From: Tahibacter soli
Lineage (GTDB): Bacteria; Pseudomonadota; Gammaproteobacteria; Xanthomonadales; Rhodanobacteraceae
DNA length: 60,168 nt
Reading direction: 5' to 3'
Assembly (NCBI RefSeq): GCF_025717065.2
Contig: NZ_JAOVZO020000021.1
Location: forward strand, 1 to 60,168
Shown: one piece after another, positions 1 through 60,168 of the stretch
Layout: each line of letters begins with the position of its first letter
Numbering within the stretch: the stretch's first letter is position 1
Notes under the pieces: generated by a model
Databases searched by the model: none
The model's input: the letters and a program-made list of their open reading frames with translations, nothing else
What the model was told of the DNA's origin: nothing
Position numbers and translations under genes: made by a program

Positions 1-177
1 GGTTAAACAGACGACTACAAACGGAATCGACAGCACCTCGATCCCGGTCTCGGTCTGGTGGGAATAGAGCGGAATAACCCCTGGTATCTCCAATGCCTGG
101 GGGCGTATGTCCCACGCGACGACGTTCAGCAAGACCAGCAGCGCAAGCGTGACCCAGGTTCGCGGGCGTTTCCACAT
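1..177 (-). CDS. Small membrane protein, partial (runs off the window start)
   Basis: The minus-strand frame opens at an ATG at 177 and stays open to base 1, giving 59 residues. It begins MWKRPRTWVTLALLVLLNVV: a positively charged N-terminus followed by one hydrophobic segment (about residues 9-22), as in a signal anchor or uncleaved signal peptide, then a probable periplasmic part. I do not recognise the family. It lies at the left edge of the mobile-element cargo, diverging from the gene at 443. The C-terminus is outside the window, so its length and function are unknown. Confidence 0.5.
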   Translation of the reverse strand, partial: MWKRPRTWVTLALLVLLNVVAWDIRPQALEIPGVIPLYSHQTETGIEVLSIPFVVVCLT

Positions 178-442
178 TGCGATTTCCCCGTGGCGTGCCC
201 CTGACAGGCGCGCGTAAAGGAAATGCCTGCCGTGAGCGGGCCAGACCTCTCACCTGCAGCGGGGTGAGAGAGGCGCGACATGAGAAAGGAGTCGGTGCGG
301 GCAGCTACAGCCACGGCGGACGAATGCCCCGCACAGAACGAGGTGGTGCAGGCCGAAGCGGAATGTGGAAGACTTGGTTCTCGGTCGGTGCGATGCCCCG
401 GTGCTTCTGTATAGCCCCGCCGCAGCCCCGCAAGAGACGCCC

Positions 443-1171
443 ATGCTGGATGATGACCGCTACGTTTTCCGTATAGATGCCTTCACCCCCGAGACCATCC
501 CGATGGCTCGGTTGGCGGCGTACATGGCAGAGCTGGCAGCCATGCTGGGCGAGGAGGACAACGTACACTTCGAGAAGATCACAACGGGCAGCGCCAAGCT
601 GGCCGTGAAAGTTGAGCGGCCGGCCGTCGCCAAGGTTCGCAACAACGTCAACGAAGCCCGGATGGGTGTTCGTGGTACCAGAGGCGACCGCTACCGCAAG
701 CTCAATGAGATGCTCCGCAGTGACAACGCAGAGGGCACGCTCAAGCTCAACAACAGCAACATCCTTGCATTTCCGGGCCGCAAGGAGCCTCGTCCTCCAA
801 AGCTCGGGCCGTTCACTCAAGCATTCTCCCGCGACGGGCAGCTCGTGCGCATCGGAGGGAAGGACAAGACCGCGCATGCTTCCATCCAGGATGCGGATGG
901 GCAGACGTGGAACTTTGAGGTGTCCAGGGGATTGGCGCGCGAGCTTGCGCCCCACCTATTCGAGGGGGTAATCCGTCTGACCGGTACCGTGCGCGCAACC
1001 CGGAACGATAGCGGCGAATGGTTGTACGACGCGCTGAAGGCTCACCAGTTTGAGGAGCTTAAGGCGGAGACCTTGATGGAGGCGCTCGGTCGAATACGAG
1101 CCCTGCCGGTCGCCGAGACCTGGCTGCCAGACGCATGGCAGCGGCTCGTTCAAGACAGGGATGAAGACTGA
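443..1171 (+). CDS. Unknown protein preceding and overlapping a PIN-domain gene
   Basis: This 242-residue soluble protein has no signal peptide or membrane segment. I chose the ATG at 443 (MLDDDRYVF...) over the upstream in-frame ATG at 365, because the residues between them look like translated leader. The C-terminal half has alternating short strands followed by a charged helix (LKAHQFEELKAE...). I do not recognise a family. The stop codon overlaps the start of the PIN gene (TGATG), so the two are translationally coupled. That layout resembles a toxin-antitoxin or regulator-effector pair, but there is no visible DNA-binding fold to prove an antitoxin role. Confidence 0.6.
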   Translation: MLDDDRYVFRIDAFTPETIPMARLAAYMAELAAMLGEEDNVHFEKITTGSAKLAVKVERPAVAKVRNNVNEARMGVRGTRGDRYRKLNEMLRSDNAEGTLKLNNSNILAFPGRKEPRPPKLGPFTQAFSRDGQLVRIGGKDKTAHASIQDADGQTWNFEVSRGLARELAPHLFEGVIRLTGTVRATRNDSGEWLYDALKAHQFEELKAETLMEALGRIRALPVAETWLPDAWQRLVQDRDED

Positions 1172-1725
1172 TGGTCGTCGCTGATACCGCAACCCTTCTT
1201 TTCGTCCTGCAGCCTGATGCCAGTGCTCCACTCGGTGACGATGGCGAGCCCATTCCGAAGTGTCGGGAGCGTGTTGAACTGCTCCTCAACAACCTGAGTG
1301 ACGCCGGGGTTCGCGTTGTCGTGCCCACCCCTGTGCTCGCCGAGCTGATGGTCAGCGTAGGGCCGGGGAAGCTTCAGCTATTGGGGGAAATTAGTCACTC
1401 CGCGGCCTTTTCCGTCGTCTCGTTCGACCAGATCGCCGCCGTCGAGTGCGCCTGCCTCAAAGATCCCACGATGAGCAGGAAGCTAGGCCCCAAGGACACC
1501 AAAGCCAAGGTGAAGTTCGACCGACAGATCCTCGCAATCGCGAAGGTGGCCGGAGCCCATACGCTGTACACGGATGACAAGAAGCTGATCGCCAGAGCGA
1601 CGGCTAACGGCCTGAAGACCGTGCGGATGCAGGATCTTCCGTTGCCACCTGAGCCGCCACAAGGCCAGCTTGAGTTCACTCGGTCTGCGGCAGACGCAAT
1701 AGCGACGGTAACGCCGACCACATAG
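1171..1725 (+). CDS. PIN-domain ribonuclease-like protein
   Basis: This 184-residue protein has the PIN-domain acidic constellation: Asp5 in VVADT, Glu58 in PVLAELM, Asp117 in KFDRQI and Asp135/136 in LYTDDKKLI. PIN proteins are Mg-dependent RNases, often VapC-type toxins that cut tRNA or rRNA. At 184 residues it is longer than a classical VapC (about 130), with a proline-rich tail. It overlaps the preceding gene by one base, and that gene is the natural candidate for its partner. It could be a non-toxin PIN nuclease of the element, since the upstream gene does not look like a standard VapB. Confidence 0.75.
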   Translation: MVVADTATLLFVLQPDASAPLGDDGEPIPKCRERVELLLNNLSDAGVRVVVPTPVLAELMVSVGPGKLQLLGEISHSAAFSVVSFDQIAAVECACLKDPTMSRKLGPKDTKAKVKFDRQILAIAKVAGAHTLYTDDKKLIARATANGLKTVRMQDLPLPPEPPQGQLEFTRSAADAIATVTPTT

Positions 1726-1853
1726 GACGCGCGTCCTGGGGGTTCATGGCCTATCTGCCAGCGGCCATCAAGCACTGTTATAGCGCCATATGCATCGCCT
1801 CTAACATTTCGGCCAGCGCATGCGCGGCCGAGAACCACTCCAAGATCGAACTC

Positions 1854-3808
1854 ATGACTCAACCCGAAAGCCCATCGAATCTCCTCGCTCGCCTAAGCCA
1901 ACTGGGCGCCCCTGAACTGCGACGACTGCTCGTCGAACACCTCACCAAGCGAAAGCTGGGACTGACTTGGGAGCGCAACGCCATCGAACACGACGAGGCG
2001 TTGAATGTCGACATCGTGCTGCCTCGGTTAGTACCGGAACTAAGCCACAAACCCATGGACGCGGAGAGAGATTCATCCACCGCAACCTGATCATCGAAGG
2101 CGACAATTTCGATTCGTTGCGACTACTCAAGGCTACCCATGCCGGCCGGGTGCGGGTGATCTACATCGATCCGCCCTACAACACCGGGAACAAGGATTGG
2201 GTCTATAACGACCGTTATGTGGGCAAGACGGACCGCTGGCGGCACTCTCAATGGCTTGAGTTTCTGTATCGACGCCTAGTATTGGCGCGCGATCTGATCT
2301 CGCCTGATGGCGTTATCCTCGTGTCAATAAACGACGAGAACCGGTCCAGGCTAGAAATGTTGATGGACGAGGTATTTCCTGGTCGCCGACTTGGCAGTTT
2401 GGTTTGGCGAACCAAGGACACCGGCAACGATTTGTCGCAGCGATTCAGCCATGTTCACGAACATGTGCTTGTGTATGCGAATCCCGGCTTCAAATTCAAT
2501 GGACGACCTACCGATCGCCGCAAGTTCCGCAATCCAGATGACGATGCGAGGGGCGATTGGTCGCCGCAACCACTTACAGCCAATAAGACGCTGTTTGAGA
2601 GGCCCAATGCATACTACCCAATTCAGAATCCAGAGACTGGGTATTGGTACCCGTGTGATCCAGATAGCACATGGCGATTCGCCTCTGAAAAAGCGATTCG
2701 AACGCGCCTGGAGGGCGACAAGAATGCAATTGCTGCAGCTCTAGACGGCTTGCGCAGCGATACGATCGAGATGTTGATTGAAAAGCAACTTATCTACTTC
2801 CCCCCATGCAAGCCTAGGGATGTCATGCAGTTCGATACGCGTGACGATCTCATTGCTGCCATCCGCGAAGGACGGGGACCAATCCTGCCTAAGAAAAAGA
2901 CGGCTCTCCTACGTGAGAATTTGCCCGACTTAGATTTCTGGGTCGGTAAGCCAATCGCGCCAGGTCGGCCGTCGCGCAAAGAGCATTGGACAGCACGTCC
3001 AGAAGAAGAGCGACTTGCTCCCGTAAGCAGTTGGATTGCCGGTATCAATGAGGAAGTCGATGATGACGACGACTTCATTGAAGCCATTGTAACCCTGCGT
3101 AGCACGCGAGGTGGCGTGGCCACGGAAGAGGTGAAATCAATTCTTGGCGGCAAGGCCTTCCCATACCCCAAGCCATTGAGTCTATTGAGAGGACTGCTAG
3201 AGCAAGCGACAAAGAAGAACGACATCGTGCTTGATTTCTTTGCCGGGTCTGGAACGACTGGCCAAGCGCTTTTGCAGTTGAACGCTGAAGACGGGGGGCA
3301 GCGTCATTTCATTCTGTGCTCCAGCACAGAAGCGAATGACGACGAACCAACCCGGAATATCTGTCGCGACGTGTGCGCTGCCCGCATGCGTCGAGTTATT
3401 GCTGGATTCAATGGAAACGCTGGTTTCAGTGCGGAAGCGGGGGGCGAATTTGCGTACCTTCAACTCGACAAAGTTGCTCCCGCCGATCTGCTCTACGACG
3501 TTAAGGCGGAGACTGCCGCTGCGTTGCTGAGTTTGCGTCTGGCTCATGCTATACGGAATTCCCGCGGAGGACACGTCCAGTACATCGCCAGGGCAGACGA
3601 TTACGACATTTTGCTATGCATGGAGATCAATGATCAGGTCGTTAAAGAATTGGCGATATGGCCGCAGCAAAATGGTGTGCAGCGTCTGGCCGTGTACTGC
3701 GACCGTCCACTTGCGCTCCAGGAAGCGCTAGAGGCGCATGGTATAGATGCCAACTGCCATAGCTTGGCCGAAGCACTGCTCAGTGGACAGGCCGGAGGCC
3801 GCGTATGA
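1854..3808 (+). pseudogene. mod: Type III restriction-modification DNA methyltransferase (Mod), frameshifted
   Basis: The protein is an N6-adenine methyltransferase of the beta class: motif IV DPPYNTGN precedes motif I DFFAGSGTTGQA, the order seen in type III Mod subunits, with target-recognition sequence between them. The N-terminal 64 residues (from ATG 1854, MTQPESPSN...) are in one frame, ending ...VPELSHK. The rest (IHRNLIIEGDNFDSL...) is in another frame that is open from 1967. The switch lies about 2045-2070 and corresponds to a one-base loss. No simple repeat or slippery heptamer is at the junction, so this looks like mutation or a sequence error, not phase variation. The 3' end overlaps res (ATGA at 3805). 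Confidence 0.85.
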
Positions 3809-6482
3809 GCATTGACTTTATCGTTGCGCAGACGGCCGGCCATGAACCCATTGGCTTTCAGAAGGACATCATCAGCAACCTATCGGCGGCACTGCTCGCC
3901 CATCCCTCGCCCCCCGTCTTGCTACGCTCACCGACTGGCTCAGGCAAGACCTTCATGCTGGTTCGGGCTCTATCGAAAGTGTCGGCGGCACAAGACACCG
4001 TATGGCTATGGTTCGTCCCGTACGTAAACTTGGTCCAGCAGACCGAGGACGCCATCTTGGGTAATGCAGATGGGCAGCTGTTCCCGGTCATGCTTTCCCG
4101 AGGGCGTAACCAGGAGCCGACGAAGGGTATGGTGCTGCTATCCACGGCTGCGGGTGTAGCCAGCGCCAAGGATCGCAAGACAGGTTACTCCAGCGGAGCG
4201 GACGACGATCAACGGGCGCTTAATGAATTCGTGGAGCTGGCGCGAGCCAGGAAATTAAAGATTGGCTTGGTCGTGGACGAAGCGCATATCGGGCTGAAGA
4301 CAGGCACCGAGTTTGGCGCGTTCGCCCTCTGGGTCAAGCCGGACTACTTGGTCATGGCGTCTGCGACGCCAAAAGACGCGGTGCTGGACCAGTTCATCGC
4401 GCAGGCAGGCAAGGAGGCACGCACCTCATTCGTGGTCAGCAGGGCTCAGGTTGTTGAGGCCCGGCTGAATAAGAAGTACATCGAGGCAGTGAAGTACGAC
4501 CTCCAGCGGACCATCTCCACCGTCGCAGACCTCAAGCGCACGGTGCTGCGCCAGTCCTGGAAAAAACACCTGTGGCTTAAGAAATCACTGAAGGCCGCCG
4601 GGATCGATTTGGCACCGCTGCTGCTCGTGCAGGTCGCAAACGGTGACAAGACAGTCGAGGAGGCGCGCGAAGACCTGATCCGTCTGTGTCGCGTCCCCAT
4701 GGGCGCGATCGGCGTCCATTCGGCCAATGAGCCCGACCCAGTGCTGATGGCTGCCATCGCCAACGATCACAGCAAGGAAGTACTGATCTTCAAACAGTCG
4801 GCCGGCACGGGGTTCGACGCTCCTCGCGCATTCGTCCTGGCGTCCACCAAGCTGGTCAACGATGCCGACTTTGCGATGCAGTTCATTGGCCGGGTCATGC
4901 GCGTGGCGCCCCAGGTGCGCGGCGCCTTCCCCAAACCCCACGAGATCCCCGACGCGCTGGATACTGCCTACGTCTACTTGGCGGATGGTGAGGCTCAGGC
5001 GGGTTTTCAGTCCGCGGTGAACACCGTGGGCGCGGTCAAGAGCCAACTTGAGGGTCAGACTGAGCAGATGGTGGTCAAGCAGACCAGGAGTGGCGCAACG
5101 GTCATCACCAACAAGGCCTCGCCCCAACTCCCGGCCTTCTACGACCACAAGTTTGAGCCTCTGGTGCCCATCGACGAGCCCGAAGAAGACGAGACGCAGC
5201 CTCGTGGGGGCACCTTCCAGCCCGGCCTGTTTGGCGATCAGCGCACCGTTGATCCTGGCACGGCAATGATGGACACCGATTGGATTGTCGAATCCACGCC
5301 TAAGTCAGGTGGTATTCCGGCGGACTTGCACGAAATCCTAGACCGCCTGAAGGATCAGGGACTCAAGGCCTATCGACTAAACACAAGGCTGCGAGCGGCT
5401 CCCGCCTTGTTCAAGCAGGAGACTCGGCCGGCAATGGCTGACATGGCCAAGGTGTCGGCACGGGTCGCCGCCGATCTCCCGCTGAACGAAGACAAGATAG
5501 ATTTCGCAGTTAGGGCAGCCTACAACCTGCTGCGCGACAAAGAGATCCATACCGAGCTCACGAAAGACGAGGACAACACGCACATCGAAGAGGTCACGAT
5601 CATCACTGACCGGATATCCTTGGCCAGAGAGGCGGCCGCCAGTCTAAGGAAAATCCCGCAGGTGGAAGAAGCCGATGTGCGTATCATTGTTGGAACGCTG
5701 GCAGCACGCCTGCGCGAGGATGTTGCGGTGCCCCCAGTGATGCAGCAGGTGCATCCGTTCTCGATGACAAGCAGCTCGATCGCTTGGCAAGGGATGCGGC
5801 CTGTTGGGTCGTGAGGCGGGACGCTCAGAGGATCGGTGAAATGGTGCAGGACACCATCGCAGAGTTCGCCACCGTCGGAGATGCGGCGCCATTGCCAACC
5901 CTGCTGCTGTATCCACTTAGCAAGGCGCTTAGCGGCGCTGCCAAGAACCTTTACGGGGTGATGCCGCCGCTGGATGGCACGATTACGAGCGACCGCGACA
6001 GCTTGGACATCGAAGGCCAGACAACGATGTTCAAGGATACCCTGGTATTTGCCGGCGGCACGGTATCGGTGTTTGGTATTGATGGGTCGGCTGGCGTGAA
6101 CCTGGAAGAACGTGAGTTTATCCAGTCGCTGGAGCGCGACGAACATGTCGTGTGGTGGCACCGAAACCCTCCCAAAAAGCCATGGTCCGTGCGCCTGGTG
6201 CGAAGCGAGCACCGCAACTACTTCTATCCCGACTTCATCGTGTGCTTGGAATACCCCTTAGGGCAGGAACCAGAAACGCGCATGGTGGAAACCAAGGAGA
6301 GCACCAAGGATGCCAGCCGTAAGGCACAGCGCACGGCGAAAATCTACGGCAAGGTTTTATTCGTCACACGGGAAGACACGCGCCTTCGAATCGTTAACGA
6401 TGATGGCAGCCTTGGCGATGAGTTCGACTGGGTCGATCTCACACCAGCATGGAGGTGGATGGCAGCAAATAGTGTGAACTGA
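3805..6482 (+). pseudogene. res: Type III restriction endonuclease subunit (Res), frameshifted near the C-terminus
   Basis: The first 5/6 (3805-about 5757) is a superfamily 2 helicase/translocase: Walker A PTGSGKT (residues 43-49), Walker B VVDEAH (about 156-161), SATP motif III and a motif VI-like QFIGRVMRVAP (about 360). The frame then ends in a short unrelated tail with a stop at 5812-5814. The native C-terminus continues one frame back (LDDKQLDRLARD...) to 6482 and holds the PD-(D/E)XK nuclease core, YPDFIV...MVETKE. The shift lies about 5745-5762 and is again a one-base loss. With mod also broken, restriction is predicted inactive unless these are base-calling errors. The pair forms one overlapping operon. 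Confidence 0.85.
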
Positions 6483-6687
6483 GTCGATATAGCTCTCATT
6501 TTTCGGAATGGTTCGCGCCCCCGCCCAGCAGCGTCAGTAACTGGAAATTTCGGGGTAACCGCAAGTTTCCCTTTGCCGGCTGCGTCATCCACTGTTACAC
6601 CTATCCACGGTTGTATTCCGTTTATTCCGCACCATCCCGGCGCGGGGTGTCATCAGACGCCCCGCAAGCCGGGGCAGGAGCGCGACA

Positions 6688-7188
6688 ATGTTTGAAGCTG
6701 ACACGGACGATTTTCGGCGACGCATCCTCTTCCCCAGCGAGTTCGAGGCGGACTACGAAGAACGGGTGTTGCAGGAAGCTCGAGCGATCGTCCAGCGGCG
6801 ATTCTCGGGTATGGACGTCCTGGCATTGCCAAGGACAGCGCGGGAGTATTTGGCCATTCGTCTGGCAAGCTACAGCGAAGAAGTGTTCGCTTGCCTGTTC
6901 ATGACGACCCGCCACCAGGTCATCGCATTCGAGATCCTGTTCCGGGGCACGTTAACCGGCTGCAGCGTGCACGAGAGAGTCGTCGCCAAGCGTGCATTGG
7001 CCAACAATGCCGCTGCCGTCATCCTTGTGCACAATCATCCAAGCGGTATCGCCGAACCGTCCGAGGCGGACGTGGCGATTACCGGGAAGGTTCGGGAGGC
7101 GTTGAACCTTATGGAGGTTCGCCTGATCGATCACTTCGTGATTGGCGGCAACGCTGCCGTCAGCATGGCCGAGCGAGGACTCATCTAG
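6688..7188 (+). CDS. RadC-like JAB-domain protein
   Basis: This 166-residue protein contains a JAB/MPN-type metalloprotease-like fold with HNHPSG (His115, His117, Ser119) and Asp128 in PSEADV, the conserved RadC signature. It lacks the helix-hairpin-helix N-terminus of chromosomal RadC (about 220-230 residues), which is typical of the short versions carried on ICEs and genomic islands. The start is the ATG after a GGGGCAGGAGCG ribosome-binding region. The biochemical role of RadC is unsettled, and the name does not imply proven repair. Its presence supports assigning this region to an integrative element. Confidence 0.85.
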   Translation: MFEADTDDFRRRILFPSEFEADYEERVLQEARAIVQRRFSGMDVLALPRTAREYLAIRLASYSEEVFACLFMTTRHQVIAFEILFRGTLTGCSVHERVVAKRALANNAAAVILVHNHPSGIAEPSEADVAITGKVREALNLMEVRLIDHFVIGGNAAVSMAERGLI

Positions 7189-7278
7189 AGATTGCGGTAA
7201 CAACAGGGCACGCCAAGGCGTGCCCTGTCGTCATTTTGACGGAAGCCGAAGCAACAACGCGCCCTTCTCGTTCCGACG

Positions 7279-7632
7279 CTACTCTCGCCGGATTAGTTCC
7301 AGGAGGGCGCCGCGTTTGCGCGCTGGGAGACGGCGATAGCGAGCCAGCAAGGCACGCTCATCCGGGTTGCGGGCAACAGAGGCAGCGTCTGTGTCCGTGG
7401 TGTCCTTCGACACGCCCGTTTCGGCGGCGGCCGGCGCATCGCATATCAGCTCATCCAACGAGCGGCCGAGTGCTTGACGCAGTGCTTCAAGAAGCCTGAA
7501 GCCGGGCGTCTCGCGCCCGTTCTCCCAGGCCGAGACCGACGATTTGGTGACGCCCAGCTCGAAGCCGAGCTGCTCCTGCGTCATGCCGGCTGCCGTCCGT
7601 GCCTCCCTCAGCCGATCTCCAAACCGCTTCAT
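7279..7632 (-). CDS. XRE-family (Cro/CI) transcriptional regulator
   Basis: This 117-residue protein carries a helix-turn-helix at about residues 3-58 (RFGDRLREARTAAGMTQEQ, then GVTKSSVSAWENGRETP). It is followed by a low-complexity linker and a charged C-terminal segment with ERALLARYRRLPARKRGALL, as in phage-repressor-like regulators that lack a peptidase domain. I chose the ATG at 7632 because the fold begins there; the longer frame to 7725 adds unrelated sequence. It is divergent from the ankyrin lipoprotein at 7874 and may control that promoter or element maintenance genes. Confidence 0.85.
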   Translation of the reverse strand: MKRFGDRLREARTAAGMTQEQLGFELGVTKSSVSAWENGRETPGFRLLEALRQALGRSLDELICDAPAAAETGVSKDTTDTDAASVARNPDERALLARYRRLPARKRGALLELIRRE

Positions 7633-7873
7633 GCCACACCCTGCGCGACCTGCCTGCCCGAAAGGTATGGAACTTCCGCACTGCTGTCGTTCGGCATAGC
7701 TTGACACTGAGGTACGGCTAAACAAGACTTCGCTGGGGCGGAAGGGCCGAACCGGACGGCCCGGCCAATGGCGCTGAGGCGCGCGGCCCTCATCGGCACT
7801 GCTGCCGTTACAGACCGCCGGCGCGACCGCGCCATCGAGCGGCTGTCCGATATCCGACGAACTGAGAGGGCAT

Positions 7874-9346
7874 ATGAAGATCTTCAGCGTCCTGGGCGTC
7901 TTGGCTCTGGCGGCATCAGCTGCCAGTTGCTCGAAAGGCGGTGATCAGACAACAAGTCCGGCCGCCGTCAGCGAGGCGTCGAAAGCAACGGCCGACAAGG
8001 AAAAACCGGACGAGGGGCGATCAACGATCGAACAGTTCTACGCGCACCGCGCGAAGGGCGACTACGCCGCCGCATACGAAATGATGATCCCGGCTTACAA
8101 GGCCCTTCGCGGCAAGGAGTCCTGGATAGCCGCAATGAAGGAATTCGAGGCTGCAGCAGGGGGATTTAAGCGTGCCGATATTCAATCCTGGAGCCCGGAA
8201 AACGGGATCATGGTTGAGTACGGGAACCTGACTGCTCATGAACTCTTGTGGGTGTCCTTGAGCGCGCCGTATCGAATCACCGGCCTTGCCATTATGGAAC
8301 CGGAAGCGACCGCTGGCAGCCAAGGTAAACAGGCATCCGAAAGCCGGGGCGAGCGCATCACCGACCCTGCCACTGAGATGACGTTCAACGGCGTGGCCGA
8401 AAGCATTGCGAACAATCACCCGAAAGACCTTCTGAACCGAATCGAGTTCGAGCGGCGCATGGGCAACAGAACGCCCTGGCATCTCTTGGCCGGGCCGCGC
8501 CAAATGACGCTGCTGCACTTCGCGGCACTCCAGGGAGCGACCGACAGTGCGTCCGAGCTCATCGGCCTCGGCACACCAGTCGATGTACTCGCTGAGCATG
8601 ACTCGACGCCGTTGTTCCTTGCGGCCTGTGCGGGACGCTTGGAAACGGTCAAGTTGTTGGTGAGTCGCGGCGCCGACGTAGCCCGGCCCAACGACTTGGC
8701 GCTGAAGCCGCAGGATTGCGCCAAGGCGCAAGGAAAGCTCGATGTTGCTTCGTGGCTGGAGGCGCAGTCGGCGGGCATTGCAAAGTCACCGTTCGAGCCG
8801 TTGCGGCGGTTGGACGCGATTGCCAAGGCTAAGTACGACAAGCTGTGTGCAGACGCATCGGAAGCGATGCGCTCGACGCCCAATCACCCCCAGACCGTAT
8901 CTTTGATGAAACAGCTGATTGATGAGGGTCTCTTTACGCCCGCTAGCAGTTGCTTCGTCATCGAGGAGGGGCCGCCAGATACTGCCCTGCACCAGATGAA
9001 CGCGACGATTCGTGGCGAGCGAGGCCGGGGCAAAATCAACGGCAACGCCCTTGCGATCGCCGCCGCAGTCGGAAGTATCGAGGTTGTACGACACGCCGTC
9101 GAACATGGTTTTGACCCTGGTACTGGCGTCTACGCCTACACAAACATGCAAGGCCGGCGCGGGATTGGGCCGGCGATACTGCTTGCCGCCCAAAACGGCC
9201 ATGGGGAAGTCGTGAGGTTACTCATCGAAAAGGGAGCTGACGTCAACGGCATCGATACCGGCTCGATGCGCCAGATCATCGACTACGCCGAAGACCCGGC
9301 CATTCGACGCATGCTGCTCGACGCCGCAGCAGGCAAGAAGGAGTGA
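7874..9346 (+). CDS. Ankyrin-repeat lipoprotein
   Basis: This 490-residue protein starts with a lipoprotein-type signal (MKIFSVLGVLALAASAASC; Cys19 is the likely lipidated residue, although the -3 position is Ala, not Leu). A Thr/Ser/Lys-rich linker follows, then a helical domain (about 50-150) of the kind in which EQFYAHRAKGDYAAAYEMM resembles DUF4878/NTF2-like stress lipoproteins. Two blocks of ankyrin repeats come next (about 210-290: TLLHFAALQGATDSASELI; about 385-470: GPAILLAAQNGHGEVVRLLI). It probably sits in the periplasm on a membrane and binds a protein partner. It is unusual cargo for an ICE. Effector, immunity or stress roles are all possible. Confidence 0.7.
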   Translation: MKIFSVLGVLALAASAASCSKGGDQTTSPAAVSEASKATADKEKPDEGRSTIEQFYAHRAKGDYAAAYEMMIPAYKALRGKESWIAAMKEFEAAAGGFKRADIQSWSPENGIMVEYGNLTAHELLWVSLSAPYRITGLAIMEPEATAGSQGKQASESRGERITDPATEMTFNGVAESIANNHPKDLLNRIEFERRMGNRTPWHLLAGPRQMTLLHFAALQGATDSASELIGLGTPVDVLAEHDSTPLFLAACAGRLETVKLLVSRGADVARPNDLALKPQDCAKAQGKLDVASWLEAQSAGIAKSPFEPLRRLDAIAKAKYDKLCADASEAMRSTPNHPQTVSLMKQLIDEGLFTPASSCFVIEEGPPDTALHQMNATIRGERGRGKINGNALAIAAAVGSIEVVRHAVEHGFDPGTGVYAYTNMQGRRGIGPAILLAAQNGHGEVVRLLIEKGADVNGIDTGSMRQIIDYAEDPAIRRMLLDAAAGKKE

Positions 9347-9957
9347 GCGTATTGACCGGTCGTCTTAGAGGCCGTCACTGGCGGCGATAGCTGACAGTGA
9401 CGGCCAGCCCTCAGCTACGCCAGCCGCCGCTTTCCCAGGACACGGAACAATGCCAACCCCGTGACCACCGGCGTCATCACGGATGCTTCTGGAGCATGCT
9501 TGTCACGCTATAACGGGCCAGCTCGTCACGCTGTCACATTCTGCTCAATTGGGCGCTTGGAGCTGCGCGGCTCGCTCTGTCTCAAGTCGTGACACTCGCA
9601 TGAGACATGGTGAATGCCGGGCAGAAAGTCAGAAATTTCGTAGACAACGGCGCGCTGTTTTCCGAACCGGGCATTCCCTTTGGCCTCTGGAAACAGACGG
9701 TCATGCGTGAGGCGGCAAGCCCGAATGTACATTCTATGTCCATCCTCCATTCAGCTTCGCGAACAGCTTCTTGACACGATTGGTTCAGTATGCCATGCTG
9801 GAACCAAGCATCAAAGTTGTAATGTTTTTTTAACCCGTGGTCGGTAGCAAGAAGCTACCAGCGCTTTGAGACGCTCATTCGCTGTCGAAAGTCAGCTAGT
9901 GGGTTTCTTCGGATCGCCCCGCCTAGTGACGGTTTAACCACCACTTGTGGAGCGTGT
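9347..9957. other. 611-bp non-coding stretch between the ankyrin gene and a small peptide gene
   Basis: No convincing gene is visible. After the hairpin at 9370-9405 the sequence becomes progressively AT-richer. It includes a TTGACA at about 9771, a run of T at 9824-9831 and a small hairpin GGTAGC-AAGAA-GCTACC at 9843-9859. The last 100 bases form the leader of the small gene at 9958. The overlapping reading frames here have no ribosome-binding site or codon bias like their neighbours. Confidence 0.5.
9370..9405. terminator. Perfect hairpin downstream of the ankyrin gene
   Basis: Perfect 11-bp arms (GGCCGTCACTG and CAGTGACGGCC) flank a 14-nt loop, 24 bp after the stop codon of the ankyrin lipoprotein. 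No U-tract follows, so it may be a processing/stability hairpin or a weak terminator, not a classical intrinsic terminator. Confidence 0.5.
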
Positions 9958-10128
9958 ATGAACAACGATTCTTCTGAATTTCAAGTGGTCGAGAGCAAAG
10001 TCATTCAATCCGACGAACCTCTTGTACCGACAATTGAAGTAGTGGATTCCATCGATTGTGTCTCAGAATGTGTTTGGGAGCATGAGTTGAATAGCTCAAA
10101 TGATATTGATCAAGAGCCGGCTCCCTGA
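9958..10128 (+). CDS. Small acidic peptide, 56 residues, unknown
   Basis: An ATG at 9958 preceded by GTGGAGCG opens a 56-residue frame starting MNNDSSEFQVVESK and ending DQEPAP. It is strongly acidic, with no hydrophobic segment, and has a compact Cys/Trp patch (DCVSECVWEH) in the middle. Codon choice (many A/T third positions) differs from the chromosome but matches the three following genes. An intrinsic terminator follows at 10212. It could be a small regulatory or structural peptide, an antitoxin, or a precursor peptide, but no modification enzyme lies beside it. Recognition is by composition and context only. Confidence 0.4.
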   Translation: MNNDSSEFQVVESKVIQSDEPLVPTIEVVDSIDCVSECVWEHELNSSNDIDQEPAP

Positions 10129-10211
10129 CTGCGGGATAATTCGGACGGTGCGCACCATCGTCGCATATTGTGGGAGATTGCCGTTGGCAAATACCACCAA
10201 TTTCACCCAAC

Positions 10212-10246
10212 GGCCCGGCCCCGCTGATGCGAGTGCCGGGCCTTTT
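10212..10246 (+). terminator. Intrinsic terminator after the small acidic peptide gene
   Basis: GGCCCGGC pairs with GCCGGGCC around a 15-nt loop, followed by TTTTC. It lies 84 bp after the stop at 10128 and separates that gene from the next one at 10277. Confidence 0.7.
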
Positions 10247-10276
10247 CATTCTAGAAACGTAGCCCTGGAGGTCCCC

Positions 10277-10555
10277 ATGAGCACCGCTGCGAACCTGAAA
10301 AACAGGGTCGTTCTGGAGCTTTCTGATAGCCGAATTTTGGCTCTTGAGGAAGCACAGAGGAAGCTCGATTTGTCTACTCGAAAAGAACTTTTCAATTACG
10401 CGGTTGGCTTACTTGAATGGGCAATTAAGCAGCGTGAACTCGGCCGCGTAATTATGGTGGGTGAGCATGACTCAAAGACCTACATCGAAATGTCTATGCC
10501 CGCCCTTGACAGAATTATTCCTGTTAGTAAAAATCCGCCAGACTCAGCCGCTTAA
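10277..10555 (+). CDS. Small protein with ribbon-helix-helix-like N-terminus
   Basis: A 92-residue protein starts at ATG 10277 behind a strong GGAGG. The predicted layout is a short beta strand (RVVLELSDSR), helix 1 (ILALEEAQRKLDL), a turn beginning with ST, and a long helix 2 (RKELFNYAVGLLEWAIKQ). An extended tail (GRVIMVGEHDSKTYIEM) follows. That order fits a ribbon-helix-helix DNA-binding protein of the kind found on mobile elements. It is bracketed by its own intrinsic terminators (10212 and 10580), so it is a separate transcription unit. A regulator or antitoxin-like role is an inference from the fold. Confidence 0.6.
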   Translation: MSTAANLKNRVVLELSDSRILALEEAQRKLDLSTRKELFNYAVGLLEWAIKQRELGRVIMVGEHDSKTYIEMSMPALDRIIPVSKNPPDSAA

Positions 10556-10579
10556 TATTTTTTCTTATGCTTTCGACCC

Positions 10580-10612
10580 AGAGGTCCGTTAAAAAACGGA
10601 CCTCTTTTTTTA
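10580..10612 (+). terminator. Strong intrinsic terminator
   Basis: GAGGTCCGTT and AACGGACCTC form a perfect 10-bp stem with an A4 loop, followed by seven T. It lies 25 bp after the ribbon-helix-helix-like gene. Confidence 0.9.
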
Positions 10613-10625
10613 TAGGGGCAGGAAC

Positions 10626-10802
10626 ATGGATCTACAAACTAACCCCGGTGCCACGGCAGATCGAAGAGCGAAAGTTATCGCATGGGCGTGGCTGCTTGTG
10701 CCGTTCTTCTATTGGTTTTTGTTGGCCATTAGCGAATGGCCTTTCCTTATGACTAGACTCGACCTGACCTTTTTTTCAACAGTCAGATTGGCCACTACAT
10801 AA
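10626..10802 (+). CDS. 58-residue single-span membrane protein
   Basis: An ATG at 10626 behind GGGGCAGGAAC opens a frame with a charged N-terminus (ATADRRAKV) and one hydrophobic span (about residues 18-36, WAWLLVPFFYWFLLAI). It ends after a short cytoplasmic or periplasmic tail. It is too short for the usual ORF length cut-off. It lies 8 bp upstream of the 265-residue protein at 10811 and is likely co-transcribed with it. A helper, holin-like or immunity-type role is possible; nothing identifies it further. Confidence 0.5.
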   Translation: MDLQTNPGATADRRAKVIAWAWLLVPFFYWFLLAISEWPFLMTRLDLTFFSTVRLATT

Positions 10803-10810
10803 CGGAGTTC

Positions 10811-11608
10811 ATGTCAAAGGCGTGGCTTGTTGGAGCGATTGCATTGACCATCGAGATTCCCTTGCATCATCATGCTCGCTTCTCCTTCAATCAGCAAGTT
10901 GGCGGGTCGATAGCTGACACAGCCAAAGACGCCATAACTCGTTTTAGTGATAGCGCAGCCGATAAAATCGTTAAAGCTGTGGTTCCAGATACAGCTATCG
11001 AGGCCCTGAAAGGCCTTCATGCTTTGTATCACCTAGATGTTGAACACGTCGCCGAAATCGGCCTCTCTCTAGATGGGGAAGCGGCCACAGCCACCACCAT
11101 AGAAAAGATTGCAATTGAAAACCTAGACAAGCTTAAGCCGCTAACTCTCCAGTATGCCCAACCCATTGATGGCGTAGCGACCTCAATAAACGAGATTGGA
11201 GTCCCCGATGGTGATGACGAATCTCCAGTCAATGTTGACATGACGGCTGGTGGCCGCTCAAATATCAAGTCCGTCCATCCGAATTATGTGGGCAACCTTC
11301 CTCTTACTATTAGGTTCTCGCCAAAATTTCTTACGAGGAAGTTTACTTTTATTATAACGCTACCCGCTGACGTAGACGCACGATGCGTTGCGCCGCCTCC
11401 GTACTTGCCGGTGCCGTCGAATCGAGACGAGAACGATCCGCTGCTCGCACCGCATGGATTGGCGAAGAGAACGATTAAGTTCGAGATTCCGCTCGTGCCT
11501 CATACGCTGATTTCAATCGTATTCGAGCGCGTTGGGGTAACCATGCCATTGGAAAAAGAAGAAATTCCAATTGCCACCGCAATTGTGGACACTCCGACCG
11601 AGGAATAA
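10811..11608 (+). CDS. Unknown 265-residue protein of the mobile element
   Basis: The N-terminus has a modest hydrophobic stretch (AWLVGAIALTIEIPL, about residues 4-18) and a His-His-His patch. An amphipathic helical region follows (about 35-65, ADTAKDAITRFSDSAADKI), then a mostly beta region (about 100-250) with a proline-rich loop (APPPYLPVPS). There are no catalytic motifs I recognise. Codon use is AT-shifted relative to the chromosome, which supports horizontal acquisition. It follows the 58-residue membrane protein by 8 bp. The amphipathic helix plus beta domain could suit a membrane-active effector, but that is speculation. Confidence 0.6.
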   Translation: MSKAWLVGAIALTIEIPLHHHARFSFNQQVGGSIADTAKDAITRFSDSAADKIVKAVVPDTAIEALKGLHALYHLDVEHVAEIGLSLDGEAATATTIEKIAIENLDKLKPLTLQYAQPIDGVATSINEIGVPDGDDESPVNVDMTAGGRSNIKSVHPNYVGNLPLTIRFSPKFLTRKFTFIITLPADVDARCVAPPPYLPVPSNRDENDPLLAPHGLAKRTIKFEIPLVPHTLISIVFERVGVTMPLEKEEIPIATAIVDTPTEE

Positions 11609-12006
11609 GCGTCAAAAATCGATCAAGTCGTCGCTAAACGATACCTCCCCTGATTCTCTCGATTGGCTGCTGCTCAGCTGTAATAAACATGCGCGAACTA
11701 TCACCTTTGCGCAGTTGCGGACTTCGCTTCAACACGGTATTTCATTGGTACTTTAGTTTTGCCGTTTCACATCCCATCGGAGGTCTACCAGGACACAATA
11801 TCGGGCCGCATCGGCGGCAGGCGTTGCACACCTGGACGTGCAGAGCTACTACGTAATATCCAGAAAAACGACTCGCGCAGTGCCTACAGGCACGGCGGTT
11901 GTTGCCTCGTCAGAGGCATAGAAACTGCCCTTGCGCCCCTTCGGGGCGGCGGTCAGGCCCAAGAGGCTTGTCCCCGGCATCAACACTAAACAGAAAGGGC
12001 CACCTC
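11609..12006. other. 398-bp intergenic region ending in a hairpin-rich leader
   Basis: No gene is visible. The last 130 bp carry four short hairpins in a row: GTGCCTACAGGCAC (11880-11893), TGCCTC-GTCA-GAGGCA (11903-11918), CGCCCCTTCGGGGCG (11934-11948) and GGCCAC-CTC-GTGGCC (11998-12012). The last one covers the GTG start of the integrase-domain gene at 12007. This looks like a structured 5' leader. Confidence 0.5.
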
Positions 12007-12876
12007 GTGGCCACGTGTTTGAAGTTCGAGCTGACCAAGCTGTGCCGACGAAACCGGGATGGCAGCAAGGCGACGCAAGCCGGCCGCTTGCAGATGCTGC
12101 GCCAGGTCGCGGATGAATTGAAGGCTTTGGGGTTCGGGCGGATGGGCGCACGGTCGCTGAAGCCCAAGCACGTCGATGCCCTGGTGCATCAATGGCAGAT
12201 CGAAGGTCTTGCCGCTGGCACACGCAAGAACCGCATGGCGACCCTGCGCTGGTGGGCTGAAAGGGTCGGCAAGCCAGCCGTCATCGCCCGCGATAATGCC
12301 GTCTATGGCATTGAGGCTCGCGAGTTCGTCGCCAAGGGCTCAAAGGCTATCGAGGCAACGCGGGATGCCCTCGCCAGTGTCGAAGACACCCATATCCGCC
12401 TCGCACTACGTCTACAGGCCGCTTTCGGCCTACGTCGCGAAGAGGCACTGAAATTCCGTGTCGTCTACGCCGACCAGGGCGACCATATCCGGCTGCGTGG
12501 AAGCTGGTGCAAGGGCGGTCGCGCCCGCACTGTACCTGTGCGGACGCCGAGGCAACGTGCACTGCTAGCCGAAACGCAGCGCGTTGTTGGCGATGGATCG
12601 CTAATTCCCTCGCATCTGCGCTACGTCGACCAGCTCCAGCGGTTCAAATTCGCAACTAGCAAGGCCGGGATCTCCAAGACCCACGGCTTGCGACATCACT
12701 ATGCGCAGTGGCGGTATCGCAACCTGACGGGCTGGAACGCACCAGCAGCCGGGGGGCCGGGCGTGCGGCAGCTTTCGCCCGAACAACGCGTCGTCGATCG
12801 GCGCGCACGCTTGCAAATCTCCGCCGAACTCGGCCACGGCCGCGAACAAATCACCACTGTATACCTGGGGCGGTAA
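12007..12876 (+). CDS. ICE-type integrase-domain protein (Phage_int_SAM_2/Integrase_1 class)
   Basis: This 289-residue protein has an N-terminal SAM-like core-binding domain (about 25-95: RSLKPKHVDALVHQW, GTRKNRMATLRWWAERV) and a C-terminal tyrosine-recombinase-like domain. The catalytic-type residues are FGLRREEA (Arg), HGLRHHYAQ (His, Arg), LGHGREQIT (His) and a final Tyr in TVYLGR. I chose the GTG at 12007, preceded by AAAGGG. The frame extends upstream to 11899, but that stretch translates leader hairpins. Such proteins are common inside ICEs, separate from the main integrase. It probably acts in element recombination or dimer resolution. Confidence 0.75.
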   Translation: MATCLKFELTKLCRRNRDGSKATQAGRLQMLRQVADELKALGFGRMGARSLKPKHVDALVHQWQIEGLAAGTRKNRMATLRWWAERVGKPAVIARDNAVYGIEAREFVAKGSKAIEATRDALASVEDTHIRLALRLQAAFGLRREEALKFRVVYADQGDHIRLRGSWCKGGRARTVPVRTPRQRALLAETQRVVGDGSLIPSHLRYVDQLQRFKFATSKAGISKTHGLRHHYAQWRYRNLTGWNAPAAGGPGVRQLSPEQRVVDRRARLQISAELGHGREQITTVYLGR

Positions 12877-12880
12877 GGCG

Positions 12881-13036
12881 ATGGCTCGGAAGTCATACCG
12901 CAGCTACGGGCAGGCCGGCGATGTCGGCCCCTTCGCAGCCACCGTCGCCGCCCTGTGCATCGGCTTGGCTTTCGCCTCACCCTTGCTGCTCGCGGCTGTG
13001 GGGTTCATACGCCTGTGGCAATGGTTTGCGGGTTAG
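12881..13036 (+). CDS. 51-residue membrane protein downstream of the integrase-domain gene
   Basis: An ATG at 12881, four bases after the integrase stop, opens a frame of 51 residues starting MARKSYRSYGQAGDVG. One long hydrophobic segment (about 18-45) follows and the frame ends FIRLWQWFAG. A ribosome-binding-like GGGGCGGTAAGG spans the upstream stop codon, suggesting translational coupling. I do not recognise the family. Small membrane proteins at this position are plausible ICE cargo. The gene is below the usual ORF length limit. Confidence 0.45.
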   Translation: MARKSYRSYGQAGDVGPFAATVAALCIGLAFASPLLLAAVGFIRLWQWFAG

Positions 13037-13039
13037 GAA

Positions 13040-13204
13040 ATGAAGTGGAGCCCGAGCTTGATAGAACTTCGCTGGAACTGCCGACGCAGTATGACAACAG
13101 ATTGCGCCAGGTGCGGAAGGGCACTTGGCACACGGAAGAATATACCTGCGCCCTCAGGATACTTGCGGCTGCCTCAGCGTCGCATTGACAACTATCGACC
13201 TTGA
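13040..13204 (+). CDS. Possible tiny ORF, 54 residues
   Basis: An ATG at 13040, just after TTAGGAA and four bases past the previous stop, opens a 54-residue basic frame with a CxxC pair (DCARCGRA) and an Arg-rich tail. It ends 14 bp inside the tandem duplication, so its last codons come from repeat sequence. Codon use is not informative at this length. It may be a truncated zinc-ribbon remnant or chance. Confidence 0.25.
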   Translation: MKWSPSLIELRWNCRRSMTTDCARCGRALGTRKNIPAPSGYLRLPQRRIDNYRP

Positions 13205-13573
13205 CGCGCTGGACTACGACTAGCTGCCGCCGACCGCCGCTATGAAGTGGCTATCCGCATCCTAGTTCTTTTTGTCCAGAAGGAATTGCGCCAAAACCAT
13301 CGTCTTCTATATGAAAAACGGCTGCCTCGCTGCCCGGGGCCTCCGGCCAGCGTTCTTTCACCAAGGGGCGCAGTTGAATCGGACTATCGACCTTGACGCG
13401 CTGGACTACGACTAGCTGCCGCCGACCGCCGCTATGAAGTGGCTATCCGCATCCTAGTTCTTTTGTCCAGAAGGAATTGCGCCAAAACCATCGTCTTCTG
13501 TATGAAAAACGGCTGCCTCGCTGCCCGGGGCCTCCGGCCAGCGTTCTTTCACCAAGGGGCGCAGTTGAATCGG
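13191..13573. repeat. Tandem direct duplication, two copies of about 192 bp
   Basis: Copy 1 (13191-13382) and copy 2 (13383-13573) are nearly identical. I see a five-T versus four-T run (before GTCCAGAAGG) and one substitution (TATATGAAAA versus TGTATGAAAA). Copy 2 holds the last 40 codons of the minus-strand HNH-like gene (stop at 13454). Copy 1 repeats that 3' end as a detached, non-translated fragment. The high identity points to a recent duplication, or to an assembly artefact. Confidence 0.9.
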
Positions 13574-14278
13574 AATAGACACCTCATGATCTCCAGTGTG
13601 GATCATGTAGTCGCGGAGGTTGGGCAAGGGAACTCTGCTTCGGTCATCTATAGACCATGTGACCATGAAGCCCACAGGAAAATACTTCAAGCACGAAAAC
13701 AGAATCGGCTTAGTGCGGAAAAAGTCGGGTTGTAAGCTCGCGAGTCGCAACTGCACCTGTGTTCGGTGCGGATAAGCCCAGACGTATACGTCGATCTCAT
13801 CAGGTATCGGTTCAGCTGGATCCAGAAAGTACCTAGACGCTACCTGCCATATCGGAGAATGGGGGCGTCGTGCAACGCCGATGGCTAGCAGGTGGCCTAC
13901 TACTGCTCTTACCAAACGTCCGGGGTTGGCAGGTATTTGAACTGTTGTGGGCAGCGCGAGCGATGATTTAAGGGTCTCTGAAACTGCATTTGAAAAACGA
14001 ATCAGCTCTTTGTCGTAGCGTCGGCCAAGTAGGTCGTTATTACATTTTGCACAAAGAGTTCGAAAGTGAACGCCTCCCGGCATGTAGCGTCGATTGCGGT
14101 TTTTACGGATAGGCCCTGCGCCCAACAGCTCAACAATCCGCATGAGTTCAACCTGCTTAACTAACAACGTACCCTTGGGAGGAACGTGATCCTCAGTGAG
14201 TGGCCCGAACTCGTCGCAAATATTGCAGTGACCGACCCGTGCCCCCCTCGTGTTGACTCGGCCGCGCATATCTTGCAT
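13454..14278 (-). CDS. HNH-endonuclease-like protein
   Basis: With the ATG at 14278 the protein has 274 residues. Near the N-terminus are CNIC (about 18-21), EDHVPPK (about 29-35) and, 40 residues later, CAKCNN: a Cys4/His zinc-stabilised HNH-like arrangement in which the DH would supply the metal-binding histidine. The remaining 190 residues are of unknown fold (WQVASRYFLDP..., VYVWAYPHRTQ). The open frame continues to 14506, but that extension crosses hairpins and I reject it. Families with this layout are often solitary cargo or defence nucleases. The 3' end is part of a tandem duplication. Confidence 0.6.
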   Translation of the reverse strand: MQDMRGRVNTRGARVGHCNICDEFGPLTEDHVPPKGTLLVKQVELMRIVELLGAGPIRKNRNRRYMPGGVHFRTLCAKCNNDLLGRRYDKELIRFSNAVSETLKSSLALPTTVQIPANPGRLVRAVVGHLLAIGVARRPHSPIWQVASRYFLDPAEPIPDEIDVYVWAYPHRTQVQLRLASLQPDFFRTKPILFSCLKYFPVGFMVTWSIDDRSRVPLPNLRDYMIHTGDHEVSIPIQLRPLVKERWPEAPGSEAAVFHTEDDGFGAIPSGQKN

Positions 14279-14703
14279 TTCGTTACCCGCTCGCAAATAT
14301 GGCTCCGACAAGCCTAGCTTAAAATTGGCATCGACGTCGGCACCGCAGCCCCGGCCAGCAGGGGGCGTCACTTCAATAGCTCCGTCTTGGCCAGAGACAA
14401 CCCCTCCTTTTTCTCTCTGAATCGTCGTCAACTGTCTGATAGAGCCGAAAGTATTGAACGCGCCGAGGCTCGGCGCATACATCCTCCGAGAACCCGACAA
14501 GTACAATCAAGAGCAGTCGATTCTTCTGCGCCAGCGGCGCAATCGACTTAGAAGAAGTGGCGCAGAAACGCACCGAGTCTCGGTGCGTTAAGCCCTCTGC
14601 GCCCCCTGCAGCCTCCGATGACAACATGCGCCAGCGGCGCGCATCGGCGGCAGCAGAAGGAAGATCGCCAGCGCGCCGAAGCTCGGCGCGCTCTATTGCC
14701 GAT
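14279..14703. other. 425-bp non-coding region packed with hairpins
   Basis: No gene is supported. The perfect inverted repeats are: 14460-14476 (8-bp arms, core CCGAG-G-CTCGG), 14524-14567 (TTCTGCGCCA...TGGCGCAGAA), 14567-14589 (11-bp arms, core CCGAG-T-CTCGG) and 14670-14692 (10-bp arms, core CCGA-AGC-TCGG). The three compact hairpins share the same CCGA/TCGG heart. Those near 14670 and 14567 could terminate the minus-strand integrase. The repetition suggests a structured recombination site or RNA. Confidence 0.55.
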
Positions 14704-15993
14704 CTAGTGCTTTGTCTTGCTGCGGGTAGCCGTACGCTGGCGCGCGCCAGCGGCACCCGCTGCCTTGGCGTCGCCTTCCTTGTCGGCGTCGGTTCGCTCG
14801 ACAGGCTCCCAGCCGCCCATGCCCATCAACACGCGGTCGGCGTGTTTCACGGTGTTTACGTGGCCGTAGTGGTCTTCAATCATCTTGACCGATGTGCCCA
14901 TCTGTTCGGCGAGGAAATATACGTCCACCCCTTCGCTAAGGCGGAACGTCGCATAGGTATGGCGGAAGCAGTAGGTTGAGCGTGGAACGCCGTTCGTGCC
15001 ATCACGAAGGCCCGCTTCAACCAAGACGCTCTCAATCATGTTCTTGTAGATAGTCGTTGCCGGTTTGCCGGTGATCGTGGTGAACACCCGGTTGTCCGGC
15101 TCAGCCGCCTTGGAAAGGGCGCGGATGCGTTCGAGGTAGTCGAGCACGCTCTTCGGTGCGACAAGGTTCCGGGACTTGCCCTTGCCCTGAACGAACAGCA
15201 CGACAATCTCGCGGCCTTCACGGTCCTTCGCGGGTTTGACGTCGCGCCAGCGCAGGTTCTTCGCCTCTGACGGCCTCATGCCGGTATTGCACATGATCAG
15301 AATGAAGTTGTAGGCGACTGTGCGATACCAAGTGCTCGATGGCTTGCTCGCCTTGGCGACCCAAGCCCGGCCTACCGTATGCAGTTTCCGGTACTCCTCA
15401 AGCGTGAACTCGTCGCGCCGCATGGTCTTGAGCTTCGGCTTCTTCTCGAAGCTCAGGTTTGCCGGGACGTAACGCTTCTTGATGGCAAACGTCATGACCC
15501 CGAGGAACACGGACATTTCAAAGCGGATCGTGGAGTCGCTGATGCGCTTGTCGCGGAGGCGGCCAACGCCGTTCTCGCGACGCCAGCCGGGATAATTCTC
15601 CCAGGTTTCCTGGCCAATCAGGTGAATTTGCGTCGACCCAACATAGGCTTGCAGCGGCCGGTCGATCACTGTGCGTAGCTTGCGAGGGCGGTCTTTACTG
15701 ATCTCACCACGCAAAGCCTTCACTTCCTGCTCCGCCAGGAACTCTTTAGCGACAGCCGAAAACGGTCGGTTGAACACGGGAACGCCATGCTTGAGGCTAA
15801 ACCTCACCTCGGAATAGTGCTCCATCGCCTTGTCGCGCGCGGCTTCAATGCTCTCGGTTCTAAGGGAAAAGATCTTGTAGCGATCTTCCTTCGGGAGCTT
15901 CACCCGGCAGTACCACTTCCGGTGCTGCACATCCGAGCGGCGGAAGATCACGAGGCCCGAGTGAACCTCCTGTTTGTCGATGACGAAGGCCAT
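14704..15993 (-). CDS. int: Tyrosine recombinase (site-specific integrase) at the island edge
   Basis: This 429-residue protein has a catalytic domain with the tyrosine-recombinase residues: Arg in NTGMRPSEAKNL, Lys in FVQGKGKSRNL, the H-x-x-R-type box written here as CFRHTYATF, and a nucleophile-type Tyr in EDHYGHV. The N-terminal arm-binding part (EVHSGLVIFRRSDVQHRKW) and SAM-like domain are complete, so the protein should be active. It is the last gene of the element, reading inward from the right boundary, as expected for the integrase of an ICE or island. The attachment site should lie just upstream, in 15994-16350. Confidence 0.9.
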   Translation of the reverse strand: MAFVIDKQEVHSGLVIFRRSDVQHRKWYCRVKLPKEDRYKIFSLRTESIEAARDKAMEHYSEVRFSLKHGVPVFNRPFSAVAKEFLAEQEVKALRGEISKDRPRKLRTVIDRPLQAYVGSTQIHLIGQETWENYPGWRRENGVGRLRDKRISDSTIRFEMSVFLGVMTFAIKKRYVPANLSFEKKPKLKTMRRDEFTLEEYRKLHTVGRAWVAKASKPSSTWYRTVAYNFILIMCNTGMRPSEAKNLRWRDVKPAKDREGREIVVLFVQGKGKSRNLVAPKSVLDYLERIRALSKAAEPDNRVFTTITGKPATTIYKNMIESVLVEAGLRDGTNGVPRSTYCFRHTYATFRLSEGVDVYFLAEQMGTSVKMIEDHYGHVNTVKHADRVLMGMGGWEPVERTDADKEGDAKAAGAAGARQRTATRSKTKH

Positions 15994-16350
15994 TTGTTCC
16001 CCTTTCTGTGCAGATTCCGTGCAGAGCGGCGTCGTAAGTTCTTGATCGGCCGTTGCTGTGTTGGACTTGTGTAGGGGATTGTAGCAGAAAAATACGTTTA
16101 AAAATAACTATTTAGGATTAGTGCGTCATCCCAGCGAAAGCTGGAATCCAGCTTTTCGGGCCTGAAGGCAACGGCTGGATCCCAGCTTTCGCTGGGATGA
16201 CGGCTTCGTAGAAGATCGACGGCTTCGTCGGGAATTGCGGGAGGCGGAAAAAAATCGCCCGGCGCGAGAACGAATGGGCCTCCATCGTACCAGTCCCATG
16301 CCCGCCCGTGCAGTCTGGTCGTGAAATACCCCGCTGCTATGATCGGCCGC
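15994..16350. other. Integrase upstream region and probable right boundary of the island
   Basis: This 357-bp stretch holds the integrase promoter side, an AT-rich patch (16085-16115, GTTTAAAAATAACTATTTAGG) and the large inverted repeat at 16125-16202. Chromosomal GC content resumes at about 16200. An attachment site is likely here, but it cannot be defined without the other end of the element. Confidence 0.5.
16125..16202. repeat. REP-like inverted repeat
   Basis: GTCATCCCAGCGAAAGCTGG (16125-16144) recurs in inverted orientation as CCAGCTTTCGCTGGGATGAC (16183-16202), with partly complementary sequence between, so the whole 78 bp folds into one long hairpin. This is the form of dispersed palindromic repeats (REP/MITE-like) seen in many GC-rich gammaproteobacteria. 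Only one copy is in this window. Confidence 0.75.
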
Positions 16351-16836
16351 ATGACGACCGCTTTCGAACGCCCGCTGCACCTGCTTGCGCCGACCCGCTT
16401 CGCCTACCTCATGGGCCTGTACGCGGAGAACTATCAACGCCTCGTGCGGCTGTTCAGGCCGCACCGCCTCGCGCCCGGCACGTATCTTTCCTCGATCGAC
16501 GACGGCCTCGACGTGCGGCTCGACCTGATCGAGCAGCATCGCTACACCGTCGAGCTGCGCCTGAACTACTGCATGACCGATCCCGACACCGGCGAGCTGT
16601 CGCCGTCGGCGTGGCTGCGCCTGTACCAGGATGCGCACCTGGCCGAGGCCACGCACTGCCACCCGGGGCGCCACCTCATCGACGTGCTCGGCCCGTATCC
16701 GCCGACCCAGACCGTGTTCGCGCACCGCCTGCAGATGAATACGTTCCTGACGCGCTGGCTCGAATATCTCGGCGAGCAGGGACATTCGGTCGGCACCTTG
16801 CGGCGCGTGCATTCGGATCTGCGCGCCAACGCCTGA
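16351..16836 (+). CDS. DUF1249 family protein
   Basis: This 161-residue soluble protein is of the DUF1249 (YqiB-like) family. Typical features are YLMGLYAENYQRLVRLF near the start, the central RYTVELRLNY and PSAWLRLYQDAHLAEATHC, and a C-terminal NTFLTRWLEYLGEQGHS. I chose the ATG at 16351 (MTTAFERPLH), since the in-frame GTG and ATG upstream add residues absent from the family. The function is unknown. The gene is a conserved chromosomal marker and shows that the mobile element has ended. Confidence 0.85.
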   Translation: MTTAFERPLHLLAPTRFAYLMGLYAENYQRLVRLFRPHRLAPGTYLSSIDDGLDVRLDLIEQHRYTVELRLNYCMTDPDTGELSPSAWLRLYQDAHLAEATHCHPGRHLIDVLGPYPPTQTVFAHRLQMNTFLTRWLEYLGEQGHSVGTLRRVHSDLRANA

Positions 16837-16897
16837 GCCTTGTTTCGCGCCGGCGCGCCCCCAAAGGCTTGATTCACCTTCGCTTGGGGGAGTACCG

Positions 16898-17878
16898 ATG
16901 AAACGCGCGCAATACGCAGAACGCGGCCCGGTGCCGCAGGACGTGGTCGAAGCCGTCGATGCCGAACTGCCGCCGCCCGGGCCCGGGCAGGCGCTCGTCG
17001 CGGTGCTCGCGGCGCCGATCAATCCTTCGGACCTGCTGCAGCTGACCGGTCAATACGGCATCCTGCCGCCGCTGCCGGCGACGCCCGGCAACGAAGGCGT
17101 CGGGCGCGTCCTCGCGCTCGGTCCCCATGTGGAAAATGTGCACGTCGGCCAGGTCGTGCTGTTGCCGGCGGGATCGGGCACGTGGACGACGCAGATGATC
17201 GCCGACGCGGCGAGCCTTTTGCCGCTGCCGTCCGAGGCCGATCCGCGGCAGCTGTCGATGCTCACGGTCAATCCGCCGACGGCGTGGCTGCTGCTCACCG
17301 AAATCGTCGATCTCGAACCCGGCGACTGGGTCATCCAGAACGCCGCGAATTCCGCGGTCGGCGGCTATCTCGTGCAGATCGCGAAGCACCGCGGACTCAA
17401 GCTCATCAACGTCGTGCGGCGCGAATCGGCGGTAGCGGCGGTGAAGGAGCTCGGCGCCGAATACGTGCTCGTCGACGGCGAAGACCTGCCCAGGCGCGTC
17501 AAGGAAATCACCGGCGGCGCGAAGGTCGCGCTCGGCATCGACGCGGTCGGCGGCGCCGCGACCGAGCGTCTCGCGCACTGCGTCGGCCGCGGCGCGACGG
17601 TCGTCAACTACGGCGCGATGAGCGGCGAGGCGTGCCATGCGTCGCCGGCGGACATCATCTTCCGCGACGTTCGCCTGCGCGGATTCTGGGTCAGCGCGTG
17701 GTACGGCGCGGCGACGCCGCAGCGCAAGATCGAAGTGCTCGGCAAGATCGCGCAGCTGATCGCGAGCGGCGAGCTGTCGGCGAAAGTGCAGGCGACCTAT
17801 CCGATCGAACGGATCAAGGAAGCGGTTGCCGCCGCGGCGGCGGGCGAGCGCGACGGCAAGATATTGCTGGTGCCTTGA
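16898..17878 (+). CDS. Zinc-independent MDR reductase (2-enoyl thioester/quinone reductase type)
   Basis: This 326-residue medium-chain dehydrogenase/reductase has an N-terminal GroES-like domain (PINPSDLLQLTGQYG, TPGNEGVGRV) and a Rossmann domain in which QNAANSAVGGYLVQIAK replaces the usual GxGxxG loop. The catalytic-zinc ligands are absent. This matches mitochondrial-type trans-2-enoyl-thioester reductase (ETR/MECR-like) proteins that use NADPH. The substrate (enoyl-CoA/ACP or quinone) cannot be decided from sequence. A GGGGGAGT ribosome-binding site precedes ATG 16898, and a terminator follows at 17887. Confidence 0.85.
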   Translation: MKRAQYAERGPVPQDVVEAVDAELPPPGPGQALVAVLAAPINPSDLLQLTGQYGILPPLPATPGNEGVGRVLALGPHVENVHVGQVVLLPAGSGTWTTQMIADAASLLPLPSEADPRQLSMLTVNPPTAWLLLTEIVDLEPGDWVIQNAANSAVGGYLVQIAKHRGLKLINVVRRESAVAAVKELGAEYVLVDGEDLPRRVKEITGGAKVALGIDAVGGAATERLAHCVGRGATVVNYGAMSGEACHASPADIIFRDVRLRGFWVSAWYGAATPQRKIEVLGKIAQLIASGELSAKVQATYPIERIKEAVAAAAAGERDGKILLVP

Positions 17879-17886
17879 GGGATTGC

Positions 17887-17912
17887 GCAAACCCGGCTTG
17901 CGCCGGGTTTGC
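17887..17912 (+). terminator. Hairpin terminator after the MDR reductase
   Basis: GCAAACCCGGC, a TTGC loop and GCCGGGTTTGC form a perfect 11-bp stem eight bases past the stop codon at 17878. It resembles in loop and core the tandem terminators that follow. Confidence 0.75.
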
Positions 17913-17970
17913 GGATAAAGCGAGAAGTGCAGAAAGAGACAAAGTTTTTCGGTTCGGGATACGGAAAACA

Positions 17971-18118
17971 AAAAGCCCGCCTTGCGGCGGGCTTCGACAT
18001 ACCGGATAAAAAAACCCGCCTTGCGGCGGGCTTCGACGTACCGGATAAAGAAAAAGCCCGCCTTGCGGCGGGCTTCAACGTACCGGATAAAAAAACCCGC
18101 CTTGCGGCGGGTTTCTAA
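17971..18118 (-). repeat. Four tandem intrinsic terminators downstream of the tRNA operon
   Basis: Four copies of a hairpin, CCCGCC-TTGC-GGCGGG with A/T tails, start at 17976, 18015, 18057 and 18096 (spacing 39, 42 and 39 bp). They are joined by a conserved linker, TACCGGATAAA. Read on the minus strand, each is an intrinsic terminator (GGCGGG followed by TTTTT). They lie directly after tRNA-Asp, so the tRNA transcript would meet four terminators in a row. The array probably arose by duplication of one unit. Confidence 0.85.
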
Positions 18119-18119
18119 T

Positions 18120-18196
18120 TGGCGGAGTGGACGGGACTCGAACCCGCGACCCTCGGCGTGACAGGCCGATATTCTAACCGACTGAACTACCACTCC
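18120..18196 (-). tRNA. tRNA-Asp (GTC)
   Basis: This is a 77-nt cloverleaf on the minus strand with 7-bp acceptor stem GGAGTGG/CCACTCC and encoded CCA. The anticodon loop CTGTCAC carries GTC, and the T-arm contains GGTTCGAAC. It is the last gene of a three-tRNA operon (Ala-Glu-Asp). Confidence 0.95.
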
Positions 18197-18247
18197 ATGA
18201 AACGTTGCTCCGTCTTTCACTCAGAGCGGCTGCTGTGCAGCTTTATT

Positions 18248-18323
18248 TGGCGTCCCCACGGGGATTCGAACCCCGGTCGCTACCGTGAAAGGGTAATGTC
18301 CTAGGCCTCTAGACGATGGGGAC
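18248..18323 (-). tRNA. tRNA-Glu (TTC)
   Basis: This is a 76-nt cloverleaf on the minus strand with acceptor stem GTCCCCA/TGGGGAC and encoded CCA. The anticodon loop CTTTCAC carries TTC, and the T-arm contains GGTTCGAAT. It lies in the middle of the Ala-Glu-Asp operon. Confidence 0.95.
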
Positions 18324-18354
18324 GTTGAACCTCTTTATACTTGTTCGTTGATCT

Positions 18355-18430
<76 letters not shown>

Positions 18431-18447
18431 CTCGCGAGAGAGGCGGA

Positions 18448-18476
18448 ATTCTAGGGAGGGCATACGAGGTCGTCAA
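18448..18476 (-). promoter_or_regulatory. Sigma-70 promoter of the tRNA operon
   Basis: On the minus strand, TTGACG (18471-18476) and TAGAAT (18448-18453) are separated by exactly 17 bp, close to consensus. The region after the -10 starts TCCGCC, a GC-rich discriminator typical of stable-RNA promoters under stringent control. tRNA-Ala begins 17 bp downstream of the -10. Confidence 0.85.
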
Positions 18477-18571
18477 TACCTTTCGCGAAATATTTTTGAC
18501 ATCACGCGCCGCGGCCGGCCGCGCGAGCGATGTGCTTGTGCGTTTCACCGCGCGCACGCTATTAACGTGTC

Positions 18572-20356
18572 ATGCACGGCATCGGATTCCTCCAGGACCT
18601 CGCGGTCATCATGGTCGTCGCGGGTCTGACGACCATCGTTTTCCATCGGCTGCGTCAGCCGGTGGTGCTCGGCTACATCCTCGCGGGCGTGCTGATCGGC
18701 CCGCACACGCCGCCTTTCGCGCTGATCACGAACGAGGAAACGATCAAGAGCATCGCCGATCTCGGCGTCGTGCTGCTGATGTTCTCGCTGGGCCTCGAAT
18801 TCAGCCTGCGGCGGCTGCGCGAAGTCGGCGTCGCCGCGCTCGTGGCGACCGGCGTCGAAGTGATGCTGATGCTGTGGATCGGCTACGAACTCGGACGCTG
18901 GTTCGGCTGGCGCACGATGGACGCGCTGTTTCTCGGCTCGCTGATGGCCATCTCGTCGACGATGCTCGTCCTGCGCAGCATCGAGGACGCGCGGCGCCAG
19001 CGCGAACGCTTCGCGCGCCTGACCATCGGCATTCTGCTCGTCGAAGACGTGTTCGCGATCGTGCTGATCGCGGTGCTGTCGGGCATCGCGATCAGCGGCG
19101 CGATCGAACCGGGCCACGCGCTCGCGACGATCGGCAAGCTGAGTCTCTTCATCGTGGTCGGCCTCGTTCTGGGATTGCTGCTGCTGCCGCGCCTCGTCGA
19201 TCACGTCGCGTCGTTCGGGCGTTCGGAGATGCTGCTCGTCACATCGCTCGGCATCTGTTTCGGCGTCAGCCTGCTCGCGGCCGAAACCGGCTTTTCGGTC
19301 GCGCTCGGCGCGTTCATTGGCGGCGCGATCGTCGCCGAGGCGAAGTCGGCGCGCCGCGTGGAGAAACTGATCGAACCGCTGCGCGACATGTTCGGCGCGC
19401 TGTTCTTCGTCGCGATCGGCCTCCTGATCGATCCGCGCATGCTCGTCGACTACGCGGTGCCGGTGATCCTCGTCGCGCTCGCGGTGATCGTCGGCAAGAC
19501 GCTCGCCTGCACGTTCGGCGGCGTCATCGCCGGCAACGACGGCCACACGTCGCTGCGCGCGGGGCTCGGGCTCGCGCAGATCGGCGAGTTCTCGTTCGTC
19601 ATCGCGGCGCTGGGCGTTTCCACCGGCGTGACGAGCGAATTTCTCTATCCGATCGCCGTGGCCGCGTCGGTGCTCACCGCGTTCGTCACGCCGTACCTGT
19701 CGCGCGCGTCCGACCGCATCGCCGACGGCGTGCGCGCGGCGATGCCGGGCAAGGTCAACGCGCTGATGAGCGCCTACGCGAACTGGATCGCGGGCCTGAA
19801 GCCCGTCGAGGAGAACGCGGCGATCGCCGCGATGCTGCGCCGCCTCGTCGTGCATATCGTCATCAACATGGCGCTCGTCGCGGCGGTGTTTCTCGGCGCC
19901 GCGTGGCTCAAGCCGCGCATCCTCGTCTGGCTGCCGCAATGGGCCGCGAGCGAAACGCTGCGCAGGAGCCTCTTGTGGTCGGCCGCGCTCGTCGTGTCGA
20001 TGCCGATGCTGATCGCGGCCTATCGCAAGGCCGACGCGCTCGGCATGGTGCTCGCCGAACTCGGCATCCGCGAAGGCGCGGCCGGCGCGCGCACTTACGC
20101 GCTGCGGCGCGTGCTGGGCAAGATGATTCCGCTCGCGATGCTGGTGATTCTCGCGCTGCTCGTGATGGCGCTCGGTTCGGCGATCCTGCCGTCGGCCGGC
20201 GTGCTGATACTCCTGCTCGCCGGCGCGCTCGCGCTCGCGGCGTTCCTGTGGCGCAGCTTCGTGCAGGTGCACGCGCGGCTGCAGACGACGCTGCGCGACG
20301 TCATGGATCCGTCAGGCAAGCCCGAGTCGCACCAGATCACCGACCACGGACACTAG
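18572..20356 (+). CDS. CPA2-family cation:proton antiporter (Kef-type)
   Basis: This 594-residue integral membrane protein has about 12 N-terminal membrane segments with Kef/CPA2 signatures: YILAGVLIGPHTP, LLMFSLGLEFSLRRL, AISSTMLVLRSIED, GILLVEDVFAIV (the functional aspartate region) and GLGLAQIGEFSFVI. The C-terminal part (about 400-575) adds further hydrophobic helices and a short cytoplasmic tail. There is no TrkA-N nucleotide-binding domain, unlike KefB/KefC. It probably exchanges K+ or Na+ for H+ at the inner membrane. Its 3' end overlaps the convergent LysR gene by four bases. Confidence 0.9.
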   Translation: MHGIGFLQDLAVIMVVAGLTTIVFHRLRQPVVLGYILAGVLIGPHTPPFALITNEETIKSIADLGVVLLMFSLGLEFSLRRLREVGVAALVATGVEVMLMLWIGYELGRWFGWRTMDALFLGSLMAISSTMLVLRSIEDARRQRERFARLTIGILLVEDVFAIVLIAVLSGIAISGAIEPGHALATIGKLSLFIVVGLVLGLLLLPRLVDHVASFGRSEMLLVTSLGICFGVSLLAAETGFSVALGAFIGGAIVAEAKSARRVEKLIEPLRDMFGALFFVAIGLLIDPRMLVDYAVPVILVALAVIVGKTLACTFGGVIAGNDGHTSLRAGLGLAQIGEFSFVIAALGVSTGVTSEFLYPIAVAASVLTAFVTPYLSRASDRIADGVRAAMPGKVNALMSAYANWIAGLKPVEENAAIAAMLRRLVVHIVINMALVAAVFLGAAWLKPRILVWLPQWAASETLRRSLLWSAALVVSMPMLIAAYRKADALGMVLAELGIREGAAGARTYALRRVLGKMIPLAMLVILALLVMALGSAILPSAGVLILLLAGALALAAFLWRSFVQVHARLQTTLRDVMDPSGKPESHQITDHGH

Positions 20357-21258
20357 CCTCGCGTGCACGCCCCGTCACGCACGAACCGCGCGGTGACGAA
20401 ATCGACCAGCGCGCCGATCGCCGGCGACAGCTGGCGGCGGCTCGGATACACCGCGTAGACGCCGCCGACCGTGCGGCGATATTCCGGCATGACGTGCACG
20501 AGCCGTCCGGTTTCGAGATCGCGCTCGACGAGCATCGTCGGCACCAGCGCGATGCCGAGGCCCGCGCGCGCGCCGGCGGCGAGCGCGCGGGCCGCGTTCG
20601 CGGCGAAACGGCCGGCGACGCGCACCTCCTCGGTGCCGTGCGGCCCGTCGAGCCGCCATGTCGTACGGGTGCCGCCGGTCGGCATATTGATGCAGTCGTG
20701 CGCGGCGAGATCGGCGACGCGCACCGGCGTGCCGCGCGCGGCGAGATACGCCGGGCTCGCGACGAGCACCTTCTGCGCGTCGGCGAGCTTGCGCGCGACG
20801 AGGCTCGAATCGGGCATCGCGCCGGCGCGGAACGCGAGGTCGTAGCCTTCGCCGACGAGATCCACCGGGTCGTCGTCGAGCTTGAATTCGAGCGACAGGC
20901 GCGGATACGGCGCGAGGAATTCGGCGATGAAGTCGGGCGAGAAGTGCTCGAGGAAGTCGGCCGGCGCCGCGACGCGCAGCGTGCCGCGCGGTTCGTGGCT
21001 CGATTCGGCGAGATCGCGCCGCGCGAGTTCGATTTCCTCGACGCCGGCCGCGCTGCGGTCGAAAAACTCGCGGCCCGCCGTCGTCAGCGACAGCTTGCGC
21101 GTCGAGCGCTGCAACAGGCGCGTGCCGAGTTCCGATTCGAGCTGCTGCACGCGCCGGCTGACCGTATTGGACGGCAACCCGAGCCGCCGCGCCGCGCCGG
21201 CGAAACTGCCCGCGCGCACGGTGTGGACGAAAACCGCGACGCCGTTGAGATCGATCAT
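20353..21258 (-). CDS. LysR-family regulator, divergent from the azoreductase
   Basis: This 301-residue protein has an N-terminal winged helix (VFVHTVRAGSFAGAARRLGL, NTVSRRVQQLESELGTRLL) and a type-2 periplasmic-binding-like effector domain. The C-terminal LysR signature GRLVHVMPEYRRTVGGVYAVY is complete. It is transcribed divergently from azoR (start 21425) with 166 bp between, the classic arrangement for a LysR regulator of its neighbour, probably responding to a quinone or aromatic electrophile. The stop overlaps the end of the antiporter gene on the other strand. Confidence 0.9.
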   Translation of the reverse strand: MIDLNGVAVFVHTVRAGSFAGAARRLGLPSNTVSRRVQQLESELGTRLLQRSTRKLSLTTAGREFFDRSAAGVEEIELARRDLAESSHEPRGTLRVAAPADFLEHFSPDFIAEFLAPYPRLSLEFKLDDDPVDLVGEGYDLAFRAGAMPDSSLVARKLADAQKVLVASPAYLAARGTPVRVADLAAHDCINMPTGGTRTTWRLDGPHGTEEVRVAGRFAANAARALAAGARAGLGIALVPTMLVERDLETGRLVHVMPEYRRTVGGVYAVYPSRRQLSPAIGALVDFVTARFVRDGACTRG

Positions 21259-21424
21259 CGATTGCTGCCATTCATGGACGACTGAAATCCGATTCTTCCA
21301 GCTACCGCCGCAATCGGCCAGTGCCTATCTTGGCGGCACACCGCCTCGGCGCCGGCGCCATGGCTTTCTTCGAACCCCACCGGCCGCGTTTCGCGCGGCA
21401 CGGTTTCCATTGCCCGAGGATTCC

Positions 21425-22033
21425 ATGAGCACTTTGCTGCATATCGATTCGAGCGCGCGCCGCACCGGTTCCGTGTCGCGCCGCCTGACCGCGCGCTTCG
21501 TCGAGGAATGGCGCCGCCGCCATCCGGACGGCCGCGTGATCGAGCGCGATCTTGCGCTCGACGCGCCGCCGCACGTCGACGAGGCGATCATCGGCGCGTA
21601 CTTCACGCCGGACGACGCGCGCAGCGACGCGCAGCGCGCGACGCTCGCGCAGTCCGACGCGCTCGTCGACGAACTGCTCGCCGCCGACACGATCGTGATC
21701 GGCGCGCCGATGTACAACTTCGCGCTGCCGTCGTCGCTCAAGGCCTGGATCGATCACGTCGTGCGCGTCGGCCGCACGTTTTCCTACGGCGCCGGCGGCC
21801 CGCAGGGTCTCGTCCGGGGCAAGCGCGTCGTGGTGATCCTGTCGCGCGGCGGCGTGTACTCCGACGGACCCGCGCAGGCGATGGATTTCCAGACCGGCTA
21901 CCTGCGCGGCGTGCTCGGATTCATCGGCATCGCCGACGTGGAATTCGTCGCGGCCGAAGGCGTCGCGCATGGCGAAGAGAATGCGCGCGAGGCGATCGCG
22001 AAGGCGGAGGATCAACTGCTGGCCGCAGCGTGA
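21425..22033 (+). CDS. azoR: FMN-dependent NADH:quinone/azo reductase
   Basis: This 202-residue protein has the flavodoxin-like fold of AzoR: the phosphate-binding IDSSARRTGSVSRRLT at the N-terminus, the MYNFALPSSLKAWIDHV flavin loop and SRGGVYSD. It reduces quinones and azo dyes with NADH through bound FMN and protects against electrophilic quinones. I chose the ATG at 21425 (GAGGATTCC ahead); the longer frame to 20882 is antisense to the LysR gene. The divergent LysR is the likely regulator. Confidence 0.9.
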   Translation: MSTLLHIDSSARRTGSVSRRLTARFVEEWRRRHPDGRVIERDLALDAPPHVDEAIIGAYFTPDDARSDAQRATLAQSDALVDELLAADTIVIGAPMYNFALPSSLKAWIDHVVRVGRTFSYGAGGPQGLVRGKRVVVILSRGGVYSDGPAQAMDFQTGYLRGVLGFIGIADVEFVAAEGVAHGEENAREAIAKAEDQLLAAA

Positions 22034-22097
22034 CGGGCCTGCGGCAAGTCGACGCAGAAAGGTTGAGCATGGCGCCGCGCCCACTACCATGGCGGGC

Positions 22098-22847
22098 ATG
22101 CCAGACAAGAATCGTCGAGCCATGCCGCCAGTTTCGCGTTGGTCGTTTGCCGGTTTCGCCTTCGCCGTCGCAGTGCTTTTGCCGGCAGCCAAGGCGCGCG
22201 CCGACGACGACATGATCGAACGCCTCGCCGCGTGCGCCGCCTGCCACGGCGCGCGCGGCGAAGGCGCGCCCGGTGCCGAGTACTACCCGCATCTGGCCGG
22301 CAAGCCCGCCGGCTACCTGCTCGAACAATTGCAGGGTTTTCGCGACGGGCGCCGCCAGAGCCCGCAGATGACGTGGCTCGTGCAGTTCATGGACGACGCG
22401 TGGATGCGGGAAATCGCCGCGTTCTACGCCGCGCAGCCGCCGCGCACGCGCGCCGCCGATACCGGCGCCGCCGCGTTGACCGCCGACCTGCGCGCGCGCG
22501 CCGAAACGCTCGTGCGCGACGGCGACAAGGCCGCCGGCGTGCCCGCCTGCGCCGCGTGCCACGGCGCCGATCTCGCGGGCGTCGAGCCCGGCGTACCGGC
22601 GCTCGTCGGCCTGCCGGCCGACTACGTCATCGCGCAGCTCGGCGGCTGGCGCGAAGGCGTGCGCCGCGGCGTCGCGCCCGACTGCATGGCCGACGTCGCG
22701 AACAAACTGACGCCCGATCACATCCGCGCGGTGGCCGTCTGGCTGTCGCAGCAGTCGCACGACGACGGCCGGCGTCCGGCACCCGCCGGCAGCGTGGTAT
22801 CGCCGGTGGCCTGCGGCGGCCTTGCGCACGCGGCGGTGACGCCGTGA
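22098..22847 (+). CDS. Periplasmic diheme cytochrome c (c4-like)
   Basis: This 249-residue protein has a signal peptide (WSFAGFAFAVAVLLPAAKARA) and two class I heme domains: CAACH at about 45-49 (KPAGYLLEQLQGFRDGRRQ follows) and a second CAACH at about 150. Both halves keep the LAGxPAxYLxxQLxxFR pattern of cytochrome c4. Starts at 22089, 22098 and 22122 are possible; 22098 is a compromise. The last 25 residues are an unusual tail. It overlaps the next cytochrome gene by four bases, so both act together in periplasmic electron transfer. Confidence 0.85.
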   Translation: MPDKNRRAMPPVSRWSFAGFAFAVAVLLPAAKARADDDMIERLAACAACHGARGEGAPGAEYYPHLAGKPAGYLLEQLQGFRDGRRQSPQMTWLVQFMDDAWMREIAAFYAAQPPRTRAADTGAAALTADLRARAETLVRDGDKAAGVPACAACHGADLAGVEPGVPALVGLPADYVIAQLGGWREGVRRGVAPDCMADVANKLTPDHIRAVAVWLSQQSHDDGRRPAPAGSVVSPVACGGLAHAAVTP

Positions 22848-24148
22848 GCCGCGCGTCGCGCTGGATCACGCGCGCGTTCGTCGCGACGCCGTTCGTACTG
22901 CTCGCGCTCGCCGTCGGCGGCGCGCTGTTCGGCCTGCAGGGCGGCTTCGCGCCGTACGCGGTGCCGCCGGCCGGAACCGGCGGCGAACGCGTCGACGCCG
23001 ACGCCGCGACGATCGCGCGCGGCGAATACCTCGCGCGCCTCGGCAACTGCGCGACGTGCCACACGACGCGCGGCGGCACGCCGCTCGCCGGCGGGCGCGC
23101 GTTCGTCACCGACTACGGCACGATCCACAGCACGAACCTGACGCCCGATGTCGCGACCGGCCTCGGCGAATGGTCGCGCGACGAATTCCGCCACGCGATG
23201 CGCCACGGCGTCAGCCGGCATGGCGTGCTTTATCCCGTTTTTCCGTATGCGAACTTTGCCGCATTGACCGACGTCGACCTCGACGCGCTGTTCGCGTACC
23301 TGCGCTCGCTCGCGCCGGCGGTCGCCGCGGCGCCGCCGAACCGCCTCGAGTTTCCCGCGAGCTGGCGCGGCGCGCTCGTCGGCTGGCGCATGCTGACGTA
23401 CCGGCCCGCGCCGTTCGCGGACGATCCGAAGCAGTCGCCGCAGTGGAACCGCGGCCGTTATCTCGTCGACGGTCTCGGCCACTGCGCGATGTGTCACGGC
23501 GAACGCGGCATGCTCGGCTCGCTGCCGCGCGAGGGCTATCTTGCCGGCGGACGCATTCCGGGCCTCGGCTGGTATGCGCCGCCGCTCGACGAGCGCCAGC
23601 TCGCGCGCTTCGACGTCGAACAGCTCGCCGGCTATCTGCGCTCGGGCGTATCCGAACGCGGCGCCGCGTACGGGCCGATGGCCGAAGTGGTGTATTCGAG
23701 CCTGAAGCACCTGACCGACGCCGACGCGACCGCGATGGCGACGTATCTCAAATCGATCCCGGCGCATCCGCTGCCGCGCGCGAACACGCTCGCCGCGCCG
23801 CTCGGCGCGACCGCCGCCGGCAACGGCCGCCGGCTGTACGAGGAACACTGCGCCGACTGCCACGGCCGCGACGGCCGCGGGCGCGGCCTCGACCATCCGC
23901 CGCTCGACCGCGCGGTGTCGCTGACGGCGCCCGATCCGATCAATGCCGTGCGCATCGTGCTGTACGGCGCGGTGCCGCCGACGACCGCACGGAACCCGCG
24001 ACCGCATTCGATGCCGCCGTTCGCGCAGAAGCTCGCCAGCGCCGACATCGCCGCGGTCGTGAGCTACGCGCGCGCCGCCTGGGGCAGCCAGCCGATTCCG
24101 GTATCCTCCGACGACGTGCAGCGGCTGCACGGCATCGTCCTCGATTGA
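22844..24148 (+). CDS. Membrane-anchored triheme cytochrome c (dehydrogenase cytochrome-subunit type)
   Basis: This 434-residue protein starts at a GTG that overlaps the previous stop (GTGA). An N-terminal anchor (RAFVATPFVLLALAVGGALF) is followed by three heme sites, CATCH, CAMCH and CADCH. The order and the THSTNLTPD-like motif (here IHSTNLTPDVATGLG) match the cytochrome subunits of membrane alcohol, gluconate and molybdenum-hydroxylase-type dehydrogenases. Such subunits pass electrons to ubiquinone or oxidases. No dehydrogenase is adjacent. A clear paralogue at 46030 does sit with a molybdenum hydroxylase. Confidence 0.85.
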   Translation: MSRASRWITRAFVATPFVLLALAVGGALFGLQGGFAPYAVPPAGTGGERVDADAATIARGEYLARLGNCATCHTTRGGTPLAGGRAFVTDYGTIHSTNLTPDVATGLGEWSRDEFRHAMRHGVSRHGVLYPVFPYANFAALTDVDLDALFAYLRSLAPAVAAAPPNRLEFPASWRGALVGWRMLTYRPAPFADDPKQSPQWNRGRYLVDGLGHCAMCHGERGMLGSLPREGYLAGGRIPGLGWYAPPLDERQLARFDVEQLAGYLRSGVSERGAAYGPMAEVVYSSLKHLTDADATAMATYLKSIPAHPLPRANTLAAPLGATAAGNGRRLYEEHCADCHGRDGRGRGLDHPPLDRAVSLTAPDPINAVRIVLYGAVPPTTARNPRPHSMPPFAQKLASADIAAVVSYARAAWGSQPIPVSSDDVQRLHGIVLD

Positions 24149-24164
24149 ATGACCGCGTAAACTC

Positions 24165-24473
24165 ATGAACGCCGACGTCTCGATCAGCCTTGCTTTCATC
24201 CTGTTCTTTCCGTGGTTCGCGATCTTGGGCGGCCTGTTCGCGTTCTTTCCGCGCACGCCGCGCGGACCGGCGCGGCGCGTGTTCGACGTCGCCACGCTCG
24301 CCGCGGCGGCGGCGCTGTCGATCTGGGCGATGCGCTGGGGCTACCTCAACGCCGACGCGAACGCCGGCAACATGTGGAAACAAATACTCGCGACGTTGAC
24401 CGCCTACGGCATGTTTCTCGCGGTGCTCGCGATCGCGCTGCCGCTGCGGCGTCTGCTGCTGAAAAAGGCGTAG
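24165..24473 (+). CDS. Small membrane protein with three hydrophobic segments
   Basis: A 102-residue protein starting at ATG 24165. Three hydrophobic helices are visible, at about residues 7-27 (ISLAFILFFPWFAILGGLFAF), 42-56 and 74-95. A conserved-looking WAMRWGYLNADAN loop precedes the last one, and the protein ends in a basic tail (RRLLLKKA). I do not recognise the family. It lies 16 bp after the triheme cytochrome and 2 bp before the glycosylase-family gene, so it belongs to the same operon. It may assist a cytochrome or oxidase. Confidence 0.7.
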   Translation: MNADVSISLAFILFFPWFAILGGLFAFFPRTPRGPARRVFDVATLAAAAALSIWAMRWGYLNADANAGNMWKQILATLTAYGMFLAVLAIALPLRRLLLKKA

Positions 24474-24475
24474 CG

Positions 24476-25063
24476 ATGGCGGCCGGCGCGGGCGACTGGC
24501 GACGCGCGCTGGCCGAGGCCCGCGCGTGCACGCACTGCGCGTCCGTGCTGCCGCTCGAACCGAAGCCGATCCTGCAGGTCGATCCGCACGCGCGCATCCT
24601 CATCGCGGGACAAGCGCCGGGCCGGCGCGCGCACGATGCCGGCATTCCGTTCGACGATGCGAGCGGCGATCGCCTGCGCGCCTGGCTCGGCGTCGATCGC
24701 GACACGTTCTACGACGCGCGGCGCATCGCGATCGTGCCGATGGGCCTGTGCTTTCCCGGCACCGCGAAAGGCGGCGACCTGCCGCCGCTCGCCGCGTGCG
24801 CGCCGCTGTGGCGCACGCGATTGCTGAATCTGATGCCGGAGATTCAACTGACGCTCGTGATCGGCCGCTACGCGCAGGCGTGGCATCTGCCCGAAGCCGG
24901 CGACGTGACCGCCGCGGTGACCGGCTGGCGCGCGCACTGGCCGGCCGTCGTGCCGCTGCCGCATCCGAGTCCGCGCAACCAGGCGTGGCTCAAGCGCAAT
25001 CCGTGGTTCGCGGCCGACCTCCTGCCGCGATTGCGCGAACGCGTCGCCGAGCTCGTCGGCTGA
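24476..25063 (+). CDS. Uracil-DNA-glycosylase-superfamily protein
   Basis: This 195-residue protein has the UDG-fold motifs AGQAPGRRAHDAGIPFDDASG (motif 1 region, about 43-63) and LPHPSPRN (motif 2, about 164-171), and an N-terminal CTHC pair. It resembles the family 4/5-like glycosylase group more than Ung. The Fe-S cluster ligands of that group are only partly evident. If active it would remove uracil or related bases from DNA. The ATG at 24476 lies two bases after the membrane-protein stop. Its place at the end of a cytochrome operon is odd. Confidence 0.75.
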   Translation: MAAGAGDWRRALAEARACTHCASVLPLEPKPILQVDPHARILIAGQAPGRRAHDAGIPFDDASGDRLRAWLGVDRDTFYDARRIAIVPMGLCFPGTAKGGDLPPLAACAPLWRTRLLNLMPEIQLTLVIGRYAQAWHLPEAGDVTAAVTGWRAHWPAVVPLPHPSPRNQAWLKRNPWFAADLLPRLRERVAELVG

Positions 25064-25133
25064 CGCGATTGCCGCTTTCGCCGCGATGCTGCGTAACCGG
25101 TCGCATCACAGGCGGAAAACGAAGGGAGTCATC

Positions 25134-26606
25134 ATGCGCATCCACCTCCTGCCGGCGCTCGCCGCGCTGGCCGCCGCGACCGCGGTCCGTGCCGGTCCCG
25201 GCGATTTTGACCCGGCGTTCGGCGCGAACGGCAAGACCGCCGTCGCGTTCGACCAGCCGGGCGGCAACCGCGCCGACCGCGCGATCGCGACGATTCCGCT
25301 GGCCGGCGGCGGGCTGCTCGTCGTCGGCAGCGTCGAGCCGCGCGTCAACGCGCACGACATCGTCGGCTTCGCGCGCCTGTTGCCGAACGGCCAGCGCGAT
25401 ACGACGTTCGGCACCGACGGCAAGGTCGTGCAGGAAACGGTGTTCGAGCGCATCGTCGACGCGGGCGTCGACAACGACGGCCGCATCTTCGTCGGCGGGC
25501 AGTTTCGCGACCCGAACGGCGGCGATCTCGAATTCGGCGTCATGCGCTACACCGCCGCGGGCCAGCCGGACCTCGGCTACGGCTTCTTCGGCCTCGCGGT
25601 TGCCGGCTTCGAACGCGGCGGCAACAACAACGACGCGCTGTCGGCGATTCGCGTGAGCTTCGGCGGCGAGGTGTTCGCCGTCGGCAGCGTCAAGATCGGC
25701 GCGGCGGCCGACGTCGACTTCGGCGTCGCGAACTTCGACGTCAACGGTGCGCTCGACACGAGCTTCAGCGACGACGGACTGCTCACGATCGCGTTCGACC
25801 TCGACGGCGCGGCCGCGCCCGACGACGCGCTCGCGCTCAGCGAATGGAACCCCAACACCATGCGCGTGGCCGGCACCGCGCTGCGCGCCGACGGCACGCG
25901 CGTCGTCGCGGTCGCGTCGTTCCTCACGAGCACCGGCATCCTGACGCCGGCGTTCTGCAGCGACACGTCGTGCCAGGGCGTACAGGGATCGCTCGTGGCG
26001 GGGCCGGGCAAGCGCACCTTCAAGTTCGACCCGACGGTCGCGAGCACCGACTTCGTCACCGGCGGCGCGCTGCAGACCGGTACGGGCGGCGGCTTCGCGG
26101 TCGTCGGCACCTCGACGACGACGGGATCGGTTGCGGTGCGCGGCGCGATCGGCGTGATGACGCAGAGCGGCCTGCTGCTGCCGCGCGCCGGCGACCCGCG
26201 GTTCGGCCGTGCGCTGATCGACCTCGGCAACCCGACGGTGCCGACGTCGGTCGTGCACCGGTTCGGCGACGCGCACTGGATCGTCGCGGGCTACCTCGGC
26301 GCGTCGCCTGCCATGGTCGGCTTCGCCGGCTACTTCGACGCGAACGTCGAGGCGGATACGAGCTTCACGATGTCGAGCCTCGGCGGCCCGCCGCTGCCGT
26401 CGGCGTACCAGCTCATCGAGTTTCCGCGCCAGAACGCCGCGCAGCCGGTGGAGACGTATCCGGCATCGCTCGCGATCGATACCGAGCAGCGCATCGTCGG
26501 CGCCGGCTCGCGGCTTTGGGCGCGGTCGACGGGGATCGAAGACACCGACTACGCGGTGTTCCGTCTCGACGACAGCGATGCGATCTTCGCGGACGGGTTC
26601 GAGTGA
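25134..26606 (+). CDS. Secreted protein with delta-60-type repeats and IFADGFE tail
   Basis: This 490-residue protein has a signal peptide (MRIHLLPALAALAAATAVRA), then four or more repeats of the delta-60/beta-propeller type, each near GDFDPAFGANGK, RDTTFGTDGKV, LGYGFFGLA and LDTSFSDDGLL. The second half is Thr/Gly-rich beta sequence with a disulfide-type CSDTSC. The last seven residues are IFADGFE, shared with the proteins at 52292 and (as IFGNGFQ) 34053. It is probably exported to the periplasm, surface or medium. The function is unknown. The ATG follows GAAGGGAGTCATC. Confidence 0.8.
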   Translation: MRIHLLPALAALAAATAVRAGPGDFDPAFGANGKTAVAFDQPGGNRADRAIATIPLAGGGLLVVGSVEPRVNAHDIVGFARLLPNGQRDTTFGTDGKVVQETVFERIVDAGVDNDGRIFVGGQFRDPNGGDLEFGVMRYTAAGQPDLGYGFFGLAVAGFERGGNNNDALSAIRVSFGGEVFAVGSVKIGAAADVDFGVANFDVNGALDTSFSDDGLLTIAFDLDGAAAPDDALALSEWNPNTMRVAGTALRADGTRVVAVASFLTSTGILTPAFCSDTSCQGVQGSLVAGPGKRTFKFDPTVASTDFVTGGALQTGTGGGFAVVGTSTTTGSVAVRGAIGVMTQSGLLLPRAGDPRFGRALIDLGNPTVPTSVVHRFGDAHWIVAGYLGASPAMVGFAGYFDANVEADTSFTMSSLGGPPLPSAYQLIEFPRQNAAQPVETYPASLAIDTEQRIVGAGSRLWARSTGIEDTDYAVFRLDDSDAIFADGFE

Positions 26607-26610
26607 CGCG

Positions 26611-27279
26611 TCAGTCGTAGTACTGCGTCAGCAGCACGCGCGGCGTGTAGCGGCGCTCGCGTGTCGACATCGTGTCGGGCGCGCCGGCCGGCGGTTCGCC
26701 GCGATCGAACACGCGGATGCCGTAGGCGCCGGCCGCGCGATTGCCCCACCAGACGTAGACGTCGTTCTCGTCGACGACCACGCGCGTGTCGGGCGGCAGA
26801 CGATCGACGATGCGCGGCTGCGAATTCCGCAGCGCGCGCAGTTCGCGACGCAACTCGTGCGTGACGCGCGGCGGCGCCGCGGCGACCTGTGCGCGCGCCG
26901 CCGAGGCGAACTCGACGAGGGCGGCTTCTTCGATGTCCGCGGCCCGCAGCGACTGCGTCATGCCCCACAGATACGGCGGCGGCAGCGCGAACGGGACGAA
27001 CCACAGCGCGACGAGTACCGTGAGCGCGATGACATAGCGCGGATGCACGCGGCGTTGCACGGTGCGTACGACGAGCGCCAGCCCGAACACGATCGTGCCG
27101 AGCGTACCGACGGCGATCGCGAAGGCGGCGACGACGAACAGCAGCATCAGATCGCCGTCGAACCGCCAGCCGGCGACGAAGGCGACGGCATAGGCGAACA
27201 GACGTGCCGCGAGCACGAGCGTCGCAAGCACCAGTGCGTTCGCCGCGACGCGTGTCATCGGATAGTTTTCGTCGGTCAT
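26611..27279 (-). CDS. Inner-membrane protein, unknown
   Basis: This 222-residue protein has four hydrophobic helices in its N-terminal half (about 15-38, 45-70, 82-101 and a weaker one). A soluble C-terminal region follows (about 120-222: RNSQPRIVDRLPPDTRVVVDENDVYVWWG), probably cytoplasmic or periplasmic and rich in beta strand. I do not recognise the family. It converges on the secreted-protein gene at 25134 with only four bases between the stops. No neighbouring gene explains its role. Confidence 0.65.
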   Translation of the reverse strand: MTDENYPMTRVAANALVLATLVLAARLFAYAVAFVAGWRFDGDLMLLFVVAAFAIAVGTLGTIVFGLALVVRTVQRRVHPRYVIALTVLVALWFVPFALPPPYLWGMTQSLRAADIEEAALVEFASAARAQVAAAPPRVTHELRRELRALRNSQPRIVDRLPPDTRVVVDENDVYVWWGNRAAGAYGIRVFDRGEPPAGAPDTMSTRERRYTPRVLLTQYYD

Positions 27280-27538
27280 CGCCCGATACTAGCGAGCCGG
27301 ACGTGACGACGCTCGCGCCGCGCACTCATGAAGAAACGGAATGTGCTTAGCGCGACGACGCTCGCGCGCGCTTTCGCCGATCCGCGCCGAAGCCGCGCCG
27401 CCACGCCGAATGTCACGCGACACGACGCGCGACGCGTCATGCCGGGCCCGCCCTCGAGGCGCGCGGGACTTAACCGGTGCCTAACGGCGCGCCGCCAATG
27501 ATCGAAGCCGACAGCCATCCTTCGTTCGGAGATTCGCG

Positions 27539-28183
27539 ATGCTCACCTCGACGCTGCACGAACCTTCCTCCGTCTACGCCACGCGCACCGTATCGGCTTC
27601 GGCGCCGCGCGAGTTTCCCGGTCTGCGCCAGATCGTGCGCGAAGTCGAAACGGCCTGGGGACTGCGCGAGACGACCGAAGTCGTCCGCGCGCTCAACGCG
27701 CGCATGCCGGCGCTGATCGAACGCTACCGGCCGCAGCTGCCGGGCTGGGCGAATGGCGTCGACACGCACGCCGCGTCGTACCGGCGCATCGAACTGCATC
27801 ACTGCCCGCTGCACGGATTCCAGATTCTCGCGATGGTCTGGGGACCGGGGCAGGGCACGCCGGTGCACGACCATCGCGACCAGTGGGGCATCGAATCGGT
27901 GTGGCAGGGCGAACTCGACGTCGTCGACTTTGCCGTGAAAGGATCGGCCGGCGATCTCGTGCGGCTCGAACCGAGCAACGTCTCGCGCCTGTCGACGGGC
28001 CGCTCGCTCGGCTTCACGCCGGAGCAGGGCCTGCATCTGTGCCGCAATCCGTCGCATCGCAACGCGACGATTTCGCTGCACATCTACGCGCGGGCGCTCG
28101 ATGCGTTCAACCAGTACGTCGACATCGGCGACGGGTGGTACGAACGACGCGAGTACGTGCCGTCGCAACAGCATTCGCAGTGA
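27539..28183 (+). CDS. Cysteine-dioxygenase-family cupin
   Basis: This 214-residue protein has the type I cysteine dioxygenase cupin motifs: GTPVHDHRDQWGIESVWQGE (iron ligands His-x-His at about 109/111, following WGPGQ) and the third His in TISLHIYA (about 184). These enzymes oxidise cysteine or related thiols to sulfinates using non-heme iron and O2. The bacterial Arg-type members also act on 3-mercaptopropionate, so the substrate is not certain. The next gene, an AraC regulator, lies 42 bp downstream in the same direction. Confidence 0.8.
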   Translation: MLTSTLHEPSSVYATRTVSASAPREFPGLRQIVREVETAWGLRETTEVVRALNARMPALIERYRPQLPGWANGVDTHAASYRRIELHHCPLHGFQILAMVWGPGQGTPVHDHRDQWGIESVWQGELDVVDFAVKGSAGDLVRLEPSNVSRLSTGRSLGFTPEQGLHLCRNPSHRNATISLHIYARALDAFNQYVDIGDGWYERREYVPSQQHSQ

Positions 28184-28225
28184 CCTCGGCAACGACGCGC
28201 GCGGGCGCCGTCGTATGATCGCCGC

Positions 28226-29083
28226 ATGCCCGAACGCCTGTTCGTCCAGCTCGACGACGACCCGACCGCCGGCCCGCAGTCCGGCACGGGCGGCGCGTTC
28301 CGCGCGTTCGCCTTCGCGCCGGCATTGCGCGGGCACGTCGCGAGCGTCATGGCGTATCGCGAAGCGTTCGCGGCCGGGCACGAGGTCTGCGAACGCGTGC
28401 TGCCGGACGGCGCGGTGCGCCTCGCGTTCAATCTCGGCGACGCGCCGGGTGTCGGCGACGACGTCGGCCATGCGATCGAAGCGATCGGCGCGTCGACCGC
28501 GCCGGCGCTCGTGCGGCTGCGCGGTCGCATCCACGGACTCACCGTAACACTGCAACCCGGCGCCGCCGCGGCGCTGCTCGGTCTGCCCGCCGGCGAAATC
28601 GCCGGCGGCGCGGTGCATCTCGACGACGTCTGGGGACGTGCCGGTTCCGCGCTGCTCGAACGTCTCGCCGCCGCGCGCGACGACGCGGCGCGCGCGGCGC
28701 TCGTCATGGCCGAGCTCGAACGGCGTCTCGCGCATGCCGGCGCCGTCGCGCCGCCGGTCGCCGCGCACGCGGCGCGGCTGATCGCCGCCTCGCGGGGTCG
28801 CATGACGGTGCGCGAGGTCGCCGCGACGCTCGGCGTCGGCGAGCGTCGCCTGCAGCAGCTGTTCCATGCGCAGGTCGGCCTTTCGCCGCGCGCGTGGAGC
28901 CGCCTCGCGCGGCTGCGCGCGTGCCTGCGTGCGCTGCGCGAGTCGCCGGCGCCGCGCTGGGCCGACGTCGCCGTCGATGGCGGCTTCTACGACCAGTCGC
29001 ACCTCGTCAACGAATTCCGCGCGCTGTGCGGCATGACGCCGACCGAATATCTCGGCAGCGTTGCGGGTTCTTCCAATACGTAG
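28226..29083 (+). CDS. AraC-family transcriptional regulator
   Basis: This 285-residue protein carries an N-terminal ligand-type domain resembling DUF6597-like sensor regions (RVLPDGAVRLAFNLGD, TLQPGAAAALLGLPAGEIAG). A C-terminal double helix-turn-helix follows (about 185-275: MTVREVAATLGVGERRLQQL, GGFYDQSHLVNEFRALCG, GMTPTEY). It lies between the cysteine-dioxygenase-like gene and the SDR, all in one direction, and could control the latter. The effector is unknown. Confidence 0.85.
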   Translation: MPERLFVQLDDDPTAGPQSGTGGAFRAFAFAPALRGHVASVMAYREAFAAGHEVCERVLPDGAVRLAFNLGDAPGVGDDVGHAIEAIGASTAPALVRLRGRIHGLTVTLQPGAAAALLGLPAGEIAGGAVHLDDVWGRAGSALLERLAAARDDAARAALVMAELERRLAHAGAVAPPVAAHAARLIAASRGRMTVREVAATLGVGERRLQQLFHAQVGLSPRAWSRLARLRACLRALRESPAPRWADVAVDGGFYDQSHLVNEFRALCGMTPTEYLGSVAGSSNT

Positions 29084-29132
29084 CGCCGCCGCCGCGCTAC
29101 CGTCGTCGCACGACTCGACGGGAGAACGCACG

Positions 29133-30038
29133 ATGCAAGACGGCAACGACAAACCCCTGAAGGACTGCGTGGTCGTGGTCACCGGTGCGAGCCGCGGCGG
29201 CGGACGCGGCATCGCGCACGAACTCGGCGCGGCCGGCGCGACGGTCTACGTCACCGGCCGCAGCACGCGCGAGCGGCCGGCCGACACGTACGCGCGGATC
29301 CTCGCGCTGTCGGGAGAGACGACGCTGCCCGGCAGCATCGACGACACCGCCGACGAAGTGACGCGCGCCGGCGGTCGCGGCATCGCGGTGCGCTGCGACC
29401 ACACGCGCGACGACGACGTCGCCGCGCTGTTCGACCGCGTGCGCCGCGACCACGGCCGCGTGGACCTGCTCGTAAACAACGCGTGGGGCGGGCACGAGGT
29501 ATTCGACGGCGTGTTCGTCGCGCCGTTCTGGGAGCGACCGCTCGATCAGTGGGACGCGATGATCGACCGCGGCGTGCGCAACCACTGGCTCGCGAGCCGG
29601 CATGCGGCGCCGCTGATGGTCGCCGCGAAGCGCGGCTTGATCGTCACGACAACGTTCTGGGACCGCGACCGCTACCTCGACGGCAACCTGATGTACGACC
29701 TGGCGAAGGCGGCGATGACGCGGCTCGCGTTCGGGATGGCGCAGGAACTGAAGCCGCACGGCGTGGCGTCGGTCGCGGTGTCGCCGGGGTGGATGCGGAC
29801 GGAGTTCATTCTGGCGGGCTTCAAGACGGACGAGGCGCATTGGCACGAGGTGCCGGCGCTGGCGCGGACCGAGTCGCCGCGGTATCTCGGGCGGGCGGTT
29901 GCGGCGTTGGCGGGGGATGTGGAGGTGATCGCGAAGACGGGGAGGGTGGTGACGGTGGGGGAGCTGGCGCGCGAGTATGGGTTTACCGATGTCGATGGGC
30001 GGCAGCCGGTGGCGTTTGAGATGGGCACGGACGCGTAG
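29133..30038 (+). CDS. Short-chain dehydrogenase/reductase
   Basis: This 301-residue SDR has the cofactor loop TGASRGGGRGIAHEL (about 16-30), NNAWGG in place of NNAG, and a catalytic YDLAKAAM (Tyr-x-x-x-Lys). The usual active-site Ser is replaced by a Thr-rich stretch (VTTTFWDRDR). This matches the DHRS1-like SDR group. I chose the ATG at 29133 behind GACGGGAGAAC; the frame continues upstream without a better start. The last third of the gene changes codon style from C-ending to G-ending, unlike its own first part. Confidence 0.85.
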   Translation: MQDGNDKPLKDCVVVVTGASRGGGRGIAHELGAAGATVYVTGRSTRERPADTYARILALSGETTLPGSIDDTADEVTRAGGRGIAVRCDHTRDDDVAALFDRVRRDHGRVDLLVNNAWGGHEVFDGVFVAPFWERPLDQWDAMIDRGVRNHWLASRHAAPLMVAAKRGLIVTTTFWDRDRYLDGNLMYDLAKAAMTRLAFGMAQELKPHGVASVAVSPGWMRTEFILAGFKTDEAHWHEVPALARTESPRYLGRAVAALAGDVEVIAKTGRVVTVGELAREYGFTDVDGRQPVAFEMGTDA

Positions 30039-30291
30039 GGGATAGCTTCGAAGAGTAGCCGCAGATTTGGCGAATCTTCTATCTTCTGACTTTGCTTCTC
30101 TCTACCTTCGTCCCGGCGGAGGCCGGATTACGCCGGCTCGGTTGCTGAAACGAGCAGTCGAGCAGCGAATGAGTCGAAGGTCAAATCAATCATATTTATC
30201 TCTTAGGAAAAATGTATATTAAATGCCATTGCCATCGACATAGTTTGAACACTACGAGTGCCGCAAAGTGAGTGTTGGATGTATCGGTAAA

Positions 30292-31704
30292 CTATGGCGA
30301 CTTCTTCCGCTTCTCCGCCTGCCTTGCCATCTGCCTCTGCCGTCTTGCTTGCTCGCGTGTGACCGGCAGTGGAAACTCATGAGCTGTCCTTTTCTCACCT
30401 GTAGCCGTCCAGCCGAAGCGTTCCATATCCCCTCTAGTCTGCCGTTCGATTTCTTCGTTCCAGTCTTCGAAGTCGACGAGAAGCAAGGCCTCGGATACAT
30501 GCCCCCGGTGAGGTGCATGAAAGCCGAGGACAAGTGCTTGCTCTATGTTTGGTAGCCGAATTTTGAGTGAGCGCGCATACGCGAGCATGACCTCGGCCCG
30601 AACGTTCCTGTATTCATCGTCTGGAGCGCTGGCGGGCTGAGCCAAGGCGACGCCTGCATAGGCTAGCGCGTCTTTGTCCAGCAACGTTCGACATGCTGTC
30701 ATCACTTCCCCGGCTTGGTAAGTTACGAGTTGTGAAACCATTTCTCCCAGAGCGCGTCGCTCAGCGCGTCGTGCAAGGGCCATGCTGCGGAGCGCACGCT
30801 CGGTATCCAAGCGCGAGGCGCCTCCAACCACATTTCCGTCGCGCCAAATCTCAGTAAAGTACTCGATCGTTTCGTCCCATAGGTAGCTAATCTTGTTTGC
30901 TGCTTTCGCACTCCGATATTGCGGCAGGCCTCGGAAAAACTTGTAGTTACTTTCATCGACCAAGATTCCGTCGGGTCTGCCCGCACTTGGTGGAATGAAG
31001 GTGTATTTACCATTCGCATCCAGTGTCGTTAGATAGTGGGCTAGAAGGTCTTCCTCGCCGGTCGCCAAGACTTGTGTGAGCGACATGGCCTCCTCCTTCC
31101 TTGCCAGATACTCAATAAAATCGCCAATCGTGTCGCGCTCAGACATGAGCACATGCAGTGCGACATCATCAAGCACATGCACGAATGGCGCATTGAGAGG
31201 CGCTCCATCGATTCGAAACTGCTGGTGGGGGGCATCACCATCGTGAGCGGACCCGCAAACCATTAGGCTTCCCGATCCACCACCGAAGAAGCGTTGACAC
31301 CGTTTACGTGCGTTCAGAGCAACAACTACTCTATGTATGCGGATAGAAGCGTGGTCAGGAATCTCGACATCCAGTCGCTTCGAACAGCGGCTATCCGCGA
31401 ATACGCGTCCTGGATGCTGTCGCAACCAACGCTCTGCGCCGGATATCTGCTTGACGGACTCTGCGACCGCTCGCTTCCACCATCGCTTCCAATCCAGGTC
31501 TTCCTTCCCGGTGTCCGGGTAAGCACACGACTTGTCCGAGAAGATAATGACGTCGTTGCCAAAAACGACGAGCAGATCGCAGAGTTCCTTGCCTTCGCCA
31601 CGCTGCGCGAATCCTTTGTCTTGGTACGGGCTGGGATATGACCATAGCGACAGGAAACTACGTGAACAGAGTTTCGCGAGGACTTTTTCGGATGCGGTCG
31701 GCAT
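30292..31704 (-). CDS. Nuclease-like protein, island cargo
   Basis: The 470-residue frame uses the ATG at 31704 (MPTASEKVLAKL); further in-frame starts upstream to 31851 are less likely. The N-terminal 100 residues resemble a PD-(D/E)XK-type fold: a QDKGFAQRGEGKELCDLL helix/strand, then VVFGNDVIIFSDK with Asp43 and Ser-Asp-Lys at 56-58, where the usual acidic residue is replaced. The remainder has repeated helices and a very basic C-terminal tail. The GC content is below that of its surroundings. It is divergent from the membrane/coiled-coil protein at 31938. A defence-related nuclease is plausible but unproven. Confidence 0.55.
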   Translation of the reverse strand: MPTASEKVLAKLCSRSFLSLWSYPSPYQDKGFAQRGEGKELCDLLVVFGNDVIIFSDKSCAYPDTGKEDLDWKRWWKRAVAESVKQISGAERWLRQHPGRVFADSRCSKRLDVEIPDHASIRIHRVVVALNARKRCQRFFGGGSGSLMVCGSAHDGDAPHQQFRIDGAPLNAPFVHVLDDVALHVLMSERDTIGDFIEYLARKEEAMSLTQVLATGEEDLLAHYLTTLDANGKYTFIPPSAGRPDGILVDESNYKFFRGLPQYRSAKAANKISYLWDETIEYFTEIWRDGNVVGGASRLDTERALRSMALARRAERRALGEMVSQLVTYQAGEVMTACRTLLDKDALAYAGVALAQPASAPDDEYRNVRAEVMLAYARSLKIRLPNIEQALVLGFHAPHRGHVSEALLLVDFEDWNEEIERQTRGDMERFGWTATGEKRTAHEFPLPVTREQARRQRQMARQAEKRKKSP

Positions 31705-31937
31705 TTCCAGTCCCTTGTTGGGGCCGAACGCAAATTCTAGTCCTATTCTGGAAGCGGCAACTTGGCCCATCCGAGGTTTTCGAAGAATTGCGGGGCGTCT
31801 GCAGGGATGTTTTGAGACAGTGTCCAGCGGCGTCCACGACCGAACCCACATCAGGACCGTCGAATTTCGCAGTTGACTTCAAGACAATCGGATTCTGAGA
31901 GTTTCGGAGCGAATCGCTCCGTGATTAAGGAGTAGCG

Positions 31938-32585
31938 ATGTATACCTTCATTGTGCCATGGGACTGGACGGCGATCGGTAGCGTAGCCAGTGCCGCCGCG
32001 GCGATTGCCGCCCTCATCACGGCCTGGATCACGTTCCGTATCGGTCAACGAACGCTGGCTGTTGCTCGGAGATCGGCGGACGTTGCTGAACGAGCAGCGC
32101 AAACTTCAGAGCGCGTCGCCGCAGACATGGAAGGCAAGCGAAAGCGTCGCAGAATTGCTCACGCCCTCTCGGTCGCGAGGGAACTGGACGCGGCGCTGTT
32201 TCGGCTAAAGGGGGCTCGTGATGCGCTCGCTAGGAACGGTACCAATCCACGCAATGCGGTCGAAGACGCGCTTGACAAGCTTAAGATGATTTCGCTGCCA
32301 GCGCTCGAATCTGCGATGACCGAGATCGACCTTTTCGACTACACGGACGTTGTGAATCTGACTGCATCATGGAGCAACTGGGAGCGATTGCGCTTCATGT
32401 TTGGAACTGACTTTTCCCGCACGGTCGGTGACGCAAGCCGTGTTCTGGATTTCACGTCGATCTCGGTCAAGCAGCTCGTACAAAACTGGTTCTCGACCCG
32501 CGATGCGTTGGTCACGTCGGCTGGTATCGGGATGCTTCCCGGGATCTTCCTGTGCGTGGACGATACCCACACTAGCGGCACTTAA
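31938..32585 (+). CDS. Membrane protein with cytoplasmic coiled coil, island cargo
   Basis: A 215-residue protein with one N-terminal membrane helix (about residues 7-33, WTAIGSVASAAAAIAALITAW). A heptad-like coiled coil follows (about 35-70: RTLAVARRSADVAERAAQTSE), then a soluble helical domain of unknown fold. The start ATG at 31938 follows AAGGAGTAGCG. It diverges from the nuclease-like gene at 30292 with 233 bp between, and both share the lower GC of this patch. Such single-span plus coiled-coil proteins accompany several defence effectors, but no known system is recognised here. Confidence 0.6.
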   Translation: MYTFIVPWDWTAIGSVASAAAAIAALITAWITFRIGQRTLAVARRSADVAERAAQTSERVAADMEGKRKRRRIAHALSVARELDAALFRLKGARDALARNGTNPRNAVEDALDKLKMISLPALESAMTEIDLFDYTDVVNLTASWSNWERLRFMFGTDFSRTVGDASRVLDFTSISVKQLVQNWFSTRDALVTSAGIGMLPGIFLCVDDTHTSGT

Positions 32586-32982
32586 TTCGGCGGTGATGTG
32601 TCGCAAGCACACGCCACCGCAGTCCACCACTTCACTTGATCTGTCCGTTCTGGCCTTGCGCGTCGGTCTGGTGATGGCGAGACAGAGCTATAGGAGCGCA
32701 GTTCCGGAGTTCCAAGTCCGGAAGTCCCTAACGACGTGTCGCGGCAGCCGCAAATCTCGCCGCATTTAGCGCAATACACATTGCTCGCTGCGGTCGTCGC
32801 AGTGTAGCCCCGTGCTCGGCCGGTCAAGGACTGCGCAAGTTCGCTGCGCGAATCCTTGACCGGCCTCCGCGCGGGGCTCCTGAAAGGTCGCCCACAGCGA
32901 CCAATCGCTTGAGGGCCAAGCGCGAACGGCGCGGTGACAGCCGCGCCGTTCGCTTTCCACAAGCCACTTATTGGAGTGACTC
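32586..32982. other. 397-bp region upstream of the SymE-like gene
   Basis: No gene is supported. The main content is the 73-nt hairpin at 32806-32878. The start of symE at 32983 is preceded by the SD-like GGAGTG at 32973-32978. The opposite-strand frame (32582-32962) lacks coding character. Confidence 0.5.
32806..32878. repeat. Large 73-nt hairpin
   Basis: The outer arms AGCCCCG/CGGGGCT and the main 13-bp arms GGCCGGTCAAGGA/TCCTTGACCGGCC enclose a further GCGCA/TGCGC stem. It would be a very stable cruciform or RNA structure. It is not followed by a T-run, so it is not an obvious terminator. It could be a dispersed repeat element, the end of a lost mobile unit, or a small RNA. Confidence 0.7.
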
Positions 32983-33192
32983 ATGGCCAAGCGCAATCCT
33001 ACCTCCCGCAACGCCTCCACCCGCCAAATCCGCGTCGGCAAGATCTGCTACGCCGAAGGCGTGAACTTCGCCGCCTGCGACGTCCCGCACATCCGCCTCC
33101 TCGGCCACTGGCTCGCCGACGCCGGCTTCATGCCGGACGACGAAGTCACCGTCCGCATCCGCGACGGCTGCCTCGTTCTCACCCGCCGCTGA
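32983..33192 (+). CDS. symE: SymE-family toxin (AbrB-fold)
   Basis: A 69-residue protein with the SymE signature: RQIRVGKICY strand, PHIRLLGHWLADAGF, then DEVTVRIRDGCLVL. In E. coli SymE is an SOS-induced toxin with an AbrB-like fold. Its translation is blocked by the antisense RNA SymR, encoded opposite its 5' end. Homologous antisense control here is possible, but I cannot see a clear minus-strand promoter. It lies at the end of the 30-33 kb accessory patch, as stand-alone SymE genes often do. Confidence 0.8.
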   Translation: MAKRNPTSRNASTRQIRVGKICYAEGVNFAACDVPHIRLLGHWLADAGFMPDDEVTVRIRDGCLVLTRR

Positions 33193-33365
33193 TCGACGGC
33201 ACGGCACCCGTCCCGCCCGGGGCGGGTGCCCCTCGAGTTCCGGACGGACAGCCATGAGCGCCGTTCCAGACGGCCATCACGGGCGTCCCCGACGTTGCCC
33301 GCGACGCATAGGCAACACGCGCGCAGTACGCGAGAATCCGGCGTCCTTCGTCTGCGGAAACGGTC

Positions 33366-33944
33366 ATGCCGACGTTCGGTAAATCGCTGGCCTTCGCGTG
33401 CTTCGCATCGATCGCCTTTGCGGCGACGCCGTCGCATGCCGACGACGCCGCGTCGTTCCGGCCGTTGATCGAAGCGAGCGCCGAGCGTCTCGCGTTGGCC
33501 GAGGCGGTCGCGCAGAGCAAGTTCGCGCGCGCGGCGCCGGTGCTCGACGCGGCGCGCGAACGCCAGGTGCTCGACGCGGCGGCGCAGGAGGGCGCGACGA
33601 TCGGTCTGCCTGACGCGTACGTGCGCCAGGTCGTCGGCGATCAGATCGAAGCGAACAAGCTCGTGCAGTACGCGCTGATCGCGCAGTGGCGTGCGACCGG
33701 CACGCTGCCGGCCACGGCGCCGCCGGATCTGGCGGCGACCGTCCGACCGCGGCTCGACCGGCTGCAGCGCGCCGTGCTCGAAGGCTTGCGCAATGTCGGC
33801 AGCCTGCGCGGCGCCAGCGACTGCGAAACACGCCGCGACGCGGCAGTCATGGCCTACGCGCAGGAGAAGGCGTCGACGCCGCTGCAGCAGACGGCGCTCG
33901 TGAGGTCGCTGGTGGGGGTTTGCCAGTTGTCCGGCGGACGCTGA
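33366..33944 (+). CDS. Periplasmic chorismate mutase (AroQ-gamma type)
   Basis: This 192-residue protein has a signal peptide (MPTFGKSLAFACFASIAFAA, cut near SHADD). The all-helical AroQ fold follows: LIEASAERLALAEAVAQSK, the RERQVLDAA segment, a QIEANKLVQY helix with Glu/Asn/Lys in place, and a disulfide pair (CETRRDA...GVCQ). The exported gamma class converts chorismate to prephenate in the periplasm, reported in several Gram-negative pathogens and plant-associated bacteria. It stands alone here, with no partner dehydratase. Confidence 0.85.
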   Translation: MPTFGKSLAFACFASIAFAATPSHADDAASFRPLIEASAERLALAEAVAQSKFARAAPVLDAARERQVLDAAAQEGATIGLPDAYVRQVVGDQIEANKLVQYALIAQWRATGTLPATAPPDLAATVRPRLDRLQRAVLEGLRNVGSLRGASDCETRRDAAVMAYAQEKASTPLQQTALVRSLVGVCQLSGGR

Positions 33945-34052
33945 TCGCGCGGGGGACTGCCAAGGCCGGGTCAGGGCCTGCTCAGCGGGCGCGGAAAGGT
34001 TGACCGAACCGCGGCACGATGCCGGCGCGCGAGCACGCCGCTCCGCTGCCGA

Positions 34053-34997
34053 TCACTGGAACCCGTTGCCGAAGATCGCATCGACCATCAGCCCGACATC
34101 GCTCATCAGCGCGCGGTCGAGCGCGCCGATGTCGTAGCGCGTGCCGCGGTAGAACACGACACCGTTCATCAGCTCATCGATAAGCGTCGCGTCGGGCGCG
34201 GCGGCTTCGCGCGCGAACGATGGCGGCGCGTCGATCGACGGCGGCAGTTCGCACGTCGCCTGCGGTACCGGTGCGCCGTACGCCCATTCGACCGGCGCGA
34301 GCGATTGCCGCGCCGGGTGCGCCGCGAGCAGTGCCGCATTACCCCAGTGCTTGTTGTTGCCGGTCGTGACGTCGGGTGCGTAGCCCCAGGCCGCGACGGC
34401 GTAGGGACCGGTGATCACGCTCGGTGCGCCGGGCTGCATCCAGCGGTCGAACGTCGACCAGTACGTCGCCGGCGGCACGCCGGTCGTCAGATCGGCCCAG
34501 CCGTTGTACGCGAGCACGTGGCCGATCTCGTGCAGCGCCACGCTCATCGCGTCGGTGCGGTTCGCCGGCACCGGCGCCGTGCGCGCGGCCGGCGCGGGAT
34601 CGAACCACAGCTCGTTGCGCAGATACGCAAGACCGAACGTCACGGTGCCGTCGGGCGCCGCGCCGTTCGGGTCGGTGCCGGTGCGCAGCTCGTACGCGAC
34701 GCCTTGCTCGTAGGTCGTGCGGCCGGCGATCGTGCCGATCGGCGACGACGCATTGCTCGTGCCGTTCGCGGTCGGCACGTTGCTCACGGCGACGCGCAGC
34801 TCGATCGCGCGTGTGGCCGTGATGCCGAGCGCCTGCATCCAGCGCCGGCCGGCTTCGCGCAGATGGGTTTCGACGTTGCCGCGCTCGTCGGCCGTCAGCA
34901 CGTTCGCCGACGCGTCGAAGTCGACGGTGAAGGTCACCTGCGCGTGCGCGGCGGAAGCGGCCAGCGCGAACGCGGCCGTGGCGAATCGACGAATCAT
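34053..34997 (-). CDS. Secreted metallopeptidase-like protein with IFGNGFQ tail
   Basis: A 314-residue protein from ATG 34997 with signal peptide MIRRFATAAFALAASAAHAQ. A beta-rich domain is followed by a zinc-binding HEIGH (about residues 165-169, SVALHEIGHVLAYNGW), as in metzincin-like peptidases. A third ligand is not certain, although a His lies later at about 215. The last seven residues are IFGNGFQ, close to the IFADGFE tails of the proteins at 25134 and 52292. It is likely exported and processed or sorted. Its substrate is unknown. Confidence 0.7.
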   Translation of the reverse strand: MIRRFATAAFALAASAAHAQVTFTVDFDASANVLTADERGNVETHLREAGRRWMQALGITATRAIELRVAVSNVPTANGTSNASSPIGTIAGRTTYEQGVAYELRTGTDPNGAAPDGTVTFGLAYLRNELWFDPAPAARTAPVPANRTDAMSVALHEIGHVLAYNGWADLTTGVPPATYWSTFDRWMQPGAPSVITGPYAVAAWGYAPDVTTGNNKHWGNAALLAAHPARQSLAPVEWAYGAPVPQATCELPPSIDAPPSFAREAAAPDATLIDELMNGVVFYRGTRYDIGALDRALMSDVGLMVDAIFGNGFQ

Positions 34998-35154
34998 GGC
35001 GGCTCCCGGCGTCGTTGTCGGCGTCAGGGCGGCAAAGCGCGGCGTAGTGTCGCATGGCGCGCGGATGTTGCCGAAGCGTACGGCGAGATTGTTGCCTTCT
35101 CCCCGACAGCACGACGCGCTGCCCACGTTGCGGACTAGCGCGACAAGGGCGAAT

Positions 35155-35484
35155 TCAGGCGCCGAGCAGGCGCCGCGCCAACAGCGTTTGAAGATTGCGT
35201 CGACCGTCGGCGATCAGGTAGACCACGACACGACGGTCGTCGATTCCATAGATGGCGCGATACGGTTTGAAAGTCGCCTGGCGGTAGTCACGGATGCCAA
35301 GCGCGAGCAATTCCCGCGGATGACTGCCGCGTTCGGGCGTCTGCGATAGCGACTCGATGACTTTGACGAGCCTGTCGACCACGTGATCGGCATGCTCAAT
35401 GCAGTCGTATGTTTCGATGTAGTCGTAGATCTCGAGGAGGTCTTGCTTTGCATCGTCTGTGACGACGACGGCGAAGCGACTCAT
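35155..35484 (-). CDS. ParE/RelE-family toxin
   Basis: This 109-residue protein has the RelE/ParE fold: FAVVVTDDAKQDLLEIYDYI helix, then RGSHPRELLALGIRDYRQ, KPYRAIYGI and RRVVVYLIADGRRNL with terminal basic residues. It overlaps the antitoxin gene by four bases (start at 35484, antitoxin stop at 35481). RelE-type toxins cut mRNA on ribosomes, while ParE-type toxins inhibit gyrase; sequence alone does not separate them here. It is convergent to the metallopeptidase-like gene's downstream region. Confidence 0.85.
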   Translation of the reverse strand: MSRFAVVVTDDAKQDLLEIYDYIETYDCIEHADHVVDRLVKVIESLSQTPERGSHPRELLALGIRDYRQATFKPYRAIYGIDDRRVVVYLIADGRRNLQTLLARRLLGA

Positions 35485-35759
35485 GTGTTGTCCGAGCGCT
35501 TCACGCGCAGTTGCGCGATGACGTCACCGATCGGCGTCGTTTTTCCGGCCGCAACCTGCTGTCTGCCGAGCGCGAGAATCTTCAAAAGTGCTAACGTTTC
35601 CTGCGTCTCTTCGAACGACGCGATGTCTTGCAGTACGGCCTTCGCTTCGCCGTTCTGCGTGATGATCAACGGCTGACGGCTGTCGGCGAGATCGGTCAAC
35701 ACGTCTGCCGCGTTGGCCTTGAGATAACTGATGGGTTTGATCTGCGAGGAGTAACGCAT
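35481..35759 (-). CDS. Phd/YefM-family antitoxin
   Basis: This 92-residue protein has the Phd/YefM N-terminal fold (YSSQIKPISYLKANAADVL, then QPLIITQNGEAKAVLQDI) and a C-terminal toxin-binding helix. I used the ATG at 35759; the longer frame to 35777 adds six residues. The four-base overlap with the toxin gene means coupled translation. It binds the toxin and represses the shared promoter, as is known for this family. Confidence 0.85.
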   Translation of the reverse strand: MRYSSQIKPISYLKANAADVLTDLADSRQPLIITQNGEAKAVLQDIASFEETQETLALLKILALGRQQVAAGKTTPIGDVIAQLRVKRSDNT

Positions 35760-35878
35760 AGGTGTCTGTCGCAGCAAGGGGTGGACTGAATATAGTCTTT
35801 TTCGGTCTTGTCGCCAAGCGTTGCCTATCGCGACATATCGGGATCGATATGCGGATTCTTGAAGTTGCGAGCAACACG

Positions 35879-36376
35879 ATGAATCCTTTGCCCGACCTCC
35901 TCGCCCCGAACCTCGCCGTCGTTTTCTGCGGCATCAACCCGGGCCTGCGCGCGGCCGAAATCGGCCATCACTTCGCCGGCCGCAACAACCGCTTCTGGAC
36001 CGTGCTGCATCGCGCGGGCTTCACGCCGACCGTGTTCGCGCCGGAAGACGACGCGCGCCTCCTCGACCACGGTTGCGGTCTGACGACGACCGTCGCGCGC
36101 GCGAGCGCGTCGGCCGCCGACCTCGACGCGGCGGAGTTCCGTCGTGACGCGCCGGCGCTGATCGAAAAACTGGAAAAGTATTGCCCGCGCTTCGTCGCGT
36201 TCCTCGGCCGCGACGCGTATCGCCCGTTCGCGCCGCGCCATGCCGCGTGGGGCGAGCAGCGCGAGCGCGTCGGCGGCGCGATCGCCTGGCTGCTGCCGAA
36301 TCCGAGCGGTTTGAACCGCATGACGCTCGACGATCTCGTCGAGGCTTACGCCGAGTTGCACCGCGCCGCGCTCTGA
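35879..36376 (+). CDS. mug: Mismatch-specific uracil/thymine DNA glycosylase
   Basis: This 165-residue protein carries the Mug motifs GINPGLRAAEIGHHFAG (about 20-36) and NPSGLNRMT (about 142-150). These enzymes excise U or T and exocyclic adducts such as ethenocytosine from mismatches. I chose the ATG at 35879 (MNPLPDLLAPN). The upstream in-frame ATG at 35849 adds residues outside the fold. It is divergent from the toxin-antitoxin pair. The window thus has a second UDG-superfamily gene besides 24476. Confidence 0.9.
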   Translation: MNPLPDLLAPNLAVVFCGINPGLRAAEIGHHFAGRNNRFWTVLHRAGFTPTVFAPEDDARLLDHGCGLTTTVARASASAADLDAAEFRRDAPALIEKLEKYCPRFVAFLGRDAYRPFAPRHAAWGEQRERVGGAIAWLLPNPSGLNRMTLDDLVEAYAELHRAAL

Positions 36377-36475
36377 CTTCTACCCGTTCGGGTAGAAAAA
36401 CCTGCCCGACACGGGTTCGACCGGCGCGCCGCCGCACGCGATGCTGCGCGCATCTTCCGTCGGAACCGCGCGCTC

Positions 36476-36874
36476 ATGTCGTCGTCGCTGTCCACCCCGG
36501 CCGGCTGGTTCGCGCGCGCGGCGCTGTGCCTCGCGTTCGTCTACAGCGGCGTCGCCAAGATCCTCGACTGGCCCGGCGCGCTCGCCGAGCAGGCGCATTT
36601 CGGTCTCGAACCGGCGGCGCTGTTCGCCGCCGCGACGATCGCGGTGCAGCTCGGCGGCTCGGCGCTCGTGCTGTTCGCGCGCGGCCGCGCTCGCGCGCTC
36701 GGCGCGCTCGCGCTCGCGGCGTTCACGATCGCGGCCACGCTGATCGCGCACGCGTTCTGGCGCGAAACCGGCATCGACCGCTTCCGCGATCTCAACGCCT
36801 TTCTCGAACACATCGGCCTCGTCGGCGGCTTCGTGCTGGTCGCCGCGCTCGCGTGGCGCGAGACTCGCGCCTAA
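36476..36874 (+). CDS. DoxX-family membrane protein
   Basis: This 132-residue protein has four membrane segments and the DoxX pattern: FARAALCLAFVYSGVAKILD at the start, then ALFAAATIAVQLGGSALVLF. Polar residues in the last loop (FWRETGIDRFRDL) resemble DoxX-like subunits. The family includes subunits of quinone oxidoreductases and uncharacterised proteins. Its last 22 bases overlap the GTG start of the sensor kinase at 36853, so the two are translationally coupled. Confidence 0.8.
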   Translation: MSSSLSTPAGWFARAALCLAFVYSGVAKILDWPGALAEQAHFGLEPAALFAAATIAVQLGGSALVLFARGRARALGALALAAFTIAATLIAHAFWRETGIDRFRDLNAFLEHIGLVGGFVLVAALAWRETRA

Positions 36875-39810
36875 CCCTCGCGCTGCGCACGCTCGCAGCG
36901 CTCGCCGGCGCGTTCGCGGCGCCGCACGCGCGCGCGCTCGACGCCGACCTTGCGATTACGCAGTTCTACCACACGGCCTGGACCGTCAAGGAAGGCGCGC
37001 CCGGCGAGGTCACCGCGCTCGCGCAGACCGCCGACGGCTGGCTGTGGATCGGCACGCACGCCGGCCTCTATCGCTTCGACGGCGTGCGCTTCGAGCGCGT
37101 CGTCGCGCCGCACGGCACGGCGTTTCCGTCGCAGAGCGTGTCGGCGCTGTACGCGGCGCCGCGCGGCGGGCTGTGGATCGGCTATCGCTACGGTGACGCA
37201 ACCTTGCTCGACGGCGACCGGCTGACGAACTACAGCGCGCTCGACGGCGGCTTTTCGACCGGCTCGGTGTTCGGCTTCGCGGCCGAACGCGACGGCACGA
37301 TCTGGGCCGCGACGTTCCGCGGCCTGCAGCGGTTCGACGGCACGCGCTGGCGCTGGGCTGGCGGCGACCGCGACTTTCCCGGCACGCAGGCGCGCGCCGT
37401 GTTCGTCGATCGCGACGGCACGGTCTGGGCCGCGTCGGAAGACGCGATCGCCCGGCTGCCGCGCGGCGCGGCACGTTTCGAACGCGTCGCCGGGCGCGCG
37501 GCGCTCGCGAGCCGCTTCGCGCAAGGGCCCGACGGCGCTATCTGGATCGCCGAGACCGGCGGCGGCGTGCGCCGCGTCGACGCGGCCGGCGCCGCGCTCG
37601 CGCCGGCCGCGCTCTCGACCGCCGCGAGCGGTCTGCTGTTCGATCGCGACGGCGGCTTGTGGATCGCGAGCGCGGGGCAGGGATTGCGGCGAATGCCGCG
37701 CCCCGCGAGCGGCGCGGTGCAGGCGTTCGAGGAACGCGACGGCCTGTCGGCCGATTTCGCCGGTCCGCTCGTCGAAGACCGCGAAGGCAGCTTGTGGGTC
37801 GGCACGAGCCGCGGCCTGGACCGCCTGCGCCGCGCGAATCTGGTTCCGGCCGCGCTGCCGAACGGCGCGCACGATTTCGCGCTCGCGGCCGGCGAGCGCG
37901 GCGAGGTCTGGGTCGGCACGCGCAACCGGCCGCTGCTGCGCCTCGCCGCGGACGGCACGTCGCACGTCGCGCTCGATCGCACGATCACCTGCGCCTATCG
38001 CGATCGCGACGGCGGCCTGTGGTTCGGCGGTTCGGGCGGCATCTGGCGCCGCCGCGGCGAATCGATCGAGCGCATCGCCGAACTGCCGGCCGAGGCCAAG
38101 GCGTCGAGCGTGCAGGCGATCGCGCGCGACGCGGCGGGCACGCTCTGGGTGTCGTTGAATGCTCCCGGCGTTTTTCTGTATCGCGACGGCCGCTGGGTGC
38201 ACTGGCGCGAGCAGGCCGAACTCCTGACGCGCGCGTCGCCGCTGACGCTGATGGCCGATGCGCGCGGCGCGGTCTGGCTCGGGTTTTCGCACAACCGCAT
38301 CGTGCGGTTCGACGGCGCGACGTCGCGCCTGTTCGACGACAAGGACGGGCTCGACATCGGCAACGTGACAGCGCTGCACGAGCGTCGCGACGGCCGCGCC
38401 TGGATCGGCGGCGCGCGCGGCCTCGCGCTGTTCGACGGCGCGCGCTTCGCGAGCGTCGCCGCCGAAGCGGGTGCGCCGTTCGAGGGCGCGACCGGCATCG
38501 TCGAGCGTGCGAACGGCGAGCTGTGGATCAACGCCGGCGCCGGCGTCGTGCGCATCGACGCGGTCGCGACCGCCGCGTTTCTCGCCGATGCGTCGCGCCG
38601 CGTCGCGGTCGACGTGTTCGATACGCTCGACGGCCGGCCCGGCATTCCGCCGCAGTTCCGGCCGCTGCCGTCGGCGGTCGAGGCGAGCGACGGCCGGCTG
38701 TGGTTCGCGACGACCGGCGGCGTCGTCGCGCTCGATCCCGCGCGCCTCGTGCGCAATCCGCTGCCGCCGCCGGTGAGCGTGCGGTCGCTGCACGTCGGCG
38801 ACGTCGAATATCCGCTCGCCGGCGTGCCGCGGCTGCCGCCGCGTCCGTCGCAGCTGCGCATCGGCTACACCGCGACGAGCCTTGCGATTCCCGAGCGCGT
38901 GCGCTTTCGCTACCGGCTCGAAGGCCAGGACGCCGACTGGCAGAACGCCGGCACGCGGCGCGAGGCGTCGTACACGAATCTCGCGCCCGGCGCGTACCGG
39001 TTCCGGGTGATCGCGGCGAACGACGCGGGCGTCTGGAACGAGGCGGGCGCGGCGATCGACTTCGTCGTCGCGCCGGCGTTCTTCGAAACGGCGTGGTTTC
39101 GCGCGCTCGCCGCCGCGGCCGTGCTCGGCGTGCTGTACGGTCTGTACCTTGCACGTCTGCGCCGCGTCGCCGAGCGCGTGCGCGCGCGCGCCGAGGAACG
39201 CCATCTCGAACGCGAACGCATCGCGCGCGAACTGCACGACACGCTGCTGCAGGGCGTGCAGGGGCTGCTGTTGAAATTCGACGCCGCGGTTCATTCGCTG
39301 CCGGACGGCGGCGCGAAGGAGCGGCTCGGCAAGGTGCTCGACCGCGCGCGCGAAGTCGTCGTCGAGGGGCGCGACCGCGTGATGGCGCTGCGCGCGTCCG
39401 GGGCCGATCGCGATCTCGCGCAAGCGCTCGACGAAGTCGCCGCGGAACTCGCGCCCGACGGCTGCCGCGTGCGCGTGATCGAGATCGGCGAGGCGTTCGC
39501 GCTCGATCCGCTCGTCGCCGACGAGGCGTACTACATCGCGCGGGAGGCGCTGATCAACGCGCTCAAGCATGCGCGCGCGGCGCGCATCGACGTGGAGGTC
39601 GACCGCCGCCGCGGCCTCGCCGTGCGCGTTCGCGACGACGGCTGCGGCATCGATCCGGCGATACTCGCGGCCGGCGCCAAGGCGGGGCAGTGGGGCCTGC
39701 CCGGCATGCGCGAGCGCGCCGCGCGCATCGGCGCGACGCTCGCGATCCGCAGCCGCGCCGGCACGACGCTCGTGGAACTGCGCGTGCCGGCGAAGGTCGC
39801 GCGCGGGTAG
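36853..39810 (+). CDS. Large sensor histidine kinase with periplasmic two-component-propeller domain
   Basis: This 985-residue protein uses the GTG at 36853, giving a signal peptide (LTLALRTLAALAGAFAAPHA). About 14 blades of the Reg_prop type follow (repeated GLWIG, GTIWAA, GSLWVGTSRGLDRL), then a Y_Y_Y domain (about 665-740, ending LAPGAYRFRVIAANDAG). One membrane helix (about 745-770), HisKA_3 (RIARELHDTLLQGVQG, phospho-His about 796) and HATPase_c (EALINALKHARAARI, GQWGLPGMRERA) complete it. It senses an extracytoplasmic ligand and should phosphorylate a LuxR/NarL-type regulator, but none is adjacent. It overlaps doxX by 22 bases. Confidence 0.9.
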   Translation: MARDSRLTLALRTLAALAGAFAAPHARALDADLAITQFYHTAWTVKEGAPGEVTALAQTADGWLWIGTHAGLYRFDGVRFERVVAPHGTAFPSQSVSALYAAPRGGLWIGYRYGDATLLDGDRLTNYSALDGGFSTGSVFGFAAERDGTIWAATFRGLQRFDGTRWRWAGGDRDFPGTQARAVFVDRDGTVWAASEDAIARLPRGAARFERVAGRAALASRFAQGPDGAIWIAETGGGVRRVDAAGAALAPAALSTAASGLLFDRDGGLWIASAGQGLRRMPRPASGAVQAFEERDGLSADFAGPLVEDREGSLWVGTSRGLDRLRRANLVPAALPNGAHDFALAAGERGEVWVGTRNRPLLRLAADGTSHVALDRTITCAYRDRDGGLWFGGSGGIWRRRGESIERIAELPAEAKASSVQAIARDAAGTLWVSLNAPGVFLYRDGRWVHWREQAELLTRASPLTLMADARGAVWLGFSHNRIVRFDGATSRLFDDKDGLDIGNVTALHERRDGRAWIGGARGLALFDGARFASVAAEAGAPFEGATGIVERANGELWINAGAGVVRIDAVATAAFLADASRRVAVDVFDTLDGRPGIPPQFRPLPSAVEASDGRLWFATTGGVVALDPARLVRNPLPPPVSVRSLHVGDVEYPLAGVPRLPPRPSQLRIGYTATSLAIPERVRFRYRLEGQDADWQNAGTRREASYTNLAPGAYRFRVIAANDAGVWNEAGAAIDFVVAPAFFETAWFRALAAAAVLGVLYGLYLARLRRVAERVRARAEERHLERERIARELHDTLLQGVQGLLLKFDAAVHSLPDGGAKERLGKVLDRAREVVVEGRDRVMALRASGADRDLAQALDEVAAELAPDGCRVRVIEIGEAFALDPLVADEAYYIAREALINALKHARAARIDVEVDRRRGLAVRVRDDGCGIDPAILAAGAKAGQWGLPGMRERAARIGATLAIRSRAGTTLVELRVPAKVARG

Positions 39811-39818
39811 CGGGCGTG

Positions 39819-40697
39819 CTACGCCCGCGGCCGGTGCAGCGCCGCGTGCACGCGCACGATCACCGGCATCAGGTACATCTGCGAAACCGGCAGTTGCGGC
39901 AGCACGTGCGGCGGTCTGGCGTGTTCGGGTGCGGCGATCGCGGGCTCCGACCGGAACGCGTAGACGATCCGGTTGGCGCCGCGATTCTCGCTGAGCGCGA
40001 ACGTGACGGCGAAGACGTCGGCGAGGCGATCGGCGATCGGATGCGCGCGGGCGCCGGAGAGGTTCATCACGAGCACGCCGCCGTCGCGCAGCGCGCGCCG
40101 GCAGTCGTCGAGAAACGCCGGCGTCGAGAGATTCGGCGGAACGCCGTCGCGCGTATAGGCGTCCACGAGCAGCACGTCGTAGCGACGGCGCGCGCGTTTG
40201 ACGAAGTCGGCGCCGTCGCCGGGAACGACGCGAAACCGCGCGTCGTCCGGCGGCACGTGGAATTCGTCGCGCAGCGCGACGACGTGCGGGTTGATTTCGA
40301 CGACGTCGATGCGCGCGTCCGGCAGTTCGCGATAGCAGAACTTCGCCAGAGAACCGCCGCCCAGACCGATCATCGCGATGCGGCGGGGGCGCGGCTGGAA
40401 CACGAGGAATCCCGTCATCGCGCGCGTGTATTCCTCCGCCAGCGAAAACGGAAACGCCTTGAGCATGAGGCTCTGTGTTTCGCTCGACGAAAAATGCAGC
40501 GACTTGTGGCGCAGGGTTTCGCGAACGAACGGAACGTAGTTTTCGCTCGATGCGTCGGGCGCGACGGCGGTTCGGCGGCGTGAGAGACGCTCGCGCAGCC
40601 GGCGCAGGAAACGCAGGAACCGCACGCCGACGTCGTAGCGGATCAGGCGCAGCGCGCCGCCGCGGATCGGATTTCTCGTTCGAGGTTGCGTCGGCAT
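39819..40697 (-). CDS. Spermidine-synthase-like protein
   Basis: This 292-residue protein has the spermidine/spermine-synthase-type Rossmann fold: IAMIGLGGGSLAKFCYRE (SAM/decarboxy-SAM loop), DVVEINPHVVAL, GDGADFVKR and LLVDAYTRDGVPPNL. These motifs define a large group of SpeE homologues, many of which act on substrates other than putrescine. The basic N-terminus and long C-terminal tail (about 265-292) are extra. It is convergent with the kinase gene (eight bases apart) and followed on the minus strand by other minus genes. The polyamine specificity is not assured. Confidence 0.75.
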   Translation of the reverse strand: MPTQPRTRNPIRGGALRLIRYDVGVRFLRFLRRLRERLSRRRTAVAPDASSENYVPFVRETLRHKSLHFSSSETQSLMLKAFPFSLAEEYTRAMTGFLVFQPRPRRIAMIGLGGGSLAKFCYRELPDARIDVVEINPHVVALRDEFHVPPDDARFRVVPGDGADFVKRARRRYDVLLVDAYTRDGVPPNLSTPAFLDDCRRALRDGGVLVMNLSGARAHPIADRLADVFAVTFALSENRGANRIVYAFRSEPAIAAPEHARPPHVLPQLPVSQMYLMPVIVRVHAALHRPRA

Positions 40698-40721
40698 CGT
40701 GCGATTCGACAGCGCGCGGCG

Positions 40722-41818
40722 TCACGCCCGCAGCGTCGCCTCGGCGCGCGCCCATTCGACGGCCTGCGCGAAATGGTCGGCGAAGCGCAGCTGGCGCCCG
40801 TCGGGCACGACGCGCATCTGCGCGAGGATGCGGCGAGGCTGTTCGCGCAGACCCGACAGGATCACGCGCGTGCCGAGACGTTCGCACCGGTCGAGAAACT
40901 GGCGCAGCGCGGTGACGCCGCTGGCGTCGATCAGCGGCACGAGGCGCATGCGCAGAATGAAGACGGCCGGCGGTTGCGGCAGGCGGTCGAGCACGCCGTC
41001 GAGGCGATTGGCGACGGCGAAGAACAGCGGACCCGAAATCCGGAACGCTTCGACCGCCGGCGGCAGCTGCGCGCGCTGGTCGCCGTCGTCGGCGCCGTCG
41101 CCGTCGCCGTCGTCTTCGATCAACGAAATCTGCGACCCCAGTTCGACGACTTCGCTCATGCGATGCATGAACAGGAACGCCGCGAGCACGAGGCCGACTT
41201 CGATGGCGACGGTGAGGTCGAACATGACGGTCAGCGCGAACGTGACGAGCAGCACCGCGCGGTCGCCGATCGGGCCGTGCAGCAGATGGCGGAAGCTCTC
41301 GAGGTCGGACATCTGCCACGCCACGACCAGCAGCACCGCCGCGAGCACGGCCAGCGGCACGTAGCCCATCAGCGGCGCCAGCACGAGCATGAAAATCAGC
41401 AGGAACGCGGCATGCGCGATGCCAGCGACGGGCGTGCGGCCGCCGGAGCGGCGACGGCGGCGGCGATCACGGCGATCAGAAAACCGGGCCATGCGGGACG
41501 CCAGCGGCGGATCGCAAGATTCAGCGCGAGAGAGGCCGCCGCCAAGAGGACCGTCGTCGGCGTGAAGGTGCCGGCGTGTTCGGCGTAGGCGCGCCAGCGG
41601 TCGAAGAACTCGGCGGGTACCGCGCCCATGTGCAGCCCGAACAGATCCTTGATCTGGCTGGAGAAGATGCTGACCGCGAGCGGCAGCGCGACGATCGCGA
41701 CGGTGAGGCCCGCGACGAGGTCGCGGCGCAGGTCGTGCGCGCGATAGCCGCCGCGCAGCACCGTCAGCAGCTTCGGCTCGTAGATCTGACGCAGACGATG
41801 AGTATCCAGGCCGTGCAT
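40722..41818 (-). pseudogene. SulP-family anion transporter with two internal deletions
   Basis: The N-terminal part (41818 to about 41452) reads DLVAGLTVAIVALPLAV and then jumps directly to SIFSSQIKDLFGLHMGAVPA, which in complete SulP proteins (for example DauA) lies about 100 residues further on. After WPGFLIAVIAAAVA a second jump leads, with a frame change at about 41450, to RSGGRTPVAGIAHAAF, skipping roughly 150 residues. The last helices and the STAS domain (AFRISGPLFFAVANRL, VPLIDASGVTAL) are intact. Total coding length is about 367 residues against 550. The transporter cannot work, unless the gaps are assembly collapse. Confidence 0.8.
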
Positions 41819-41915
41819 GGACGGGCCGCAGCACCGATCGGGAAGACAGCGATCGGTCGAGGGTAGCCGAGTTCCGTCGTTTCGGCACTATCCGCGAAGG
41901 TCGGTCGAGGCGCGG

Positions 41916-42395
41916 TCAGGTGCCTGCGGCCGTCGACGCCGCGGGCGCGCGATCGATCGCGGCGCTTTTTGCGCCGACGACGTACGTGCGCCACGCATAG
42001 CCCCACGGAATCACGAGCGCCAGCAGCGGCAGCGCGAGAAACGATTCGGCGACCGGCTGCGCGGACGAGCCTTCCATCGTCCCGGCGCGCCACAGCGGCA
42101 CGGCGACGAAGGCCAGCCAGACCGTCTTGTAGCCGATCGCGAAGAACAGGATCGGCAGCCAGCGCAGCGGCTGCAGCAGGCCGAACAGCGCGAGGACCGG
42201 ATAGGTCGCCCACACGGCCCACGCGACGGCCGCCAGCGGCACCCACGGACCCTCGTGCGTCAGCAGCACGCGCCACGCGGTTGGCGCGACGAACACCAGC
42301 ATCAGGAGATAGAAGAGGCGCAAGCCCCAGATGTGGATCGGGCGCACGCCATCGTGGCGTTGCGGGTCGGAGCGGAAGGCGTCGGCGAAGTTCAT
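41916..42395 (-). CDS. Inner-membrane protein, unknown
   Basis: A 159-residue protein from ATG 42395 (MNFADAFRSDPQRHDGVRPI). Four hydrophobic helices are visible at about 22-45, 50-72, 75-100 and 115-138, with short loops. The pattern HIWGLRLFYLLMLVFV at the start is distinctive, but I cannot assign a family. It follows the XRE/DUF2975 genes on the minus strand with 31 bp between and may be the controlled gene of that pair. The longer frame to 42620 is not supported. Confidence 0.65.
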   Translation of the reverse strand: MNFADAFRSDPQRHDGVRPIHIWGLRLFYLLMLVFVAPTAWRVLLTHEGPWVPLAAVAWAVWATYPVLALFGLLQPLRWLPILFFAIGYKTVWLAFVAVPLWRAGTMEGSSAQPVAESFLALPLLALVIPWGYAWRTYVVGAKSAAIDRAPAASTAAGT

Positions 42396-42426
42396 GGTCG
42401 TTCCTCGGTGTGCGCAGCCTGTGAAG

Positions 42427-42681
42427 TCAGGCGTCGGATTCGTCGTCGTCGTGCGCGACCGCGCCGTCCGCCGGATCGTCCCGGCGCACCTCGAGCAGAT
42501 CGCCGGGCTGACAGTCGAGCGCGACGCAGATCGCCTCGAGCGTGGAGAAGCGGATCGCCTTGGCCTTGCCGGTCTTGAGGATCGACAGGTTGGCGACGGT
42601 GATGTCGACGCGCGCCGCAAGCTCGGTCAGCGTCATGCGGCGTTCGTACAGTTTTTCGTCAAGGCGGACCAGGATCGCCAT
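42427..42681 (-). CDS. XRE-family regulator paired with DUF2975
   Basis: An 84-residue protein whose helix-turn-helix covers nearly all of it (AILVRLDEKLYERRMTLTEL, RVDITVANLSILKTGKAKA, LEAICVALDCQPGDLLE), plus an acidic tail. This short Cro/CI type (YozG-like) is regularly encoded directly after a DUF2975 membrane protein, as here: the genes are one base apart. It probably controls its own operon through the repeat at 43213-43248. The ATG at 42681 follows GGTGTG. Confidence 0.85.
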   Translation of the reverse strand: MAILVRLDEKLYERRMTLTELAARVDITVANLSILKTGKAKAIRFSTLEAICVALDCQPGDLLEVRRDDPADGAVAHDDDESDA

Positions 42682-42682
42682 G

Positions 42683-43195
42683 TCACACCGTGCCTTCGAG
42701 GTCGTCGCGCATCTGCGCGCCGCGCGCGAACACGCCGGCGAGCACGAAGAGCAGCAGCACCGCGAGCCACGGCGCGAACGAGAACGCGTCGATCTTGCCG
42801 GGTTCCCACACGACGGCCGCGATTGCCGCGACGACGAGTCGCAAGCCTTCGAGCGCCGCGACGCGCCACGCGATCGCGTCGAGGCGCTGCGCGTTTTCGT
42901 CAATGAACGGATCGCCGACGCGTACCGTGTCGACGATCGCTCCCAGCCGCCGCAGGATCGTGTGCACGATCGCCGCGCCGGCGATGCCAACGACGACGAT
43001 GGCGCGCAGTCCGGTTCCCAGCAGCGGATGCGCGTTCACCATGTCGAAGCCGAGCGGCCGGTGCGGCCACTGGTCGATGAAGAAGCTCCAGATCAGCAAG
43101 GCCGCGAGGCCGAGCGCGTATACGACGTTGAGGACGATCAGGCCGCGGATGACGGGCCTCGCGACGGCAAGGGCGTGGACGCTGGTGCGGGTCAT
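42683..43195 (-). CDS. DUF2975 membrane protein
   Basis: This 170-residue protein has four membrane helices (about 18-38, 62-83, 108-128 and 140-160) and DUF2975 hallmarks: VRVGDPFIDENAQRLDAIAW, preceded by AIVHTILRRLGAIVDTVRV. These proteins are always paired with a small XRE regulator, as at 42427. They are thought to modulate it from the membrane, although the mechanism is not established. It is the first gene of the operon; the promoter region contains two nearly identical 14-mers. Confidence 0.85.
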   Translation of the reverse strand: MTRTSVHALAVARPVIRGLIVLNVVYALGLAALLIWSFFIDQWPHRPLGFDMVNAHPLLGTGLRAIVVVGIAGAAIVHTILRRLGAIVDTVRVGDPFIDENAQRLDAIAWRVAALEGLRLVVAAIAAVVWEPGKIDAFSFAPWLAVLLLFVLAGVFARGAQMRDDLEGTV

Positions 43196-43212
43196 GGCGC
43201 TGTCTCCGGTTG

Positions 43213-43248
43213 TATCGTTAATCGATGCTAGTCGTATCGATAATCGAT
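43213..43248. promoter_or_regulatory. Candidate operator: 14-bp direct repeat upstream of the DUF2975/XRE operon
   Basis: TATCGTTAATCGAT (43213-43226) and TATCGATAATCGAT (43235-43248) differ by one base and are 22 bp apart (two helical turns). They lie 18-53 bp upstream of the DUF2975 start at 43195. Each contains the self-complementary ATCGAT. This fits a two-site operator for the XRE protein of the operon. Confidence 0.7.
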
Positions 43249-43296
43249 ATGCAACGGGTCGAACGTCATGGTGCGGCGGTTGACGTGGTCAAACAC

Positions 43297-43317
43297 ATGC
43301 AACATTATTAGTTGCAT
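43297..43317. promoter_or_regulatory. Perfect inverted repeat overlapping the start codon of the methyltransferase gene
   Basis: ATGCAAC and GTTGCAT (7-bp arms) flank ATTATTA, and the right arm ends in the first two bases of the ATG at 43316. A bound repressor would block both transcription and initiation. Alternatively the hairpin could occlude the start in mRNA. No cognate regulator is visible nearby. Confidence 0.6.
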
Positions 43318-44023
43318 GAAAATCGATCAACGATCCCACAGCGACGACCTCCTCACCCATTTCAACGACGCGACCGCCGTCGCGCGCTACGCGGAAGGTC
43401 CGCGGCGGTTCGTGCCCGGCGTCGAGGCCGTGCATCGCATGGCCGGCATCCTGATCGCCGAACGCGTCGGCGCGGACGCGTCGGTGCTCGTGCTCGGCGC
43501 CGGCGGCGGTCTCGAGCTCAAGGCGTTCGCCGACGCGTACCCCGGCTGGACGTTCGACGGCGTCGATCCCGCGCGCGAGATGCTCGCGCTGGCCCGCCGC
43601 ACGCTCGGCGCGCACGCGCCGCGCGCGCGTCTGCACGAAGGGTTGATCGACGTCGCGCCCGACGGTCCGTTCGACGCGGGCGTGTGCCTCTTGACCTTGC
43701 ACTTTCTCGCGCCGGACGAGCGGCTTCGAACGCTCGCGCAGGTGCATCGGCGCCTTGCGCCCGGCGCGCCGTTCGTCGCGATGCACGCGAGTTTTCCGCA
43801 AGAGGCCGACGCGCGAACGGTCTGGCTGTCGCGCTACGCGGCGTACGCGCTGGCGTCCGGCGCCGATCCGGAACAGGTGCGCGACGCGCATGCCGCGGTG
43901 ACCGCGCACCTGCAGACGTTGTCGCCTGCGCACGACGAAGCGCTGCTGCGCGCCGCCGGTTTCAGCGATGTGGAAGTTTTCTATACCGCGTTCACGTTTC
44001 GCGGCTGGATCGCTTACGCGTGA
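43316..44023 (+). CDS. Class I SAM-dependent methyltransferase
   Basis: This 235-residue protein has the Rossmann methyltransferase motifs VLVLGAGGGLELKAFAD (motif I, about 59-75), FDGVDPAREML (motif II), and a post-motif region GVCLLTLHFLAPDERL. The N-terminal FNDATAVARYAEGPRRFVPG resembles Methyltransf_25/12-type proteins acting on small molecules. The substrate is unknown. ATG 43316 lies inside an inverted repeat, suggesting tight control. It stands between the DUF2975 operon (divergent) and the chitinase (convergent). Confidence 0.8.
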   Translation: MKIDQRSHSDDLLTHFNDATAVARYAEGPRRFVPGVEAVHRMAGILIAERVGADASVLVLGAGGGLELKAFADAYPGWTFDGVDPAREMLALARRTLGAHAPRARLHEGLIDVAPDGPFDAGVCLLTLHFLAPDERLRTLAQVHRRLAPGAPFVAMHASFPQEADARTVWLSRYAAYALASGADPEQVRDAHAAVTAHLQTLSPAHDEALLRAAGFSDVEVFYTAFTFRGWIAYA

Positions 44024-44083
44024 CGCGGGCATCGACCGCGGCGCAAGGCGCCGCGGTCGATGCAGTTCAGACGCGATGCGCGG

Positions 44084-45574
44084 TCACTGGCACGGACCGT
44101 TGCTCGTCCACGGCTGGCCGGTGCCCGGGCCGCCGTTGTTCGTCGCCGGATCGTTGCCCTGCGTCCACCAGTTCGCGGTGTAGTTGACGTTGTTACGGCT
44201 CGCCTTGTTGCCGCCCACATAGACCTGCGTCGCGCTCCACGCGGGCTGGCACGTGCCGCCGGTGCCGCCGCCGAGCACCTGATTGCGCACGTTCACGGCG
44301 TTCGCGCCGTTGAACAGGAACACCGGGCTCGCCGGCGTGAACGTCGCGGCATTCGGCGCCGACAGCGAATAGCCCGAGGCGAGCACCGCGCCGGACAACG
44401 CCGTCTCGGAGAGCGTGCACGACTCGCCGCCGACGAGGCCCGCGATCGATCCGCCGGCCGGCGGCTTGAACGTCGTCGACTTCGTGCCCGAGGTACCGCA
44501 CACCGCCTGCACGGTGATGTTCGGCTGCGTCGTGATCTTCGTCGCGTCGCCCGAATACACGGCCGTGACCGCGATCGAAGCCGGGCCGGGCGTCACGGGG
44601 CCGGTGGCCGCCTTGAACGTGTTGTAGAACTGGAACAGCGACTGCGACACCTGCGAATACTCGCCGAGCGATCCGCTGCCGGGACGGTCGCGCTGCAGCG
44701 CCCAGTACGACAGATGGCCCACGCCCTTGGCCTGCGCGAACTGCGTGATCGTCGTCGCGTCGGCCGTGGTGAACGTTTCGCCGGCCACGTCGTTCACGCC
44801 GATCATCGGCGTGATGCCGAGCATCGCCCACAACTGCGCGTTGGTCTTGCCGGGATAGATCGGCGCGAGCTGCGCGACGGCCGCCGTCGCGGCCGACTGC
44901 GTGAGCTGCGCCATCGTCGAACCGTTGTGGTACGAGCCGCCGAAATCCATCGTCATGAGGTTGACGATGTCGAGCGTCGCGCCGGCCGTGGCCGCGCTCT
45001 GCACGGCGGCCACGCCGAAATGATCGAGACCGCCGCCGCCCCAGCTCGGATGCACCGGCACCGACGGCAAGGTCAGCGAAACGTACAGATTGGGATATTT
45101 CAACCGCAGCGCCTTGATCGCGGCGTTGCGCGTGGTGTTGAGCGCGGGGTTGCCGAGCTGGCCGCCTTCGACGTCGAAGTCGATCGCGCGCACGCCGGTC
45201 GTCTGCAGCATGCCGTCGATGAGATTGGTCAGCTGCGTGGCGCTGCAGGTCGATTCGAGATAGGTGCCGTTGGCGCCGCCGAACGAGATGATCACGCGGC
45301 CGCCGGCGTTCTGGAACGCGACGATGTCGCTCTGCATGTTCGAAACGGAATTGTCGACCGTGCACCCGCCGGCGCTGACGACGAAGGCGAGGGTGGCGGC
45401 GTTGAGCCCCATCTTGTTGCGCGCGTCCACGAGGCTGGTGACGGCGTAGGTCGTATTGCCGTAGCCCCAGGTGTAGAAATACGGCGCGAGCTGCGCCGCG
45501 CCCGCCGACGCGGCGCCTGCGAGCAGCGCGACGCCGAGGGTGGTGCGCAAAAGTGTCGATCGTACGGTTTTCAC
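44084..45574 (-). CDS. Secreted chitinase, GH18 with C-terminal chitin-binding module
   Basis: This 496-residue protein has a signal peptide (TTLGVALLAGAASAGAAQ) and a GH18 catalytic barrel with the active-site motif AIDFDVEGG (Asp132, Asp134, Glu136; DxDxE). Substrate-assisted hydrolysis of chitin is expected. Residues about 340-440 form an extra Ig-like or unknown domain (ITTQPNITVQAVCGTSG). The C-terminus is a CBM5/12 module (QPAWSATQVYVGGNKASR, YTANWWTQGNDP). The arrangement is a complete extracellular chitinase. It lacks the IF-x-x-GF tail of other secreted proteins here. Confidence 0.9.
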   Translation of the reverse strand: MKTVRSTLLRTTLGVALLAGAASAGAAQLAPYFYTWGYGNTTYAVTSLVDARNKMGLNAATLAFVVSAGGCTVDNSVSNMQSDIVAFQNAGGRVIISFGGANGTYLESTCSATQLTNLIDGMLQTTGVRAIDFDVEGGQLGNPALNTTRNAAIKALRLKYPNLYVSLTLPSVPVHPSWGGGGLDHFGVAAVQSAATAGATLDIVNLMTMDFGGSYHNGSTMAQLTQSAATAAVAQLAPIYPGKTNAQLWAMLGITPMIGVNDVAGETFTTADATTITQFAQAKGVGHLSYWALQRDRPGSGSLGEYSQVSQSLFQFYNTFKAATGPVTPGPASIAVTAVYSGDATKITTQPNITVQAVCGTSGTKSTTFKPPAGGSIAGLVGGESCTLSETALSGAVLASGYSLSAPNAATFTPASPVFLFNGANAVNVRNQVLGGGTGGTCQPAWSATQVYVGGNKASRNNVNYTANWWTQGNDPATNNGGPGTGQPWTSNGPCQ

Positions 45575-46029
45575 GGTGATCTTCCTCCCGGTTTTTCGAA
45601 GTGGCGGCCGGGATCGCCGCAGCCGCGCCGGTGCGGCGACGACGGCTCAGGGGGCCGTGGATCGCCGGGCGGCGGCGCTTGCGCGGCGTCCTCGACCGTG
45701 CGCGACAGTCTTCCGTGAAGTCATGAATGACATCGTTGTCAAATCACCGTTAGGAGCGCGCGTTTTATATTTCGCTGGCAAATTCCGTTGTGGCATATGA
45801 GGCGTCGGTCACGTTCGGCGAAGCCGCAGCGCCGGCAGTCGGCGGACGATCGCATCCGCCCCGCGAAGGGGCGGCGCTCGCCTGCGTGCATGCTCGACGT
45901 TGGTCGAAGCCGGTCGGACGTCGCGCAAACGCCCGACAGGAGTAAAGTGGCGCCTGCGACGCCGGTATGGATTCCCGCAACCCAGGCAGGGCAACGACCG
46001 CGTTGCCGACCGAGGCGATGGAGGTCGAC
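45575..46029. other. 455-bp divergent promoter region between the chitinase and the molybdenum hydroxylase operon
   Basis: No gene is supported; the frames here are antisense or leader. It holds an AT-rich patch (45761-45783, GTTTTATATTTCGC), TTGACA on the minus strand (45737-45742) and the palindrome GTCATGAATGAC (45720-45731). These could serve the chitinase promoter. An in-frame ATG at 46018 precedes the chosen start of the cytochrome gene at 46030. Confidence 0.5.
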
Positions 46030-47343
46030 GTGATCAAGCGCATGGTGCTGGGACTGCTGGGCCTGATCGCGGCAGCCGTCGTCGGCTTGCTGATCCTCGC
46101 CTACCGGCCCGCTATCGATCCGATCGAGCCCCCGTCCGCCACGACGTTTTCGCCGGCGCTCGTCGCGCAGGGAGAAGTGCTCGCCGGCGCCGGCTACTGT
46201 GCCACCTGCCACACGGCCAAGGGCGGCGCGGCCTACGCCGGCGGCTACGCGATGAAGACCGGTTTCGGCACGATCTATTCGACCAACATCACGCCCGACG
46301 CCGCGACCGGCATCGGCCGGTGGTCGGAAGAAGCCTTCCGCCGCGCGATGCGGCAAGGCGTCGCGCGCGACGGCTCGCATCTGTTTCCCGCGTTTCCGTA
46401 CCAGCACTTCAACCAGGTCGGCGACGACGACCTCAAGGCGCTCTACGCGTATCTCATGACGCGCGAGCCGGTCGCCGCGCCGCCGCGCGAACCCGATATT
46501 CCTTTTCCGCTGAATCGACGCGTGCTGCAGGCGGGTTGGAAATTGCTGTTTTTCCGCAACGACGCCTACGGCCCGATCACCGGCGGGACGCCCGAGTGGA
46601 ATCGCGGCGCGTATCTGGCCGAAGGCTTGAGCCATTGCTCGGCATGCCATAGCCCGCGCAACGGACTCGGCGCGGAGAAAACCGGCGCGGACGAACGCTA
46701 TGCCGGCGCGGCGATCGACGACTGGTACGCGCCGCCGTTGAACGCCGCGAACCGCGCGCCGGTCGCGTGGACGAAGGACGAACTGTTCGCGTACCTGCGC
46801 ACCGGCGCCACCGCGCTGCACGGCGTCGCCGCCGGGCCGATGTCGCCGGTGGTCCACGACGGCCTGTCGAAGCTTCCCGATGCCGACGTGATGGCCATCG
46901 CGACGTATTTCGCCGACCGCTTCGGCGCCGCGGGCGAGCGCGCCGCGCCGGACGCGGCGCTGGCCAAGGTGCTGGCGGCGTCGGCGGGCGGCGGCGGGCC
47001 GGTCGACCACGGCGCGAATCTCTACGACGCGGCATGCGCGTCCTGTCACTACAACAGCGGGCCGATGCCGTTGCTCGTGCGGCCGGAGCTCGGCCTCAAC
47101 AGCGCCCTGACCGCGGCCGATCCGTCCAGCCTGATCCAGGTGATCCTGCACGGCGTCGCCGTCGACGAAGGGCTGCCCGGCGCGATGATGCCGGGGTTCG
47201 CGCAATCGCTGAGCGATACCGACATCGCGCAGCTCGCGTCATGGCTGCGCCGCAGCCGCACCGACCAGCCGCCGTGGCCGGATCTCGACCGGCAGGTCGC
47301 CGTGCTGCGCACGCAATCCGAATCCTCCCGTTCCACGCACTGA
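46030..47343 (+). CDS. Triheme cytochrome c subunit of the molybdenum hydroxylase
   Basis: A 437-residue protein; I chose the GTG at 46030 behind GGAGGT (5-bp spacing), with ATG 46018 as an alternative. An N-terminal anchor (MVLGLLGLIAAAVVGLLILA) is followed by heme sites CATCH, CSACH and CASCH. The first domain has the STNITPD motif, the same layout as the paralogue at 22844. It passes electrons from the molybdopterin subunit to the respiratory chain. The three genes 46030-50157 are one operon with 16-bp and four-base-overlap junctions. Confidence 0.85.
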   Translation: MIKRMVLGLLGLIAAAVVGLLILAYRPAIDPIEPPSATTFSPALVAQGEVLAGAGYCATCHTAKGGAAYAGGYAMKTGFGTIYSTNITPDAATGIGRWSEEAFRRAMRQGVARDGSHLFPAFPYQHFNQVGDDDLKALYAYLMTREPVAAPPREPDIPFPLNRRVLQAGWKLLFFRNDAYGPITGGTPEWNRGAYLAEGLSHCSACHSPRNGLGAEKTGADERYAGAAIDDWYAPPLNAANRAPVAWTKDELFAYLRTGATALHGVAAGPMSPVVHDGLSKLPDADVMAIATYFADRFGAAGERAAPDAALAKVLAASAGGGGPVDHGANLYDAACASCHYNSGPMPLLVRPELGLNSALTAADPSSLIQVILHGVAVDEGLPGAMMPGFAQSLSDTDIAQLASWLRRSRTDQPPWPDLDRQVAVLRTQSESSRSTH

Positions 47344-47359
47344 CGCCGGAGTCCAGCCC

Positions 47360-47851
47360 ATGAGCCAGTTCCAACTCAACGGACGTCCGGTCAGCGTGGA
47401 AGCCGAGGACGACACGCCGCTCCTGTGGGCGATTCGCGACGACCTCAAGTTGACGGGCACCAAGTTCGGCTGCGGCATCGGCTTCTGCGGCGCCTGCACC
47501 GTGCATCTCAACGGCCGCGCGATACGTTCGTGCATCACGCCGGTGGGCGCGGTCGCCGGACAGCACGTGACCACCATCGAAGGACTGCAGCCGGCCGGGC
47601 AGCATCCGCTGCAGAAGGCATGGGTCGCGGCGCAGGCGCCGCAATGCGGCTACTGCCAGCCCGGGCAGATCATGCAGGCGGCGACGCTGCTCGCGGATTT
47701 TCCGAATCCCACCGATGCGCAGATCGACGCGGTGATGGCCGGAAGCCTGTGCCGGTGCATGGCCTACGTGCGCATCCGCAAGGCGATCCGGCTGGCGGCG
47801 GCGGAAATGCGCGCGGCCGCACAGCCGGCGACGGAAGGAGCGCGGCCGTGA
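47360..47851 (+). CDS. iorA: 2Fe-2S small subunit of a molybdenum hydroxylase (isoquinoline 1-oxidoreductase alpha type)
   Basis: This 163-residue protein has two [2Fe-2S] motifs: the plant-type GCGIGFCGACTVHLNG with a later Cys, and the helical CGYCQPGQIM...SLCRCMAY. Both are diagnostic for the xanthine-oxidase-family small subunit. The length matches IorA (about 150-160). It relays electrons from the Mo centre to the triheme cytochrome encoded upstream. The stop overlaps the GTG of the large subunit. The substrate may be an N-heterocycle or an aldehyde. Confidence 0.9.
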   Translation: MSQFQLNGRPVSVEAEDDTPLLWAIRDDLKLTGTKFGCGIGFCGACTVHLNGRAIRSCITPVGAVAGQHVTTIEGLQPAGQHPLQKAWVAAQAPQCGYCQPGQIMQAATLLADFPNPTDAQIDAVMAGSLCRCMAYVRIRKAIRLAAAEMRAAAQPATEGARP

Positions 47852-50157
47852 ACGCGTCGATTCGGCCGGACGGGAAGGACGACCGCCTGCCGTCGCCGGC
47901 GCGCCGCCGTTTCCTGATCGGCGCGGTCGGCACCGGCTTCGTCATGGCGTTCGCCGATGCCTCGCAGATCCTGCCCGGCACGCCGGAACAGGCGATAGCG
48001 GAAAAGGTATACGATCCTGCATTGTGGTTCCGCATCGATTCCAACGGCGTCGTCACCGTCAACGTCATCCGCGCGGAAATGGGGCAGCACGTCGGCACGG
48101 CGCTGGCGCGCATCGTCGCCGACGAACTCGAGGCGAACTGGGCCGACGTGCGCATCGAGCACGTCGACACCGATCCGAAGTGGGGCCTGATGGTCACCGG
48201 CGGCAGCTGGTCGGTATGGCAGAGTTTTCCGCTGCTGAGCCAGGCCGGCGCGGCGGGGCGCATCGCGCTGGTCGAGGAAGGCGCGAAGCTGCTGGGCGTG
48301 GCGCCGGACGCGTGCGTGGCGCGCGACAGCGTGGTGCGCGCGGGTGCGCGTTCGATCTCCTATGCCGACATCGTCAAGCGCGGCAATCTCAGCCGCAGCT
48401 ATTCGGCCGAGGCCTTGAAGGCGATGCCGGTCAAGCCGGTGTCGGAGCGCCGGCTGATCGGCGTCGACACGCAGGCGATCGACATTCCCGGCAAGACCGA
48501 CGGCACGGCGGTCTACGGCATCGACGCGCACGTCGACGGCATGGTGTACGCGCGGCCGAAGATTCCGCCGACGCGCAACGGTTCGAAAGTCGTTTCCGTC
48601 GACGACTCGGCCGCCAAGACGGTCAAGGGATATTTGAGCTGCGCGACGCTGGACGATCCGTCGGGTACCGTGCCCGGCTGGGTGATGGTGTTCGCCGATT
48701 CCACGCATGCCGCGATCAAGGCCGCCGATCGCGTGAAAGTGACCTGGCAGAACGACGATACCGCCGGCGTTTCCGAACGTAACCTGCTCGATCACGCCGC
48801 GAAGCTCATCGGCGACGCGAGCGCCGGCGCGACCGTCGTGAACGACGCCGGCGTCGACGAGGCTTTCGCCAAGGCGGCGTCCACGCTGCAGCAGGACTAC
48901 ACCACCGCGAGCGTGCTGCACTTCCAGCTCGAGCCGGTCAATGCGACGGCGCTGCAGAAGAACGGCATCTGGGAAATCCACACCGGCAACCAGTGGCAGT
49001 CGCTGATCCTGCCGACGCTGGCCAAGGCGCTGGGCGTCGGCGAAGACAAGGTGGTGATGCGCACGTACCTGCTAGGCGGCGGTTTCGGCCGCCGCCTGAA
49101 CGGCGACTACGCGGTGCCGGCGGCGCTGGCGTCGAAGGCGCTCGGCAAGCCGGTCAAGATGATCTGCACGCGCGCCGACGACGTGCGCTTCGATTCGTTT
49201 CGTTCGCCGTCGCTGCAGCGCCTGCGCATGGGCTTCGACGCGGCGGGCAAGGTCGTCGCGATGCAGCACGACGCGTGCGCGGGCTGGCCGACGCAGGTCA
49301 TGGTTCCGAGCTTCATGCCGAAAGGAAAGAACGACCGGCCCTACGATCCGTTCGCCATCGCCGGCGCGGACCACTGGTACAACGTCGGCGCGCACCGGGT
49401 GCGCGCGATTTCGAACGACCTCGCCAATCGTGCGTTCCGGCCGGGCTGGCTGCGGTCGGTAGGCCCGGGCTGGACCAACTGGGCGCTGGAGTGCTTCATC
49501 GACGAAGCCGCGCACAAGCAGGGCGTCGATCCGCTGACGTTCCGGCTGAACCTGCTCGACGCGTCGGGCGGCAACGCCGGCAGCGCCCCCAATGCCGTCG
49601 GCGGCGCGAAACGCCAGGCCGCGGTGCTTCGCCGCGTCGCCGAAATGGCCGGCTGGGGCAATGCGCTGCCGCAGGATACGGGGCTCGGCATCGCGACGTC
49701 GTTCGGCCAGGAACGCGACATGCCGACGTGGGTGACGTGCGTCGCGCGCGTCAGGGCGAATCGGACCACCGGCGTGGTAAAAGTGGAAAAACTCTTTCTC
49801 GTCGCCGACGCCGGTACCATCGTGCACCCCGACGGCGCGCTGGCGCAGATGGAAGGCGCGGCGCTGTGGGGGCTGAGCATGGCGCTGCACGAGGGCACGC
49901 AGTTCGAGGACGGCCAGGTGCGCGATACCAACCTCAACACGTACACGCCGCTGCGCATCGGCGACGTGCCCGACCTGCAGATCGAATTCGTCGCCAGCAC
50001 CGAAGCGGCCGTGGGCCTGGGCGAACCGGCGACGACGGTGGTCGCGCCGGCCGTCGGCAACGCGATTTTCGCGGCGACGGGCGTGCGGCTCCGGCATATT
50101 CCGATGCGTCCGCAGGCGCTGCTCGATGCGTTGAAGAAGCCGGCAGGCCCGTCGTGA
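47848..50157 (+). CDS. iorB: Molybdopterin-binding large subunit of a molybdenum hydroxylase (isoquinoline 1-oxidoreductase beta type)
   Basis: This 769-residue protein starts at a GTG overlapping iorA. A twin-arginine signal (PARRRFLIGAVGTGFVMA) means the folded complex is exported to the periplasm, the small subunit probably riding along. Molybdopterin motifs include LLGGGFGRRLNGDYAVPAA and FRPGWLRSVGPGWTNWALE. The catalytic Glu is in VGLGEPATTV. The family oxidises isoquinoline, nicotinate-like rings or aldehydes with water as oxygen donor. Which one applies here cannot be decided from sequence. Confidence 0.9.
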   Translation: MNASIRPDGKDDRLPSPARRRFLIGAVGTGFVMAFADASQILPGTPEQAIAEKVYDPALWFRIDSNGVVTVNVIRAEMGQHVGTALARIVADELEANWADVRIEHVDTDPKWGLMVTGGSWSVWQSFPLLSQAGAAGRIALVEEGAKLLGVAPDACVARDSVVRAGARSISYADIVKRGNLSRSYSAEALKAMPVKPVSERRLIGVDTQAIDIPGKTDGTAVYGIDAHVDGMVYARPKIPPTRNGSKVVSVDDSAAKTVKGYLSCATLDDPSGTVPGWVMVFADSTHAAIKAADRVKVTWQNDDTAGVSERNLLDHAAKLIGDASAGATVVNDAGVDEAFAKAASTLQQDYTTASVLHFQLEPVNATALQKNGIWEIHTGNQWQSLILPTLAKALGVGEDKVVMRTYLLGGGFGRRLNGDYAVPAALASKALGKPVKMICTRADDVRFDSFRSPSLQRLRMGFDAAGKVVAMQHDACAGWPTQVMVPSFMPKGKNDRPYDPFAIAGADHWYNVGAHRVRAISNDLANRAFRPGWLRSVGPGWTNWALECFIDEAAHKQGVDPLTFRLNLLDASGGNAGSAPNAVGGAKRQAAVLRRVAEMAGWGNALPQDTGLGIATSFGQERDMPTWVTCVARVRANRTTGVVKVEKLFLVADAGTIVHPDGALAQMEGAALWGLSMALHEGTQFEDGQVRDTNLNTYTPLRIGDVPDLQIEFVASTEAAVGLGEPATTVVAPAVGNAIFAATGVRLRHIPMRPQALLDALKKPAGPS

Positions 50158-50212
50158 GCGCCGGCGATCAATATCGTAGAACCATCCACATTGTTGCCAA
50201 AGAGGAACGCAA

Positions 50213-50758
50213 ATGGCGAAGAAGAAAGTATCGAACGAAGCCGATCTAAAACGTCGCCGTCAGGCGCCGCTGATCACGCCGACCGACCTGAAAACGGGCG
50301 CGACGCGCGACATCGCCGGCGGACTGAACGGCATACTCGCCGACGTGTTCGCGCTGTACCTGAAGACGAAGAATTTTCACTGGCACATGAGCGGCCCGCA
50401 TTTTCGCGACTATCACCTGCTGCTCGACGAGCAGGCCGACCAGCTCTACGCGATGACCGACCCGATCGCCGAACGCATTCGCAAGGTGGGCGGCACGACG
50501 CTGCGTTCGATCGGCCACATCGCGCGCCTCGCGCGCGTGTCCGACAACGACGCGGACTACGTCGAACCGCTCGACATGCTGGCCGAGCTGCGCGAAGACA
50601 ACAAGTCGCTGGCCGGGCGTCTGCGCGAAGTCCATGACGTCTGCGACGAGCACCGCGACATCGCGTCGGCCAGCCTCATCGAGAACTGGATCGACGAGAC
50701 CGAACGCCGCACGTGGTTTCTGTTCGAGGCGAGCCGCGTCGGCAAGGGCGGCGGCTGA
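50213..50758 (+). CDS. dps: Dps-family ferritin-like protein
   Basis: This 181-residue protein has the Dps fold and ferroxidase residues: KTKNFHWHMSGPHFRDYHLL (His in the first helix), LDEQADQLYAMTDPIAERI, with the second-shell Asp and Glu. It has a Lys-rich N-terminal tail (MAKKKVSNEADLKRRRQ) of the kind that binds DNA. It oxidises Fe(II) with H2O2 and protects DNA in stress. It follows the iorB stop by 55 bp and has its own AGAGGAACG ribosome-binding site. An OxyR-type regulator is likely, but no site is obvious. Confidence 0.9.
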   Translation: MAKKKVSNEADLKRRRQAPLITPTDLKTGATRDIAGGLNGILADVFALYLKTKNFHWHMSGPHFRDYHLLLDEQADQLYAMTDPIAERIRKVGGTTLRSIGHIARLARVSDNDADYVEPLDMLAELREDNKSLAGRLREVHDVCDEHRDIASASLIENWIDETERRTWFLFEASRVGKGGG

Positions 50759-50776
50759 TCCGCGTATCCGCCGCGC

Positions 50777-52159
50777 TCAGTCGAGCGCGGCGAGCACCTG
50801 CGCCGCGAATTTCGCGATGTCGAACTTCGCGCCCGCGGGATCCTCGCCGCGCCGCACGAGCACCACGCTGCGGCTCGGCACGACGACGACGTACTGCCCG
50901 CGGTTGCCGATCGCGACGAGCGTGTCGGCCGGAACGCCGGGCGAGCGGTTGAGCAGCCAGAACGTCGCGCCGTAGCCGAAGTCGCCGGTCGGCGGCTGCG
51001 GTCCCGACGGCGTCGCGACGTACTGCCGCCAGCCCTCGGGCAGCACGCGCTCGCCGAGGAACACGCCGTCGTTCTGGTAGAGCAGGCCGAACCGCGCGAG
51101 GTCGCGCGCCGTCGACCACACCTGGCTCGACAACACGTAGTTGCCGTGCCAGTCGGTTTCCGGAACGGTGCGCGTCATGCCGATCTTCCACAGCAGCCGG
51201 GCGAACGGAAACGCCAGCGCCTCGCCGTCGTCGCCGATGCGTTCGCGCAGGCCGCGCACGGCGAGCACGATGTCGTTGTTGGCGTAGCGGAACGTCGAGC
51301 CCGGCGGCATCAAGAGCGGCGCGGCGGCCGAGTCCTGGTCGACCGTCGCGCCGCCGAAGTACAGCGCGTCGGTGCGGTTGCCGGCGGTGGCGCCGGACAG
51401 GCCGCTCGCCATGCGCAAAAGGTTGTCGGTGGTGATGACCGGTCGCGGATCGCCCGGCTGCTGCCACTGCGCGATCGACACGGGCTTGGCCGGGTCGATC
51501 CGTCCCTCCTTGCGCGCGACGCCGATCAGCGTGCCGGCCAGGCTCTTGGCGACCGACCACGTCCGCTGCGACACGTGCGGTCCGAAACCTTCGCGGTACT
51601 TCTCGGCGACGATGCGACCGCGCTGGACGACGACGACGGCCGTGGTTTCACTGCCGTCGCCGTAGTGCCTGCCGTCGAACGCGAGGTCGACGCCGCGCGC
51701 CAGCGCGCGCCGGTCGCCGCGCGCGCGTCCCGTGGCTTGCTTGTCGCCCAGGGGCCACGGCTTGCCGTCGAGATTCGGCGCCGGTGCGTCGAAGCGCGGC
51801 AGCGTCGCCACGGCGTCGATCGTCGCGCCGGCCGGCAGCTGCGCGCAGCCGAGATTGGGGCGCCACGCGGCGATGCGCGGCGGCGCCGCGTCGTCGAACG
51901 CGACCGAGACGATCTTGCGCTGCGCGTCGACGTTCGCGGCGAGCGTGGGCACGATCGCGTCGTACTCTGGATAGATGCCCTTGAGTTCCAGCGCGGACAT
52001 CTGCGCCTCGCTGCGGCCCGCATTGAAGATTCCGCTGCAGAGCGTGAGCGCCTTGTAGCCGGCGGCGATCGCGCGCTCGTACGGGCCGGGCGGTTTCGGT
52101 TGCGCGGCCGCGACGGCGCAGATGCACAGGCACAGCAGCAGGGCGGCAAAGCGTTTCAT
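50777..52159 (-). CDS. Exported class C beta-lactamase-family serine hydrolase
   Basis: This 460-residue protein starts at ATG 52159 with a signal peptide (LLLCLCICAVAAA). The beta-lactamase-family motifs are WSVAKSLAGTL (SxxK) and FRYANNDIV (YxN), with a later HGNYVLSSQVW/STARDLARFG segment as in EstB/6-aminohexanoate-oligomer hydrolase-like proteins. It is more likely an esterase or peptidase than a resistance enzyme. The region from 300 to 460 is complete. The gene is divergent from the secreted protein at 52292. Confidence 0.8.
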   Translation of the reverse strand: MKRFAALLLCLCICAVAAAQPKPPGPYERAIAAGYKALTLCSGIFNAGRSEAQMSALELKGIYPEYDAIVPTLAANVDAQRKIVSVAFDDAAPPRIAAWRPNLGCAQLPAGATIDAVATLPRFDAPAPNLDGKPWPLGDKQATGRARGDRRALARGVDLAFDGRHYGDGSETTAVVVVQRGRIVAEKYREGFGPHVSQRTWSVAKSLAGTLIGVARKEGRIDPAKPVSIAQWQQPGDPRPVITTDNLLRMASGLSGATAGNRTDALYFGGATVDQDSAAAPLLMPPGSTFRYANNDIVLAVRGLRERIGDDGEALAFPFARLLWKIGMTRTVPETDWHGNYVLSSQVWSTARDLARFGLLYQNDGVFLGERVLPEGWRQYVATPSGPQPPTGDFGYGATFWLLNRSPGVPADTLVAIGNRGQYVVVVPSRSVVLVRRGEDPAGAKFDIAKFAAQVLAALD

Positions 52160-52291
52160 GCGGGCGAAGCTCCGGTGTTGCGCGAGGCGGGTCCGCCATT
52201 CTGGCGCATTCGGGCATGACGATCGCGAGTGCCGAAAAACGTAAGCCTCGACAGAGCCCCCGCGCCGAGGGCCACGAACAGGGGTCACGTC

Positions 52292-55018
52292 ATGCTATCG
52301 CCGGCCATTCTTTGCCGATTCGCCGTGCTGTGCGCCGCGTTCTGGGCATTGCCCGCGTCCGCCGCGCCGTTCGCGTACGTCGCCAACGCCGATTCGGACG
52401 ACGTCTCGGTGATCGACATCGCGACGAACGCCGTCGTTGCGACGGTGCCGGTCGGCGACGAGCCCTACGGCGTCGGCATCACGCCCGACAATCGCTACGT
52501 CTACGTCGCGAACCACCTGGGCAACTCGCTCTCGGTGATCGATGCGAAGACGAACACCGTCACGGCGACCGTCGCGAACGTCTGCGCGAACCCGGCATTC
52601 GTCGAACCGACGCCGGACGGCACCGAGATGTGGGTCAGCTGCCTCGGCGAAACGCGCGTCGTCGTCGTCAATCGCGCGACGCACACGGTCACGCGCTGGC
52701 TGGTGTTCCAGACCCAGCCACACGGCATCACGTTCAACGCGGACGGCTCGCGCGTCTATGTCGCGAGCTTCGGCAACGCGACGGTGCGCGTGCACCGCGC
52801 CGACGTGCTGTGGGAGCTCAAGCAGGTGCCGAGCGGCATCGCGCCGACCGACGTGCAGATCGAGCCTTCCGGCGTCTTCGCGTGGGTGCTGTCGAGCGGC
52901 GAGTCGCGCATCACCAACATCGATCTGGCGACGAACCGCACGGACCGCACGCAGTGGTTCAGCGCGCCGCCGTTCAGCCTGACGATCCATCCGGACGGCG
53001 CGCGGATCTACGTGACGCTGCCCTCGGCGGGCCTCGTCTCGCGGTTCAACCCGTCCACGTTCGGGCAGTCGACGATCAACGTCGGCGGCACGCCGATGGG
53101 CATCGACCGCAGCGCCGACGGCAGCCGCCTCTACGTCGCGAACGAGAACGGCTACGTCACGGTGCTCGACACGGCGACGAACGCGATCGTCGCGACGATT
53201 CCGGTCGGATCGAAGCCGCGTTCGCACGGCCGCTTCGTCGCGAAAGGCTTTCTGCCGCCCGACTCGGTGCCCGAAGTGCCGTCGAACGTCGTCGCGACGG
53301 CCGGCGTCGCGCAGGTTTCGGTCGCGTTCTCGGCGGGCGGCGACGGCGGAGGACCGATCCTGCGCTACACGGCCACCTGCGGCACGCAGTCGCAGACCGG
53401 CATGGCATCGCCGATCGTCGTTTCGAACCTCGCGATCGGCACGCCGGTGACGTGCACGGTCGTCGCGACGAACGCGCTCGGCGACGGCGCGGCGTCGGCG
53501 CCGTCGAACGCGGCGACGCCTTACGCGATCGTGCCGGCGGCGCCGGCCGGCGTCGTCGCGACGGCCGGCGACTACGCGATCGCCGTCGCGTTCGCGACGC
53601 CGTACGACGGCCATTCGGCGATCACGCAGTACACGGCGACGTGTGCGACGCCCGATATCGCAAGCCCGTTCACCGCCGTCGGCCCGACGTCGCCGATCAC
53701 CGTGATCGGGACGCCGAATGCGCATTCGTATACGTGTACGGTTTTTGCGACGAACGCGATCGGCGACGGCGCGGCATCGGCGCCGTCGGCTGCCGCCATG
53801 CCGGACGCCGCGCCGCCGCGGCCGACCATCCAGACGCCGGTGCGCGGCAACGGACAGCTCACCGTCGCGTTCGCGCCGGTCGCAGCGCCCAACGGCTACA
53901 GCGCGATCACGAGCTGGACGCTGACCTGCGGTTCGCGGCAGGTGTCCGGCGCATCGTCGCCGCTCGTCGTCACCGGCCTGACCAACGGCGTGCCGCAGAC
54001 GTGCACGGTCGTCGCGAGAAACGCGCGCGGCGACAGTCCGCCGTCCGAACCGTCGGCGGCCGTGGCGCCGGCCACGGTGCCGGATGCGCCGGAGATCGTC
54101 GGCGTCGCGCGCGGCAACGGCATGGTCACCGTGTCGTTCGTGCCGCCCGCGTACAACGGCGGCATGCCGGTGACCGGCTACATCGTCCGCTGCGGCACGC
54201 AGGCGGTGTTCGGCGGCAATCTGTCGCTGCCGGTTTCCGGGCTCGCGAACGGCGTGCCGGTGACGTGCACGGTGCTCGCGCGCAACGACGTCGGCGACGG
54301 CGCGCCGTCGGCACCGTCGGAAAGCGTGACGCCGGCGACCGTGCCGGACGCGCCGACGCTGACGTCGGTCGCGAGCGGCGACGGCTCCGCGCAGCTCGTG
54401 TTCGCCGCGCCGGCGCAGGACGGCGGCGCGGACGTCTCGGGCTACCGCGCCTCGTGCGCGCCGGGCGCGCATGCGGCGAACGGCACGGCGTCGCCGCTCG
54501 TCGTGGAAGGCCTGACGAACGGACAGACGTATACCTGTTCCGTCGTCGCGACCAACGAGATCGGCACGGGCGTCGCATCGGCCGGCCTTGCGGTCGTGCC
54601 GCGACGCGTCGCGGACCTTTCGGTCGCGATCGACAACGGCACGTCGTTCATCGCGGGCGGCGCCACGACGACCTATCTGATCGACGTGGCGAACGGCGCC
54701 GCGGCCGGCGTCGCCGGCGTGCGCGTGCGCACCGCGTTCGGGCAGGGGTTCGTCGATCTCGCGTGGGCGTGCAGCGCGCAGGCCGGCTCGCAGTGCCCGG
54801 CGAGCGGCAGCGGCGAGATCGACGCGCTCGTCGATATGGCCGGCCAGTCGGGCGTGACGTTCCTCGTGACGGCGACGGTCGCCGCGCAACCCGAGGCGCC
54901 GGTGAGCGGCACCGCGACGATCGCGGCGCCGAACAGCGTCGACGATCCGGTCGCGTCGAACGATACCGCGACGGACGGCCCCGACGCGGTCGGCATCTTC
55001 GCGGACGGCTTCGAGTAG
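52292..55018 (+). CDS. Secreted YncE-like propeller plus fibronectin-III-like protein with IFADGFE tail
   Basis: A 908-residue protein from ATG 52292. The signal peptide (FAVLCAAFWALPASAAP) is followed by a seven-bladed YVTN/YncE-type propeller (about 25-320: FAYVANADSDDVSVIDIATN, GTPMGIDRSADGSRLYVAN). Five fibronectin-III-like repeats come next (about 330-770, each with CTVVATNALGDGAASAPSNA-like ends), then a final DUF11-like domain (ADLSVAIDNGTSFIAGG). The last seven residues are IFADGFE, identical to those of the protein at 25134. It is probably a surface or extracellular adhesin or binding protein. Confidence 0.8.
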   Translation: MLSPAILCRFAVLCAAFWALPASAAPFAYVANADSDDVSVIDIATNAVVATVPVGDEPYGVGITPDNRYVYVANHLGNSLSVIDAKTNTVTATVANVCANPAFVEPTPDGTEMWVSCLGETRVVVVNRATHTVTRWLVFQTQPHGITFNADGSRVYVASFGNATVRVHRADVLWELKQVPSGIAPTDVQIEPSGVFAWVLSSGESRITNIDLATNRTDRTQWFSAPPFSLTIHPDGARIYVTLPSAGLVSRFNPSTFGQSTINVGGTPMGIDRSADGSRLYVANENGYVTVLDTATNAIVATIPVGSKPRSHGRFVAKGFLPPDSVPEVPSNVVATAGVAQVSVAFSAGGDGGGPILRYTATCGTQSQTGMASPIVVSNLAIGTPVTCTVVATNALGDGAASAPSNAATPYAIVPAAPAGVVATAGDYAIAVAFATPYDGHSAITQYTATCATPDIASPFTAVGPTSPITVIGTPNAHSYTCTVFATNAIGDGAASAPSAAAMPDAAPPRPTIQTPVRGNGQLTVAFAPVAAPNGYSAITSWTLTCGSRQVSGASSPLVVTGLTNGVPQTCTVVARNARGDSPPSEPSAAVAPATVPDAPEIVGVARGNGMVTVSFVPPAYNGGMPVTGYIVRCGTQAVFGGNLSLPVSGLANGVPVTCTVLARNDVGDGAPSAPSESVTPATVPDAPTLTSVASGDGSAQLVFAAPAQDGGADVSGYRASCAPGAHAANGTASPLVVEGLTNGQTYTCSVVATNEIGTGVASAGLAVVPRRVADLSVAIDNGTSFIAGGATTTYLIDVANGAAAGVAGVRVRTAFGQGFVDLAWACSAQAGSQCPASGSGEIDALVDMAGQSGVTFLVTATVAAQPEAPVSGTATIAAPNSVDDPVASNDTATDGPDAVGIFADGFE

Positions 55019-55110
55019 GCGAGGGCGCGGCGCGTGATGGGCGGCCGATACGATTCGCGCTATGCAAAAGGTATAAGTATTCGCCGAACCGTGCCCGCGA
55101 GGAGACGATC

Positions 55111-55785
55111 GTGAAAGAAGCGCCGCTGTTCGAGATCGTCATCCCGATCTACCGGGAAGTGGATCTCATGGACGTTGCCGCACCGGTCGAGATGTTCAGC
55201 TGGATGGCCGAACTGTGGGAGGCGCGCAAGGCGAAGGTCGTGCTCGCCGCCGAAAGCCCGCATCCGATCAAGACGCGCGACGGCCTGACGCTGACGCCCG
55301 ATGCCACGTTCGACGACTTCCGCGAATGCGGACGACAGGCGCAGCTGATCTGGGTGCCCGGCGGAAACGTTTCCGCGTTGAACCGGCTGATGGAAGGCGG
55401 GCCCTACCTCGACTTCCTCGTGGCGCAGGCCGACAGGGCCGACTACGTCTGCTCGGTCTGCGAGGGCGCGATGCTGCTGGCGGCGGCGGGCCTTCTGGAC
55501 GGCTATTGCGCGACCACCCACTGGGCGTTCATTCCGTGCTTCGCCGCGTTCCCGGAAATCCGTGTCGCGGAAGGTTTTCCGCGCTACGTGATCGATCGCA
55601 ACCGCGTGACCGGCGGCGGTATTTCGTCGGGACTCGACGAAGCGCTGGCGGTCGTGGCGCTGCTGGCCGGCGACGACATCGCGAAAAGCGTGCAGATGAC
55701 GACGCAGTATTTTCCGGAGCCGCCGTTCACGCAGACGATTGTGCCGGCAACGGCGTGTCCGCTGGACCTCGGCGTCGCCAACTAG
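55111..55785 (+). CDS. DJ-1/PfpI-family protein
   Basis: This 224-residue protein starts at GTG 55111 behind GAGGAGACG. The DJ-1/PfpI features are FEIVIPIYREVDLMDVAAPV, LIWVPGGNVSAL and the nucleophile elbow VCSVCEGAMLLAAAGLLDG, with the reactive Cys before Glu-Gly. It resembles isonitrile hydratase and transcription-factor-like GATase1 members, but lacks any DNA-binding domain. The activity is unknown. It converges on a LysR remnant at 55782, which may once have regulated it. Confidence 0.8.
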   Translation: MKEAPLFEIVIPIYREVDLMDVAAPVEMFSWMAELWEARKAKVVLAAESPHPIKTRDGLTLTPDATFDDFRECGRQAQLIWVPGGNVSALNRLMEGGPYLDFLVAQADRADYVCSVCEGAMLLAAAGLLDGYCATTHWAFIPCFAAFPEIRVAEGFPRYVIDRNRVTGGGISSGLDEALAVVALLAGDDIAKSVQMTTQYFPEPPFTQTIVPATACPLDLGVAN

Positions 55786-55984
55786 CGGCCGGCCGATTCG
55801 CGGTCTCTCGCCGGAAGCGCCATCGCGGGATGGCGCGCCAGATCGATGAACGCGCGCAGCGCGGACGACATGCGGCGCTGGCGCGGGTAGCACGGCATGA
55901 AACCCGGAAAGCGCGGGCACCCGTCGTCGAGAACGCGGACCAGCCGGCCGGCGGCGACGAGGTCGTCGACGCAGGTGTCGATCA
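55782..55984 (-). pseudogene. Remnant of a LysR-family regulator (C-terminal 60-70 residues)
   Basis: The minus-strand frame from about 55984 to 55782 reads DDLVAAGRLVRVLDDGCPRF, then PGFMPCYPRQRRMSSALRAF: the C-terminal signature of LysR effector domains. The upstream sequence (55985-56105) does not continue the domain. It is followed within about 120 bp by the end of the FAD-binding gene, so the rest of the regulator is deleted. The fragment faces the DJ-1 gene. Confidence 0.7.
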
Positions 55985-56105
55985 TAGCCGGTGCGCAGAG
56001 GCTTCCAGCGGGTGCTCCGCTGCGCAATGGATGTGGCTGGACTTCGCAAACCATGCGGCGCCCTACAGCGCGGCCGTTCGTCCGATGCCGGCGACAGCCG
56101 GCCTT

Positions 56106-56843
56106 TCAGTCCAGTCCCGTCCTGCCCGGTGCCCAGTACGGCTTCGCGAGAATCCGCGAAGACGGCACATCGAGCGCTTTCAGCGCACGGCGCAGCCGCT
56201 GGATCGAGGCGGCCTTGCCCGTCAGGACGAACGTCGCGCCGGCGGCGGCGAGCGGCGGCAGACGGCGCTCGACGTCCGCGAGATGCGCGTCGTCGTCCGT
56301 CCGCTCGAACACCTCGGCGGCGCCGAGATCGAGTCGCGCGAGCGCCGCACGCGCCTCGGTGGCGGCGTTCGTTTCGAACAGGCACCGCAGCGCTCCGCTC
56401 GCGGTCGCCGCGGCGCGAGCCAGCCCGATCGAGGTTTCGTCGCCGAACACCAGGCGCAGACTTGCGGCCCGTCCGACGTCGAGCGACGCGCGCGGACCGA
56501 AGACGTCGCAGTCGTCGCCCGCTTTCGCACGAGCGATCCAGGCACTGCCCGGCCCGTTGCCGTGCGCATAGCCCAGGATGCGGGTTAGTCCGGCCGCCGC
56601 GTCCCAGTCGATCGGCGTGAAGGTTCGTGCGACGAAGGCCGATCCCATCGCGACCTGCACTTTCTGTCCGGGCACCCAGGCAAGCCCTTTGAATTCGGTG
56701 CTTTCCAGCGTGATCAGTCGAAAACCTTCGGCAACCGTTTCGGCCTCGACGATGCGTGCGTGTTTCATCAGCAGGCGAATCAGCGCGCGGTTGAGCGGCC
56801 CCGGTCGACGCGCGGGCGGGGCTTCGGCGTGCATGGGCGTCAT
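56106..56843 (-). CDS. FAD-binding, siderophore-interacting-type oxidoreductase
   Basis: This 245-residue protein from ATG 56843 has an FAD-binding beta barrel (GFRLITLESTEFKGLAWVPG, VARTFTPIDWDA) and an NAD(P)-binding-like half (LRLVFGDETSIGLARAA). This matches the siderophore-interacting protein family (ViuB/YqjH-like), flavin enzymes that reduce ferric siderophores. The family's C-terminal NADPH-binding residues are only weakly evident (VLTGKAASIQRLRRAL). Its start overlaps the stop of the methyltransferase at 56840, so the two form an operon. Confidence 0.75.
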   Translation of the reverse strand: MTPMHAEAPPARRPGPLNRALIRLLMKHARIVEAETVAEGFRLITLESTEFKGLAWVPGQKVQVAMGSAFVARTFTPIDWDAAAGLTRILGYAHGNGPGSAWIARAKAGDDCDVFGPRASLDVGRAASLRLVFGDETSIGLARAAATASGALRCLFETNAATEARAALARLDLGAAEVFERTDDDAHLADVERRLPPLAAAGATFVLTGKAASIQRLRRALKALDVPSSRILAKPYWAPGRTGLD

Positions 56844-57538
56844 CGCGTCACCACGCTCAGCTCGTTGCCCCGACCCGCGTTGATCGGAATCGGCTGCGAC
56901 AGATAGCCGTTCGCGGGATCGCGCACATGGGCGAGGTATTCGTTGCCGTGCTCGAACGCGTTTTCCGCGAGGATCGGCGTGCCGGATTTCAGATGCGGCG
57001 CCAGCAGCTCGAGCACCGGCAGATAGAGGCTGAAGGCGCCGTCGAGCAGGACGAAATCGATTTCGCCGCCGATGTCGGCGAGCGTATCGCGCGCGTCGCC
57101 GACGCGGATTTCGACGAGGTCGGCGAGCCCCGCCGCTTCGAGATTGGCGTGCGCGCGCAGCGCCTTGGAGGGTTCCAGTTCGGTGCCGATCAGGTGTCCG
57201 CCGCCCATGTCGCGCAGCGCGGCGGCGAGATAGATCGTCGAGATTCCCATCGACGTGCCGAACTCGACGATGCGCGTCGCCTTGCGCGCACGGGCGCACT
57301 GGTACAGAAACCGGCCGTATTCCGGCGTCACGTTGAGAAAGTTGTCGGCGTAGCCGCGATAGAACGCGCGCAGGTCGCGGCGTTCCTCGGCGATGTGTCC
57401 CGCGATCGCCTCGCCGAGCGCCTGTTCGGACGCCTCGGCACCCGCGAACCGTTCCATCAGCGGCCGATCGGCGTGGGCGGCTTCGTCGAACAGTCGCTGC
57501 AAGGTCCGGGCGACGCGCCCGGTGCTCAGGGAATCCAT
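56840..57538 (-). CDS. O-methyltransferase-like class I SAM methyltransferase
   Basis: This 232-residue protein has motif I IVEFGTSMGISTIYLAAAL (about 90-108), GTELEPSKALRAH (motif II) and IDFVLLDGAFSLYLPVL (about 160-175). This places it in the Methyltransf_24/catechol-O-methyltransferase-like group. The N-terminal 80 residues are helical. It is co-transcribed with the flavin gene through a four-base overlap, and both are divergent from the AraC gene at 57687. The AraC protein is the likely regulator, and the substrate may be a catechol- or siderophore-like molecule. Confidence 0.75.
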   Translation of the reverse strand: MDSLSTGRVARTLQRLFDEAAHADRPLMERFAGAEASEQALGEAIAGHIAEERRDLRAFYRGYADNFLNVTPEYGRFLYQCARARKATRIVEFGTSMGISTIYLAAALRDMGGGHLIGTELEPSKALRAHANLEAAGLADLVEIRVGDARDTLADIGGEIDFVLLDGAFSLYLPVLELLAPHLKSGTPILAENAFEHGNEYLAHVRDPANGYLSQPIPINAGRGNELSVVTR

Positions 57539-57686
57539 GGTTTCGTGCGCTCCGAATCGATGGCGGCGGAAGATCCCGGCGCCTTTGCCGCATCGTAGGT
57601 ACGGACGGTCTTGGCAGCATTGGGCAACTTCGCCAAGATATTCGGAATTTCAGCCACGCTTCGCTCCGCCCGGCGACCGAACGACC

Positions 57687-58523
57687 ATGCCCGTCCTTAC
57701 TGCCGATTCGGACATCGCCGAATGGATCGACCCCGACCTCGTGCCGCGCCCGGTCGTGACGATCGGCGCGACGGGCTTCGTGATCGCGCGCGGCGGCCCG
57801 CACGACGCGAATTTCGACGACCGGCAGGAACTCGATTTCCACAGCCATCGCAAGGGCCAGCTGATGCTCGCGCTGAACGGCGTACTGACCGGCGAGATCG
57901 AAGGCGGCTTCTGGATCGTGCCGCCGCAAAGCGCGATCTGGGTGCCGGGCGGCGTGTTGCACAAGATCAAGGCGGCCGGCGCGATCGAGTGCTACATCGC
58001 CTACATCGACTCGAGCGTCGCGTCGAACCTGCCGGCGTATTGCTGCACGGTTTCCGCGACGCCGCTGCTGCGCGAGCTTCTGATCCGTTCGGCCGGCCTT
58101 CCGATGCTGTACGCCGAGGGCGGCATGGCGTCGAACCTGGTCGCGCTGCTGCTCGACGAACTCGCGCTGGCGCCGATCGGCAATCTGCACCTGCCGATGC
58201 CGGCCGACACGCGGCTGCGCCGCATCGTCGAGACGATCATGGCCGAGCCCGCCGACCGCGGAACGATGCGGACGTGGGCCCGGCGCACGGGGCTGAGCGA
58301 ACGCACGCTCGCGCGGCTGCTCGCGCGGGAAACCGGCATGAGCTTCGGGCGCTGGCGCCAGCAGCTGCACCTGATGCTGGCGGTGCGCTGGCTCGCGACC
58401 GGCGCGTCGGTGCAGCGGGTGGCGAACGACCTCGGCTACGAGAGCGCCGGCAGCTTCGTGACGATGTTCCGCAAGGCGCTCGGCACGTCGCCCGGTCGCT
58501 ACATCGCGCAGCGGCGCTCCTGA
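57687..58523 (+). CDS. AraC-family transcriptional regulator (cupin sensor type)
   Basis: This 278-residue protein has an AraC_binding cupin domain (ELDFHSHRKGQLMLALNGVL, IWVPGGVLHKIK, about 45-105) and a C-terminal helix-turn-helix pair (about 190-275: RTWARRTGLSERTLARLLAR, LGYESAGSFVTMFRKALG, TSPGRY). It is divergent from the methyltransferase/flavin operon with 148 bp between and is its probable regulator. I chose ATG 57687; the frame to 57393 overlaps the divergent gene. Confidence 0.85.
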   Translation: MPVLTADSDIAEWIDPDLVPRPVVTIGATGFVIARGGPHDANFDDRQELDFHSHRKGQLMLALNGVLTGEIEGGFWIVPPQSAIWVPGGVLHKIKAAGAIECYIAYIDSSVASNLPAYCCTVSATPLLRELLIRSAGLPMLYAEGGMASNLVALLLDELALAPIGNLHLPMPADTRLRRIVETIMAEPADRGTMRTWARRTGLSERTLARLLARETGMSFGRWRQQLHLMLAVRWLATGASVQRVANDLGYESAGSFVTMFRKALGTSPGRYIAQRRS

Positions 58524-58718
58524 GCGTCGCTACGACCAAAGTCGCCAAGGCGCATGACGGACAAGATCCGGCCCTGGCGGAGGCCCTGTCGTCGATCGCC
58601 GATTTCGCCCCGCGATGGCATTCGCACGCGCACTCGGAAAAGTCCGATTCCCATACGCGACCGTCGTCCTCTACGTTCGGCCAGAGGCGGCGTACAGCGC
58701 CGTGACAGGGATGTCTCG

Positions 58719-60168
58719 ATGCCCGTTCGAAGCTTACCGTTGATGGTGGCAATCGGCGCGGCGCTCTTTTCGGTCGCCACCGCACACGCCCAATCCCCAC
58801 CCGACCCACTCGTGCTGCGCGGCAATGCGAGCGTGCCGGCCTATGTCGAGTACGACAAAAAGGTGCGCGCGTCCGAACAACTCTCGCCGCTCGGCGGCGA
58901 GCTGTTCGGCGAAGATATCTCGTTGTATACCGGCGCGACCGAGTTCAGCCACGTCGACATCGACATCCCCGGCAACAACGCATTGCCGGTGCAGCTGCGC
59001 CGCCGCTTCGTCGTCAGCGCACTCGTGCCCGATCAGGCGCACGACCCGAGAGGCGGTCCCGGTAACGCATTCGGCGGACTGGCGAACTGGGATGTCGAGG
59101 TGCCGTACGTCTACGGCACGTTCGACAGCCACTACGGCTGGAACATTCCGCTCGGCTCGAACGTCCAGCAACCGCGCTGCTCGCAGAATTTCGCGCCTCG
59201 GAAGACCGCGCCGAACGTCACGATCCGGGACGTGTGGTCGGGCAACAAGGTGCATATTCCTGGTCGCGGCGATAAGGAAATCCTGCGGCTCGACGCGAGC
59301 TACCCGCCGCTGCAGTACCCGACCGACGGCCGTGCGCCGACGTGGTCGACGAGCGAGTTCGACGCGTTCGCCTGCACGCCGCATGCCGTGTCGTCGAACG
59401 GCGAAGGCTTCGTCATGACGACGCCGGCGGGCATCACCTACACGTTCGACGTGTACCGCGAACGCGCCTATGCGTCGGTCGAGGCCGGCGGCAACACGAA
59501 CCTGCGCAAGGTGGTGTACCTGCTCGCGAGTTCCGTCGCGGATCGCTACGGCAACACCGTGACGTACACGTACGACGACGTCGGCCGCCCGACGTCGATT
59601 CGCGACAACGGCGACGGTCGCGAGATCCGGCTGACCTACGACGCGACGAGCAGCCGCCTGCTCACGAGCGCATCGGTCACCGTCGCGATTCCGGGCCAGT
59701 CGACGCAGACGCGCACGTGGCGTTACGCCTACGAGGACGGTGCCGACGGCCTGTCGCGCCTGAAAACCGTCACCCTCCCCGATGCCGTGTCGCAGTGGGC
59801 ATTCGACTACCACTACAACGCGCCGGGCGATCCCGACCCGGCGCCCGACACGTATCTGTACGTTCAGTATCTGCCGCCGAAGCCGTCGAACAACGAATGC
59901 GCGGCGGCCACGTTCCAGCCGGCCCGGTTCTCGTTGCGCATCACGCACCCGTCCGGCGCGAACGGCGACTTCCGGTTCGGGATGGGGCGCCAGCAGCGCA
60001 CGGTACCGCAGCCGAACTGCCCGACCGGCGGCGGCCAGTTCCTCAAGACACCGTACGTCGACACGTACAGCCTGACGTCGAAAACGATCTCCGATACGGC
60101 CGACACGTCGAGCACCTGGCGCTACGTGTTCCAGCTCGGCGCGTGCACGCGCTGCACGAACACGGTGG
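58719..60168 (+). CDS. Secreted RHS/YD-repeat-type protein, partial (runs off the window end)
   Basis: An open frame of 483 residues from ATG 58719 continues past the window end. The signal peptide (VAIGAALFSVATAHAQ) is followed by the N-terminal domain typical of RHS/YD proteins (YVEYDKKVRASEQLSPLGGE, DLSLYTGATEFSHVDI-like start). The first YD-type repeats (DRYGNTVTYTYDDVGRP) begin at about residue 275. Such proteins form large beta shells that enclose a C-terminal toxin or effector, which is not visible here. Whether it ends in IF-x-x-GF like other secreted proteins here is a direct test. Confidence 0.75.
   Translation, partial: MPVRSLPLMVAIGAALFSVATAHAQSPPDPLVLRGNASVPAYVEYDKKVRASEQLSPLGGELFGEDISLYTGATEFSHVDIDIPGNNALPVQLRRRFVVSALVPDQAHDPRGGPGNAFGGLANWDVEVPYVYGTFDSHYGWNIPLGSNVQQPRCSQNFAPRKTAPNVTIRDVWSGNKVHIPGRGDKEILRLDASYPPLQYPTDGRAPTWSTSEFDAFACTPHAVSSNGEGFVMTTPAGITYTFDVYRERAYASVEAGGNTNLRKVVYLLASSVADRYGNTVTYTYDDVGRPTSIRDNGDGREIRLTYDATSSRLLTSASVTVAIPGQSTQTRTWRYAYEDGADGLSRLKTVTLPDAVSQWAFDYHYNAPGDPDPAPDTYLYVQYLPPKPSNNECAAATFQPARFSLRITHPSGANGDFRFGMGRQQRTVPQPNCPTGGGQFLKTPYVDTYSLTSKTISDTADTSSTWRYVFQLGACTRCTNTV

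Follow-up and report, generated by a model that had tools for sequence, protein, structure and literature searches.

A common C-terminal tail on unrelated exported proteins of Lysobacterales and its co-occurrence with a PDZ-type type II secretion system

The three tagged genes of the window

The window, i.e., the whole stretch of 60,168 nucleotides of Tahibacter soli DNA that was analyzed, contains three genes coding secreted proteins with the same short C-terminal tail. The first one (25134..26606, plus strand) produces a delta-60 repeat protein of 490 aa, recognized from its translation, from TIGR02608 above the cut-off and from DUF5122; it ends with the tag DAIFADGFE and the stop codon (26580..26606, plus strand, with the motif proper at 26583-26606). 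The second (34053..34997, minus strand) codes for a HEIGH-type metalloprotease-like protein of 314 aa, assigned from its translation, its orthologs and a weak match to NF038122, below the cut-off; its tag, DAIFGNGFQ with the stop, lies at 34053..34079 of the minus strand (motif proper 34053-34076). The third (52292..55018, plus strand) is a 908 aa protein combining a YncE-type propeller with Fn3 and DUF11 domains, as indicated by its translation and by TIGR02276, fn3 and DUF11, and it terminates with VGIFADGFE and the stop (54992..55018, plus strand; motif proper 54995-55018).

Translation and motif search placed all three tags at gene ends, as proposed by the initial annotation, which had described the tail as IF-x-[D/N]-GF-[E/Q]; the shared tail is a confirmed observation, and a search of the six frames revealed no further copy of the motif before a stop elsewhere in the window. 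For the HEIGH protein the tail stood, while the strand, which had been left unnamed, is the minus one (34997->34053); translation of 34053-34997 on the plus strand does not give the HEIGH gene. The signal peptides assigned earlier to the three proteins agree with their N-termini, all signal-peptide-like when judged by eye. The proteins are otherwise unlike each other, as had been claimed: BLASTP among them gave no significant similarity, the best pair (E 0.55) being limited to the last 11 residues, which argues against recent paralogy in their last domain. Likewise, neither a hydrophobic helix nor a basic tail is present, since the window proteins stop directly after GF[EQ], as do 101 exact tails.

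Orthologs of the HEIGH protein in three genomes (61-66% identical) end with LLRSGFQ, LLRSGFG and IFAGDFEPDR, indicating that the tail drifts inside one orthologous set. The AlphaFold2 model of this protein has a mean pLDDT of 45.5, too low to be interpreted.

Distribution of the tail and of the class A system

In the 6.65-Mb genome containing the window, the pattern IF.[DN]GF[EQ] followed by a stop matched 17 times, versus 0 for the reversed pattern; a relaxed pattern, whose stop TRR admits also TGG (one of the matches), gave 33 matches versus 4 for its control. The 17 strict matches are encoded by 17 different DNA strings and use all three stop codons, thus the conserved unit is the peptide. 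The consensus of the tail is D-x-[ILV]-F-x-[DN]-G-F-[EQD], placed at the C-terminus or a few residues before it; the motif core was at the C-terminus or within 20 residues of it in 114 of 116 cases from 66 stretches of 12 genomes, which had been chosen for terminal tags.

The tagged proteins are diverse, 111 of them falling into 79 unrelated groups. Sec-type signal-peptide-like N-termini, as called by a home-made rule, were found in 98/119 tagged proteins, versus 220/616 untagged neighbors and 21/119 shuffled sequences; the suspected confinement to exported proteins takes the form of an enrichment, which is at odds with an equal use of the motif in cytoplasmic proteins. Among the genomes sampled, the strict tag is limited to the order Lysobacterales, with 0 occurrences in 364 genomes from other orders of the class.

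A correlation of the tail with an enzyme or a secretion gene had also been envisaged, and across 299 genomes of the order the tag was found to co-occur with one class of type II secretion system (T2SS). This class A is a second T2SS with a PDZ-bearing GspC, which coexists with an Xps-type system in most tag-rich genomes, i.e., those with 5 or more exact tags; the PDZ domain was present in 15/15 class A GspC examined versus 0/4 of class B. Class A GspD was detected in 72/76 tag-rich genomes versus 46/223 others, counts that rest on typing by hand and whose Fisher p-values ignore relatedness. The hits in the 72 genomes comprise 65 full-length sequences and 7 partial ones at contig ends, and the four tag-rich genomes lacking it are drafts of 150-530 contigs; a separate search of one genome (G003) found no class A GspD. 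The association holds also within families, class A GspD occurring in 2/2 tag-rich genomes versus 0/76 others in f2 (78 genomes) and in 11/11 versus 1/65 in f1. In the genome of the window, class A GspC, D, E and F scored above the cut-off. The class A pseudopilins and GspL/M were not located.

Among the 46 other genomes with class A GspD, 36 belong to family f10, and when this is excluded the counts become 69/73 tag-rich versus 10/183 others. The f10 genomes possess class A and few exact tags; the presence of the system led to a search for a variant tag, and a near-terminal form, F.D[GRS]FE followed by a few residues, proved to be enriched. F.D[x]FE gave 13-86 matches in 16 of 17 f10 genomes, versus 0-5 for the control, and in one of them (G083) 23 of the 25 variant matches fetched were 0-12 residues from the C-terminus; most f10 tails stop short of the last residues. 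Class A is found elsewhere in the order without a recognized tag: two f8 genomes (G109 and G150) have the system in its usual location, and neither contains an exact tag, the loose matches numbering 5 and 1, respectively; three more (G178, G198 and G270) have it and no recognized tag. A further genome, G031, has its own complete PDZ-type T2SS and no tags. T2SSs with a PDZ-bearing GspC also function without the tag in other orders of the class.

Possible functions of the tail

The initial annotation had read the tail as a brief signal for sorting, processing or secretion; this proposal is supported, at the level of correlation, by the excess of exported proteins and by the co-occurrence with the T2SS. 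Judging from the sequences, it appears just probable that the tail is a linear C-terminal address, or sorting label, on Sec-exported cargo of the PDZ-GspC system. The tail would mark Sec-exported proteins as class A cargo. Its recognition would occur in the periplasm, the likeliest readers being the parts of GspC (HR/PDZ) or GspD where substrates dock; tagged proteins would then exit through class A, and the tail may sort cargo between the two resident T2SSs. According to PMC11981180, the second periplasmic region of GspC is a presumed substrate dock, and PMC12369372 reports that the PDZ of EpsC is required for one substrate. Binding of a free carboxylate by the PDZ is an unlikely general reading mode, since the f10 tails carry extra residues. 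The wider proposal is more tentative, with somewhat less than an even chance: that this is the first linear and portable T2SS substrate signal, in which nine residues route a chosen part of the secretome through a PDZ-type T2SS and are lost, lineage by lineage, together with the machine.

The main rival of the secretion-signal reading, which we regard as rather unlikely, is that the tail acts after export as a processing or surface-attachment signal; class A would be just the road, and an outer-membrane enzyme or receptor would cut or bind the tail. A peptidase cleaving at [DN]-G, legumain-like or other, was considered as a candidate. In other bacteria, anchoring signals come after the domains named choice-of-anchor. 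Such domains, of types Q, B, I, D and J, are found among the tagged proteins, and the tag is doubled in tandem at two loci (L127 and L187), both in favor of anchoring. A precedent exists in the Vibrio GlyGly-CTERM, described in PMC13393428 as a C-terminal motif for processing and membrane association. However, the tail has no transmembrane helix or basic segment, neighbor clustering at 66 loci of 12 genomes revealed no recurrent enzyme beside the tagged genes, and sortase does not follow the tag. Indeed, sortase (PF04203) was rejected as a partner: of 61 genomes searched, it is present in 15/26 tag-rich and 7/35 others, with no match in the genome of the window and 10 more tag-rich ones, a distribution reflecting background at the level of phylogeny.

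It is still less likely that tag and class A are functionally unlinked ancestral traits, co-lost with other genes, with the tail serving another purpose, e.g., to stabilize the protein or to dock it to a receptor in the periplasm or at the surface. In favor of this reading, the tree shows strong clustering of both traits, and sortase was the only comparison gene family profiled on the same genomes, so that some other family may track the tag as well as class A does, or better. On the other hand, explaining the genomes that lack both tag and class A takes four changes on well-supported branches of the class B GspD tree, with no independent pair in the opposite direction, although the pairs are 5, too few for significance in a sign test; sortase shows no such agreement with the tag on this tree. 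The f2 pattern, and the f10 variant that turned up after class A had prompted the search, also argue against an unlinked loss. Finally, chance, a repetitive DNA element at the ends of genes and recent paralogy, for which no support was found, are refuted by the control counts, the DNA diversity and the 79 groups, and have a practically negligible probability.

Comparison with known systems and neighboring genes

T2SS cargo recognition is considered unsolved, and according to PMC7949064 and PMC11981180 neither a linear sequence common to the substrates nor a conserved T2S signal is known. The signals of Dickeya/Pectobacterium Pel3 and PelI and the PDZ-dependent Ig fold of VesB concern the same type of machine; they are structural and differ between substrates, unlike the Lysobacterales tail, which is linear and present on dozens of unrelated proteins per genome. 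In PelI, a loop of nine residues works together with GspC and GspD (PMC7949064).

The GlyGly-CTERM has a hydrophobic membrane segment, which is missing from the Lysobacterales tail, and depends on a dedicated rhomboid protease, whereas no partner enzyme was found for the tail beside the tagged genes. The resemblance of the GlyGly-CTERM/rhombosortase system (Vibrio VesB and relatives) is in the short C-terminal signal on unrelated, Sec-exported and T2SS-dependent proteins; these Vibrio proteins nonetheless need a separate secretion signal (PMC13393428). PEP-CTERM/exosortase and LPXTG/sortase similarly place an interchangeable C-terminal signal behind many different domains, but the tail differs from them in lacking, by sequence, the hydrophobic helix and the basic residues. 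PEP-CTERM and GlyGly-CTERM models gave no match in the three window proteins at E<=1 and no C-terminal match in 10 tagged proteins at E<=0.001; for a further set of 96 tagged proteins, the listing covered 25 of 66 families. In type IX secretion the C-terminal determinant for outer-membrane export folds as a domain whose length is in the tens of residues, while the tail has nine and belongs to a different phylum; the T9SS domains TIGR04183 and TIGR04131 are absent from the complete match lists of 13 tagged proteins. Models for rhombosortase-, myxosortase- and T9SS-dependent M36 peptidases matched tagged proteins partially and, where inspected, far below the cut-off.

No paper on the IFADGFE tail was found in the open-licence literature, and the tail was absent among the open-licence matches listed for DGFE/NGFE/DRFE tails, C-terminal sorting in Lysobacterales, T2SS signals and Xps/Xcs. 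If the secretion-signal reading is true, the recognition question in T2SS would be reduced to simple tests on nine residues, many hypothetical Lysobacterales proteins could be annotated as one secretome, and the tail could serve as a portable export tag.

As regards the neighboring genes, those for ECF sigma factors and for protein-kinase-like products are repeatedly seen next to tags, at 11 of the 66 loci each. A link with the sigma factors was not supported: in the genome of the window, 3 of 27 TIGR02999 genes have a tag at a distance of 6 kb or less, with 1.5 expected (p 0.19), using 31 of the 33 relaxed matches, after omission of the TGG one and of one ending with QSGFN. Tagged genes adjoin class A loci at 4 of 15 loci, where a rough calculation predicts about 2, and this was given no weight as evidence; one of the four ends with IFASGFQ followed by seven residues.

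A conserved C-terminal tail in Lysobacterales

The three window proteins that the initial annotation had credited with a common C-terminal tail all carry it on translation: DAIFADGFE at 25134-26606 (forward strand), DAIFGNGFQ at 34053-34997 (reverse strand) and VGIFADGFE at 52292-55018 (forward strand), and a six-frame scan of the window found no further motif before a stop. The proteins are indeed as unlike as claimed: they belong to different families, have no significant mutual similarity, and the best-matching pair aligns over the last 11 residues only.

In the genome of Tahibacter soli (G000; 6.65 Mb, 23 contigs, the window being one entire contig), IF.[DN]GF[EQ]-stop has 17 matches vs 0 for the reversed pattern, and a relaxed pattern 33 vs 4 for its control; TRR in the stop patterns lets TGG through as well, as in 1 of the 33. 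The 17 exact tags use 17 distinct 24-base strings and all three stops (8 TGA, 6 TAG, 3 TAA), thus the conserved unit is the peptide, not the DNA. Of 101 exact tails, 55 have D at position -9 and 94 have I, L or V at -7, both positions being unconstrained in the search patterns; -6, -3, -2 and, for the most part, -4 and -1 were preset by the search that found the tails. The tag is real and resides at the protein level.

A search of 785 predicted proteins (314,130 residues, 66 stretches, 12 genomes) gives 116 occurrences of [ILVM]F.[DNSG]GF[EDQ]: 97 end at the last residue, a number inflated because the stretches were selected for holding terminal tags, 17 lie at most 20 residues from the end and 2 elsewhere, the selection inflating neither the near-terminal cases nor the rarity of internal ones. 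Loci L127 and L187 have the tag doubled in tandem at the protein end (DLIF.NGFES-DIIF.[DN]GFE); in a protein of genome G256 (locus L255, 11021-12658) the motif VFADGFETVTPS lies near the N-terminus, about 40 residues in, rather than at the end.

F.[DN]GF[EDQH]-stop has at least one match in 135 of 299 genomes of the order and five or more in 76 (tag-rich genomes), which are confined to certain lineages. A scan of 364 genomes from elsewhere in the class found no genuine IF.[DN]GFE-stop; the single match, in G337, was discounted, as it contains a stop codon. The tag is order-specific in the genomes sampled. Named records with the tag, among the matches listed, include Dokdonella, Pseudofulvimonas and Marinicella, which are Lysobacterales in NCBI taxonomy, and records labelled, as given, Sedimenticola, Alcanivoracaceae, Pseudomonadales, Chromatiales, 'Bacillota' and an alphaproteobacterial MAG.

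Tagged proteins and their export

When the 100 residues preceding the tag are compared, 111 tagged proteins fall into 79 unrelated groups. Aligning 96 of 117 such proteins (all but the 21 longest) leaves as invariant columns the start and the tag's F, G and F; the invariance of the latter is a product of set selection, and the informative part is the absence of other invariant columns. Domains include DUF5122/delta-60, beta-helix, subtilase, FG-GAP and reprolysin-like (among 25 of 54 families listed), and choice-of-anchor Q in 8 proteins and B, I and D in 2 each (among 25 of 66 families listed). In four cases, three Q (one below cut-off) and one J, the choice-of-anchor domain stops 9-22 residues before the protein end, directly ahead of the tag.

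The expected tie to exported proteins was found: under a home-made rule, whose background is high because several starts per gene were tried, signal-peptide-like N-termini were called in 98 of 119 tagged proteins, vs 220 of 616 neighbours without the tag and, once the N-termini had been shuffled, 21 of 119. Several of the 21 tagged proteins lacking a call resemble mis-called starts and were retained in the count. As judged from these predicted N-termini, the tag is linked to export; it marks only part of the exported set, because window proteins at 33366-33944, 36853-39810, 44084-45550 and 50777-52159 have signal-peptide-like starts and no tag.

In a secreted family of about 100 residues with repeated S..Y.L.G..G.. 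(L066, 15518-15841; L243, 5341-5592; L148; L184), a frequent ending is the tag or LFRGGFQECI / LFNGNFEECN, where a cysteine follows the core. A TIGR02999 ECF sigma factor and a protein-kinase-like gene adjoin some tagged genes (L058, 8654-11577; L059, 7509-10473; L065, 7030-10532; others), and in L065 the three apparently form one operon; the genome of T. soli has 27 TIGR02999 matches above cut-off, whose enrichment near tags is not significant there.

Association with a second type II secretion system

GspD proteins of 61 genomes searched fall into two classes. Class B lies within a complete XpsN-type operon in the four loci read (L299, L300, L301, L303) and occurs in most of the 61 genomes, tag-rich or not. 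Class A lies within a gspC-gspD-gspE(-gspF) locus, and its GspC, GspD, GspE and GspF are above NCBIfam cut-offs in T. soli; identity to the class A GspD of this genome is 43-81% for class A and about 25-31% for class B. Each of 15 class A GspC inspected gives a PDZ_2 match (E<=0.01), and none of four class B GspC matches a PDZ model. Class A was present in 25 of the 26 tag-rich genomes of this set (G006 by partial match only) and was not found in tag-rich G003, a draft of 830 contigs.

For 299 genomes, tag counts were combined with the best match to a class A GspD profile, typed by hand; a class A call corresponds to about 1.1 bits or more per aligned position, a rule that places G270 in class A and G031 and G287 outside it, and ten fragmented genomes were typed class A from partial matches. 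The tag does correlate with a secretion gene, one of the links that the initial annotation had suggested testing for: class A GspD occurs in 72 of 76 tag-rich genomes (65 full-length matches) vs 46 of 223 others, and, leaving out family f10, in 69 of 73 vs 10 of 183. By family, the figures are 11/11 vs 1/65 in f1, 2/2 vs 0/76 in f2 and 3/3 vs 4/36 in f8; 27/29 vs 3/4 in f9 and 3/3 vs 36/40 in f10 are no test of association. Tag-rich G080, G090, G147 and G204, in which class A was not found, are drafts of 150-530 contigs. The T2SS loci of G031, G270 and G287 (0-1 tags) adjoin a pseudopilin gene and, like that of G046, typed class A, lack the rhlB-, trxA- and rho-like neighbours (named by eye) of many class A loci.

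Fisher p-values for this association ignore relatedness. On a class B GspD tree of 58 genomes, a stand-in for the species tree, the shared absence of the tag and class A counts as four changes, each required by well-supported branches; one such case is G015, next to tag-rich G022. Among independent pairs differing in the tag, class A agrees in 2.9-3.4 of 5 and never opposes, which is support rather than proof, significance being out of reach with five pairs; for sortase the corresponding figures are 0.8 in agreement and 1.4 (strict tag) or 0.4 (f10 variant included) in opposition. PF04203 sortase-like genes are carried by 22 of 61 genomes from this Gram-negative order (e.g., G043, G053, G045, G001), with no tag link. 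The association between tag and class A T2SS, though strong, is correlative.

In most f10 genomes class A is accompanied by only 0-7 exact tags. The variant F.D[x]FE, searched without a stop so that counts take in internal matches, has 13-86 matches in 16 of 17 f10 genomes (reversed controls 0-5) and one in the remaining G116. Counts are 49, 31 and 71 in tag-rich G000, G044 and G117; 5, 4, 2 and 1 in tag-poor class A genomes G109, G198, G270 and G150; and 0-9 (controls 0-5) in ten genomes without class A under the bits rule, the 9 (control 2) being that of G054, which is without T2SS. In G083, 23 of 25 matches lie 0-12 residues from the C-terminus (20 fetched stretches). Among single loci from 16 f10 genomes, 10 have the match at most 17 residues from the end and 6 do not, so that the tail position is established for some f10 genomes only; these tails read F.D[GRS]FE plus a few residues.

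Possible role of the tail

According to PMC11981180 and PMC7949064, T2SS substrates in other bacteria are thought to be recognised via structural features, no conserved signal being known, and the second periplasmic region of GspC is the presumed docking site; one Vibrio substrate needs the EpsC PDZ, via its own Ig fold (PMC12369372). The linear tail could be an address label steering cargo to one of two resident systems, that is, to the class A T2SS. Dozens of unrelated tagged proteins, the link to a T2SS with PDZ-bearing GspC and a mostly co-resident Xps-type system fit such a reading; if the tail turned out to be the actual T2SS signal, the literature searched would hold no precedent for it.

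The tail might instead work after export, in the manner of GlyGly-CTERM, which acts at that stage with rhombosortase (PMC13393428). The tag is kin to known C-terminal sorting signals. Recognition of the tail is unlikely to require its free carboxylate, because f10 tails are mostly non-terminal.
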